From assembly GCA_029959195.1 (NCBI GenBank), contig CP114119.1, forward strand, positions 2,170,001 to 2,234,000: DNA of 64,000 nt, in the 5' to 3' direction. Position numbers and translations under genes: made by a program. This DNA comes from Dictyophora rubrovolvata. Its lineage: Eukaryota; Basidiomycota; Agaricomycetes; Phallales; Phallaceae. The number at the start of each line of letters is the position of its first letter. Position 1 is the first letter of the stretch. Below are positions 1 through 64,000 of the stretch, in pieces. The notes below the pieces were generated by a model. That model worked only from the letters and a program-made list of their open reading frames with translations. It ran no database searches and was not told the origin of the DNA.

Positions 1-1733
1 GCTCACCTGGTGTCTGCTTTCAAAAGTTTACTGACCGTATAATAAGTAATAAGGTGTGCATACTGGGATGATGGTCAAGCGATTTTGACCTCCTGCTAGT
101 TGGACTACTAATCATTGGCACAGTGGATTTAGCGAGCGGCGTGGTACTGACTCTTTGAACTCGCGCATGCAGAAACAAATCAGCGTTGTAATCAGCAACC
201 AATTCTCTGGGCTTTGTTAAACAGCTGTTTCGAGGTACAGTATTTGATTTTCATAATTAATAGTCGTGTGATAGAGCGCGCCGGTTTGTAAAGGCTGAGC
301 CGTGTCAAGTCAAGTAGGGTTTTTCCTGATGAGTCTGGGTCTGTTTAATTGGATGAGAGGGGTTCATCAAAAAAAGATATGGCCGGAGGCGTAAAATGAA
401 TGATGAATGTATATAATGTATTTTATTGCATATATCACCAATTTAAATCATTGAGAGTGGCGAGGAAGGATTGAAGTATTATTTGGGGATATTCCGATAA
501 GATCTCCTATTGCAAAAAATAACAACTGTTTGTCTGGGAATTAGTTAACTCAGCGTGTGGGAGATATTACCACTCCTAAATGGGCGGCGGGCGGTGGCAG
601 CGTTCGTCATGCGTCATGTTCCGACGCTTTGACTGGCCACGAAACCCTTTAATTACTAGTCGGAAGATGACATGACACAGCTGTCCGTATTACTGGTCGA
701 CTGTATTCGTTCAACTATGAGTTAATAGTAATCTTCAAATCATAGATGTGATCGCGGGTAAGGAACACTCAGATGGTCCAGGTATGATTTTCCCACATGG
801 GCAGAACATCACTAGTAATTAACCATATCATGGCCACTAGCGAGGAGAACTATTTTCTACATACTAGAATTGCTCAATTGTCGATTCTTCTCGAGGAAAG
901 CTGAAAGTATTCTTGAGGGTTTACGTACGAAGATATATTTATAGCAACCGAAAGTCTGCTATGTTTAGTCTGGTCGTCAGAGAGTGCAACTGGTCCGCTT
1001 CTGCATGGTGCGTAACATCATCATCATCATCTCTGCCGCAGGGTGACAGCCGGTCAGATTCCTACCTACCATCTTCGGGGAATTTATTCGTTTTTTCAGA
1101 CCCAAAAAAATTCAAATTCAAAATAAATCAAAATAGATTTATGTTCAGGTACCACACAACATGACTTTTTAAACTAGGTTACGTGTTTCCCAAAAATTTT
1201 CTCGTTCTCCTGGATATTTCCGAGAGCTCCAGGCCGCTGACCACATTCACATTCATCTCTTCTCTTATTGCATCCATATCTCATATACGCACTTTCCATC
1301 TCGAGAATCGTACGAAACCCGACACTGAGAATAGCAAAAGGAGAAAGAGAGAGTAAAGGTTTATAAATTGATTCCGGATCGGGAACATCCTTTGAGGCCA
1401 GGATTAGTCGTGCACAAGTTATTCTCGGGGCATGGTGATTTTTTAAAAAAGCAGTGGTAGACGCACATTTAAGTTGGGCTTCAACGTGTTTGCTATAAAC
1501 CCTACCACTACTCTCCCCCTCTCACACGCAAATATTCTCACCGGTCTTCCCGCCATTGCAACATCTAGTGTATTCCCTCCACCTAGGTGTTTATTTCTGT
1601 CATACGTCGTACCATACTAGTTGGTAAGAGCTTCTTGAAGTACGTCCATTTGTCGGTTTACTCACGAGATTAACATTCCACAGCCAGCCTCGTTAAACTA
1701 CTATAAATATATTACACACAAACACGAACACGA
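1..1733. other. Upstream region without a supported gene
   Basis: No reading frame here has a convincing start, splice pattern or family resemblance. The last 500 bases are pyrimidine-rich and hold the presumed promoter and 5' leader of the Rho exchange factor that starts at 1734. Frames near 913-1164 and on the minus strand at 20-202 look like chance openings. The far left may contain the flank of a gene outside the window. Confidence 0.5.
1700..1712 (+). promoter_or_regulatory. TATA-like AT-rich box before the RhoGEF
   Basis: A run reading ACTATAAATATAT lies about 22-34 bases before the chosen ATG at 1734. It resembles a TATA box, but it is so close to the start codon that the leader would be very short; it may simply be AT-rich leader sequence. 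Confidence 0.25.
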
Positions 1734-4700
1734 ATGGATACATCTACTTGGAAACGAGGTCTGATTGATGAAGACGAGGAGCTGGATATAAAGTGGCCAC
1801 TGTCGTCTTTGCCGCAGTTGGGTGGAGATAGTAGTAGTCTCGTCAGTCCTTTGACGGTAGAGAATGCTTTTTCAAAGTTTTTTCAATCTTCGCCAACTGT
1901 CGAAGTGAACGAAGGAGCGGGTGCAAACTTTTTCGACGGGGCACTCGACAGACTGAAGAGGTTCGAAGCCATATTGCCCGCGGATGTTAATCCAGTCCCG
2001 AGTCCTCCACCTCCACCGGTGCCGAGTAAAGACACTACCACCAATACCGCTGTTTCTCAAGATCCAAACGCGCCACCGCCACAAGTTCCGAGTAAAGAGG
2101 TGGTAGTAGGGGACGCATCAAGACAAATCAACGACAATTCTCCATTATCAGATGGAAAGCTGGCAGCATTGCAGACACGTTCTGAGCCATCAACACCCTC
2201 GCGAATTGGCCAAATGAAATCTGAAGCTGATAGCGAAAGCTTTTCGGATTTATTGTATCAAACACGAGCGTTGCCACGACGGACGGTGTCGATATCTGCA
2301 ACGAGGATGCGATTGAAGCTGGATATAGTGCCTCCTAGTCCCGCGCTGAAACGAGCATCGACGCTGCACGCACCAGCGTCACCCTTGGTGGTCACACCAG
2401 AATCAAGGCCAATGAGTGCACACAGTCCTATAAATGACGTTGTTGGGGAATTACCCCGAAATCTCGCTGAGAACACGAGAATCGGTCCAGAACGCGGGCG
2501 CACGGGGATCTTTTCCCGAACCACGTCCCCTGCATGCGAGGAGCACATTGCGAAGAAAAAAGGGGCACCCACGGCGTCTTCTGCATTGTCATCTACGCCA
2601 TTAACCTCACCCTCACCCTTGCCCTCATCATCTTCGCTGACCAGAAAACGTGCTATCAGCAGATCAAGATCGAGAAAGCAAGTGTCGACGAAAAGTCGAC
2701 CAACCACTCCTGGAAGCAGCGACGTTACTGCTGCTACGACTACACCCAACGGAAGCAAATTGTACGAGACATTAACACTGCACACAGCTGTGACTAGCTC
2801 TGTTACAACACTCGGTGAGTTTCCAACACAAAGTCCAGAACTTTTTTTTTTTTGCACCAAAGTTTTGTATGGGTCCATGTTGTGGACCAAGGGATCGTCT
2901 GTCCCTCTTTGTTTTCAAAGTCAGCTATGTGTGGGAAGTGAGGTCGTTTTTATATTAGCGCCCGTCCATACCTCCTCCCTTACTCCTCATATTATTACCA
3001 CCCTTGCCGTTTTTCTCTTCTCCTCTTCCTTCGACGATTCGAGACGTTCTTTGCGTTTCTTTCACGAAACTGCGCGTTGTCGCACTGCCAGAACTTTAGA
3101 ACTGACAATGTCACATTTAGCAGACGAAAACAACACGCCTGATCGCGACGAGCCACTTATTCCCGAATCAGCACATCCTCGTGTCCCGACTTCCTCAACG
3201 CTTCCCGCATTTTCTGAGCATTCCCAAGACATTTTGCCACCAGAATCTGCACAGCCAGACTTGTCTTCTGTGACCCCGCAAGCTCACCCAATTCATCTAG
3301 CGGCGACGGCGACGCGTACCGGTCATAGTCACACGAGCTCGACGATTTCCCTCCGCTCCCGAAGTCAGTCTGTGCCCGTCACATATCCTTCAATGACACC
3401 TTCTCCACTAAAACCAGCTCTTCCTACCTTCCATTCATCCCCCAATGCACCAATTACAACTCCAGACGAACACACCACCACCACCACCGAGGCATATCCT
3501 CCCCTTACCCCCGTTACCCCTCCGCCTTCCTTTGCTCGTCCCCCAAAGCTGCCAATCCATGGCTCATATCCAGATCCAGCCGGATTCCCCAGTCCTCCAT
3601 CATATCCGCCAGTTCCCGGCTTGGTTGCTTCTGGTTCTTCCAGCACTTCCGCACGGTCCAGTGCGTATACTTCTTCAGGCGCAAGTGCGCCTTTGTCTTC
3701 CACAGATCTTTCTGCTTTAGGCGCTGGACTCGGGTCATTTGAAAATAGAGAAGAGTCCCATGAAATGCCTTATGTCGAAGACAAGGAATGGGAACTTGGT
3801 ACTGCCATTATAGGCGATACTGCCATGCCTTCGTCCTATTCCACCTCAGCATCATATTCGCGCCCATTAGTTCGAGAAGCCTCCGAAGGCTCAATTGGTC
3901 GTTTGCCATTTGCAATCAACAGCAACACCGCAGTTGCGGCTGTCGCCAATCCTTCTCCAACTTGGATGAATGAACACTACGTATCATCAATACATAATGG
4001 CAATGGCAATGCAAGATCTGACGGTTCGTTTTTTCTTTTTGTAATTCGTTTCTTTCCCCCCCACGAGGCATCCTCGGAGAGCCTTACATTAATCCTTTGC
4101 ATCCATTCAAAACTATTTTCCCGCGAACAACCTTCCCTCATAATAAAAATTTTATGGGCGCCAGTTTTAAATTTAGCGTTTGTTGGCGCCCAAGTCACTT
4201 CTCATTTCTTCTCTTTCCTGGAGTTACCCAATCGTCGCGTGCCTGGCATTTTTACTGACATAATAATACGCCTTTTACATGCAGGCTCGCCCACCCCATT
4301 TGTCCGGTCAGATCAATATTACAAACGATCTCTACCCTCAACCTGGAGAAATGTGGAAGATTGCGACACAGATCCTGAACACGATCAGCCAGAATCTCAC
4401 CCTCCACCTCCAGCCCTGAATTATATTTCTCAACGCTCTCGTGCGGACACTGCTCCCAGTTCCCGAAGCGCAAGCATGAGCGGTCTCACAAGCGCCAGTG
4501 AGGATGAAACCGACGCTGATGAATATCCGTACACTAGAGAGATTGACGAAGGGGATGAAGAGGCCCGGACAGCTGCGATAGTTGTCGCGGAAGAAGGTCG
4601 CGGTTTAATTGTGCACGGCGAGGGTCAGGATGTGAGTGCCGTAAATATACCAACTGGTGAGCTTTTCTTGTCTCTTTCCCAACCACAATTTTTGATTTTC

Positions 4701-7700
4701 AAATATCGTCGCAGGTACAACGCATTTGCTACTCACGTCGTCAGTAACACCGAGTTCGATTCCCTCGCTACTGTCTCAGGCTTTACCCAATATTGCTCAT
4801 ACCCTTTTGGCGCTGGATATCTCAAATAATCATTTAGGGATTCTACCGCCCGCCTTGGCACATTGTACACAGCTTACGGAACTGAACATTGCGAATAATC
4901 CGTTGCATGCACTCCCTCCCTGGCTGAGCAATTTAGAAGATTTACGCGTGCTCATTACTGATGCTACAGGAATCAGTATGTTCTTCTTTTCACTATGGTG
5001 ATTTTTTTTGTATGCTTACCATCCTTGGAAACGCGTTCTTCAGCCACGCTTCCTTCCGAATTGGTTGCGCTGAAGGCGCTCAACGTCTTGTCGATCCGTC
5101 GGAATAATATGATGTCATTGCCGCCATGGTTGGCGTTTCTAACTGCCTTGGAACAGCTGGAGGTCGAGGGCAATCCGTTCCAAGGGCCATGGAAGGCGTT
5201 GCTATCTCCGCTCATAACTGCACGACAATTGACACAACCCAATACTTCATCGAACGAGTCTCTCAAGTCCAAGTCTGCTTATCCTCGCCGCGATCATTCC
5301 CTGTATGGCCCGGGTCTGTCTATGTATGCGGATGCATCCTCCTCTCATTTGAACATCATGCACTCGGAGTCTCGTCCTCAAATTTTAACGCCTAGCTCGG
5401 GTTCCTTCACCAATATGAGTTTCGAATCTGAGCCATCGTCACTACCCTTGAGTGCGGCAGATCAGGACATGACAAATGGGCGACGATTTATTCTAGACGA
5501 AGAGGACAACACTATTGTACCGCGTATTTTGACGTCTCCTTCCAAACCTTCGTTACATGTCCTATCGCCTGGCTTGATGGCCCCCCCGATCTCGCCAGCT
5601 CCGCTTACTGGAAATTCTCAACTTTCATTCTCGACATCGCTTAACTCACCTTCACTACTTCCTTATACGTCTTCGCCTATCAGTCAGAATAATCATAGTA
5701 GCAGCGATATTGAAGAAGCACTGGCAGACATTGGTAAAAATACGCCCAGTCCAATTCACCGAGTGCCCACTTTTTCAGTGTCAGATCGTCGTACTCCTTC
5801 ACCTTACCTTCGTCCACTGTCAAGGAACCGGTCGACGCCAAGTCGATCTCGCCTTAGTGCGGGAAGTGCGAACGGGTCCATTGCGACGTTTATTGCTGAT
5901 CAAGGAAATTCTCGCAGTCGCACTTCTTCTGCCGCTTCGCAACGTCCTCTTACAGATTATACCAGTTCTCGATATAATCAGCGTAGTGTAGAAGACTCTG
6001 GGTACTATGGAAGTGCGACCGAATATGGAAGCTATCAACGTCAGTCCGAAGGTAGCGACTTCTTTGGCGGGTTGCGATCTAGTGATGCAACAAGCTCTTC
6101 GTCCAAGGTGGATACCGAAGACGAGAGAAAGAAGGAACTGCGGAGAATGCGAAGCGCTGATGAACTCAGACGTGCCCTCGAACCTGTAATTGGACCAAGC
6201 GAGCCCATGGCTCCTACAATCGAGGATGATGATGACAATGGGGGTGAGACGACGGAGACGGACAAACGGTCACCTTTCTTCGCGCCGAAACTTGATACTC
6301 GTCCCAAACTGAGCCAGCTTCACACTTCTGATATCGGTACGGTTGGTCCTGCAAGTTCCATCATTTTGAATGATCGACTTGCCGCGAAGAAATATTCTAG
6401 TCTCAGCGCTGCACAAGGACTATCGGGCACACCTGTGCAAAGGCGGAGACCGACTTTTGGTGAAGGCTTTTTCGATGCTGATACTGGCGTAGAAGCCGAT
6501 GGCGAAGATGAGGAAAAACGCAAGACGCAAGTCATAAGTAGTACTAGTAGTACTTTGGGAAAAGCCGATACCCCTCAGAAACCGCCGAAAGGTAAATGGG
6601 GATTTTTGAAGAAAATGAGTATGGGACGTATGCGCCCGGATCCGCCTGTTCCTCGCCTAACTCAGTCGTATGGTCCGCTGTCATCGCGATCAACACAAAC
6701 ATCGCCTCAGAGTGCTGTTGCCCCTCGACCTCAGATGCCTTCCACTCCCATTTCAGCTGGGTCAAGCTCCTCACGCCCCCGTGCCTTGACGCGCAACGTT
6801 CTTAGTCCAATACCCCCTCTTTCTGCTGGTCCATCAAGTATCTCCACTCCAATCGCCACCAATCCGCCAAGTTCATCACTCAGTGTTCCTCCTTCTACAT
6901 CCCGAGCTGCGAAACGCAGAAGCTTTTTACCACTTGACGGACCGCCGTCTCTGAATATCCCTATCCCTACAACATCACCATTTTTCACTGAGGAGCTTAT
7001 AACGCCATTAGAAGAAACGGAGGAGGAACAAGTTAAAGCTGCAGCAGAGCAAAGACCAGTAGTTTCCGAGGTCACCGAACGACTCAGTACAGCCGAGCCA
7101 GAAAGCGTTAATACGCAAACACAACAACAACACAGTCAAGCACGCGCATTGAGAAGTGTGATGGCCTATCTTCGGGACATGTCTGATCTTACCGTTTCAA
7201 ATACGGCCGTTGTAGGAAATATGCCTAGTGCTATGCCTTCTTCAGCTAATTTAGCCAATACCTCGCCTGATGGAGCTGATGGACGCACGCGACGGCCGAC
7301 GATTGCTGAAGGTGGTAGGACGGCTTCTGACTTTGGTTCCCCTCTTTCATCACATACCGATGAGTCGAGAATGAATACCATGAGTGTCGTAACGACGGAT
7401 AGTAATGGAAGTCTTAAAGGAGAGGAGGATCGTAAATATAAAGAAGATAAGTCGAGGCGGGTGAAAATTATTAGAGAGATTGTTCAGTATGTTGTTTCTA
7501 TTATGTCTTCTTCTTATGTTCTAGGTTTGCTGACGTTCTTTTTTTAGGACTGAGCGAACATATGTTCAAGGCTTACAAGAGCTTATTGACATATATGTGA
7601 AACCTGCTGCTGTTCCAATTAACACGTTCGCTGCGACAAAGGAGACCGTTATTCCTCAGCACGAGCGTAAAATGGTTTTCAGCGGTCTTGATTCTTTACA

Positions 7701-9107
7701 TTCTTTCCATACTCAGAGTTTCCTTCCTGCCTTGGAACGAGCTGTCAAGTCGATAGCGCCAGAGCACAAGAAGGATAAATTTGGAAAACCAGAAGTAGAT
7801 CCCGAGATTCCTACAGAAATTTCAATGGATGCGGCTGTGGCTATTGCTCATGTATTTGTGTCATACGCTGCTTTCATGAAGATGTATTCCACATACATAA
7901 AGTACGTAAAAAAAACTTTCGGCTTCATTGCTTGGTTAGGTTAATAATCCAAACTAATGTTTTTCTTTTTTTTAGTAACTTTGACAATGCTTTCGAGAGA
8001 TTGAAACATTGGACACAGGATCGTAGAGTACCGGGGTCATCGGTGACCTCACCTAACGCAAGTACGGTACACCTTGCAGGACCCGGGAGCAATATCGCCA
8101 CTTCGAGCGAGAGTAATTCACCGGGTCTCCAACCACTGACTTCAAGTCAACGGAAACGTATAAAACAATACCTTAAGCGCTGTCGAATGAGTCCACACCA
8201 CTCTCAAATTAGTTTAGAAGCATACCTTTTATTACCCGTTCAACGAATACCCCGGTATCGAATGCTGGTATGAATCCTTTTATTCCCCTTTCGAGTTGTG
8301 TTTTTTTATATGTTGTTTCTTTCTTTTCCAGCTGGATGAATTAGTTCGTTGTACTCCGCCAAAGCCTGAAATACAATCCGATGTTATGGAAAAGGCGCTA
8401 TCAGAAATATCATTACTTGCCAATAACATGAATGAAGGAAAGCGAGAAGCGGAGTCCCGCAGGCGGCTTGTACAATGGCAAACACGAATTAGGGGTAAAT
8501 TCCCCAGTCCCTTGGTACAACCGCATAGGTACGTGTTCTCGACTTGTACGCCCCGCTCAATGTCATTATAGCTCATTTACCTTTTTTTTCTTCCTTCCTT
8601 AGACGTTTAATTATGGATGGGTCTTTGACGCTAACACGTGTAGTCCGGAAAACGTCCATGACCTTCGATGTGACTGCTCCTGGAAGTGAAGCGACCACCG
8701 TTCAAATTGAATGTCTTGCGCCTGAAGAAACACCGCGCTCTTTGGTTGGTATTCTTTGCAATGATTTGCTGGTTCTTTGCAAGGACCCATCCGGCGGGCA
8801 AGATCAAGCGGCGCATGTAGATCTCTGGGCTGTATTGCGGATGCAAACTCGGCCCTTACCGGCGAGTATCACTCAAGGCAATTGTAAGTGCTTGGGTTGT
8901 CACTTTTGGTAATCCGTGCTAAGGAGTATTGCAGCTTTACGTATTGTCGATAATAAAGCAATTCTTTATTTCGATGCACCGTCTACCTCACAGGCTCTGA
9001 CATGGTGTCGAGGTATGCCCGACCTCACATAACATTTCATATTATATATCGACTGACTGTGATTTTTGCTAGCTATTAACATGCACATTCCCATCACGTT
9101 CACGTAG
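1734..9107 (+). CDS. LRR-DH-PH Rho guanine-nucleotide exchange factor
   Basis: A predicted activator of Rho-type GTPases at membranes, probably in polarity or cell-wall signalling. Eleven exons are inferred: 1734-2814, 3121-4023, 4285-4656, 4715-4975, 5044-7486, 7548-7901, 7976-8267, 8332-8528, 8603-8883, 8935-9012 and 9073-9107; they sum to 2098 codons plus stop. The N-terminal ~780 residues are Ser/Pro/Thr-rich and disordered. Leucine-rich repeats follow (LLALDISNNHLGILPPAL, LTELNIANNPLHALPPWL), then a long low-complexity linker. The DH domain opens with IREIVQTERTYVQGLQEL and contains LLPVQRIPRYRMLLDELV; a PH-like domain (LIMDGSLTLTRVVRK to ALTWCRAINMH) closes the protein. The first two introns are multiples of three without an in-frame stop, so intron retention would still code. 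The DH-PH assignment is firm; which GTPase it serves is not visible. Confidence 0.9.
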
Positions 9108-9601
9108 TCTCATTCACGCTCTTTTTTTATGTTTCTGACATCATTATTTTATTTGACTTGACTCATTGCGTCTGCTGTGCCTGTCGCGTCCATTCCTGCA
9201 TCCTTTTCCTCTGTTTCTCCTTCATCTCATGCACGCACTCATTGTATTTCTGTTGATTTCACGCTCGTTGATTTTTTTTAATGCAAGACTTTTTTTCCTT
9301 CTCCTTTGCCGGTCTAATACTGTACTCTGACCTGCTCCTCCCGCAATATCTGCACGTGGTGCTTGTATACAAAATGCGCTATGCTTTTTTTACATTTTAC
9401 ATAGAGGAAAATAAAATAAATTTTGTTTAATCTCTGCGAAAAGGTTTGATGCCTTGGTTCGGGAAATTTTTTTTTTGAAAGACCGTCGGAAGCTCGGATT
9501 TCTGCCGCCGATGACGTTGATTTGAGTACGTCAACTTTGAGCTTTAGCAAGCTTTAAACATGAAATCAGCCTGTTCAACCAATCTTTTACGGTAGACTGA
9601 T
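9108..9601. other. Intergenic stretch between RhoGEF and Cqd1-like gene
   Basis: About 490 bases, T-rich on the plus strand, consistent with the RhoGEF 3' end and the promoter of the next gene. No gene is seen. Confidence 0.5.
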
Positions 9602-12073
9602 ATGATATTTCTCTCGGTGAGTAGGATAATGTTCCAGCCCAATCTGCTCTGCATCTTTAGCTGCCGTTAGATAACACTTAACAAGCCTACTACTACGTTC
9701 CGTTTCGTAAACTCGCACTTGCTGCAGAGATGCCAGCGCAAAACAGTTTATCAAGTTCACTCTTGGAATGCAACATCCTCACCTACGCTGGTACGACGGT
9801 TCTCTTCGACAAATTCGCATTTTTATGTCAGACGTTGGTACTACGTGAAGCGGCCAGTCTTGTGGTTTGTACCAGTTCTCGGATTCGCTTCGATTCATTT
9901 TTATCCGAAATCGGGGTCAAAGTCAACTGTTGATGGCATATTCTCTTCACCAACTATAATACCATGTCAAGAACAGCAGGGGACGTCGAAACCAGTGTTT
10001 ATACCATCGCCATATGAAGACTTAGACAGCCGGTCACTTTGGAGAAAAGTTAGAAAATTCTTTACGATGCATGTGATTGAACCAGTGTCGACACTGGGAC
10101 GTTTTTTATATCTCTGCATGCTTTTCATCCCCGTTTTTGCAGCCTCGCCGATGCTTTTGATCGGTTCTCGGAATGGGAAGAAGGTTTTGAGTAGGCGAGA
10201 TAGGATCTTCAAGCATCGGCGGGCACGTTTCACTGAGGACGAAGGAGAACGTTGGGGAGCGCTCTGGTGGTATGACTTTTTGATACGTCAAATGCAAAAG
10301 GCCGGGCCTACTTTTATCAAGGTAAAGGATCTTTTTAGACAAAACTTCTCTTTTCATCTTTTGAATTTACGTGTGGACAATTAGTTGGCGCAATGGGCGG
10401 GCTCTCGGTCTGATCTGTTCCCCGATGCTCTTTGCGAAAAAATGGGGACTTTCCACTCAAACGTCGAACCACATTCTTTGAGCCATACGAAACGCGTTAT
10501 TGAGACTGTCTTCCGCCGTCCTTTCGATCAGGTTTTTGAAGAATTTGATGCAGTTCCAATTGGCGTTGGTGCTATTGCACAGGTAGTGTCTGCTTCCTTG
10601 CCTCCGAAGTTTCATCTCGAACTATGTTTCTTAGGTGTATCGGGCCAAGTTACATCACAACCTACTACCACCCTCATACCTGGGACCAAAAAGATCTTCC
10701 AATAGAACATTACAAACCATAACCTCTAGCTCGGAATTGCCACCGGTCGTGCCAACTGCTCATGTAGCCATCAAGATCCAACATCCGAACGTTGCAAAGA
10801 CAATCCAACGAGATCTCACTATCATTTCCTTTTTCGCGCAAGCATTGTCGCTTATACCTGGAATGAAATGGATATCATTGCCTGAAGAAGTTGAAGTTTT
10901 TGGACGGATGATGCATGAACAACTTGATCTTCGAGTAGAGGCTCGTAATCTTAAGAAGTTCGAAGAAAACTTTGCACATAGGAAGGCCGCGGTTTCTTTT
11001 CCTCGGCCACTAGACGATTATTCAACAAAAGAGGTTCTTATTGAAGAGTACGAAAATGCGCTTCCTCTGAAGGCTTTTTTGAAGCATGGTGGAGGTCCTT
11101 TTGACGATGTCATTGCTGAATCAGGTCTTGAAGCTTTTCTGGTAAGATCAGTGAATCATTTGTATACGTTATGTCGCTTATATCAACTGCTTCAGAAAAT
11201 GCTTTTATTGGATAATTTTGTTCATTCAGATTTGCATCCGGGAAACATTATGATCAAGTTCTACAAGCCCACCACGAGCTTTCTCGTTCGAAGCATACTC
11301 TCGTCACTCTTCAAGACTCCGCCACCGACAGACGAATTTTCCATCGAGATTGGAGAAAGCATTATAGACCGCCTTCGATCCGTCATGTCCGACACCTCAA
11401 CGTGGCGTAATGAACTCAATAAGATCTACGCTGATGGATACCAACCCGAATTAGTATTTATAGATGCCGGCCTAGTCACCACATTGGACACAAACAATCG
11501 AAGAAACTTCCTAGATCTATTCAGGGCTATAGCTGAATTCGATGGTTATCGAGCCGGTCGGCTTATGGTTGAAAGATGCCGTTCCCCCGAACTCGCAGTC
11601 GATCCCGAAACATTCGCACTAAAGATGCAACATTTAGTTTTAAACGTAAAAGCGAAGACTTTTTCGCTGGCTAAAATCAAGATATCAGAAGTGCTGACTG
11701 ATGTCTTGAAATCCGTTCGACAACATCACGTCAAAATGGAAGGAGATTTCATCAATACGGTTCTAGCTGTTTTACTATTGGAAGGGATTGGGCGACAGTT
11801 GAATCCCAATTTGGACTTGTTCAAGAGTTCGCTGCCCATTCTTAGATTATTGGGCAAACAAATGGCTGCTCAAGAGAAGATGAAGAGTATTACCACGGAA
11901 AACATTGGTCCAATGCTGAAGGTGATAGTTTACGTTCAATTCGTTTATATGGCTCTAATGTTTTGTTATAGTTCTGGGTTTGGATCGAAGCTAGAGAACT
12001 CATATCCTCGGCTATTGTTAATATAGATGATTCTATCAAATATGATCTGCAAGTGCTAGTTTGTTCTTATTAG
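9602..12073 (+). CDS. Mitochondrial UbiB/ABC1-type atypical kinase, Cqd1/ADCK2 group
   Basis: A protein-kinase-like UbiB family member. In yeast and animals this group is mitochondrial and linked to coenzyme Q and phospholipid homeostasis. Exons inferred: 9602-9616, 9671 (or 9728)-10321, 10385-10582, 10635-11141, 11196-11921 and 11972-12073, giving 732 or 713 aa. The start is an inference: no ATG lies in frame in the second exon, but ATG-ATA-TTT-CTC-TCG followed by a perfect GTGAGT donor joins in phase. The N-terminus is basic and Ser/Arg-rich like a mitochondrial presequence, then a hydrophobic stretch (VLWFVPVLGFASIHFY). Family motifs: AGPTFIKLAQW (the KxGQ signature, here KLAQ), PIGVGAIAQVYRA, VAIKIQHPNV, FVHSDLHPGNIMIKF and FIDAGLVTTL (DxG). 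The large insert before HSDLHPGN favours ADCK2/Cqd1 over COQ8. Confidence 0.85.
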
Positions 12074-12266
12074 ACGGAATACCTCTGACGGCTTGTATAG
12101 GTTAACTCCCAATATCTGATTGTACATTATGAGCATTCCTATCGACCGCAAATGGACTTTCAGAGTAAAACTAATTCCATTATATATCGAACCCAACTAT
12201 TGATACATAGAATACTGGGTATGCATTACTTGATATGTACGCTTGACATCATACCGCCATACAACA

Positions 12267-13103
12267 CTACACTCTCGGCGTGTTATCTTTTCCATTCTGT
12301 CCGGGACTTGTTCCGGTGCCCAACACTGACGATATCGTCGATTGTGCTTTGTTCATATATGGTTTGGCAGCCTCCATCAGACCCTCCGCGTGTGGCTGAA
12401 TAGTCTCTTGCGCTCTTCGTACATGGGGTTCTGCCGTCTCTTGTGCAGTTACCAAGTACGATTTGCCCTTCTCATAGGCCGTACTGGCAGCGGATTGCAG
12501 CGATGAAACTACGCCGGTACCCTGCGGTGCATTGGGATCGACTGGCGTATGTCCCTCCAATCCTACAGAAACGTAATCCTGAATGCTAAATCAGCTATCG
12601 TTGTCTCTATCGGACACCTGCGTTTGTCAAACCTGGGCTGCATTGGCAACGTCTGTAACGGTCTCTTTGGCTTGCTGTACATATCCCACACTGGTCGTCT
12701 TGGCTTCATGAACATCGTGCATTCCTTCATTTACGGCTTGGTCAGTTTTTGCGCTCATCGCTGCCTCAAACTGATCTACAGCCTGTCCTGCTTGAGAAGT
12801 CGCTTCAGAGGCTTTGACCTTGAGTCAAATGATGCTTAGCTCAGGGGGAGATGGCTTCGACGATGGTTACATTACCTGTGCATCTTTGATACTTTTTGAC
12901 GTGCTTTCCTCAGCTTTGTTTTTATAAAGTTCTGTAGCTTTGGCGGTCGTTTGTTCAGCATGTTCTACTTCCTGATTAGTACGACTACATATGTCGTATT
13001 TGTTAATAAGTCCTATTCGAGCCATTTGATAAAAAACCTACGTTGCTGGATAAATAACATTTTCTGTACCGTTTGAAACGAGGTTGTTGTTGTTATCGGA
13101 CAT
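12267..13103 (-). CDS. LEA-like amphipathic helical protein
   Basis: A 222-residue protein from four exons (13103-13042, 12984-12876, 12818-12633, 12578-12267). It begins MSDNNNNLVSNGTENVIYPAT and is then almost entirely Ala/Lys/Glu/Gln-rich predicted helix with loose 11-residue periodicity (QTTAKATELYKNKAEEST, TAQETAEPHVRRAQETIQPH), as in group 3 LEA proteins or lipid-droplet coat proteins. There is no signal peptide or membrane segment. By analogy it could protect proteins or membranes in stress, or coat lipid surfaces; neither role is shown by sequence alone. It converges with the Cqd1-like gene, about 190 bases between the two stops. The fourth exon was placed by choosing the acceptor that gives AAQ-DYVSVGLEG in frame. 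Confidence 0.65.
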
Positions 13104-13589
13104 TTTCGTAATGCTGATATTTGTGTTTCTGTGGAGTCTTTATAGCTGATGGAGCTGCATACAACTTGGGCGTGACGTCATAATCGTGTCAGAGCTTGAG
13201 TGTCGCTGTTTCAATCTAGAAACGGTGAAATTCCTCCGATGGGGCAACAGTGCCCATTCACAGGCGGTGGGCCGGCGATACAGCTTCAGTTCCAAAGCTT
13301 ATCATTTTGGCACCCAACGAAATTGAGAAAGCATACAGTAGCTATAAACCAACCAGTTGGGAAACCACGCTCAGGCCCAATCTCATTCATATTCATATTC
13401 GTATTCATTGCCTTCCGGCAAAGCATGGCAATGATGTTTGAATAGACTAGACTAAGGACAAAGTTCAACGTCGGTATAGTATTTTAACATTTCAACATTA
13501 TCTCCTATGTATACAAATTAAAATAAAAATAGGTGCCAAGAAAACAAAAAGGATTGTGAGGTTGTCCATACATTGAAGCTATACTTTGT
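13104..13589. other. Intergenic stretch with a short ATTCAT repeat
   Basis: About 490 bases holding the promoter of the LEA-like gene on the right flank of that gene and the 3' end of the tail-anchored gene. Around 13381-13411 a short imperfect ATTCAT/ATTCGT repeat is visible. No gene is supported. Confidence 0.5.
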
Positions 13590-15038
13590 TCATGTGCGAA
13601 AGAGACGGTAAACACCATTAGCGAGCATAACTCCAAGACCTGACGCAGCTAATGCTACCACTGTGGCCTTGAAATAAGGAACATTGAACATATCAAAGGA
13701 CATGTCACCCAATTCATCGTCGTATGGGGTATACGCAGTTGGAGGTTGTGGTTCCGTCTGGGTACCTTCAAGCTTCGCTTCTTTGTTTGGTAAAGCCGCT
13801 TCCATTGCCTGTTTGTCGATTTCGGATAAACGGGATTCGTCATCGATGGCATCGGTAGAAGAAACATCAACTCCATGTGATAATTCTAATTCGAGCGATT
13901 CTTTCGTTTCGGCATTATCCGTCGTTTCTGGACCAGCAGTTGACGTTGACAAATTATGAGGCTCGGATGATTCAGAAGCAGGGACAAACTCGTTGACCGG
14001 AGCTTCGGTTTCCAACTCCAACGGTTCCGCATCGGGTACCTCGTCCAACGAGCGAAGTGATTCGACGCTGTCTATAATTGTCAGGTCATCAGTAGCTGAT
14101 CCTGGTGGTTCAATGGCAGTTTCTTCTTCTTGTTGTGGTCCGCTGTCACAATCGTCATTTAGTGATTCCTTTCCCTCTTCTTGTGCTGGAATTTCTTGGC
14201 TGAGCGTAGGGGGAGTTGGCGGAATATTCGGAACAGTGATATTAATATCAGACAATTCAAGAGAGTCATCGTGTGCTTCGGGAACGGAATCGCGAGAGTC
14301 AACGGAATCGAAAGACTGATCGAAAGAATCAGAGGCCTGAACGGCCTCATCCGTGGTGAATTCAAAGGAATTGTCAAGCGTTTGAATAGCCATGTCACTG
14401 GTCCCAGTCGGCTGCGAAGAGCGGACTCCGTCGGTCGGCGCGTCTGGAGGTATTGGCTTGTCTAATACGGTATTCTGCGCAGGCACGGCGTGAGGTTCTT
14501 CCCCTAAGGGTATGAAACGGTCATCGCCCGAACGACTTCCGCCCGGCGAATTAGGGGTACTGGCTGGTCTGCCCAGCGCAGCGTAGGCAAACTGAGCACC
14601 GACGAGTCCTCCAGACGCGATACTATAGTTTGCCTCCTGTGATCGATGAACATGACATGAGCCTTGTGGGAGTATTCGAGCGCGCCGTACTTACATTATG
14701 ATGAGGATGGTGTCCACTAAACCTTCTCGAAAGGTATTTCTTCACCTTTTTTACGGTGCGTTTTACTGAGCCCTTCCTGCTCAGATCAGATTTGGCATCG
14801 TTACTCGAGGATTGAGAAGACAGATCATCGCGCAGTTCTTCCGATTTTCCAGTTTCGGTGAAAGTAATATGTGAAAAGGACTTGTGCTTATGAAGTTTGT
14901 GCTTGAAAAGAAAGAAAAAAAATGGTTACGTTGCGCTGGAAAAAATAAGAAAGGGAGAAGTCAACATACTGGATGTGTATCTGAGCTGGAACGGAAGTGG
15001 TGCATGTTGTGGAGAAGGGCAGGTGCAGTTGTGGCCAT
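13590..15038 (-). CDS. Acidic tail-anchored membrane protein, unknown function
   Basis: A 440-residue protein from three exons (15038-14970, 14901-14695, 14636-13590), starting MATTAPALLHNMHHFRSS. The N-terminal third is basic (SVKRTVKKVKKYLSRRFS). The centre is long, acidic, Ser/Asp/Glu-rich and surely disordered. The C-terminus holds a single hydrophobic segment followed by a short basic tail (ATVVALAASGLGVMLANG, then VYRLFRT). This layout is that of a tail-anchored protein of the ER or outer mitochondrial membrane. No enzymatic domain is recognised. Frame continuity across both introns and the conserved-looking GLVGAQFAYAALGRPAS segment support the model. Confidence 0.7.
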
Positions 15039-15889
15039 TTTATTCAATCGCGTGTTACTGAGACGCCTTTTTTTAATTTTAAGCGGCTTGGTTCGAGTTG
15101 GCTATTTCGCTGGCGTATCTGACTCCCTTTTTAAATATGCTCGTTCAAGCATACCCACGGAGATATATAAAAGTGGCTCTGTTGAATAGCACAGGATTTC
15201 GCCGTTGACATATCACCTCCATATTAGCCTCCTTCGAGCGTCCTCACTGAATGGATGTCAAGAAGATTTGACATGTCGGCTGTTCTTGCCTGCTCGGCGC
15301 CGGAAGTTTTCCGCTCGACATCATCCATTTAGGTGATCTTCACGTGATTGACACCCAAACCCTGGAGATCAAGTGAGTTTAGTAGAAATGCTTCATGGAC
15401 ACCAATTCCGCGGTTATTTAAGGGTTCCGTGTGCCGAGCCAACAAGATTTACCGGTAGGAATATCATCGCTTTGATAAATGTCGAATGAAAGGACTAAAA
15501 ACAGAGATAAACTTTATAGAAGCTATATCGTTACCTCCGGTATTTGGAATATGACATGCACCGCTTCATTTAGTGCCAATTTGTAAAACAAGAGTTAATA
15601 TGTTGTTAGATGCTCGTCAGTGTCGTCACTACGCGCCGATAATAATAATGGAAAGTGTAACAGAAATAAATGTGCAAGTCGCTCTTATACAGCGTACAAC
15701 AATCGCAATTATACATGATCTAGTTCTTACAGTACATGTATAAAAATAACTCTGATCGGTGCCCTTTCCACGATAAAAACTCACGTTGTCCGTTCCTTCC
15801 TGTTTTCTTTTCCCTTCACGTTCGCTCCATACCAATCATTCAACCGCGTTATTTTTACTTCTGATTCCTGAACAGCCAATGAAAGCTAG
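15039..15889. other. Intergenic stretch without a supported gene
   Basis: About 850 bases between the start of the tail-anchored gene and the 3' end of the REV7-like gene, both on the minus strand. I see AT-rich promoter-type sequence and no frame with splice support. Confidence 0.5.
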
Positions 15890-15894
15890 TCAAA

Positions 15895-16912
15895 TCAAGA
15901 TAAATTCAGTATCTAAAGATCAGAAGAAAAAGAAAATGACATGGCATTACGTTGATTACACCTGTATCCACTGCTCGTATAAAGTGTAATTCTGCGTCCT
16001 CTGTCGTTCCTTCCGTCGTGTGCTCTTTCAATGCGGGAATCCACGGTGGCATATCTCCCTGCTTCAAATGAACTTTATACTTGAAACAGAAAAAGGCGAA
16101 AACACACTTTTTGTTGCGTGGCTAAGGGTTCTTTGTCGTCTTCCATTTCAATTATTATGGCAAAAGACGGATCATCTATGTCGTAATGAGTTTGATATAA
16201 CAATGATGATGGGGGAAAATATAGGCAGACCTTCTAACAACGGTCCCAGCTGCGATTCCACTGTGCTCAACTTTATAAGGAAAGTACGGAAGTACTGTGC
16301 GAGAGTATAGGCAGGCATTGCATTTGTGATTCTGACGAAGCGAAAGTTAAAGTTGAAGTTCGAAAAAACGCGTTACACGGCGACGACGCACTTCTCGTCT
16401 CGGTCGTAAGATTCCAGTTGCACCATTTGTTTTATCGAGAAAATGAATCTTTCTAGAGGAATATCCTTCGGATCTTTGATAACAACAATAACTTTCTCTA
16501 CCGTTCCCTAATCCGAGTTGAGTTTTATGGAATCACTACGGGCAAACCGAACGATAAAAGCTCACTAGGATAAGCTCCTCTCCAACGGCATTTACAGCCC
16601 CAGAAATATACTCATTCAACTCCGGATGTCGAGAACGCCATACGGGAACATCATATTTCTTCCGTCGAGTAAACACATCTACCGGATAGACCTGACGAAC
16701 GTAAAGAATATTGTGAATGGCAACCTCGACTGTGTGGCCCTCGGCCCGGGCGTGATTAGCCTAACAAAACGCGAGCTTTTCAAGAGTTTTGGAAAACACG
16801 TACGGAATTCGAGAATCGCTCTTGCCGTCTCTGTTTTTTAATATGTGTCAATAGGTTGCACGTCGGAATGAGCTTGTGGCTTACCGTTGTAGCTTAAACC
16901 TGGCTTTGACAT
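15895..16912 (-). CDS. REV7: REV7/MAD2L2-like HORMA-domain protein
   Basis: HORMA-domain subunit of DNA polymerase zeta (with REV3 and REV1) and, in animals, of shieldin; acts in translesion synthesis in the nucleus. Eight exons: 16912-16885, 16830-16804, 16729-16566, 16507-16392, 16331-16231, 16175-16108, 16061-15951 and 15912-15895, giving 210 aa, close to the 211 of human MAD2L2. After the spliced N-terminus, [58 protein letters not shown] and [20 protein letters not shown] align one after another with the human protein. The seatbelt region follows ([17 protein letters not shown]). The sixth intron ends in an AAGCAG tandem acceptor, so one Gln may be optional. The last donor is uncertain (GTAATG or GTGTAA); it changes only the final few residues. 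No exon is long enough to be conspicuous alone. Confidence 0.9.
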
Positions 16913-17102
16913 GTTTCGCTAAACTTTCCAACTTGAAGTTCAAACCCAGATCTCTCGTCGGGCAAACAACGATTTTCCCGCTGTTGTCCGACGTTACATA
17001 ATTTAGTCCGGGGCAAGTCTGAGGACAAAAGTATATTTCCGTGTATTTACAATTGAACAATGAAATGATTCTAAACTTGAAAGGATGTCAGTCTTAACTA
17101 GG

Positions 17103-19169
17103 TCAGTTTTCCGGACTGTATCGTCTCCATCTTGGGCCAAAGCGGACGACGACCCAATTCATGGGAAGGAATACCATACATATTCCACCAAAAAGTGTAA
17201 ATGTCCAGCCGGGTTTCAGAGCTTTCAAGATGAAATCCACTATTGAGACTAATGTTGCACCCATAGTACAACGTACAAGATTGTTCTAATACAACGGTCA
17301 GTTTGAAAGGGAGAAAAATAGGAATGTTGACTTACGGCTGCTGTGATGGAAGAACCTTGCGTTGGGTATAGGTCTATCAATAAAGTTTGGGTTATGTTGA
17401 CCATTGCGGTGATGAGAGCGCCAACTATTAGCAAGAACGGGTTAATTTTCTACCCTCAATGCCCCCCGTAAAATAAAACAGAACTTACGTATAAACTGAA
17501 GAATCAAGGGACAAGACATATGAACTTTTTGTTGAATAGACCAGCCATATCCAATAACGGCCGCAGAATACACCGCAACATACAACGGAACAGTCCGGAG
17601 TCGTGCATACTCAAACGGAAAATCCGTAGACTCCCTTCCAGTAATCTTACTATCAACCAATTCATCAACTCTTCCTTCAGAGCGCAATTTTTCCTCCCAA
17701 TTGCGTTTAATTCTCTTGAAATCCTTGTCTAAATATTTGCCGTTAGCGTAACCGCCAAAAGCACATCCCAGTCCGCTTGCAAGGAAACAAAGTCCAATGT
17801 CAGCCTCAGTTAGAAATGGGTATGCCTCAGCGAACAATTCGGAGAGGGTCGCAGTAACACCGTAGAAAACTGAGTAGACAATTCCAGTATAAAAGAGCAC
17901 GAGTACAACGCTGGGATGTTTGAAGGCTTTAAACGGATTGCCGAATTTCTTTGGGGGAGGACGTGAGGTATCATCGGTGGTGTTTGAGTAATGGGTGAGG
18001 ATTGGTATCAAAGGACGATTCCATTTAGGAGCAGGTATACTTCCATTTCCTACAATGACGCGAAGGGTTTCTGGAAAGACCCTAGAAATAGAATGATTAG
18101 CACAAGCAAGTGATGCAGAGTATGAAAATTAAGAATTACAGGAAAAAGAATATGCAATACACTGCCGATGCTATAGCAAGAAACCAAAATATGGATCTTG
18201 ATAAATGGTTGATAATTCAGAGGGAATCCTTTATCCCTGTTTTAGTGTAATGCTCATAGTTACCTCCAGCCTAGCTTTCCAGCAAGAACTCCGCCAATTA
18301 TAGGACCTACGCAAGGACCGATCTAAAGGAGATAACGTTTGATCTTAGTGTCTTTCTTTTACTATTGAGCTTAATTGACGCACAACTGGGCCCACGGTGA
18401 AAAGGCCCAAAAAGCCTCCTCGTTCAGATGGTTCGGCGATGTCAGAGATAGTTCCAGAACCTAAGGAATGAGATGAGAAAAAACTATCTAAATGGGATTT
18501 AGAAAAATGACTCATCTATTGCGATTGTGCTTGCTGAACCTGCAGCTTGAACGCATCGCAGCAGTAGGAGCAGCCAATATGCGTTTGTGGGAACGAGTGC
18601 CAGTCCAACGCAAGCAATGCATAACAGCAGCAAGCAAGTTATAAATAGAGGTCTTCTGCCAATGCGATCGGATAGAGTTCCCCATACCATAGGAGCTGTG
18701 TTTGCACGACCGTATTATTTTTTTTAAAAGACCGAATAACGGAACTGAGATGCATATGTGTACGCACAAACGCCTTGTAAAATCATATACACTGTTATTG
18801 TGAGATTGATTAACTCCACTGAAACATGAAAGGCATCTGCGATCACTTGAATAGCCGGGAAATAGGAGTTGGCAGTCAAAGGGCTGTTTTAGTTCAGCGA
18901 AACGCCTTGGAAGCCGTTATATTTAACATTCACCTGAACAAAGCTGCCATTGCCGCTAAAGCAATGATAATCCATTTCTCTCTAATAGTGAAAACGGAGA
19001 ATGCCTCTCTAGCCGGTGCCTCTGATTTTGACTCGGACACAGGTTGATAATGTGTATATTCAGGCGGGGGAGGAGTATGCTTATCGTCAGAGTTCGTAGC
19101 TGCCGTAATCCCCGGTTCGTCATGATCGTCACGGTCATCATATGGTGGTTGTTCTGGTTTCTCCGCCAT
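17103..19169 (-). CDS. MFS drug:proton antiporter, DHA1 type (copy 1)
   Basis: A predicted 12-helix plasma-membrane exporter of the DHA1 family, closest in layout to Qdr/Aqr1-type fungal transporters. The cytoplasmic N-terminus is hydrophilic (MAEKPEQPPYDDRDDHDE). Motif A is WGTLSDRIGRRP; nearby are LLLLRCVQAAGSASTIAI and, after the central loop, PETLRVIVGNGS. A last exon reads NNLVRCTMGATLVSIVDF and ends PRWRRYSPEN-stop at 17103. Several 50-70 nt introns interrupt it. The ATG at 19169 is chosen because the same MAEK start occurs in the paralogue at 26744-28796; a longer frame upstream begins only with TTG. Substrate unknown. The paralogue is on the same strand about 9.6 kb away, so this is a duplicated gene with insertions between the copies. 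Confidence 0.85.
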
Positions 19170-19791
19170 GAACGATGTTGGGAGACAAGCTACCAAACAG
19201 TCTGTCGTTCAATTTTATGCAACTTTCTGCCGAGGGCTGCGTAATACAAGTTCGTTCGGCCTGATTGCGTCGGCATCCTGGCAGAAAGATGTTTCTGACG
19301 TCGTCAAGAGGTCTGGACTCTCAGACTGACCTTTATCATAGGAATCAATTGTTGCGCTGCGGCAGCTTCCGGTATTCGGACAATGAAAATTGGCTCAAGT
19401 CAGCTTCAGAATTCAACCACACATGTTGTCAATTATTTGCCACCAAAGTTAACGCTTTGGGTTCCTTTTTCTTGAATATTCAACTCCGGCCCAGTTTTTC
19501 AAAAGGGTTGAAAGCTTGTGGGTGCAGGAAGGCGTGCCATATGTTTTTTTTTTCTTTGGCGGAAGTGAGTGATTGCACCTCAATGTTGTTCGCACAGCAT
19601 TCACGCTAATCAATAGATCATTCTTTAAACAGATAAACAGTGCGGGAAAGGAACATCATGAGCAATGCCATTAACGGGCAACATAGTTATCGCGAGGTAA
19701 GCCTAGCTTGAATGTTGTTGTCTAGATTCAAATGAACAACATACCATTCGAATTTAGCTGCGAAAGATAATAAATTGATTGAGCTCACGGA
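19170..19791. other. Intergenic stretch, no gene supported
   Basis: About 620 bases between MFS copy 1 and the 3' end of the first F-box-like gene. A frame on the plus strand at 19265-19609 lacks any recognisable feature. Confidence 0.45.
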
Positions 19792-21314
19792 CTACTCTTC
19801 AAAAAAATCTCCCCAAGAGTTCTCGTCACGTTCGTTAGGGCGGGTCTTTTCGCATTCGTATCTCATCATTTTGACAATACTATCCCGTTCCAAACGTAAA
19901 AATTCAGAGGGACCATTTACGCGCAATCTTGCTCTAGTATACAAAATGCTGGGAAAGTCGTATAAAAGTTTGCAAAGAGGATGGTCATTGACGGATATCC
20001 TAGTGTCGTCGAAAAGTCCCAAGAGGACGCGCAGATATTTGAAATCGGCGAAAAAGGGGATACGTTCTATGACCTAATGTGATGATCACAGATTGACCTT
20101 CAGGTCGTTGCAGCATATGTACCTCGTCAGCAGTCATGATTCTCCGAGGGTATGAACCTGTCCGAAAGTGTCCAAATCTCACACAGAGTTTTTTGATATT
20201 GGGAATCAAATCAACAAGGTCTCTCACTGAAGATCCGGGGTCGGCATCCATATACATGCAAGTTTCTAGATTAGAAAGGATGGTTCCATGTTTTTTTAGA
20301 TAAGAATATGATGGAGTGTTCATATGCAAGTAGGTGAGGCGTGCGGCAATACGAGATGTTATCGCAGTGTTACCATAATCTGAAGTAAAATATACTGTAA
20401 TTCCAAAGGATCTGAGGTTGGGAAGGAAATCATCCGATTCGAGGGCCCAACCAGAACGGAGAATGCCGTCAGTCAATAAAGTAATTAGTTTTGGATGACG
20501 ATAGAAAAATTCTCTCAAGCTTTGTATTTCGTTCTCCGTCTTGTCTCTCGTGACTTTATGAAACGTAAGATGTTGTAGGTTTGGCCAATGGCCCGAAAGA
20601 AACGCAGGTTGGTACCAGTGGGTTACATTCATGTGGGTTAAATTGGGCGCGATCAGCATCTGAAGCCCGTCATATGAAGGATTGTTTCGAATAGTGTACT
20701 TTCGAAGCGAGGGCAGACGATTATAAGACAACTACATGACAAGATAAGTGGATAAAGTATATCGTATTGAGGCAACTTACGGAAAACATCTCTCGATTTT
20801 CTAAGAATTCGTTGTCTCCTTCAAGATGCTGACTCGGCATTCGAGTCTCCTGGGCACACACTTTCATTTCTTCTAATTCGCAGCCCGCTTTCCCAATTGC
20901 CTCAAATATAACCCAAACGGATTTGTGATCTGAGCCTGTTGTATGTTTGAGTACTTTCAAGTTGACCATCTTTGAAAGTGCTTGAGAGAAAAGAGTATAG
21001 TCGCGACCGCGCATAGGCAACGTCATCGAGTCTGAATCGGTCCTGCATAGTCTGGGGATCTCCGTTTGCTCGCCAAATTCGGTGCTTAGATATCTGATAC
21101 GAGAGCAGACGTTAGGAGTGTCCAACAGATGTTTCCAGACATGATCGGAAGACACTGAGCAAGAGATGCGACGATAGTTGATGTGTTGGGGAATAATTGC
21201 AGCACATAAAGCGCGAGCTGTTAATGCAAAGGCCAATAAATCCTTGGGATGATCGACGAATTCGATAATATATAGAAGAACGTCTATGGGTATACCAGTG
21301 CGGTCGAGATTCAT
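19792..21314 (-). CDS. F-box-like protein, paralogue 1
   Basis: A 474-residue protein from three exons (21314-20781, 20731-20123, 20073-19792). The N-terminus is an F-box-like helix bundle (IPIDVLLYIIEFVDHPKDLL), which in such proteins binds Skp1 in an SCF ubiquitin ligase. The rest is degenerate leucine-rich sequence (LTHMNVTHWYQPAFLSGHWP, DFLPNLRSFGITVYF, LVDLIPNIKKLCVRFG) of the sort that presents substrates. The C-terminal exon carries FPSILYTRARLRVNGPSEFL and ends DFFEE. The exon pattern is shared by the paralogues at 35702-37257 and 37930-39476. The last intron acceptor supplies an in-frame TAG in the unspliced frame, as in paralogue 3. Target unknown. Confidence 0.75.
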
Positions 21315-21808
21315 GAGGTGGACGTTTTTGAGTTCTCTGCTTGGTGGACAGGGCTCTAAGATGTCATCCGAAAATAAAAATTCTGGTGGAGAGTCTCGCC
21401 AGGAAAAAACGTTTTGCCGTAGCGCATGTAATGTGACGATGCTGGGTATAGAAGGTCACTTGCCCTTTTACCACGACCATCATCTCGGCAAGTCAGGTTA
21501 TTCATTCCGTCAAAATTTTATATAACAGAAGCTTTCGTCGTTTTACTGCACAAACAGCTCTCATTCATTCTTCTCCTTTCCTATATCGAATCTTACCCAA
21601 GTCAAATAAAAGAAAAGCCGTGAATCTGACATAGCCTTTAGGAGAATATGTACAGCTTTCCAACATCGAATCGCACTGCCCATCATGAAACAGAAATTTG
21701 GCATGTATTTTCTCGCATGAACACAGTTGTTAAGACCTATACATAGTTACATTCAACACAGAATTCTTTCATGGCACTTTGAGTATTCCATCGCCAAATG
21801 ATCGTCTA

Positions 21809-22198
21809 CTAGTCGATAACGCCCGTAGCACCATCCGGAACTAGATCCTTAGCGCTAATGTACAGGTAATCTACACCAAAGACGGTTAAAGTAATACAGC
21901 GTCCCTTTAGGGTCACTGTATATGGGGTCCCTGAAGGGAATTTTGGAATTGGTGGGGACCTATAGCCGCACCCTCCCTCTATTAGAGGAGTGCCATGGCC
22001 ATGGTTCGTGGCGTTGGTCGTCTTCATTTTGTGAGGAGGTGTAAGGCATATGGTGCTACCCGTCCCAATATTATCTGCGATATCATCTGCGCCGTTCAAG
22101 AATTGGTTGATTTTGTTCAACTCTTCGCTCGTGATTGCAGGAATTGCATCTTTATCCTCAGGATATAGTTCTATCAATTTCTCATGGGTCAGAGACAT
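21809..22198 (-). CDS. Orphan 129-aa protein, copy in left arm
   Basis: A continuous frame with an ATG start and no introns, MSLTHEKLIELYPEDKDAIP to KDLVPDGATGVID. A clear relative sits in the right arm (50571-50954) and keeps SEEL/NEEL-N-INQFL, the TTNATN block, PSGTPYTVTL and EGATGVID although its start is lost. The C-terminal half (GTPYTVTLKGRCITLTVFG) looks like short beta strands. I recognise no family. The conservation pattern, with more change at the DNA level than in the ending motif, suggests it was once coding; whether it is expressed cannot be seen. Confidence 0.5.
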   Translation of the reverse strand: MSLTHEKLIELYPEDKDAIPAITSEELNKINQFLNGADDIADNIGTGSTICLTPPHKMKTTNATNHGHGTPLIEGGCGYRSPPIPKFPSGTPYTVTLKGRCITLTVFGVDYLYISAKDLVPDGATGVID

Positions 22199-22255
22199 CG
22201 TGCTAATAGTGATAGTATCAGTGTAGTGCCAATTATGTAAATATGTAAGAATAAT

Positions 22256-22570
22256 TTATATACGAGCGTTTTGAATTTGGAGTGCACTTGTCAGAAAGGA
22301 AGAAGGGTCGTCAGTTACTGAAGGCGACGATGATACTGTTGAAGGACTAGCGAATGCCCTTTTATACATCCTAAGATGTATACATATATTTGCATCTCCA
22401 GACCTTCGGTGCCAAATTGTTGGCTGACCATCAGTGACAGGAGCATCTGGCAAGTCTTCTGACATCTTCGGTTGCGTCAACTTTGGCAACAGATTATAAT
22501 ATTCATCCCATACTAATGCGGATTTCACATCGTGGAAAATGAATGCCTTTTCCTTCAATAATCGTTCCAT
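22256..22570 (-). CDS. Orphan 104-aa protein, copy in left arm
   Basis: Frame MERLLKEKAFIFHDVKSALV to SALQIQNARI. The right arm keeps a decayed version (NLLPKLAQQKMSEDL, DGQPIISHRKSG) and even the same stop position (SALQIENVCM-stop), so the stop between this frame and the following 129-codon frame is old. The two frames are in the same register, 57 bases apart, and could be neighbours on one transcript or two exons of a gene whose splice sites I cannot place. No family recognised. Confidence 0.4.
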   Translation of the reverse strand: MERLLKEKAFIFHDVKSALVWDEYYNLLPKLTQPKMSEDLPDAPVTDGQPTIWHRRSGDANICIHLRMYKRAFASPSTVSSSPSVTDDPSSFLTSALQIQNARI

Positions 22571-23051
22571 CGTTTTTTAATTCCAACGTTAAAGACTATT
22601 GAGGCATCTGAGCCGGGCCAGTAACCATTTTCCCTTCACGTCTAAAGCAGCTGGAGTACCACCGCTTTTGCGAACGTGCGTTAATTGAACTCTGGGGGTG
22701 TGTGAGCAGGTCTAACCATTATTGTACTGTTTCCATACAAATACAAAGACCCCACTTCTTGCAAGAACCTTTACTGTCAGCTTGAATGATCCCACTCTTC
22801 TAAAATATGATTCTTCTGAATATGATTTCACCAACATTCCATACAAAATAGGGGGCCCTGTTGTTGATTGTGACCGATGAACAGCCCTCTTTCCCATTTA
22901 GGGACCACATTAGCTACAGTCGAAGCAGGTGACATGGGGTTGAGAGATCTTCCCTAATGCCAAACTCGACACCAGGGTCGAAAAGATCAACAAGCTTCGA
23001 TGCCCTTATTTACAAGACATATTTGGGTTCATCTTTTCGTCTATATATGTA
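22571..23051. other. Left-arm non-coding stretch before the mariner element
   Basis: About 480 bases matching 49140-49720 in the right arm. A frame at 22712-22897 is not preserved in the other copy. It probably holds the promoter of the orphan pair or decayed sequence. Confidence 0.4.
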
Positions 23052-23076
23052 CAGTCACGCACAAAACCGTACGCGC
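23052..23076 (+). repeat. Left terminal inverted repeat of the mariner element
   Basis: Begins CAGTCACGCACAAAACCG and pairs with the inverse of 24618-24642 with one mismatch over 25 bases. Confidence 0.9.
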
Positions 23077-23369
23077 ATCTGTCACTTTGGGAATGTACCT
23101 TAAATAAAAATCTTAATAAAATCCTTAAAATCACCAAATTATTTGAGAACATACCTGGATATGGTGAGAACATAACTTGTTAAGATGACTTGTGCTCATC
23201 GTTTCTCGCTCGCTCGCCTTTTATAAATTATTAGGCGGAGATCACATGTACAGTTTTGTGCGTTTTGAGTTTTGGAAAGTAAACTAAGGTTTTGCATTGC
23301 TTGTTTTCTATTGGCTTGGGGTCACATGACTGTATGCAGATAGGTAATATAATATCGAAGACTTTTGAG

Positions 23370-24410
23370 ATGGAAAGGCCAGGAAAATTGAGCATGATTC
23401 AACTTCCTCAGGAAAGAGTAGACAGCGTGCTCAGTCTCCTCGATTCGAAGGCATCGGTCAGGGAAATAGCCAAAAGAGCTGGTGTTAGTCATGGGGTTAT
23501 CACTAAAATTAGAAAAGAATATCGAAACGAGCTTGCCCGAGCCACCGGTGGTCGTCCTCGGTCACTTTCTCCTACTGACATCCAGCAGGCCGTCCGTTGT
23601 CTTACTTCTGGAAAAGCAACCACAGCAGTAGATGCCCAGAAAATACTTCAAAATGTGAGTGATATATCGTTTCATGCTATCACAATGCGACGCGGCCTCA
23701 AAAATTTTGGTCTTAAGGCAACGACAAAGGTGAAAAAGCCCCTCCTCTCATCCCGGCATAAGAAGGAGAGGCTTGATTGGGCGATTGCACATGAAAATTG
23801 GACGATTGAGGACTGGAAACGGGTTGTCTGGTCAGATGAAACAAAAATAAATCGTCTCGGATGTGATGGACGAAAGTGGGTTTGGAAACAGCCAGGGGAA
23901 CCCTTAAATGATCGACTGGTGGATAAGACTATGAAACATGGTGGTGGATGTATCATGATCTGGGGATGTTTCTCTTGGGAGGGGACAGGCTGGGCTGCCA
24001 AGATTGATGGGAAAATGGATGCTGATTTATATTGTCAAATATTGGAGAAAGAGTTGCAGGGATCTCTGGAGTATTTTGGGAAGGAAGTGGATGACTTCAT
24101 CTTCCAGCAGGACAATGACCCAAAACACACTTCAAAAAAAGCGAAAGCTTGGTTTAATGATCATGAAATCGATGTCATGGTATGGCCTCCACAGTCTCCC
24201 GACCTAAATCCAATAGAGCACCTTTGGGGGGTTGTGAAGCGGCAGCTTGCTGGGTATGAGACAGACCCTACCAGCATACATGAACTCTGGGAAAGAGCCA
24301 AAGATGTTTGGTTGAACATGGATGATAGGATTTGTCAGGATCTCATTGAAAGTATGCCAAGGAGGGTAGCAGCAGTGAAAAAAGCTAAGGGAGGGCATAC
24401 GAAATATTAG
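23370..24410 (+). CDS. Tc1-type transposase (DD34E)
   Basis: Cuts and pastes the element through its inverted repeats. From MERPGKLSMIQL it is 346 aa, the usual Tc1 length; in-frame upstream ATG at 23334 would add 12 residues. The N-terminus holds paired helix-turn-helix DNA-binding domains (SVREIAKRAGVSHGVITKIR, then a GRPRSL linker). The catalytic triad is complete: VVWSDETKIN, FQQDNDPKHTS and DLNPIEHLW, with 34 residues between the second Asp and the Glu. GGGCIMIWGCFSW is also typical. No stop or frameshift interrupts it. Confidence 0.95.
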   Translation: MERPGKLSMIQLPQERVDSVLSLLDSKASVREIAKRAGVSHGVITKIRKEYRNELARATGGRPRSLSPTDIQQAVRCLTSGKATTAVDAQKILQNVSDISFHAITMRRGLKNFGLKATTKVKKPLLSSRHKKERLDWAIAHENWTIEDWKRVVWSDETKINRLGCDGRKWVWKQPGEPLNDRLVDKTMKHGGGCIMIWGCFSWEGTGWAAKIDGKMDADLYCQILEKELQGSLEYFGKEVDDFIFQQDNDPKHTSKKAKAWFNDHEIDVMVWPPQSPDLNPIEHLWGVVKRQLAGYETDPTSIHELWERAKDVWLNMDDRICQDLIESMPRRVAAVKKAKGGHTKY

Positions 24411-24617
24411 ATTTCTATATTTTTGACGACACGAACAAAACTGTACACATGTACATGTCACACAAAGTAGCCTATATTGTATCAACGGACAATAATTACC
24501 AAAAGTACTTATAATAAACTTTGTAATTATTATATTCATGCATTCGCACAATTTTTTTTGTGATTTAAAAGAATTTATTGAGCACACTGTGTTCATTATA
24601 TACCAAAAGCGACGCGC

Positions 24618-24642
24618 GCGCGTACAGTTTTGTGCGTGACTG
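24618..24642 (-). repeat. Right terminal inverted repeat of the mariner element
   Basis: Ends GTTTTGTGCGTGACTG, the inverse of the left end, directly before the TA at 24643. Confidence 0.9.
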
Positions 24643-24856
24643 TACGTATGTCACTTCTCAATCGAGAGTTTTCAAAACCTCGAGTATTTATTGGTGAATT
24701 TTACCCGCTTTGAGGTTTAAACGCGGCGTACATCAAAACATTACGTCTTGTGGCTGAGAAATGGGGTGAGTTGACCAAGTATAAAATTTCAATTATTTTA
24801 TAATTTATACAATCAAAAAATGCGCAATTGAATAACACCTTAACATTAACATTTTT

Positions 24857-25645
24857 CAAATTTCACTCGGACCTCGTACCGGGGGGCAGCCTATCCCGTC
24901 AGCAGTAGTATAAGAGTAAGCCCTCCGCTCTCGTATGCATTTTTATGGGCTCAAAAAATCACAAATGGATCACCAAGATCGCATGAAGAAAAAACCAGCC
25001 TTCTACTGTATCATGCATACCGGCAAGTAGCTCCAGTAGATCCCTAAACTGCGACAATGGACGGCTCTTTACAATCTTACCCGTCCGTTTTGGGTAATTG
25101 CAGTATGGAGGATTTGGGTTTTTGGTAACGTCTAAAGTGAAGTTTTCGTAGGAATAGATCGATGATCCCGCCCTAATTACTGTCGAGGTAGCAGAGAAAA
25201 AACAACCAATATTTGTATGAGACTATTTGGATCCTTAAAATCGCAAGAAAAGAATTTCATTGCAGCAGCAGCAAAAAAGTACCAGCTCGATGGATATCGA
25301 TCATATCAGGAAGACCAACGATACCGTTTTTATCGACAGCGAACGCTTTGAGCATATTTACACAGAGGACTAGTAGTCCGACAACAAATTGTCGATTTTT
25401 TGATTGTACAAGATTCGATGAACACTATTATAGAGGTGTTGGACGGAACGCTCCCAGGTCGCGGGTGTATTTTGACTTCGAATGTCGACTGTTCTCACAA
25501 CTTGACTGCCTCACATAGACTAATGACCCTTATTTTTGAGGTATAAAAGCATTTCCTTTATTATTCGTTAAAAAGGGCTTCCTTTGTGATATCCATGTAG
25601 TATTTATCTTGGTTTTCTATCGAAGTCATCGTTTCTGGTGCTGCG
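24857..25645 (-). pseudogene. FunK1-like gene remnant, copy B
   Basis: Antiparallel counterpart of 47712-48944. It keeps the promoter-proximal sequence, the first codons (ATGACTTCGATAGAAAACC), the exon around TWERSVQ, and the block matching SQFRDLPELL. A deletion of several hundred bases removes most of the first exon, and the reading frame is broken several times. Its end still shows the AHKNAYESG-like codons near 24945. It is a dead copy. Confidence 0.7.
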
Positions 25646-26354
25646 TACTACTGAACAAAGAAGTTTAGAAAACGCATGCGCACTGCGATGGACGTGGTGC
25701 CGTGACCGGCACACGGATGTTTAACCAGAAAATGTGTACCGCGTTGGTGCCGCGGTGCCTGACCTTTTAACTCAAGTGCATACCAACGATGAGATATGCG
25801 AATGTACTTAAAAAATGCTATGGTATTTAACATAAACTATGGCCTGTGAAATCCTCTTCAATCACGCCCAGCGTTTAGCCACTGTGAAGAGTTAGTGAAT
25901 ATACTTGGAATATACATGGGGTTTACATACTCGATTTCGTCAACTTGAGCTCGTTCTTATTTTTGGCGATATACACCAATCCTGAATTGATGCCTTAATA
26001 GAAGGGGATTTCCATTCATGAGGGTGCTCGCTCTTAGAATCCACTGTGTCAGTAACGACAATAACTGTTGATTTCTGTCTCATAGGGAATAATTCTTCCG
26101 GATGTGTCAAATTTGAGTACACCCCTATGTGCCAAAACTCAAGTTGGCACAACAGGAAGATCTGCGAGCTCAAGACATCTTCCGAGCATGGACCGCTTGC
26201 TAAATACCTCCCCAGCGTACTATACCTTAACCAACTTGGCAAGTTTCGCTTCCCCCCGCATCATAGACAGGAATAAGTTGTTACTCCTCAACTTTGTTTC
26301 TACACAGTACTGGCGCAGACACAATGTGCCATCTCAGTAGCACTATTCGCCGAG

Positions 26355-26618
26355 TCAACTCATTCCACGAAAGACAAACTGGGCCCAAAACCTATATAGC
26401 ATGTGTCGACAGAAGGGTACGATTTCAACTAACACAACATCACGTTTCATATGCAAACATGTTTCCAGGTTGTTTTTCTCACAAAGTTTGAGTGTCAGCC
26501 TATACAAATGTGCCCGAGGCATAGCTGGATCGAAATTGGGATTCATCACTTGAAGCAAAGACGTATGTAGGGCGTTCCCGTTGTACAATCGCGGCCGTTT
26601 TAGAATTTCGCCTGGCAT
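26355..26618 (-). CDS. Possible 87-aa hypothetical protein
   Basis: A frame MPGEILKRPRLYNGNALHTS to VPFCRHMLYRFWAQFVFRGMS beside the left arm. No family, splice support or counterpart is recognised; it may be a leftover of a larger gene or chance. Confidence 0.2.
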   Translation of the reverse strand: MPGEILKRPRLYNGNALHTSLLQVMNPNFDPAMPRAHLYRLTLKLCEKNNLETCLHMKRDVVLVEIVPFCRHMLYRFWAQFVFRGMS

Positions 26619-26743
26619 TGTACGTAGAAAGTTACAATAGTATCTTTATATAATATCCTCTAGTTACAAGTGTATGTTCCCTTGTGCCATGTCGATCGAA
26701 AAATGTTTCTATGCAAAATGAAAGGATGAAAGGATGATGCCAA

Positions 26744-28796
26744 TCAGTCTTCCGGATTGTATCGTCGCCATCTCGGGCCAAAATGGACGACCGCCCAGTT
26801 CATAGGAAGTAATACCGCACATATTCCAGCGAACAACGTGAACGTCCAACCGGGTTTAATAGCTTTCAAGATAAAATCCACTATCGAAACTACTGTTGCG
26901 CCCATAGTGCAACGAACGAGATTATTCTAAAACAGCATTCAGGAAAAGCATAGCTTGAAGAAATGAGCGTTGGCTGACAGCTGCTGTGATGGAAGATCCT
27001 TGCATTGGAAATAGATCCAATAATAAAGTCTGGGCCATATTCATCATTGCAGTGATCCCCAAACCAACTATTGGCAAAACCGGATTAATTTTTTTTAGGT
27101 TGTAATTTTTTCTTTGAAACAGACTCACTTATGAATTGAAGAATTAAGGGACAAGCGATATGAACTTTTTGCTGGATCGACCACCCATACCCAACAAGAA
27201 CCGCAGCATATACCGCGACATACAGCGGAACAGTCCGAAGTCTTGCATACTCAAACGGAAAATCCGCAGACTCTCTTCCAGTAATCTTACTATCAACCAA
27301 TTCATTGGTCCTTCCTTCAGAGTGCAGTTTCTCCTCCCAATTGCGTTTTATTCTTCTAAAATCTATATCCAAAAGTCTGCCGTTACCGTAACTGCCTATA
27401 GCACATCCAAGTCCCACTGAGATGAAACAAAGTCCAATGTCAGTTTCTGTCAAAGATGGATATGCCTCGGCAAATAGTTCGGAAAGGGTCGCAGTAACAC
27501 CGTAAAAGACTGAGTAGACCGTTCCATTGTACAAGAGCACTAATACAACGCTGGGATGTTTAAAGGCTTTGAATGGATTGCTGAATTTCTTCGGGGGTGG
27601 ACGTGAAATATCGGTGGTATTTGAATAATGGGTGAGAATTGGTATTAGAGGGCGATTCCACTTAGGAGCAGGTACGCTCCCGTTTCCTACGATGACACGA
27701 AGGGTCTCAGGGAAAAATCTATTAATAAAATAATAATAAGCGATTGTTACACAGGACATAAGTGAAATCATTCACAGGAAAAAGAATATACAATATACTG
27801 CCGATGATATAGCAAGGAACCAAAATACGGATCTTGATAAGTGGTTAAAGAATTCAGAGGAAGTCTTTTCATTCCTATTTTATTGTAATGCACGTAGTTA
27901 CCTCCAGCCTAGTTTTCCCGCAAGAATACCACCAATTATAGGACCAATGCAAGGACCAATCTAAAAAAATAGTAATTGACCTAACATCCTTGCTCGTTGA
28001 CTTAACTGACGCACGAGTGGGCCTATAGAAAATAGTCCTAAAAAGCCACCCCGCTCAGATGGTTCGGCAATATCCGAGATAGTGCCAGAACCTAAGAAAA
28101 CGATGAGAAAAGCCATATAAATGGGTAATTATTGAACAGATGGTCTACCTATTGCGATTGTGCTTGCCGATCCCGCAGCTTGAAAGCATCGCAGTAATAG
28201 GAGTAGCCAATATGCGTCTGTCGGAACGAGTGCCAGTCCAACACAGGCAATACATAACAATAGTAAGCAAGTTATGAACAGAGGTCTTCTACCAATACGA
28301 TCGGATAAAGTTCCCCACAACATGGGGGCTGTGTTTATACGACCATATTTTTTAGATTGAAGGACAGAAGTGAGAGAATATATGTATGTGTACGCACAAA
28401 TGCCTTGTAATACCATATATACTGTAATAGTGACATTAATCAACTCCACCGAAACGTGAAAAGCATCTGCGAGTGCTTGTATAGCCGGGAAATATGAATT
28501 GGCAGTCAAAGGGCTATTGAGGTTTTGTTCATTCAGCAAATACTTGGGATTAACTAGCCGAGGACCAATTGTGTTCACCTGAACAAAGCGGCCATTGCTG
28601 CTAAAGCAATGATAATCCATTTCTCCTTTGGAGTAAAGATGGAGAATGTCCGCCTAGGCGAGGCCTCTGATTTAGATACAGGCTGATCTATGCTCTGGGA
28701 GTGAGTATGTTTGTCGTCAAAGGTCGTGGCTGCAGTGGTCCCAAAGTCGTCACGATCGTCTTCATCATATGATGGTCGTTCTGCTTTCTCTGCCAT
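26744..28796 (-). CDS. MFS drug:proton antiporter, DHA1 type (copy 2)
   Basis: Paralogue of the gene at 17103-19169 with the same start (MAEKAERPSYDEDDRDD), the same intron positions and the same motifs: WGTLSDRIGRRP (motif A), LLLLRCFQAAGSASTIAIG, PETLRVIVGNGSVPAP, and the end RRYNPED-stop. A predicted 12-helix exporter of the plasma membrane. The N-terminal tail is shorter than in copy 1. It is divergent from the fructosamine-kinase gene, with a 450-base shared upstream region. Confidence 0.85.
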
Positions 28797-29245
28797 GAAC
28801 GACTGAGAGATAAGAATCCAACTACCAAGCAATCTGCTGTTCCCCGTGGGTTTGAAAGCAACTTTTTATAAACCCATGACCAACCATGACCTTCTCAGTT
28901 CTAAGAGTTTACATAAGGGTCACATGATAAAGTTTATCGGCATCCGGCATTAGGCAATAAGGCGTGCAGTGGCCGAGCCCGATTTCAGTCCGATCCCCTG
29001 GCTTCCTTGCTATCGCAACTAAATTTTTCATTCAGGACGTTGGAAAATAAGTTGTGATTGAAACGTGTATCATTGATGACATACGATACTCCAAGTCCTG
29101 CAAGACATTCTCCTCGACCAAAGATACTTTGACGTCACGAGGCCCCAGACTAACTTTACGTATTCATTACGTCATAAAGCAGATTTATAATAATAATCTC
29201 CTCTCACCGGTTGCTCGCCGGCCCATCTCTTCTCCGTCTCCAAAA
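28797..29245. other. Divergent promoter region, MFS copy 2 and FN3K-like gene
   Basis: About 450 bases between two divergently transcribed genes; an AT-rich stretch TTTATAATAATAAT lies near 29184, about 60 bases before the FN3K start. No gene is seen. Confidence 0.5.
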
Positions 29246-30413
29246 ATGTCCTTCAAAAGAAGGATTCCGGACCCAATTCTACAAGTACTGGCATGTATTG
29301 AGCCAGATGCCAAATTCGTTGCTCACAGTGGCTCGTGCCATGTCCAATCCATCTCCTCCAACAGATCATACTATGTAAAAATGGGCCGCGAAAGGGATAC
29401 AGAGCAATATACAGGAGAAGCTGAATCGCTACGGGCAATGCATGCAGCTTGTCCTGGAATATGTCCTCGTGTTTTCGAATGCCTCGTCGACCAAGTTACA
29501 GGGTGCCCTATTTTTATCAGCGAATATAAGTCTATGGGTCCTCTCGACAAGCGTAATGCCGCGGAGCTTGGAAGGGCGTTGGCAGACATGCATCGGAATG
29601 GTCGTAGTCCTACGGGTCAATTTGGTTTTGCGATTCCAACGTATTGCGGCGCTACTCGCATGCGGAATGGCTGGGCGGACACATGGGGAAAGACATTCGA
29701 TAGGATGACCGGTGATTTGTTGCAAACTTTGCAAGATAGAGGCGAATTCGAAGAATTGTGCCGCTTAGGTGGACAAGTACGGAAGAAGTATGTATATGAA
29801 TTTTCAATTCATTCCAATAGATCTGGTGCCCCGACCTGAGTCCGATTGAATCATCTGATAGGGCCATCCCTCAACTTCTTGGTTCTCTGCAAGTAGAGCC
29901 CGTTATCCTGCATGGTGATCTTTGGGTAGGTTGTTTCAGGACGTCTCACAGGGAGACATCATCACCACTTACAAAAACTATCCATCCAGAGTGGAAATGT
30001 AGGAACAGACAATAGCACAGGCAAACCAGTTATTTATGATCCTTCATCCTACTACGGGCACAACGAGGCAGAGTAAGCTGAAAGGAAAACATTCCAGTAA
30101 CTGGCCATTTTTCATCTTTTTGTAGTTTATCGATCGCGCGAATTTTCGGTGGGTTTCCATCAGAATTTTACTCTGCTTATCACGAAAAAATACCCCCCTC
30201 CGACCCTATGGAGGAATATGACATGCGCGGTGCATTGTATGAGCTATTCCATTATCTAAACCATACCGTGCTTTTTGGGGTGAGTCATCTTTTTTTTCTG
30301 TCGACAGAAACTCACTGAGAAATTACAAGCGTTCGTATGAGAGCTCTGCCCGGCAAAAAATGAGTATGTTACTGCGGTATGTTGTTGACGACAAACGAAT
30401 ATCCATACTGTGA
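29246..30413 (+). CDS. Fructosamine-3-kinase / ketosamine-3-kinase
   Basis: Phosphorylates sugar adducts on lysines (fructosamine or ribulosamine) so that they fall off, a cytosolic protein-repair enzyme of the aminoglycoside-kinase fold. Five exons: 29246-29787, 29862-29935, 30000-30072, 30126-30279 and 30330-30413, giving 308 aa, the family length. Motifs in order: YYVKMG, ESLRAMHAACPGICPRVFEC, FGFAIPTYCGATRMRNGWAD, VILHGDLWSGNVG (catalytic loop, HGD), VIYDPSSYYGHNEAD (metal-binding D), and FHYLNHTVLFG. The last acceptor is taken as ACAAG before CGTTCG because it alone keeps the frame. Confidence 0.92.
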
Positions 30414-30676
30414 TAATCAGAGCGTGGGCTGATGTAAATGTGTATGTTTGCGGTATAATTCATGGGGTTAACGTTGTGCAACGACTTTCATCAACTGGCG
30501 TGATTTTCTAAACTTAGTAAGACTCGGATTACGTCACTATCGGAGGGTTCAGAGTATCACTTCTCCGATCCGGCAACGATAAAAAATGGAAGATTCCCAT
30601 GCTGACAAGTGCGCGGACTTGCTTTGCGATTCAAAGACATTTCACTAGGCAGTCATTGTCGATCACGGCGTGTAGC

Positions 30677-30684
30677 TATAAAAG
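30677..30684 (+). promoter_or_regulatory. TATA box before the OYE gene
   Basis: TATAAAAG lies 44 bases before the ATG at 30728. Its position argues for that start over the in-frame ATG at 30599. Confidence 0.5.
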
Positions 30685-30727
30685 CTCTCATAAATCGAGA
30701 AAAATCACCAGTAACACCGACATCGAA

Positions 30728-32415
<1,688 letters not shown>

Positions 32416-32540
32416 GGGCCCGGTGATAATCGATAATACCTTGAGGGTATATTTTTATATATACTTTATGATCTTCGTTGTATATCATTTTACCTCAGTA
32501 TCCTAACAGTACAAAGTCGTGCAATAGAAGCAGTATTAAA

Positions 32541-32560
32541 TAGGATAGAATAGAATAGAA
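32541..32560 (+). repeat. Short TAGAA tandem repeat
   Basis: Four 5-base units (one TAGGA, three TAGAA) in the 3' region between two convergent genes. Confidence 0.6.
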
Positions 32561-32640
32561 ATAACCATGCCAATAGTAACATAGAGGGAATCAAGGAATA
32601 TGTTAATACCGTCGAAGCTCTCTTTATAACGACATTGCTT

Positions 32641-34522
32641 TCAAACGTCCACGCGTATCCGCTGCATGATAGGAATGATTCTCTCCCATTCTTCCATACT
32701 CTAAGTGAATTCGTAAATAACGGCTACGAATAAGATCATAGCCAACGACGTACCGATTTATACATCTCAATCTGCCCATCCGACAACTCGGTTAACATCT
32801 CTTTCAACTCGGTCTTTTTAGCATATTGCAAAATAGCCTGTTCGCGGAGCGTCTCGTCGCTGAATGCGTCAGATGTATCATGTGCAGTCGTAACCGCATC
32901 CTCAAGCTGAATACGACTTTAGGTCAAATAAAACATGAACATAAACGAAGCACCCACTTCTTTAATCTTCATGTCTAGCTTCCTCATCTTTTCAACTCGG
33001 ACACGATCGTCATCCCTACCAGTAATGCTCTCGACCCTATCACGTATGTATGCCGCCAAACCCAGCCCCGAACTTCCCGCCCGTCCTGAAATGATGGCAG
33101 ACAGTCTATCCCGTTCGGTACTCACAGCAGATAGATATGCGGAGAGCTCTTCGAAATCTAGTTGCTTTTGATCTCGCAATTTTAATACAGCTCTGTTAGC
33201 GTGTGAGTATTGCATTAGAGAATGAAGCTGGACGAGGAAGGGATCGGTTGATGTTTGAGTCTGTAAAACAAAGTTTCGTGGGTTGGGTTGAGCATCTTGT
33301 GACTCGGACGGATAGACTAACTTACGGTATGTCGGATGATGGCAGAGAACTCGAGTAGAGTATTGGCGAAGTGATTGAGAGGATCTGTAATACCGGACTC
33401 AAGGAACCCAAGTCCCTGAACTGCGACAGCAAGGTCGTGATAGTCCCCGGCTAAATCTATTTTCCATGGATTTGACATGCCTTCAAGCCAAGAATAAGGG
33501 CTGGAATGACTAACCGTTGGTCCTCGTCCTCAACCTGTTCCATACACGTTCTGTGTTGGAAAGACTTTCCTCGAACTTATCAACACTCTCCCGCATATCG
33601 AGGAATCGTTCGTCGGGTTTGCGAACGCGAGCAAAAGCATTGAGAAGAGCGTCAGAGACATTGTCAATTAGGGAGGGCGCTGGTTCCGGGCCTGGTGGGT
33701 GGGCTATGTGTTGATGCATTTTTACACTCTTGCGAAAGAAAGAAAATCAGAAGGATGAAGAAAGTAGCTTTTTTTTTAGCATACCCATTCTTTGGACTCA
33801 AAGAATGATCGGACTAATGTTGCTCGTTGAAGGGTTGGATGTCGGGACAGTCGCTGTAGGAATCTTTCCAGTCTAAAGAGAAGAAGAGGAAAAGGATTGA
33901 AAGTGATGAAATGGAGATGACTTGGAAAGCATACTCTTGTCGTCGTCGTTCCATGAATTCGGGACTGAATCTATCGCCTGTTATGTATTCTTTGTGAATC
34001 CAGGATGAAGTAATAATTCATCAAATCATCTAGTCAATGGAAAGAAAAAAGATACTTACCAAGACGGTGTTTGTCAGGTAAAGGAGGGACGACACAAGCT
34101 GGAAAGTCCTTCACAAGGTGCTCCCTCAGGAACACAAAGTCTTGAAACCGACGACGTGATGAGCACACGGGAGAAGAGAATATAGGCAGATTACTCTATC
34201 GAAGCAGGTGAGAACCGAATATCCGAAACGGGAACGGTTAAAGAGAATAGATGTCAATTGCACAATGATAATTTACCTCTGCAACGACCAAGTATGAAAC
34301 ATAAGCATCTTTCGTATCCGGCAATTCTTTAATGGGGTCTTTGATAGAAGCAGTGAGATATCCTTCCCACTTTGGATCATGAGGGCTGCTTGCTTCCGAG
34401 CCTTCTGCGTTGCTTTGACGAAAGCCTGGTCCAGCAGACGTGCGCGAAGGATCCGGAACCTCGTAAGGAGAAGCAGAGGGAGTCTCCCAAGTTACACTGT
34501 CAAACACTTCCTCGTCAAGCAT
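32641..34522 (-). CDS. SNX4: Sorting nexin SNX4/Atg24-like (PX-BAR)
   Basis: PI3P-binding nexin for endosome-to-Golgi retrieval and selective autophagy, acting on endosomal tubules. It begins MLDEEVFDSVTWETP. The PX domain reads WEGYLTASIKDPIKEL, VSYLVVAE, SSRRRFQDFVFLREHL and PPLPDKHRL; this ends just before ITGDRFSPEFMERRRQ. The BAR region follows (SLIDNVSDALLNAFARVRKP, LAVAVQGLGFLESGITDPL, YSHANRAVLKLRDQKQLDFE). The last small exon after GTACGT encodes SMEEWERIIPIMQRIRVDV and stops at 32641. Many short introns. Convergent with the OYE gene. Confidence 0.9.
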
Positions 34523-34774
34523 CTGTCGAGCTCAGTTGTACAAATGATAGAATGATGAACAATGGACAGGGATAGACTTGCTTCGGATGACTTTGCAAGG
34601 CAAGTCGAAGGATTATTATTATAAATGGCAGTTACATAATGTCGTTGTAATCGGTTACGTCAGGCATCACGTGACGCATTTCAATTCTCAGCTTTTGTCA
34701 CATGTACGTCACACGTTCGACTCCAAACAATCAAATGTGGTTTAACATTATCTCTCCAATATGTAATAGGCTTT

Positions 34775-35468
34775 TCAAGAGAGCAACGCTTGCCGAACCC
34801 AAATTTCGATTTGGTCCCCAACAACACTTAGTCTGCCGCGAGTCCACAGCGAGAACCAAAAAGCTGCGAAAGCTCCACCCCAGATAGTCCCAACCAAGAC
34901 TTGTGCATATGTGTGATGTTCCATCCACACTCTCGACTGTATAACAGATAGGGCCCAGAGTGCCACAGACGGGGGTATAGTCGTTTTGAGACCAAATGGT
35001 ATCCAGGAGTCTGCGGTATGTAATGAGGGGTGTAAGGGTAGGAAGTAGCTTGCACAACAGATATAGAAGGCGTAGAATGTTGTACACGCTGAATGAGTAC
35101 TCGGCATTCTGAAAGCTAGGCGATTAGAACTTCGATCCTCAACGAAGCACATGGACACGCAACGAACCCGTATGTCAGCTTCTTCTTCTTTTTCAGCCCT
35201 GATCCGCTTGGAACTTCAATGTATCGGGGTCGAGGTTGCTTTATGATCTTCTTTAATATCTTCACAGATATCCAGCATGCCGCAGCACCAAGCGTAAGAT
35301 AGCTAACAGCGATAGAGCGAGTGAAAAGTTGTACCACAACTGTGAGTGACCCAACAATGAGGTTTGTCTATGGTGATAATATCCTGGTTAGCGAAAGTAC
35401 CCCGAGCAGGTACACTCGCTTACCTGTGAAAAAAACACGTAGCACACCTTCCTGACCACCCTTTGCAT
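34775..35468 (-). CDS. PAP2-family membrane phosphatase
   Basis: Integral-membrane lipid phosphatase of the PAP2 fold, ER-type. Exons 35468-35424, 35367-35168 and 35108-34775 give 192 aa. All three catalytic motifs are present: KKIIKQPRP, YGMPSTHS and SRVWMEHHTYAQV. The YG-MPSTHS motif is split by an intron after TACGG. Hydrophobic segments flank the motifs. An in-frame ATG at 35591 would extend the N-terminus by 41 non-hydrophobic residues; choice uncertain. It could act on phosphatidate, dolichyl diphosphate or a sphingoid phosphate; motifs alone do not decide. Confidence 0.82.
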
Positions 35469-35701
35469 ATTGTAAAAGGAGACTCGGGAGCAGATGCCCG
35501 TGCAGACATGGCCACAGAACGCCGTAGGGCCGGCACCGATGGGCGCTACATTACCTCTAACCTCGACTTGACCTCGACTCGAGAGCGCCATAAACTCAGT
35601 TGGTTTGAATCTCAGACAGATTTGCTGGATGCGCCTCTTTTATATATTTGTTATACTTTAACCTCGCCCTGGCGAATAATCTGCATCTCGACCACACCGT
35701 T

Positions 35702-37257
35702 ATGCCAGCGCCCCGACTGCCTATAGACGTGTTCCTACACATCATCGAATTCATCGACGATGCAGGGGATTTATTATCCCTTGCATTGACTAATCACGCT
35801 TTGCATACTCTAGTCGTCCCCCGACACATCAATTATCGTCGTATTTCTTGTCCAATGTCTTCCGATCATGTCTGGAAGCATCTGTTGGACACCCCGAGAG
35901 CATGCTCCCGTATCAGATATTTAGACATCAGAGTCGGGAGCCGCACTGTGTTTCCGAAAACGTGCAAGATCGATTATCAAGAAACTTCACCTGCGCATGG
36001 CCGTTTCTATACCTCCTTTCTCCAAACGCTTTCAAAAATGGTTAACTTGAAAGTGTTGAAATACGACACAGAGGGCTCAAGAGACAAAACCACTAGGGCT
36101 ATTTCTGAAGCAATTGAAAGAGCAGGCTGCGAATTAGAGGAACTGGAAGCACGTGCCCAATCGTGGAAAACGCTTTCCAACACACTCATTGACGTGAGTC
36201 CGCAATTCAACGAAATCCAGGAGTTTTCGGTAAGTTATACCTTGGCACAGATAAATTCATAATGACTCGCGATTCAGTCGTTTCATGATTTTCTTCCCTC
36301 GCTTCAAAAATATACTATCCAAGGCTACGTCATACGTGATAACAGCATCTTCATTCAAATGCTTTTGGGTGCACCCAATTTAACGCATATGAATATAACC
36401 TACTTACCCTTGTCTGCGTTTCTTTCTGGACATTGGCCAAACCTACAACATCTTGTGTCTCATAAAGTCAAGAAAGACAACCCGAAGAGAAAAGTCCAAA
36501 GCTTGAGAGAATTTTTCCACCGTCATTCGAAACTAATTACTTTATCGACTGACCCGGGCATTCTCCGTCATGGCTGGGCTATCGAATCGGACGATTTCCT
36601 TCCCAGCCTTAGATCCTTCGGAATTACAGCATACGCTTCAGATTATGGTGTCACTACAATAACATCTAGTATTGCCGCACGCCTCACCCATTTGCACATG
36701 ACTACTCCATTGCATCTGTTTCTAAGAAAACATGGAACTGTCCTATATAATCTCGAAACTTGCCTTTATTTGAAACCTGATCCCGGAATTTCGATAAATG
36801 ACCTTGTCGATTTAATCCCCAATATCCAGAAATTGTATGTGAGCTGCAGCAGTGGTCTCCTACAGACTCTACTACGCTCTCGGCCAGAAACTACCCCCAG
36901 AAAGGTATCTTAAGACTGATCCCAGTCGTTAAGTCCAAATTTAAGGGACATGCTGACGTATTGCGTCAGGCCGCAATTGGACTTGTCCGATTTTTCGCCA
37001 ATTACAAGCGTTTACGCGTTCTCATAGGGCCTTTCGACAGCATTGAAGTATCCGACAATGACCATCCTCTTTTCAAATTTTTGTACAGCTTTCCCAGTCT
37101 TTTGTATACCCGGGCAGAACTGAAGAGGAATGGCTTACAAGAATTTCTACGTTTGGAACGGGACAATGTCGCTAAAGTGATGAGATACATCCCTGAGGAT
37201 GGTTGTCCCGCCGAATGTGACATGAGCTCTTGGGGAGGGTTTTATAGATATCAGTAA
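35702..37257 (+). CDS. F-box-like protein, paralogue 2
   Basis: 480 aa from exons 35702-36229, 36278-36904 and 36970-37257. The F-box-like start is LPIDVFLHIIEFIDDAGDLL. The body is leucine-rich and closely follows paralogues 1 and 3 (FLSGHWPNLQHLVSHKVKKD, ESDDFLPSLRSFGITAYA). The end is FLRLERDNVAKVMRYIPEDG. Divergent from the PAP2 gene; an AT-rich TTTTATATATTTG lies near 35637. Likely a substrate receptor of an SCF ligase if it binds Skp1. Confidence 0.75.
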
Positions 37258-37929
37258 GTCAATTTTATTGCACACTTTTCTACTGAATTGCTACCCGCTT
37301 CCTAGAAATTTCAATAACGAATGAAAATCCTGGTTGAGTACATTGTACATGTAATCATTGATGAACAGTAACATATTTGCTGATCGCGGCAATGTCGCAG
37401 TGTCTGCTGTTTAAATGCCCCTAATTGTCGGTGACATAGCACATCCTGTCTAAACTATTTGAAGATCTTTTCACTGGCTTTTGTCTTATTCTTGTTCGTG
37501 CCGAATGATGTGCTAGCTATTAATCGTTTAATTGATGGTTCTCAGTTCCAACTGTAAGTGAAATAACAATGAGATCTACCTACTATAGTGATTCTTTACT
37601 ATTTAGACGGGAATATTTGTGCCAAATACGCTCACTTGTCGTACAAACAGCACGCAGGCACATCCCTGAATAAATTCAACGACGTAGTTGCAGAAGAAAG
37701 TCAGCGCCCACTGGCGCCACGTTATAAATAGGTCTACTTGAAAACATCAAGAAGTCTAATTCAGCTGTAAACCGGATTCGCAGGCGCATTTGCTGGATCG
37801 TGCCCTTTCTACCCCGTGGGAGCATCAAGGACGCCCGCCATACTTATGTATATATATGTAATGATGTGTTGTGCGTCGTAATCTCGCCACTGGCAAACTC
37901 ATCATATATACCTTGGTGACCTCAACCAT
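37258..37929. other. Intergenic stretch between F-box paralogues 2 and 3
   Basis: About 670 bases. A TATAAATA sequence at about 37723 lies 200 bases before the next gene. No coding frame is supported. Confidence 0.5.
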
Positions 37930-39476
37930 ATGATAACGCCACGACTCCATTTAGACGTTCTTCTATGTCTCATCGAATTCATCGACCATCCAAAGGATTT
38001 AATAGCCTTTGCATTAACTGCTCGTTCTTTACATGCTGTAATCGTTCCCCGGCACATCGACTATCGTCGAATCTCTTGTACAGTGTCTTTTGAGCGTGTT
38101 TGGAAACATCTTTTGGATACTCCTAGCGCCTGCTCCCGTATCAGATATCTAGACATCAGGTTTCCTAACCAAATAAGGATTCCCAGGATGTGCGAGACAG
38201 GCTCGAATTTGCAAACTTCGTCTATGCGCGGTCGCAGCTATATCTTCTTTCTTCAAGCCCTTTCGAAGATGATCAATTTGAAAGTGTTCAAATTCGATAC
38301 CGCGGGTAGAATTACCTGGGGTATTCCTGCAGCTATTGAAAAAATGGGCTGCGAATTAGAGGAGCTGGAAGTGCACGTCAAAGGAATGCCTTCAGCGGAT
38401 AGCACAACCATTTTGTCCAATCAGCAGTCTCAAATTTCAAAGTATCAAATTTCCGTGCGTTAAACCCTGGTATCAAAGTGAAAAATACTCATTACCCCAT
38501 GACTTAGTTTTTCGATGATTGTTTGCCCTCACTTCGAAAATATACCATACAAGGCCTTGGTTCTTCATGTTTTAGAAGCGGTTTCCTTCAAACGCTCCTA
38601 GATGCAACCAACCTAACCCACATGAACGTTGCCTTCTTGCCATTAGAGATCCTAAACTCAGGCTTTTGGCCAGACCTTCAACATCTTGGATTTGACAGTG
38701 GAAACCTCCTCAGACAAAATGCGGAGATATATATACCCTGCCTGAGAAGCTTTTTCCACCGTCATTCTAAACTCATTACTTTATCTACCGACAACATCTT
38801 CTTTCCTGGCTGGGCCATCGAGTCAGACGATTTCCTTCCGAATCTGAAATCCCTCGGAATTACCTTGAGATATGGTTTACCCCATGAAGTCAGTACGATA
38901 ACTTCTCATATTGCCGCACGTCTCACCCACTTGCAAATGACCGCTCCGTTGTGCTCGTACCTCAAAGAATATGGAATTATATTACCTACCCTCGAAACCT
39001 GTTTGTACCCAATGGCCGACTTCAAATCGATTCAATGCCTTGTTTATCTGATTCCTAATATCAAAAAACTATATGTGAAGTTTGAGCATGATTGGTGCTC
39101 TTCACGCTCTCCGAATGGGGTAAATGAGGTACGTTGCAACAACCTGAAAGCTGATATTATTCGTTACGTTTTTGAAGGTGATATTGATGCGTTACATTAG
39201 ATCATGCTGACTCTGTTTTTCGCCAGTTTTAAGCACCTGCGCGTCCTCCTGGGACCTTTTGACCAAATTGACAAAACCGACGATAATGTTTATTCTCTCC
39301 CGGAGTTTTTATACACCTTTCCCAGCCTTTTGTATACTCGAGCACTGAACAAGAGCAACATTTTTGAATTCTTACGTTTAGAACGGGATGATATCGCCAA
39401 AGTGATGAGATACGAATCCGAAAAAGTTCGCCCTGAGGAATGTGACCAGAATTTATGGGGGGGATTTTATCAATAG
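37930..39476 (+). CDS. F-box-like protein, paralogue 3
   Basis: 473 aa from exons 37930-38454, 38508-39128 and 39201-39476. It starts MITPRLHLDVLLCLIEFIDH and carries the same leucine-rich pattern as its two neighbours (LTHMNVAFLPLEIL, ESDDFLPNLKSLGITLRYG). The unspliced frame shows a TAG at 39198-39200, but a GTACGT donor at 39129 and that TAG as acceptor define a 72-nt intron. The same intron exists in the paralogues, so the gene is whole. Tandem with paralogue 2. Confidence 0.75.
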
Positions 39477-39859
39477 GCTAGCTCACGAGTTCATGGATCT
39501 TACTGTATGATTTTACTTAGTAATATAAACAACTGAAGGAGAACGAGGATTTGGGTTTAACGTTGAACCTAGTAAGTTCAGCTGGTTTAAGTAATGTATC
39601 ACGGGTCACGTATGTGTGGGCAATAACATATATACTTATCATGCTAATTTCGCATTTTCAGTTTCAATTATTGCCATATACGCACTTAAAAATTGATTGT
39701 CGATGAATGTTGTCTCGTCTTCTCCCTCCGCATTTGACCGGAACCGCGGAACTTGTCATTAGTCGACCACCCTTTGTTGACTTCGCTGGTCCGTGTTCCA
39801 TTACTCTGAAGCCCGACAAAGTGTCGTTCTCTGGTTTAAGGTCGTATTATCAACTACAC

Positions 39860-39883
39860 TTCCGCTGTTAACCAACAGCGGAA
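39860..39883. repeat. Perfect 10-bp hairpin
   Basis: TTCCGCTGTT, a four-base spacer AACC, then AACAGCGGAA. No role can be assigned. Confidence 0.7.
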
Positions 39884-40226
39884 CGGAATATGAAGTTTAT
39901 CCGAAGTGCAGCGACAACGTTCCTAAATGGGATCTCAGGCCGATGGCAACTCTGACCTGACTTCATTTGAATTGTTAACTCGAGTCGAACCAAGGCGTTA
40001 ATTATTACCTTCCACTTTTGAAAGTCCACCGCAGATTCTTGAATATTATTTGAATTCTCAGGCATAAATGGCGAAAAGACAAACGGAATCCCACCGTTTC
40101 ACAGGGTGGGTTGACCTAATATTAATCCGCGTTGATCGTATTCCCATTACTCACATGCACTCACATATCGACCGTACAGCACGGAATATCATTACAAAAC
40201 ATCGACTGGGATAGTAAATATATTAC

Positions 40227-40480
40227 ATGCGAAGCTTGAAGTGCGCATCATTGCAGTCCTTGTTGGTGATAACGAACTCGGTTGTAAATCCGATATCCAC
40301 GGATACAATAAAGCGTTTATTTTTCCGTTCGACGTCCGATACCTGAAAAAGGTCAGAAAGAAGCACTTCATATATAGTACACTAGATGGCTTAAATACTC
40401 GACGCTTGACCAGTGGATGATGAGCGGCGACTCGCCAAGCAAACGGTCACGCCGCATGCATGCGTCACGCGTCACATGTC
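40227..40480 (-). CDS. Possible short two-exon gene, unknown
   Basis: A stretch reading VSDVERKNKRFIVSVDIGFT then TEFVITNKDCNDAHFKLRM-stop follows a good acceptor (TTTTTCAG at about 40351). A candidate first exon is MRRDRLLGESPLIIHWSS, but its donor is poor. The composition is protein-like; no family recognised. Confidence 0.25.
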
Positions 40481-40919
40481 ACATGCAATCGTGCCGGCGG
40501 AGTTGTGCCGTCTGAGTGGCCATCCTCTGCACGCAATTCATTCGACGATTCTCGCAAGACCATTTAACCGCTAACAACCATGCCCTCGTTTACCAGTCAC
40601 AATTTTTCACCAAACGAGTCAAATTTCTTGTTCCTTGTATTTTTACAGTCCGGGTTTTTTTAATTTGAATTGGACTGCCTATCGCCTTGAGGCATTTATT
40701 GAGCACGAACTTTACCAAACGCTGAAAGCTGGCAATATCTTCCATAGTCGTCGGGTTCTTTTTCGATATGACATGGAACATCGGCATGAAAGGTTCTTAA
40801 AGAAGGTGCTTCTTTTTTCCCCATATAAAGTCCTGGCAGCTGAATATTGGTAACTTGTCTTTATTCTCTCCTTAGCGATACACCGGTCCCCTCTGCACTA
40901 AGCTAGCTCTCGTCTTGTC

Positions 40920-43148
40920 ATGTCCACTTTCAATGATTCCCTCTTGGGCCAACCCCTCACTCGCACAAAGATCGTCGAAATCGCCAACCAGCGCAAAGCC
41001 GACCTAGCCTGCGTAATGGTAATACTCCTGGTCTTAGTCTACACAACATTCTCCAAAAAGAATGTATTCGAGACCTTCTCAAGAATTGTTTTGAGAAGAA
41101 GATATTCGAACAAACTGGGATCCTTTCCTCTCCCGCCCGGACCGCCTTCGTGGCCCGTCTTTGGCTATTTATCCGGCTTGCCGAAGATTAGGGCTTGGGA
41201 AGTCTATAATGAATGGTCCAAGACGTATGGTGAGCCTTCTCCGTTTTTGCGCGCTACCGTTGTCGAAATCCCGTTTATCCTATTTTTCTAAAACTAGGGT
41301 CGGATGTAATCCATGTTCCAACGTTTAGAAGAAACATTATCATCCTTAATTCACCTGAAGCTATTTTCGAACTATTGGAACAGAGAGGAAGTATCTACTC
41401 AGATAGACCTCATCTGGTCATGCTTCACGATCTGTACGCACACTCGATCGTTACCCCATAGTTTACTCATGTGCTCATCATCGCACTTAGGATGGATGTC
41501 AGCCAATCAACCGCTTTCGCCCGTTACGGTACAGACTGGCGTAACCACCGTAAGATATACAACCAACAAATGAACATCAACTCTGTCAAGAAGTTCAGAG
41601 TTTATCAATCTGCCGCTGCACGAGATCTGCTTGGCGTTTTACTGAAATCTCCGGATGAATTTGCAAGGCATATTAGACAGTGAGTGAACTCGTGCGGTTG
41701 TGCAATTTAATCAAACGCCGACTGTATTCGTTAAAGCTTCTCGGCGGGAGTAGTAATGAACATCGCATACGGTTATCAAATAGCTCGCGAAAATGATGAA
41801 ATAGTCGAACTTACTGAGCACACGGGTCGTGCTTTTTCTGAAGCTGCACAACCGGGCTTTTACATGGTCGATACTTTCCCAATGCGTATGTCACATAATG
41901 AGCCATGGACTCTCTTTTTTAATGATCAACATATGACAGTTCGACACGTCCCTTCATTCCTCCCCTTGACACAATTTAAAACCATCGCAACCCAAACACG
42001 AGAACTAGCCTATCAATCTAGGACTATTCCCTTCAGACGCGTTATACACGGAATTAAAGGAGGGATTTTTAAGAGATGTTTTGTCTCTGACCTTCTGGAG
42101 AATGTCGACGTTAGTGAGGTTACAACAACTAATAACAATCAACTAGCCTCACCGGCAAATTTGTCGTACGCGGTTTTGAAAAGTGATATGAGTATGGAGG
42201 AGTTTGAGAAGAGGGAGGATGTTGGGTTAATTAAAGCTATTGCTGGTGGAATTTTTGGAGGCAAGTACCGGGTTAACTTGGTTGTTGGGCTATTCACTGA
42301 TGATTTTGTTAGCTGGTACAACCACAACAACGTCCGCGCTTCAAACTTTCTTACTTGCAATGATCCTTTACCCTTCAGTGCAACAAAAAGCTCATGAAGA
42401 ACTAGACAAGGTTCTAGGAGGAGGCAGACTTCCCGCTTTTGAAGACCGTTCCTCTTTGCCATATATTAACGCATTATGCCAAGAAGTCCTGCGCTGGTTC
42501 CCCGTTACGCCCACTGCCCTCCCTCATGTGACGACCGAGGAAGATGTTTATAAAGGGTATAGAATTCCGAAAGGGAGTGTGATTATCCCGAACGCGTGGT
42601 CTGTTTTTTTTTGCCGTTCAACTTTCGCTCATATGTGGTGCTGATTTTTTTGTTGACACTTAGGAACAGTCTCCACGATCCAAAGACTTACCCTGACCCT
42701 GATGAATTTAAACCAGAGCGGTTCTTTCCTGATGAGAATGGGAATGTCTTAGCGCGTGATCCTGCCATCAATGGTGCCTTTGGATTCGGAAGGAGGTAAT
42801 GACTCATGAGCTTTGGTCTGATGAAATGAATTTGTGTTTACGTATTTTTTTTTTCAGAATCTGCGCAGGTCGTAATTTGGCAGAAGCTTCAATTTGGATA
42901 GCGGTTGCGTCAATGCTTGCTATGTTTAACATTCGTCCCGCTATCGATGCGAGGAGCGGTGAGCCTATCGATGTGAGAGGTTCGTTGAGGGGTACACCGG
43001 GATTGTTTAAGTGAGATATTAAACTTATGTTTGCGAGAAGCTTGATTCAATTTTTTAATACAGTCATCCTCTACCGTTCAAGTGTCGTTTTGAACCGAGA
43101 TCTGAGAAAGCGAAAAAGGTTATCCTCGAGGCTTGTGCTACAGCGTAG
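40920..43148 (+). CDS. Cytochrome P450 (CYP64/CYP620-type microsomal clan)
   Basis: Haem-thiolate monooxygenase anchored in the ER by an N-terminal helix (LACVMVILLVLVYTTF). Nine exons: 40920-41229, 41298-41433, 41491-41679, 41737-41885, 41940-42260, 42313-42598, 42664-42795, 42858-43010 and 43064-43148; 586 aa. Motifs: PLPPGPPSWPVFGYL hinge, WRNHRK helix C, AGTTTTTSALQ (I-helix oxygen site), EVLRW (ExxR), ERFFPDENG, and FGFGRRICAGRN (haem loop, Cys ligand) split by an intron. The intron at 42261 has a GC donor (GAG-GCAAGT), the classic non-canonical type. Substrate unknown. Confidence 0.93.
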
Positions 43149-43607
43149 GAGATTGTCATGAATAGTGTTATCCAGCTGTAAATTGTGCGTACCACAACGA
43201 TTTTTATTTATTTTCGTTCAGGATGCGTTACCTTGTAAAAACACGATTATCAAGATGTAAACATGTATGCTAGACATTATTTAAACAGTTGAGATTCAGG
43301 TCATTGATCAACTATTATGACGACGTCCGCCAAAATGGAATTTCCTCATACAAATATGATAACTCGAGTTAATATTAAACAAACCAAACCAAACCCCTTA
43401 TACCTTTTCAAAGAAGTGATATTACGATGAGATCTGCATGATGGGCCATGCACCATCATGCATCATGGCCGACCCAATGGTAGTATGTCCAACAGGACGA
43501 AACCTCGCTTTATGAATTACAGAATATATTTCATCTAAAAAACAATGCTCTTATAGAGCAGATAATATATATAATACATCAGCAACCGTCGACTTGTGAA
43601 TTATACA
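43149..43607. other. Intergenic stretch between convergent genes
   Basis: About 460 bases, AT-rich 3' flanks of the P450 and KIN17 genes; no gene seen. Confidence 0.5.
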
Positions 43608-44734
43608 TCACGCCCCCTCTCTTTCCATCTTGCGGCGCTTACGCTCCTGCTCCTCAAAGATGATACTCTCAACTGCGCTCATCGGTCGTTTCTTGACTTT
43701 ATCATCAACTGAAGTGGGCGCAGGTGCTGTATTCGAGCCCAAGCTTGAGCCCATTGATGCGGTCTTGAAAACATTGGTGCGTTTGAGGGGATTGGCGGCT
43801 GCTTTCAACGGATTCATCTTGAGCAACCCGATGCCTGCTGAAGCTGGAGCTGGAGCCATTTGTGAAGAAGAAGACGCCGCTGAGGTATCCGATGAGGTCG
43901 TAGTTGTTGCTACCGGTGGCTTCAAAGACAGCGAAAGCACCACTTTTTGATTCTCGTCGGTTCGTTTCAACCCTTCTTCAGCTACAGGCTCTTGCATATC
44001 CTCTGTCTCATTATTTGCAGCGGCGGCACGTCCAATTTGTTCCGCTATAAGAATTCGTTCCCGCTGCTCGTCCGACATTGTCAGACGCTCCTTTTTCAAG
44101 GCAGCTTCCTGTACACTCGACGGTCAAACCAAGCTGGGAAAAAAATAAATCTCATCTTCTTACCTGTTTAGCTAGAGTCTTTGGACTGTTATCTATCCAT
44201 GCCAAAAACCATCCCTTCTCAGTTTCGTCGACTCGAGCAATACCAGATCGTCCCAAGTGCTTGACGAATTCGGTAAGGGTAACCCATCGCGTGGAGTTCA
44301 TGTGCAAGTGGCTCTTGTCTTGAATGTACTCTTGATACACTCGATTAGCAAAGACACGTTTAGTTCCGAACCTAAAACACACATAGAACGTAAAAAAGGT
44401 CAATAATTGCAACCAGAACATGCTTACCGTCTCGAAAGTAATGAAACAAACTCTGACTGGAACTGAGCGGAAAAGTCCGCGATATGTTTGCCAGCATGTT
44501 CGCCAACAACAAGCATTTGACGAAGATGCGATTCGGATTGTGCATGACATTTAAACCCATTCTCGTCTCGACATTGTTTCTGGCAGACTTGACAGTACCA
44601 GCGGAGTCTTTGGAGACCCTTGGATTTCATTTTGTTTGCGACCCATTTTGTAGATCCAACTGAAAATGACGTTATTAAGCTGCGATAATACAAATGATCA
44701 CATATGTGAGCCACTGACCTTCTGCGCGAGGCAT
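43608..44734 (-). CDS. KIN17: KIN17-like DNA/RNA-binding zinc-finger protein
   Basis: Nuclear protein of the KIN17 family (yeast Rts2), tied to DNA replication and repair and to splicing. Exons 44734-44719, 44659-44428, 44371-44164 and 44108-43608; 318 aa. After MPRAEVGSTKWVANKMKSKG comes LQRLRWYCQVCQKQCRDENG, FKCHAQSESH (the C2H2 finger), then the winged-helix domain (VYQEYIQDKSHLHMNSTRWV, LTEFVKHLGRSG, GWFLAWID). A basic, Ala/Ser-rich tail ends in EEQERKRRKMEREGA. It lacks the C-terminal KOW/SH3-like domains of animal KIN17, as in other fungi. Confidence 0.92.
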
Positions 44735-45679
44735 TGTGAATGTGGCAAGAATGTGGAGGAAGGTTGAGTTAGTCAGGGCGCTTCAGCTCACGTCACGGGG
44801 TCACACTAATCAGCGTGGCGTTTCGGCAACGTTTCGGTCGCCAGCAAAGTTAGTTTTTACATTGTCATTTCGTATAAACACATGCTCTAATCATTGTAAG
44901 TTGATCACTACTGGCCTTTACGTGCACTCAAATGATTTAATAGAGCATCTTTACTTTCCAAACATAGTTCAATATTTTTAAGCTATATTTAACACCGGAC
45001 CGTCGAGCAAAGATCGATGAAGACACTACTAGTTGGCTCGATAATACAGGCTGCTAACAGGAGCTTGAGCAGCAGGTTTTCTCTCTCTCTCGCTTGGTCG
45101 GTCGTGCTAGAACTCAAGGCATTGCAATGTTTTTGCGGCCGTTCTGTTCAAACCGATCAGGTTTTGAGTCATCATGTTCAGGATTAACTCCCAGTCAAAC
45201 ATCGTCACGGTCTGGAAGCAGAAGCTGATGTGGGGCTATTTCCGAGCTGGGGGTAGATAGCGCAGGTCGAAAGCTAGCACGAATAACCCTCACGTTGGAA
45301 AAGTGGATAGAAGTCTTCGCTAAACTATGTGTCTGGGGCCCTGGATCCGAATCCAAACAGCCTGAGGCTAATGATAAGACTGAAATTTTCATTGCAAAAT
45401 GAGTGTGTTGATTCTTTAACGCCTGTGGAGCTCGCGTCCGGCTCATTTCGTCAATACGCTTAAGCTTGATACCGCAGGATACCGCGTACGGTGATATCTC
45501 GGCCTCCGCGGTTAATGACCTGGCATAGTAGTGACTTGATCCCTCCGCGATATTTCGGTCCAGAACTCTGTTCGATGTCGCATTGCTGGGATGATGGATA
45601 AGATTGATTGATACATGATAGAAGATATGTCGGTGTAAATTTTGAAGTTTAAAATCTAAACAGTTGTCAAGTCAGCTAC
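44735..45679. other. Stretch with only weak coding traces
   Basis: A frame on the plus strand near 45235-45402 reads ELGVDSAGRKLARITLTLEK and continues WIEVFAKLCVWGPG to a stop. It looks protein-like but has no start, splice support or family. Otherwise nothing is seen. Confidence 0.35.
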
Positions 45680-46230
45680 AAACTGGGACTATTCCAAGCG
45701 ACAGGTCCGTTCAACGAGAGGAGCATACCGCACGAGACGGAGACGCTGACCGAATTTTTTAATCGATAAATTGCTATCAACAGTCCTCTGTCCTCGGAAG
45801 GAACAGCATCATCGGTCTTGTCAAGATGATTGATGTCCATGAAGTAAGTTACTACATTTTTTTTGTAATCTTTGAATCTAAGTGGTCTGACACATGTCAA
45901 TAAGTTAATAGCCTTTCGCGACTACCCAAAACGAACGCGGGAAGACTGTGAGAAGCCATACGTTTTCGCAGTTCAGAGATTTGCCGGAACTACTCACCGA
46001 TATGACCAATGATAAGAAGTTCGTCTTCCTTTAGGCGATCCGGGGGGTATCGGTGTTTTTATTTATTTCAAGCATGAAAGGCATATCGAGCGGCGTGCTT
46101 CACTTTTATATTACTCCCGGAAGTAATATTGTCTTTGAGGACGTCGACGAGATGTACTACTATCCGAGTTTTCGGGAAAGATCACGTTGCTACGTCACAT
46201 ATTTAGACGAACCCCGGAAATACGAGTAGA
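45680..46230 (+). pseudogene. FunK1-like gene remnant, copy C
   Basis: Degenerate third copy of the 47712-48944 gene. Matches include ATTGATGTCCATGAAGTAAG (as in GATGTCCATCAAGTAAGT of copy A), YPKRT, SQFRDLPELLT, and GVLHFYITPGSNIVFED at the end. Internal deletions and several frame breaks separate these blocks. It lies about 1.5 kb left of copy A, outside the recognisable arm. Confidence 0.6.
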
Positions 46231-47149
46231 GCGAACAACGGCATAAGCTCAGCTTCTGGATTTTCTCGGATCTGGTGTCAAGTTTAGCACCACATCAGAA
46301 GATCTTTAAACTTAGACATCCATAAACTCAAACAATTGAATGAAAGGCCTTGAATTTCAGTCCTCGACACGGAATTATCACAAGGCTGAGTCGTCCTTCA
46401 AATAGTTCAATTATATAACTTCCAACAGTTCAATCTGGACCGGCTATTTAGTAGAGCGTAACTGTTTTCTAGAAGTCTAATTCGTTCTCCGTACGATACA
46501 CCCGTTAATTTGCCCGGCTTATCTCGCTGATAGAATTGCATTCAGAAGTGTGGGTTCATTTAATATCGATGTCGACAATAAAGACCTCCACTTGAATCCA
46601 TCACCTCGTATCTTGACAGAAGATGGGGTCTTCGTACTTGTAAGGAAAGGGCACGATAAGAATTAGATTGCTCAGTTGTTATCTACTCAACGCACCTTCC
46701 AGAAGAATAGCAGTATTACTCCGGCTCCGTTTAATTTCACCCGTATCCGGCATCGGAATGGAAGTCAACTACACCAATAATTCTTCTAGTGGAACGGGGA
46801 AAAAAGAATGTGTTAGCATACTACAGCTAAGACCAAGTAATAATTCATAATCTGGTGCCAAAGTTGACACAAATGCACATGTCCTGGCGAGCTAGATGCA
46901 GAAAGTCTTGCCAGCACAGCAAGTTGCTGAGATGGATAAAAGGTGTTGGTAGTTCGTCTCTTTTTCCCCAATCGACTCCTCGTCGCCGCTTTCACCTCTT
47001 GCAATCCAAGTGCCTCTTCAACGCAAACTTCTTGTTTACGAAAGCATCTTAGAATTCACTTAATGGCAGTATGTCGATAGACACATGAGTTTGTTCATAC
47101 ATACTAAATTATTACTAGATGGTCCTGACTCACTGGCGTGAAGGGTTGT
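46231..47149. other. Stretch between FunK1-like copies, nothing recognised
   Basis: About 900 bases without a supported gene. Short frames near 46668 and 46855 show no family or splice support. Confidence 0.4.
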
Positions 47150-47711
47150 TAAAGGTTTACACCGAAGATAGTAACCGTAGCACAACATGCCGTCTATGTG
47201 GGGGTTAAAGGAAATTTACCAAGTTGGTTAAGGTGCTTTAGTACGCTGGGGAGGAAGCAAGCGGTCCACGTTCAGAAGATGTCTTGAACTCGTAGATCTT
47301 CCATTTGTGGCATACAGAAAGGTACACGTGCTTATCGAAAGAATTATCCCTAGTTGCTATGAGACAGTATTCAACGTTATATATCGCCAAAATTAGAGCC
47401 TGCTCAAGTTGTCAACATCGATTAAACTCCATGTATATTCAAATGACTCTTCACAGTGGCCAAACTCTGCGCGTGATGGAAGGTGATTTTACAGGCTATG
47501 ATCTTATTTTAGACACTTCGATAGAGCGTTTTTTTAGTGAATTCGCGTATTTCCTCGTTGGTATGCACTTGCGTTGAAAGGTCAGGCACTGCGGCACCAA
47601 TGCGGCATACATTTCTGACATTTCTGGTTATACATCCGTGTGCCGGTCACGGCACCACGTCCATTGCACGCGTTTCTCATTGAACTTCCTCGTCATCTAC
47701 GCAGCACCAGA

Positions 47712-48944
47712 ATGATGGACGTCGATAGAGAGCCAAATCAGGCTGATAAATACTACACGGATATCACAAAGGAAACCCTTTTTAACGCATTTCTTCAATT
47801 GCCTCCCGAAAAATTAAAGGAAATTCGTCGATACCTCGAGAACAAGGGTCATTACACAAACAATCGATGGACCTATTTTCCTCTCGCCAACGATAACAGA
47901 CTATCCAATCGTGCTGCTATCCTTTATAAATCATTTACTGGACTTGGAAATGCCATTGACAAATACATTAGAACTCAGAATTGGGTTGAGAGTGATCGTA
48001 TCGGAGGGAAATGGGTGGCATGCCAGATCGATTATGAAGCACAGTTCGGCCCACCCCCGCCCGAGTGCGCAATTCCTCCTTGTTGTTCCTTCATACCCGA
48101 TGACATTACCGAAAAATTTCTTGACGAATGGGTTTACGAATTGACCGATATTGGTGGTCCGACCACACCCGAATCTCGGGTATGCTGCTATTTTTTTCTC
48201 AATGTTTACGCACACGCTCAAACTAATTTGTACAGGAGTCGAGGTGGGGGAGTCTAGTGACTACAGTCGACATTCGAAGCCAAAATACACCCGCGACCTG
48301 GGAGCGCTCCGTCCAACAACTCTATGACAGTGCTAATCGAATCTTGTACAATCAAAAAAATCGACAATTCGTTATCGGTATAATCCTCTGTGTCAATATG
48401 CTTAAAGTGTTCGTTATCGATAGAAACGGCATCATTGGACTTCCCGGTATGATCGATGTCCATCAAGTAAGTCAAGCTGGTATTTTCTTGCTACTGCGAT
48501 AAAATTCTTTTCTTGCAATTTTAAGGACCCAAACAGTCTCATACAATCATTAGCTGTTTTTTCTCTGCTACCCCGACAGAAATTAGGGTTTGGTAAATAC
48601 ACTGGCAAAAAGAAGGCGGAGTCATCGATCTATCCCTACGAAAACTTCACTTTAGACGTCACGAAAAACCCAAATCCTCCATACTGCAATTACCCAAAAC
48701 GGACGGGTAAGATTGTAAAAAGCCGTCCGTTGTCGCAGTTTAGGGATCTACCGGAACTACTCACTGGTATGCGTGATGCAGTAGAAGGCTAGTTTTCCTT
48801 CACGCGGTCTTGGTGATCCATTAGTGATTATTTTTTCTGTTTCAAGCCCATAAAAATGCATACGAGAGCGGAGTGCTTCACTCTCATATTACTGCTGACA
48901 GGATTGTCTTCCAGGACGAGATCGCCGTGAAATTTGAAGAATGA
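47712..48944 (+). CDS. Truncated FunK1-like protein, copy A
   Basis: Relative of the fungal FunK1 protein kinases, of which this holds only the region before and just into the kinase core. Exons 47712-48179, 48236-48466 and 48526-48792 give 321 aa ending DAVEG at a TAG. A GC donor (AAG-GCTAGT at 48788) with acceptor at 48846 would add exon 48847-48944 for 352 aa, reading DAVEAHKNAYESGVLHSHIT. The FunK1 pattern SVQQLYDSANRILYNQKNRQ, FVIGIILCVNMLKVFVIDRN, GIIGLPGMIDVHQDPN is clear, as is SQFRDLPELLTGMRDAVE. Where active FunK1 kinases have HRD, this has HSH, and no Asp or DFG-type loop follows. It is therefore not an active kinase; it may be a decaying gene or a pseudokinase fragment. Confidence 0.6.
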
Positions 48945-49771
48945 TAATGTTCGGGTGTTATTAAATTGCGCAATTTAAATTGTAAAATTACAAAATTTTA
49001 TACTTGGTCAGCTCACCTTATTTCTCACCCACAAGGCATAACGTTTTGATTCACGCGCTGTTTAAAGCGGGTAGCAACAGGTAGAAATCACCAATAAGTA
49101 CTTGAGTTTTTGAAAGCTCTCGTGTTGAGAAGACACCGATGGACAGATGAACCCAAATATGTCTTAAAGTAAATAACGGCATCAAAGCTTGTTAATCTTT
49201 TCGACTCTGGTGTCGAGTTTGGCACTCAGAAGATCTGTCAACGTCATGTCCCTGCTCCGACTGTAGCTAATGTGGTCCCTAAATGGGAAACGGGGCGTTC
49301 GTCTTAAAGAATATTGCTCACTACGTGTACTCAACACGAGTGAGGAAATAGGCGCGGTGCGCGTATGTAACTATATACACTGTGACTGTAACTCAACACG
49401 TCTGTTATATCTCAACAACTTCCGGGCCTACTATTTTGTATGGAATGTTGATTAAATCATATTCAGAAGAGTGGGATCCTCCAAGTTGACAGTAAGGTTC
49501 TTGCAAAATGCCACCCACTGGGGCCTTTCAAGCATTTGTACGGAAACAGTGCAATAATGGTTAGACCTGCTCACACACCGCCAGAGTTTAATTAACACAC
49601 GTTCTCAAAAACGGCGGTACTCCATACCCAGTGTTTTAGGCGTGAAGGGAAAATGGGTACTGGCCCGGCTCAGATACCCCAATAGTCTTCAACGTTGGAA
49701 CTAAAAGTCAACAATGGAATTATAGCAAAAATCATTCACTTTCCTGTAAAGTCCGCATTCTCGATGATGAC
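48945..49771. other. Right-arm non-coding stretch
   Basis: Matches 22571-23051 and 24643-24857 of the left arm and contains the unoccupied mariner site near 49145. A frame at 49270-49455 is not shared with the other arm. No gene supported. Confidence 0.45.
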
Positions 49772-50010
49772 GTGTATATTATAAATCTGTTGCCAAAGTT
49801 GGCACAACAGAAGATGTCAGAAGACTTGACAGATGTTCCCGTTGATGGTCAGCCAATAATCTCGCACCGAAAGTCTGGGAATGCATACATATGTATACAT
49901 CTAGGGTGTAAAAAATGGTATTCGCTAGTCCTTCAACAGGATCATCGTCGCCTTCAATAACTGACGACCCTTCTTCCTTTCTGATAAGTGCGCTTCAAAT
50001 TGAAAACGTT
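49772..50010 (+). pseudogene. Decayed right-arm copy of the 104-aa orphan frame
   Basis: Retains NLLPKLAQQKMSEDL and the DGQPIISHRKSG block, then shifts frame relative to the left-arm copy; the terminal SALQIENVCM-stop is still visible near 49990-50019. No ATG at the homologous start. Confidence 0.55.
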
Positions 50011-50056
50011 TGTATGTAAATTATTCTTACAAGTTTACATGATTGACACTACATTA

Positions 50057-50537
50057 GGGGGTTTCACGTTGGTGAATTCCAACGTGAATTCGGGCTGAAT
50101 TCGTTCCTGAATTCGTTCTTGAATTCGTTCTCGGAATTCTCCGGAAATCAGTTTTGGAGTTCAGGTTGGAGTTCAGTGCGAAAGCAGCTCAAAGCTGCTT
50201 TCGCAGTTTGATCAAAAACTCCACTCGCTAATTCGTTTTGAACTCTCGCTTAATTTTTTATCGGATTAAATTATTTATGTATGCCCGTATTACGAATTAA
50301 TTATTTACCAAATATTACATTATCCATCGGTCCCCATGAAATATAAGCGAAAATGTGAGCAGGAATTCAAGTGGAATTACCGAAGGGGGGGTTTCACGTT
50401 GGACAAACTCCACCTGAACTCCACCTGAACTCGTTTAATAACTCGATGATAACTCAGGAATTCACAAGGAGTTCAAGGAGGAGTTATCCGCCGAATTCAG
50501 AGCGAATTCAGAGCGATTTCTCCAACGTGAAACCCCC
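50057..50537. mobile_element. 481-bp MITE-like element with GGGGGTTTCACGTTGG ends
   Basis: Flanked by TA (50055-50056 and 50538-50539) and bounded by a perfect 16-bp inverted repeat GGGGGTTTCACGTTGG. The core TTTCACGTTGG occurs four times: 50062 and 50392 forward, 50079 and 50522 reverse. The left end folds into a hairpin around TGAATT; a perfect 13-bp hairpin lies at 50177-50205. GAATTC-rich short repeats fill the left part. A 151-bp inner unit (50387-50537) is itself bounded by the same repeats, suggesting nesting. It has no coding frame and is absent at the matching place (near 22216) in the left arm. Confidence 0.8.
50177..50205. repeat. 13-bp hairpin inside the MITE-like element
   Basis: TGCGAAAGCAGCT, spacer CAA, then AGCTGCTTTCGCA; a perfect inverted repeat. 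Confidence 0.8.
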
Positions 50538-50570
50538 TATTTGATACTATCACTATCACTATTAGCACAA

Positions 50571-50954
50571 TATCTCTGACCCCATGAGCAATTAACAGAA
50601 CTATATCCCGAGCATAAAGATGCAATTCTTGCAATCACAAACGAAGAATTGAACAACATCAACCAATTCTTGGACGGTACGGATAATATCTCAATCGGTC
50701 AGGGCAGTACCATACACCTGGTACCTCACATAATGAATACGACCAACGCCACAAACGATGGCCGTGCCAGCACTTCTCTACAAGAGACAGCGTGCGACTA
50801 TAGGCTCAATCCAATTCCAAGGTTCCCTCGAGGGACCCCATATACGGTGACCCTAGACGGAAACATTGTTATTTTAACCGTCCTAGGTGTACGTTATATG
50901 TACAGGAGCGTTCGTCGTCTAATTTCGGAGGGTGCTACGGGCGTTATCGACTGA
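50571..50954 (+). pseudogene. Decayed right-arm copy of the 129-aa orphan frame
   Basis: Matches the left-arm frame through ELYPEHKDAILAI, NEELNNINQFLDGTDNI, MNTTNATND, PRGTPYTVTLDG and EGATGVID-stop. The homologous start reads ATA and an extra C shifts the first codons, so translation would have to begin elsewhere (for example at an internal ATG near 50731). Confidence 0.6.
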
Positions 50955-51275
50955 TATGTAGTAGACGATCACTTGGCGATGGGGTTTAAAGTGGCATGAA
51001 AGAATTCTAGGTTGAATGTAACTATGCATAGGTCTTAACACCTGTATTCACGAGAAAAAAAATGTAAGAAAATACATGCCAGATTCATGTTTTATGATGG
51101 ACAGTGCGATTCGACGTTGGATGATTGAATCAGTAGATAGCTCTGTTGCTGGTTTGTAAGGCCTCGAATATGAACACAGAGGGCATTACATACGGAGTGA
51201 TGTTGGAGAGCTGTACATATTCTCCTGAAGGCTAGGTCAGATTCATGGCTTTTCTTTTCATTGAAAGCTAAATAG

Positions 51276-51507
51276 TAAATCCTACTGCTTTCACGAACAC
51301 CATCTCTGTTATGAAGTAATTTTGAAGGAAAAATACTCGTTTTTGTCATAGACGGAAGAATACAGATTGAACATCATACGGGTGCACTGAAAGACTTTAG
51401 CTTGAATATTTTTAAATAGAATATTGAAAGAATACGGCACTTACGCATACACTTGTGGCTGTTAGTGCCCAACTATAAGTATTACGTTGCGGGCTAAGCG
51501 TTCGGCT
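51276..51507. other. Flank between the right arm and the membrane-protein gene
   Basis: Short stretch holding the 3' end of the minus-strand membrane protein; its last exon may lie here but I could not place it. Confidence 0.3.
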
Positions 51508-52680
51508 CTAGATAAAGGTAGTATGAATTTGAATGCTTACAAGATGCATGTTAATCCAGTGTAACCGGGCCGGGAGATGTACAGAACGCCAACTAGATTA
51601 GCCACTGTCGACTATAACGTGCATTCTTTGAAACCAATTCGTAGAATATGCTTACCGGATAAGGTAAGATATACCCATAGACCATCTCGCATGAAAATCG
51701 AGTATAGCTCAGACGCTTTTATACTGATTTTGCTGGCTTGAAGTTGAGCGTAAATGTATCTTCCCGCAACGAGACAAAAGGCAATGGTTTGGAATATGAA
51801 TTGGCCTAGCCTTGGGAATCGAAATGAACGAAAATATCGACAAGAAAAGGCATTAGATTTATTACCAGAACAATGAAAATGATCGAGGATAAGGTCCAGA
51901 TCCGCATGGAAAGACGTTCTTTGCACGTCGAAGATAGTTAGGTAGACCTCCAGGTAGTACGGCAACGATGGAAACTCCGAGTGCAATCGTAGTTAGCATG
52001 ATGCTGAGAGACCAGAGAACGTATCTGTTTCGTTCATAGAACCCGTATACTAGTACAGCAAGTCATTTCTAGCGATATGAAACAAATGTGGTGTACACGT
52101 ACAACGATGAATGATAATAACATCGCCACAGGCTAAGATGAAAATGCCCAAAATGGTTCTGAACCAGTTAAAAAAGTTGCAAGTTTTGCGAGAAGATTCT
52201 TCGCCGAGGAAGAGAAAGAAAATCGTACTGCTAAAATTAAGGAAAAAATAGCTCATTTACGCATATTCGGATTGAATAACGGGAATGGTATTCACAAATG
52301 AAGCACTAAAGCAGGATAGCGAACGAGGACGAATAGGACTTTGGATGGAACTGGTAGCTTCGCCCTACTACTAGTACGGCGTGAGCACATGGCGCAAAAA
52401 ATGAGAAGATATTCTGGTGCCATACCTCCACAAAACTTCCACCTGAAGTTCACGATATCAGATCGAAGCTAATGCGCTATAAACGGGACACACCTCCTCC
52501 CCAAAAGTCAAAGCCCAATCCCATATTAGCAAGCAAATGCTGGAAACTAAACAATTTAGGTTACATCGCAAAACATCGGAGATAAAAAAATCCGTTCTGA
52601 CTTGGACCTAGGAAAACATATGGAGCAGACTCTCTTAGGGGGATCTGCATGACTGAGGAAGCCTGGACTGCCAGTGGCAT
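51508..52680 (-). CDS. DUF6533-like seven-helix membrane protein
   Basis: Membrane protein of the kind annotated in Agaricomycetes with a DUF6533 domain; function unknown. Assembled from many short exons starting MPLAVQASSVMQIPLRES (52680). Typical pieces: SSICLLIWDWALTFGEEVEV, LWRAKLPVPSKVLFVLVRY, PALVLHL; then a helix (FRTILGIFILACGDVIIIHR) joined to LYGFYERNRYVLWSLSIMLT, a Pro/Cys-containing loop, and FWLGQFIFQTIAFCLVAGRY. KASELYSIFMRDGLWVYLTL and VGVLYISRPGYTGLTCIL follow. Each join keeps the frame, though the first donor (GTCCAA) is weak. The C-terminus is uncertain; 51508 is the first in-frame stop after GLTCIL. Confidence 0.7.
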
Positions 52681-53457
52681 GTCAGAACCCAGCTCAAGCC
52701 CGTGGGGCATTTATAAGAATGATGTAGATCTTTTTGTAATGACAAATTTCCAAGAGCAATTAGGCAAAAAAAGGAAGTGGACTATAGATGTAATGTATAT
52801 AGTCTTTGCCGCTGAATGCCAGCAATTCGCCGTAGCGCCCTTTCCAGTTGTATACCACGGAAGATATTGACTTGCATTGAGAGTCGCCCACCGGATTGCA
52901 AGTCGGAACATTCTACATTAGTTTGCATTAAGAAAAAATCAAGCCCGGGCCGTTTGATCTTGTTTTCGGATTTTGCCGGCTCGCCGGAGCTTCATTAATG
53001 GAGTTAGTGAAGGATACTGCCAAGTCATAAGTATGTCCAGGTGATCACTTAATGATATGGATATACTATAATTTTAAAGCAAAGTCATTTTGAGGGAGGA
53101 TCATTGAACCTCGACCTTGACCCGTTTCACGTCTGGTAAAGTTTGGTTTTCTAAAAATGGCTTTGTATAGACTTTTGGTTTCCTGATTGGGGTATATACA
53201 AATAACCATATAACTTACATTCTGCATAAAGTGATACATAGCCACTAATCAGATTTTTGGGGGGGAAGAAGAAAAAGTGACATCGCGTAGCGTCACAGCG
53301 TCACAGCGTCACAGACTCACGAGAAAGTATCGGAGCCGTGCGTACAACAGTACAACATTCTGATGAACAAGACAAAATAAATGAGGGGATAAGAGAATAT
53401 CATTGCCAGTAAGTTAAGAAGGATTTAAAAATAAATACGGTCGGCCTTGATTCCAAT
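52681..53457. other. Intergenic stretch with a short GCGTCACA repeat
   Basis: About 780 bases. Three 8-base GCGTCACA units lie at 53290-53313. Frames at 52649-52998 have no support. No gene is seen. Confidence 0.5.
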
Positions 53458-56016
53458 TCAAGATTCGACTTCTTTGGCACTAATCCAGAGGCCTCCCTAA
53501 ATACACCATCAATCAATAATTATATAATCCACACAGCGCGCCCAAACGCAGGTTACGACTTACATCAACGTAGGTGGTAAGATGTGCCCTATGTAAAACC
53601 CGTTCAATGGGCAGACGGGTTTGTCCGTATTCTTTCGTCGCACTCGGATCTCGCCATTCGGGGGGAGGTCGCGTGTGTGGGGGTTGAGCGTCCGGTTCGA
53701 GGAAGATGTGGTCATACCGCAAAATGAGTTTCACTAGGAAAATTGACGCTTCAGTGTAGGCAAATTGTTGACCGAGGCACTGTTTTGAATGAATGATGGG
53801 TTGTAGTGAATTGCAAAGGGCGTTTTTAGTGTGCAGCAATTGCCAGTGAGAAAAGGATGTTAGTTTGTTGACGCGCGGAGAAATGACGGATAATGATAAT
53901 GCAAGAGTTTACAAGAATTATAGCAAAGAAATATTAGCAATTGTTCGAACTGATTCACCCCGTGACTTACTATTCTGGGACCGGCATTAAAAGGCACAAA
54001 GATGAACGGATTAGATACATATCGTTGAACCCTTGAGTCAAGCCATCTATCAGGGTCAAAGATATGAGCATCTGGTCCCCAATAAGGCTCGTGGCGCTGC
54101 ATATTTATAATGTTCATTATTACGCTACAGTGTCGGTTGAGCATTCGTGTGCGCAAGCATATCTTTGGTAGAAGTATCATACCGCGTGTTTTTAGAAACG
54201 TACAGCTTGTTCCCTTCATCGTCGAACATAAATGTCTCTTCATTTGTTTCGCGGATGTTGAATGGAACTAATAAGATATCGCAAATGAAAAGTGATTGGA
54301 AAAGGGCTGAATACACAGTTTCGTCAGATGAAATTTATATACATACCAGGTGGTATCAGCCTCAAGACCTCGTTTAAGAACGCCCGGAGGTATTTGAGGT
54401 CTCGCAGATTTTGGTAACTAGACTAAATAAGTAATTGGAATCATCCTGGAAGCATTTTTTTGGCTACTTGAGTCGGTTGTTTCCCAAAACGCTGTCTATT
54501 TCTTGCCGAAGACGGGCTAAGATCTCCGGATGCAAAGCTAAAAAGTACACAGAGGAAGTAATCAACGATGAGGTCTAAAAAGAAATATTAAAATTTTGAG
54601 CGCCGTTCACAAAAAAAAAATAGTCACGGTATCGCGTCCAGCAACAAGGATGTTCAATATTTCATCTACAACCAGTTCCATATCTAGAGTTTTTGTTTTA
54701 TGAATAAATCAAATACAGAAACGTTGATTTAACGCTCACCGTCGGTTGATTCCAAAAGATGCACTAGGAAGGTATCCTCTTCTTCCTCCACTGTATCAGT
54801 AGCCTTCTTTGTCTCAAGTTGCATTTTACGTTGCTTCTGAGCTAGAGCATTTCTAACGATTGGATCGACGAATTTAAGAATTTCTTTCATTGGTTCAGCA
54901 ATGAGATCTCCAGTCATTTCAAAAAGTGGTGCAAACGGAGATCGTTCCATTCGATCGAGCAACACAACCTGGGCACGAGCAAATGCTGTTGCGAACTCGG
55001 ATGAATGCGAGGTTACCGAGTTGGAGAGAGGGTGATTGTGTGGGAATGGGAGGGGCGCATTTAACGCGTGGACGGATGTCCCGAGAAGAAATTCTGATGC
55101 TGCATCAAGTGTGAAACGGCCTAAATGAAGGATGATTAGATGATAGATTAGATGCTATGTGTGGGGAAGTGGTGTGTGTTTATGTAATAGACACATGTCA
55201 AATTCAAACTGACCTGCGAGATCCTGGCAGACAGAATACGCCGGTAATTAGGAGAGAAAAAGACTCAATTAGGGTTTATGGTATGACGCACCTGGAGATT
55301 AACGGGTGTGCCGGTGTCTAAGCGCTCTTGCATTTTGGTGAGAGCCAAGTCGGCCTCGCGTTCGTACAGTCTCAGATCGGACACTCTGTCCTTTGTAAAA
55401 AAAGGACGAATAACTGGAGTATATATTAAAATTACAAAAAAAATTGAAATTTATTAAGCGTACTTTTGCGGTGAAATTGCCACAAATCACCGTCGCTATT
55501 AAAAACACCTTCACCTAGCATGGCACTTGTAATGTCGTTGAAGAATTTTCCTTTGGTGTAGTGCTCAAAGTCAGTAGCCAAAATGCGTTGAATGTTAAGT
55601 GGGTTCATCGTGCAAAGGCGGTAGTCGTTTAGTATCCGAATGGAGAAAGTGGTACCGAGTTTGTTGACTATTGGAATCCACATCTCACCTAGGTACTTTT
55701 TCTGATGCGCGGTCATCTGCATGAGGAGAATGTCCAATCCTCCAGGCAATCTTCTTTTAAATCGTGGTGCTTGGCGCATTTTCAACTGGCGAGCTCTCCA
55801 TGTTTCGAAAAGAGTAGCGAGACTGATTCTGAACCAAGTGCAGACAGGAAGAGAGACCGCGGAGGCTGCAATGAGAGCTGTTCTGCTGAGCCGTATCTTC
55901 AAGGGCGTATCGAGGACAGAAAGAAAGACGAGCGCGGCATAAGTAGTAATAGGCGGAATGAATAGAACAGGGACGATGGTTGAGAATATATATCGCACAC
56001 CTGGAGATACACGCAT
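53458..56016 (-). CDS. Cytochrome P450, CYP63-like
   Basis: Second P450, of the CYP63/CYP52-like alkane and fatty-acid hydroxylase clan common in wood-decay fungi. It starts MRVSPGVRYIFSTIVPVLFI (56016) with two hydrophobic segments. Then LPGGLDILLMQMTAHQKKYL, GKFFNDITSAMLGEGVFNSD, GDLWQFHRK; the I-helix MELVVDEILNILVAGRDT; NLRDLKYLRAFLNEVLRLIP (ExxR); VPFNIRETNEETFMFDDEG; RHEPYWGPDAHIFDPDRWLD; FNAGPRI, then a ~200-nt intron, then CLGQQFAYTEAS (haem Cys). The end, after a GTAAGT donor, is GGLWISAKEVES-stop. All key residues are present. Unrelated to the P450 at 40920 beyond the fold. Confidence 0.9.
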
Positions 56017-56708
56017 TGAGTATGATGTTCCTAGGTATGTTGGGGCGCCTAAATTGACGCCCATGACAACAATGTACTCCGATTCGAGGTCCGCTGCTTG
56101 ATAACAAAAATATTCCTCTAAATTTTTTGACAGATGCTTCCCTCTTCCATGAATGCATATATATTCCAAAATTAAGAAGAAAGGTTTTTGTTTAATCACC
56201 GGATTATACGTGCATTTCTGAGCCGGGTTGACCAAGAATAATCCCCGATGAGCAAACGAGGCTACGACGGTGAACAGCAAGTTTTTTAAGGCCGTGCGGT
56301 TAATTCTCTTTGTTGTTTATTATCTTGATTCTTCCTAAGGCTTGCTTCGAAGTACTCGTGGGAAAAGCGCCCTGCAAGCGTGTCGAGTGCCATCAAGGGG
56401 GAAAAGCTGTACGTCTATATCCTATTATCCGACTTGGAAAATTGCCATCACTGTCGACGGTGATTTTGACGTAACAGAGAAGTACGTAAATTTTAATCTC
56501 GGTTTCGGACCAATTAGAAATAAAATTAACTCGAGAGTGACACAAAATGTCCAAATTCTTCGTGTGCTTCTTTTATAAAAGCAGATACTGCACAGCAACA
56601 CTCTGAGTCGTCTGCTCCCCCCCCCTCCACCGTTCCTTTCTCCTTTCTCCTTCTCCTCATCCCTCTTCTCCATCATATTCTTCTCCATCTTCCTCGTTTC
56701 TCCCAACA
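56017..56708. other. Divergent promoter region, P450 and RRM gene
   Basis: About 690 bases between divergent genes. The 120 bases before the RRM gene are strongly CT-rich. Frames on the minus strand at 56425-57075 are the reverse of the RRM exon. Confidence 0.5.
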
Positions 56709-59700
56709 ATGCCTGCAATTGTACAGTCTCATCGAATTTGGGGAACTCGCTATGATTCGCTTGTCGACGCAGTGTCGGTTGCGAATTCATCTCCCAACAA
56801 CACCAACAACAACACCACCGCCACCAACAGCATTTTCCATACTCAAAACCGCGACAATTCAACGAGCAAAATATCTTGCTTCCAAAATACACCGCCCGCC
56901 ACAGACATCGCACCTTTCCCACTCCACGAGGACGCGGCGAAAGAGCGGGTTCACGTGCAGCCGAGTCAATACCAACAACCAACTTCCAATACAACCCCCA
57001 CCACTGAGCGTCAATACTGTCCCACCCACTATTCAAACTTGTATTCTCCGTCAAGTGCACATAGCAGAATGCCACACGACGCGAGTGTGTTTGTCGCGAG
57101 GTACGTTACATTCCTTAATATCCCCCCATCACGTGAGCTCTCTCTCTGTGGAAGGGCCAAGGCGCCTCGTGTTCGTTCGCCTAGCTACTTCATTCGTTCC
57201 CCGCGCCTTCACTTTTTTCTTCGATTCGATTCTGACACTCATTTTTCATTTCATCTTTTAGTCTTCCTTCTCATCTCTCCGACTCAGAGCTCCAAACACT
57301 CCTTACAGCACATCTTGGTCGCCACGCGACCGTCAAACATGTCAAACTGATCAGAGATAATCGCAACGCCGTCTGTGCTTTCGTTCAAGTCCAGGTGTGT
57401 TCCTTTTTTTCTTGCCTCAGTCTCGACGCCACTTCTGCAACGGGTATTGATTTACCCGAATGCGTCTTAATACGCGTGGTTTATCAGCCTTCTTCCAATT
57501 TCACATATCGTATCAGGTCGTATCTTGCCAGACACGACGCATACATACCCTTCCTTTTCTAAAATCCCATTTAATTATTTGCTTATTTTCTGCGGCACCC
57601 CAAGAAGAATCATTAAAAATTAATTATTATTCTTTTTTTCAGTCTGCCGCCCAAGCAACCAAACTTATAGAAAAGTGCAATCTTTCCCTCTTCATGGACC
57701 GCCAAATTCGCTGTGAAAAAGCCCGTGCATTCCGCACTCTACTCGTTTCTTGGGTCAAAGAAGAGAAATTAGATCATTCAGTTAATTTTGAAATTCCCTC
57801 GCCACAACCCTTGAGGTTGCGAAGGTGCAGGGGATCAAGGTGCATTGTCCGCAGGATTTTTAACTTGTTTCGTCTTTGACATTTTTTGATGACAGATTCG
57901 TCCAAGTCACGTCAGGAGCTGAGGCCTTGTGTGCCGATCCTACACAGTTGCTAAATTACAGCCAACCCCGCGCGGACGATCCTCTCTCTGGAGTTGGTGT
58001 GTTTTTTGAGTCTGGACTCGTCAGGAATGACTTTGAGGTATGACGTTGGGTCACTTGAGGATGGTTCTGTACCAAGAAGACTTATATGCTATGAATGTTT
58101 TCAGTCTTTGAAGCGACTTATGGAGGCTTTCGGTCCTTTGGAATTTATGATGCCTTTTGACCCGAAAGTTCACCAGTCGGACGGAGGAACTGACCTTGAT
58201 CCAAGCATAACCGGTGCAACGACTGATATCAATGGTGACGACCCCGAAACCTTTCACCCTCAGGAGCAACTTGATTCAAGCAGCGAGCTTTCAAGGACCC
58301 TTGATTCGACTGATAACGAGTATGAAGGCATATGGGCTGTTAAGTGGGAGCATAGGAACGATGCGGTCTCGGCTGTTACGGTAGGTCCCTGTTCATATAC
58401 GCACGACTTGTAAAGCTAATGCAACAGTTCCTTCTTCAAGGCACTTCAATCGGTTTCTGATCTTTGTGTGCGCTGGTGTCATACGTATGGACGAACGGCG
58501 TCCAATTCGAGCACCGGTGGATCTGGTTTGACTGGAGGTAAGTGATAGCTTTTTGCGCATTGATTTCGTCACAAAAGCACCCTCAGGTACCGGCTATTCT
58601 TCAAATCCGTTGACGCCCTACCAATCACAGTCCATGCATCGCCCGACAACGACACACAGACCACGGATGCTCGAGCCCGAGACTGATCAATGGCACAATA
58701 ACTGCGGATATCAACACAAACACTATCAATACCACAATCATACCTATCCTTATAGTTACAATCAAAATTCGGGTGAAGGAAAATTTGACGCCACCAATAG
58801 AATCGCGGGACATAAGTCGGCATCACTCCCGCTCTCGTTTTCTGAGAGTGATTTCCCTCCGTTGAATGGGAACTCCAATGCGGAGAATAGTATCCACAGC
58901 GAGACGAGTGAGATTCCTAGATTTAGCGCAGACACTAGTAGTACCGTGGATTATGTGGATGATAGGACTCCTCGTAAAAGGGATGTCAGAAACCGCGGTG
59001 TATGGAATGGAGAAAGAACATTGTAAGCTGGTTTTTTTTCTTTTTCTCGTCCCCCGAGAAGTCTTTGTTATGTAAATTTGCCTGCCCGAAATTTACTTCC
59101 GCACACGATTATTTCTTCTCGCCTTCTCGACCCCCTTATTCGTTTTATTCGTTTCATTGTTATTTTTTTGGGATTTAATTTCTTGTCATTTATTTATCCG
59201 TAGGGGTAATTTTTCCTTAAAGTTGAAGTTCATCCCTTTCGTCTACCTCTCCCCTATTTCTTGATTATGTATACCAATGGTGCTGACCCCTTTTCCACAG
59301 CTCACGTTCAAACGCACCTTCACCTTCCCCTCGGTCTCACTCTCATTCCCTTCCACCACCTCTTTCGCTGTCGAACAAAGAGACCCAAAATCGCGCCGTA
59401 ACTAGCGATTTTACAAACACGATGTCCGACCAGCTTGACTTTTTCGGGGGAGTTATACCTCATACTCCTGATACACCGGATCTCGAGCCGGAAATGGGGG
59501 GAGCTGAGGAAAACGCGAGTGGTGCTGACATGTCCCCTCTGACCCCTGGGTTTCCTGCACCACCGCATACGCCTCGTTCTGCCTATATACCTCACGTCAT
59601 GTTAGGTCCCGAAAAAATGAAACTTCAAACAGAAGGACTTGGAAAGATAAATGGTCGAATACATCCCGTTGAACCTGGGTTTGATCTTCGAGATCTGAAC

Positions 59701-61991
59701 TTAGCGCCCTCTCATGAACGTAGTAATGCTCGTGCGCAATCAAATCCCACTAACATCAACAATTCTTCGTACAAACAGCACCACCATTTCAAGCCTGGGT
59801 CCACACCTTGTGATCGACCCAATTCTTACGACCAAGGACGAGATAACGACGGGTATGTTTCAGGGCGGCCTCCAAGCGGTTCTCCTGGGTCACCCAACTC
59901 CACCATCCCTTCTGCGTCTGACCGAGAACTGTTTGTGGGTGGGTTGAAAGTTGAAAGTTGGAGCGAAGAACGACTGAGAGAGGTATTTGGACAGTATGGT
60001 TCCATTGAAGAGCTGAAGTTCGTGAAACCGGGATATAATGGTGCGTTGTTGAGTTCGAGTTTTGGGTTTTCGTGTCTTTATTCAAGTTTTGGGTTTTGTA
60101 GCCTCAGCTTATCGTCGTGCATTCGCGTTTGTCAGATATGTTAATAGTGCGTCTGCACAAAGGGCTATTCATAGCCAGGTATATATATCGTTCCTTCGCA
60201 TATATAATGAGCGATTGATGAAATTTTTTTTCAAATTAGCACATGTGCCCTTACGATGGTCATATGATCAAAGTTCAGCTACGCGACACCTATCCCAATA
60301 GTCGCCGTTCGCAATGGAATCATCGTGGCCGCGGACGATTTAACCAAGGAAACGGGCCTTCGGTCCATGAGCAAGATCAAGCGGAAAGCATTAGGCGTAG
60401 GTCCCCTCCTCAGAGACCGGCCGCCCAGGACAACAACCAAACCTCCAAGAAAGAGGACACACTTGCCAAAAGCCCCGTCCCCAAATACCCTTGCATCACG
60501 GATCCCTTATCGCAAGAGGAAGAGGCAGCTTTACAACGTGACATCGACCATGGCTTGGACCAGACTCGCAAAGGATCCGACAGGGGTTCACTTCACACTC
60601 ACTCACCAGACATTACTGTTAGCTCTCCATCCCCACTAGCATCACCATCTGTCAAGTCGCCACAAGGTCCCCCTCGTGCGAACGCTGTACGTCGTTCTAC
60701 GCAATCCGAACCTGACGTGCAATCGCCGCCTTTGGTACACAACGCTGATGTGCTTTCGACGTATGCACCGTCCTCAGTCGAGTCTGCTCCGGCTTCGTCA
60801 AGTTATCATTCACACACTCAATTCGTGCCCAATCCGTGGATGCCGTCGTATTCCATGTGTGCTCCCGCATTGCATGAATACACTCAAACAGGAGGTTCGA
60901 CAGTTTCCCCTCCACAAGCGGTGCCGCACGATGGTACTTTTCCCTGGATGGGAATGTATAGGGTATGCCCTTTTTTCTTCTCGAATGAGGCGCATATATG
61001 CTGGGGTTTTATTTACCCTCGCTTTTAGAACATGATGCCTGTGCCTCAATGGTTCAATCCTCCTCCAGGTGTGGAGCTCACGTCCGCTCCTCTTCGTCCA
61101 ACGGGATACATCCAGCGAGGCAGCGGCATCTTTATTCCTGTCTATCCACCGGAAAGACTCGGGCAGTATATGTCCACGACTACTACCAGTGTAGGAACGG
61201 AGAACACCGAACAGAAGGCTCAATCGTCAAGTTCTCAGACTGATACTACGACAGCCAGTCCTATAGCCAGTAACACACCTGTTGGTCCTACTACTAGTAG
61301 AATGTCACCGACACAAACAACGGCAAGCACTGCTCCGTGGACGACGGTGAACAGTGGCACCGCTCACTGCGCTCAACCGGCGTATCCTTCTCCGATGTAT
61401 CCTATGCCTTATATCATTCCACCCCATCCAATGATACTTTCGAATGCTTATCCTCAGAGCCAGTGGATGTCGAATCCTCCTCACTCTGTAGTCTATCCTC
61501 CCCCGACTGCTCATGCACAGGCGTATCCCCATAATCAACAGGTCCAATCACACCAGCAACAACAGCCTGTTGCATCGACAGCGTCCATGCCCGTTAATGG
61601 GTATCCCTTTTATTATCAACAGGCGCAAGTTAACTATCCACGAGGTGCTTATCCGGCATACTACGCTGATAATACAAATACATCGCAAGGGCAAGTTCAA
61701 AAATCAATCCCCGTCGTGGTCGGTGGGCCACAAGTTCAAGCCCAACAGCAACAACAACAACAAAATTCGATGGGCCAGAACAAATATGCCGGAAATGGTC
61801 ATCGAAGGGATTTTTCTAGGCCGAATGGTGGGAAGCCAATCAGGAAAGGGAGTTCTTTTAATAATGGTGGTGGTGGTAGCAGCCCTACTGGCAACGGTAC
61901 GGGACAATCGTCGCATGCTAAATATTTTGGTGGGCCCATCGCCAAAGTAATTTCCAACACATTGCCGGTACAGGCTACAGCTTCCCAGTAA
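56709..61991 (+). CDS. Multi-RRM RNA-binding protein with Q/P/Y-rich tail
   Basis: Predicted RNA-binding regulator of mRNA, cytoplasmic or nuclear. First exons: 56709-57100, 57262-57394, 57643-57835 and onward through about ten introns. RRM1: VFVARSLPSHLSDSELQTLL to NAVCAFVQVQ. A second, weaker RRM-like unit: ALCADPTQLLNYSQ, GVGVFFESGLVRNDFESLKR to IWAVKWEHRNDAVSAV. RRM3: RELFVGGLKVESWSEERLRE to RRAFAFVRYVNSASAQRAIH, then GHMIKVQLRD; it is joined across introns at 60042-60105 and about 60179-60239. The linkers are Asn/Ser/Pro-rich. The C-terminal 300 residues are Pro/Tyr/Gln-rich, with a Gln run (near 61740) and Gly/Asn repeats, resembling prion-like domains. The order recalls fungal RRM proteins that act with condensates, but I cannot name the orthologue. 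Confidence 0.8.
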
Positions 61992-62441
61992 GGCTGCTAC
62001 TGCATTTTCATTCACCTGAAATCAATTTTTCGCTCCCCCCTTTATTTTCATATGTTCATGTTCCTTTATTTCTCTTTTTTATTAATTTTTTTTCTCGTTT
62101 TTTTCCCCTCGTCGTTGCTTCTTACATAATTCCGTTGAGTCGGTAATTTTAATGCCTGGCGCACTAGCCAGTAAATGCGATCATTCCCTCAATTACATTC
62201 TTTTCTGCATCGTTCCAGTTTCTTTCAACTTCTGTTCCGTTTTTCCCTCCTTTTTGTGTACTACTAGTAGAGCTATCCTTTCTTTCCATATTTGTATGTA
62301 CTATTAGCCTTTTCTTGTACCGAAATGTACATCGCTGGGTTTTCAGAGCGTTAAATGTCTTATTATTTGTTGCAATAGTAATACAAGGTAAGAAGTACAC
62401 GAAGGTATATAATCTAAGTTTCTGGTAATAATAGACCGGCG
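61992..62441. other. Intergenic stretch between convergent genes
   Basis: About 450 bases, T-rich; 3' ends of the RRM and phosphatase-like genes. No gene seen. Confidence 0.5.
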
Positions 62442-63482
62442 TCACCGAATATCAATAACGTCTTCATAGGCTTCATCTGAATCTGAGTGACTCGCTGATG
62501 ATGTAGAAGCTGACGAAGATGCGACTTTGGTCCGAGAGGAGCTGGAGGATAAATCTGAAGAAACGTAACATCTTCCTCCTCTACCAATGGGAAAGAAGGC
62601 GCGGGCATGCTCAAGACCCATCCACTCTTTGACACCTTTTTCTACCTCCCAAGACGGATTAACAACCTCTCTCCGTTGGCGAACGGCGATACAGGCTTGT
62701 TCGTATGAACACGATTGGTTGCGTGTAACCCAGGCGACAACAACGCTCGCACTCCAATCTGATCCGAGACGATCGTGAACTAGAATCCGCGAGTTTCTAT
62801 CGCGGAATGCATCATCCATGAAATCGACTGCTTTATCGAATATGGCGATGTATGATGGAGCTTTTTTCGATGAAGGAAGGTGGAGGCTGGGGTGAGGCGG
62901 TGTGATGATGTGATGTTTGATATGACTGAGTTTAGGGAGGGAGGAGAGTGGTGAGGAAGGTGGGGACGTAGGTTCGAATTGCGGTCCGTTGTTTATGCTT
63001 ATAACGTGCGTGATTCCGAGTTTTGCGAGCGTTCGAGGGTCTGTACCCGTGTATGAATCGGACATGTATAGGTATTTTGGAATAATTTCTGAGTGGCGGG
63101 GAAGGAAAACTGTTCCTTTTAATGGCGAAATGGCGATGCTGTAGATGTATTCCCGTACACGGTCTTTAGAGAGACCCGAGGGAAGCGATACTTTTGATAA
63201 GATTTGGTTGGCGTTTGAAGATGAATTCAGAGCATCGAGGTATTTCGCTTGCTCGACACGATATGCTCGAGCTTCGACGTGGACAGTTCCTCCCGGTGAT
63301 CGAAGACTCAGTTTCGAAAGGGCTCGGGAGAGTTTTGAAACGGAAATGGTACGTTCTGATAAACCAGACCCGCCTCGGCGGTGATTCAGCCGCATTACTT
63401 TGAAAGGGTGTATTGAATTTGAATTTGAAGACGGTGATGTTGAAGAAGGATTATCGAGACAAAGTGTAGCTGCGACAGACAT
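62442..63482 (-). CDS. Catalytically dead dual-specificity phosphatase-like protein
   Basis: A single-exon 346-residue protein. The core reads IIPKYLYMSDSYTGTDPRTL, AKLGITHVISINNG, then AIFDKAVDFMDDAF, ILVHDRLGSDWSAS at 233-246, and ACIAVRQRREVVNPS, the order of a DSP fold. In active enzymes the P-loop is HCx5R-S; here it is HDRLGSDWS, so Cys is Asp237 and Arg is Trp243. Both catalytic residues are lost, while the flanking His, Gly and Ser remain. It would be a binding-only pseudophosphatase, like animal STYX in concept. The N-terminus is Ser-rich and basic; the tail is Ser-rich and acidic. Intact frame suggests it is kept. Confidence 0.8.
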   Translation of the reverse strand: MSVAATLCLDNPSSTSPSSNSNSIHPFKVMRLNHRRGGSGLSERTISVSKLSRALSKLSLRSPGGTVHVEARAYRVEQAKYLDALNSSSNANQILSKVSLPSGLSKDRVREYIYSIAISPLKGTVFLPRHSEIIPKYLYMSDSYTGTDPRTLAKLGITHVISINNGPQFEPTSPPSSPLSSLPKLSHIKHHIITPPHPSLHLPSSKKAPSYIAIFDKAVDFMDDAFRDRNSRILVHDRLGSDWSASVVVAWVTRNQSCSYEQACIAVRQRREVVNPSWEVEKGVKEWMGLEHARAFFPIGRGGRCYVSSDLSSSSSRTKVASSSASTSSASHSDSDEAYEDVIDIR

Positions 63483-64000
63483 TTGGTCCGAGTCGTATTA
63501 TTCAGATGCAAACGCGGGGGGAAGGGGCTTTTTTTTACTTCTAACGGGGAAAAGGGAATAATGTGTTATATATACCTAGCAACAAAGGGAGATCCATATC
63601 GACTAAACGGGGAACAAAAAGGTAAATGAAGAAAGGGCGAAGCGTGAAAAAGAAGGTTCAACCGCTTTTCACTGGTAATTTCTCCTCTCATTCATGCCCG
63701 AACTCAGAAGAACAAAGGGAAGGACAATGCCTCGGCTCGATTATGTCAGCCGCTCCGGTGCATTGTGTGACATTTGTGACCGCGTGACCTGTATTCTCGC
63801 CATTGTCTCCTTTCCTGAATTCGCAGTCCGATGAGCAGCTGTTCATAGGTACGATCAGTAGTCAGTCCAGCATGTCTTTTGAGTCAATGGGAGATTAGAT
63901 TACGCTGTAATCTGACTTTTCGAAGATCCATTGTTCCCCGTTTCTTTCCTTTGTTGTTAAATCACCATCAGTGACAAGTCGGACTGGACGAGCATGAGCC
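63483..64000. other. Upstream flank of the phosphatase-like gene
   Basis: Promoter-type sequence to the window end; no gene supported. Confidence 0.5.

Follow-up and report, generated by a model that had tools for sequence, protein, structure and literature searches.

The genome analysed here comprises 28.24 Mb on 11 contigs and is taken to be fungal because of its split genes and FunK1 kinases. The window (the whole analysed stretch of 64,000 nucleotides, C3:2170001-2234000) contains two arms in opposite orientation, which are most probably (about 0.8) an old, decayed and passive scar and not a working switch, whichever of two routes gave birth to them. According to the proposed course of events, a stretch some 3 to 3.5 kb long, carrying a FunK1-type kinase gene and a small gene, would have been duplicated once, inverted, within one chromosome. 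Both arms would then have decayed by deletion, loss of the kinase HRD motif, loss of a start codon and separate transposon insertions. The present inertness of the arms is inferred; the features of the pair are outlined in Table 1.

Geometry, copy number and surroundings of the arms

The arms are linked by eight colinear minus-strand blastn blocks and lie at an inner distance of 20,923 bp. In the finer left-arm search the blocks add up to 2397 identities, 374 mismatches and 235 gap columns (sums that include an overlap of a few bases between two of the eight blocks), corresponding to an identity of 86.5% without and 79.7% with gaps. The best single block of the self-blastn of the whole window reached 803 bits, whereas the left arm without its transposon, resampled 500 times by a first-order Markov model, never exceeded 34.6 bits when searched against the right arm, and chance similarity was therefore rejected. 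The match spans two genes and their spacers, coding and non-coding alike; the non-coding intergenic stretch 22222-22867 matches the other arm at 80.5% (self-blastn). Since a global MAFFT alignment of the arms strays near the inserted elements, the blastn blocks were used instead.

The genome-wide DNA queries (24000-26300, 47150-51300 and 21590-23044) cover both arms, and their counts are lower bounds; for 47150-51300, 40 of the 53 candidates were scored. Among the matches listed for these queries, no third DNA copy of the arm segment was reported outside the inserted elements, and the remaining matches, at many places, belong to the inserted elements only. As only two DNA copies were found among the matches listed, the arm pair looks like one segmental event, and a dispersed repeat family as the identity of the arms was rejected. 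The match is thus colinear, includes non-coding DNA, runs in opposite orientation and belongs to no dispersed family, as is characteristic of an inverted segmental duplication.

The sequence-only reading had described opposite-orientation arms that include non-coding spacers and had taken them for an old segmental inverted duplication going beyond paralogous genes. The eight colinear blocks bear out the former, and together with the two DNA copies they support the latter. Neither of the outcomes which that reading had held to speak against itself was seen: colinear blocks were obtained instead of short scattered matches, and two copies among the matches listed instead of a genome-wide repeat family. 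The extents it gave for the arms have to be reduced, real as the match is, since the left one was inflated by the 1.6 kb Tc1/mariner element and the right one by the 481 bp MITE and the LTR piece of ~95 bp. Without inserted elements the arms measure about 3.07 kb (left) and 3.50 kb (right), and the left arm has no counterpart of 47855-48236 (~380 bp) in the right one.

For the middle block, Fructosamin_kin, Oxidored_FMN and PAP2 scored over the Pfam cut-offs in three of the ten frames scanned, and a P450 profile match was located at 42297-42605. Of the seven middle genes named earlier, FN3K, OYE, PAP2 and P450 were hence recovered by Pfam, whereas MFS reached a score below the cut-off only; SNX4 and KIN17 did not appear among the matches of these scans, which were not aimed at them. 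An MFS pair flanks the left arm on both sides, its members now being direct. Three F-box-like genes lie nearby, which reversing the middle block would co-orient. No tRNA or RNA families were detected in the window by ARAGORN or by Rfam at gathering scores; its tandem repeats comprise six entries, short arrays.

Table 1 Features of the arm pair and its surroundings (window positions unless a contig is given).
Feature	Position	Strand	Remarks
Left arm	21602..26268	+	Eight colinear minus-strand blastn blocks against right arm; holds Tc1/mariner
Small gene, left copy	21809..22198	-	129 aa, open frame
Tc1/mariner-type DNA transposon, left arm	23052..24642	+	1591 bp, CAGT...ACTG ends, flanking TA on both sides
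FunK1-type kinase, left copy, relic without most of exon 1	24654..25973	-	Aligned to 47380-49132, ~380 bp missing
Middle block between arms	26269..47191	.	20.9 kb, ordinary genes, Pfam matches
Further FunK1-like fragment just inside right arm	45923..46143	+	72.4% direct match to 48691-48918
Right arm	47192..51264	-	The same eight blocks; holds MITE and LTR fragment
FunK1-type kinase, right copy, truncated	47715..48944	+	PF17667 profile match and translations
Solo-LTR fragment, right arm	49305..49399	.	Matches elsewhere in genome
MITE-like element, right arm	50057..50537	.	481 bp, terminal inverted repeat, TA on both sides
Small gene, right copy	50580..50951	+	124 open codons, start altered
Small gene, further diverged copy	C3:2243303		22 kb beyond right arm; 43% alike
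Small gene, further diverged copy	C2:3014872		46% alike

Decay and age of the arms

The left-arm insert combines a DDE transposase, terminal inverted repeats and a TA target duplication, as expected for a Tc1/mariner element; DDE_3 and HTH_Tnp_Tc3_2 score over cut-off, the frame has 372 codons, and copies with 98-100% identity over ~645 bases within the query occur at at least seven other places. The inverted ends of the MITE-like element were located by self-blastn at 50055-50103 and 50492-50539, and at least five other places carry copies of it (76-94% over most of its length), in addition to partial ones. The LTR fragment recurs at at least 24 other places with 95-100% identity over 70-93 bases, some of these matches being paired 4.7-4.8 kb apart, the spacing expected for two LTRs. 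Because none of the three elements has a counterpart in the opposite arm in the arm alignments, they would either have been inserted after the duplication or have been lost from one arm, later insertion being the simpler reading.

For the small gene no Pfam family was obtained at E 0.1. Four protein-level copies exist in the genome, namely those of both arms, which are 65% alike, one further copy on C3 and one on C2. In the right copy ATA stands at the position of the left ATG and one extra base follows shortly downstream, so that this copy is probably a pseudogene. Between the arms, Ka is 0.252 and Ks 0.238 (123 codons), and the resulting Ka/Ks of 1.06 is consistent with neutral change after duplication; since the left frame of 129 codons and the right one of 124 codons are still open, the copies may not have been continuously free of selection. 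Comparison of the arm copies with the C2 copy gave Ka/Ks values of 0.17 and 0.25 at a Ks of 2 to 3, near saturation, and towards the further C3 copy Ks is saturated.

The FunK1 assignment of the kinase gene rests on the genome profile search with PF17667, since the right-arm kinase frames gave no Pfam family at E 0.1. In this search the right arm matched at 48230-48472 with 43.4 bits (cut-off 24.1), covering model positions 18-97 of 387 of a profile that is not wholly specific, as it also matched four of the 14 prokaryote control genomes, two of them over cut-off. HRD is the catalytic motif of kinases. In the translation of the right copy, whose exon limits and motif position were judged by eye, HSH takes its place and a stop follows soon after; a full FunK1 domain with catalytic HRD is thus absent from this copy. 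Its exon 1 frame found only itself genome-wide at E 0.001 or better, and the genome profile search gave no PF17667 match near the two further small-gene copies on C3 and C2.

Over ten blastn blocks the arms differ by 215 transitions and 130 transversions (Ti/tv 1.65), and the Jukes-Cantor distance in the ungapped columns of all blocks amounts to 0.149. Among the C/T differences no CpA excess was found (p 0.77), and CpG shows a mild excess (p 0.04 uncorrected, p 0.11 over four contexts). As the C/T differences are not enriched in CpA, RIP is an unlikely cause of the arm divergence and was rejected as such.

The neighbouring MFS pair has a Ks of 0.735 and the F-box-like pair one of 0.674 (one exon each). 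Compared with these pairs the arms look younger, judging from the Ks of one small gene, and their duplication was probably a separate event, because the values differ (0.24 for the arms against 0.74 for MFS and 0.67 for F-box). One event common to the arms and the neighbouring MFS and F-box-like duplicates was rejected on the same grounds.

Origin of the arm pair

With regard to the birth of the arms, we infer, tentatively and at slightly less than even odds, an inversion of the middle block by staggered breaks: breaks staggered around the 21 kb block would have allowed it to invert, and repair would have left the stretch between the nicks inverted at both ends. Inverted duplicates are indeed found at both ends of the block. 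By eye, the flanks of the two arms look dissimilar and no common element was seen at the arm ends. The neighbouring paralogues favour neither history, because un-inverting the block aligns the F-box-like genes yet opposes the older MFS pair. The arm junctions are too decayed for a repair signature.

Nearly as likely as the staggered-break inversion is an inverted duplicative insertion, in which a polymerase engaged in break repair or replication would have changed template to the opposite strand at a distance of ~21 kb and copied the segment into its new place, the middle block never having been inverted. The same arm anatomy would be expected from it, and other FunK1 loci of this genome have inverted pairs with spacers of about 1.7 to 113 kb. 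Furthermore, according to the available part of a study on a fungal pedigree (PMC8192914), the 1464 de novo rearrangements recorded there include 380 inverted duplications, along with 283 duplications and 38 tandem repeats. The arms, however, are old and carry no readable junction signature (by eye), and nothing separates such an insertion from the staggered-break inversion. Such an insertion is the second of two branches within the scar reading and does not lie outside it.

In Drosophila, according to the available part of PMC3355041, inversion ends carry inverted copies, about 1, 4.3 and 7.1 kb in size, of DNA that was once single-copy; these duplications are ascribed to staggered breaks. 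The Drosophila mojavensis inversions 2h and 2q described there resemble the window in that few-kb, gene-bearing and once-single segments lie inverted at both block ends, and in 2h one copy has decayed more than the other; unlike for the window arms, a second species reveals the ancestral order there. Four of the 14 breakpoints in the same part of that work fall between pre-existing duplicates and may be compared with the MFS pair flanking the left arm. The fungal inverted duplications (PMC8192914, in the part available) are, like the window pair, inverted copies of chromosomal DNA; they were observed between strains and in the pedigree, whereas the window pair is old. For C. elegans, the accessible text of PMC2728529 describes newborn duplicates as often adjacent and inverted. 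In view of these precedents, an inverted duplication of the present sort is of an already known kind. The window pair alone is an ordinary rearrangement scar and a local example of inverted copies that decay and gather transposons on a chromosome without RIP marks.

A direct tandem duplication whose copies were afterwards moved apart and reoriented by unrelated rearrangements appears improbable: the region does hold further local duplicates that seem to differ in age, but two or more events would be required where one is enough. It is very unlikely that the arms represent a mobile element or dispersed repeat, present twice, with a captured kinase gene; transposons lie inside both arms, but only two DNA copies were found outside the inserted elements among the matches listed, and inspection by eye showed neither a terminal repeat nor a target duplication shared by the arm ends.

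The sequence-only reading had also held that the middle block could be inverted by way of the arms, an idea for which the sequence gives no support. The inverted orientation and the roughly 3 kb in common would suit such a role, but with a gapped identity of 79.7% and no exact run longer than 56 bp (ten blastn blocks) the arms are not the long, near-identical repeats that recombine. Divergence of this degree should strongly suppress recombination between repeats. On account of both values homologous recombination between the arms would be unlikely, and arms still flipping the block between strains are highly improbable.

Inverted FunK1 pairs elsewhere in the genome

The PF17667 search gave 74 matches in the genome, grouped by eye into about 43 places, of which 28 were compared at the DNA level together with the left-arm relic (29 entries). 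Nine pairs of reciprocal best partners were obtained, one of which (C11 527892/529635; own match inverted, 88.8% over 545 bp) was dropped because its flanks overlap. Seven of the remaining eight pairs are inverted, i.e. the window pair on C3, those on C4, C5 and C6 and three on C11, the sole direct pair being C11 155012/327182. On C4, C5 and C11, where all grouped places were compared, five of six pairs are inverted (one-sided p 0.11); the addition of C6, with two of its five places compared, yields six of seven (p 0.06), and that of the window seven of eight (p 0.035). These p values flatter the bias, because the window was picked as inverted and C4, C5 and C6 were chosen for opposite strands. 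In the C11 cluster many direct matches occur as well. The inverted bias at the FunK1 loci is consequently a lead and not a result, the sample being small and partly chosen.

As control families, 92 of 262 P450, 131 of 131 F-box, 19 of 148 adh_short and 9 of 132 MFS_1 candidates were scored; the controls for inverted versus direct copies are weak, since for P450, adh_short and MFS_1 only part of the candidates entered. Opposite-strand P450 pairs were found at C1 288164/326983 and C10 1154399/1165318 and a same-strand one at C1 198197/211812, all assigned by eye from equal score alone. No clear near-identical inverted pair was present among the F-box, adh_short and MFS_1 candidates scored, and neighbouring same-strand matches occur at C7 2265297/2271172 (F-box) and C7 2298295/2303192 (MFS_1), among others. 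As P450 shows opposite-strand pairs and direct copies exist, these data do not establish that the inverted bias is specific to FunK1. Better survival of inverted copies would explain the excess equally well as a bias in their formation, because direct copies can be deleted by recombination. If the bias holds across all FunK1 loci, this genome would offer a means of asking which of the two, formation or survival, is at work.

The available text of PMC3203195 ascribes FunK1 diversity in Paracoccidioides and Coccidioides to lineage-specific duplication and leaves orientation unmentioned; the ~43 places of the present genome are likewise multiplied copies, those of the window being truncated. For inverted FunK1 pairs we make no claim of novelty in the literature. 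That local inverted duplication is a main route by which FunK1 segments multiplied here, from pairs of ~97% (C6) and 96% (C4) identity down to the decayed window pair, is a rather doubtful proposal; if true, the FunK1 pairs would form a time series of local inverted duplication within one genome. Arm identities go up to 97.4% on C6 (3.3 kb), 96.9% on C11 (7.2 kb) and 96.4% on C4 (4.7 kb), and the older pairs are at 85.4% on C11 and 82.5% on C5.

Inverted pairs and the FunK1 cluster elsewhere in the genome

Compared with the arms of the inverted duplication in the window, the inverted pair on contig C4, another FunK1 (PF17667-type fungal kinase) locus, appears to be the better candidate for recombination, since its arms are sufficiently alike; a further FunK1 pair lies on C6 (see table). 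In the dense FunK1 cluster on C11 numerous segmental copies were found, both direct and inverted, with identities of ~66-99%, including an inverted pair with arms of 7-8 kb and ~13.4 kb between them.

Locations of the features (window coordinates unless a contig of the same genome, G000, is named)
Feature	Location	Remarks
Inverted pair	G000:C4:1313752-1318418, 1431920-1436543	arms 4.7 kb, 96.4% identity, separation ~113 kb
Inverted pair	G000:C6:919049-922284, 941724-944962	arms 3.3 kb, 97.4% identity, separation 19.4 kb
Dense FunK1 cluster	G000:C11:115001-165000, 185001-205000, 318001-348000, 437001-447000, 487001-497000, 525001-535000	
MFS-like direct pair	17103-19210, 26744-28842	one each side of left arm
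Three related genes	19858-21290, 35690-37245, 37918-39470	
LTR fragment	49305-49399	right arm
MITE	50057-50537	right arm; ends in GGGGGTTTCACGTTGG

Insertions and spacers of the arms

Relatives of the LTR fragment were paired at a spacing of 4.7-4.8 kb on C1, C4, C8 and C9, pointing to full-length LTR elements. An additional copy of the MITE end recurs internally near 50385, and this insertion may be composite or nested. The arm spacers share a recurrent short motif close to TTGGCACAACAGAAGATCT, at 22462, 22945 and 49799. Around the other C3 copy of the 129-codon left-arm gene, the sequence matched the right arm over short stretches, including one in the same area as this motif.

Neighboring gene families

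The MFS-like genes are 77% alike with a Ks of ~0.74 (one exon), and this pair appears to predate the arms. Two of the three related genes gave F-box-like matches under the Pfam cut-off; the first is oriented opposite to its two relatives.
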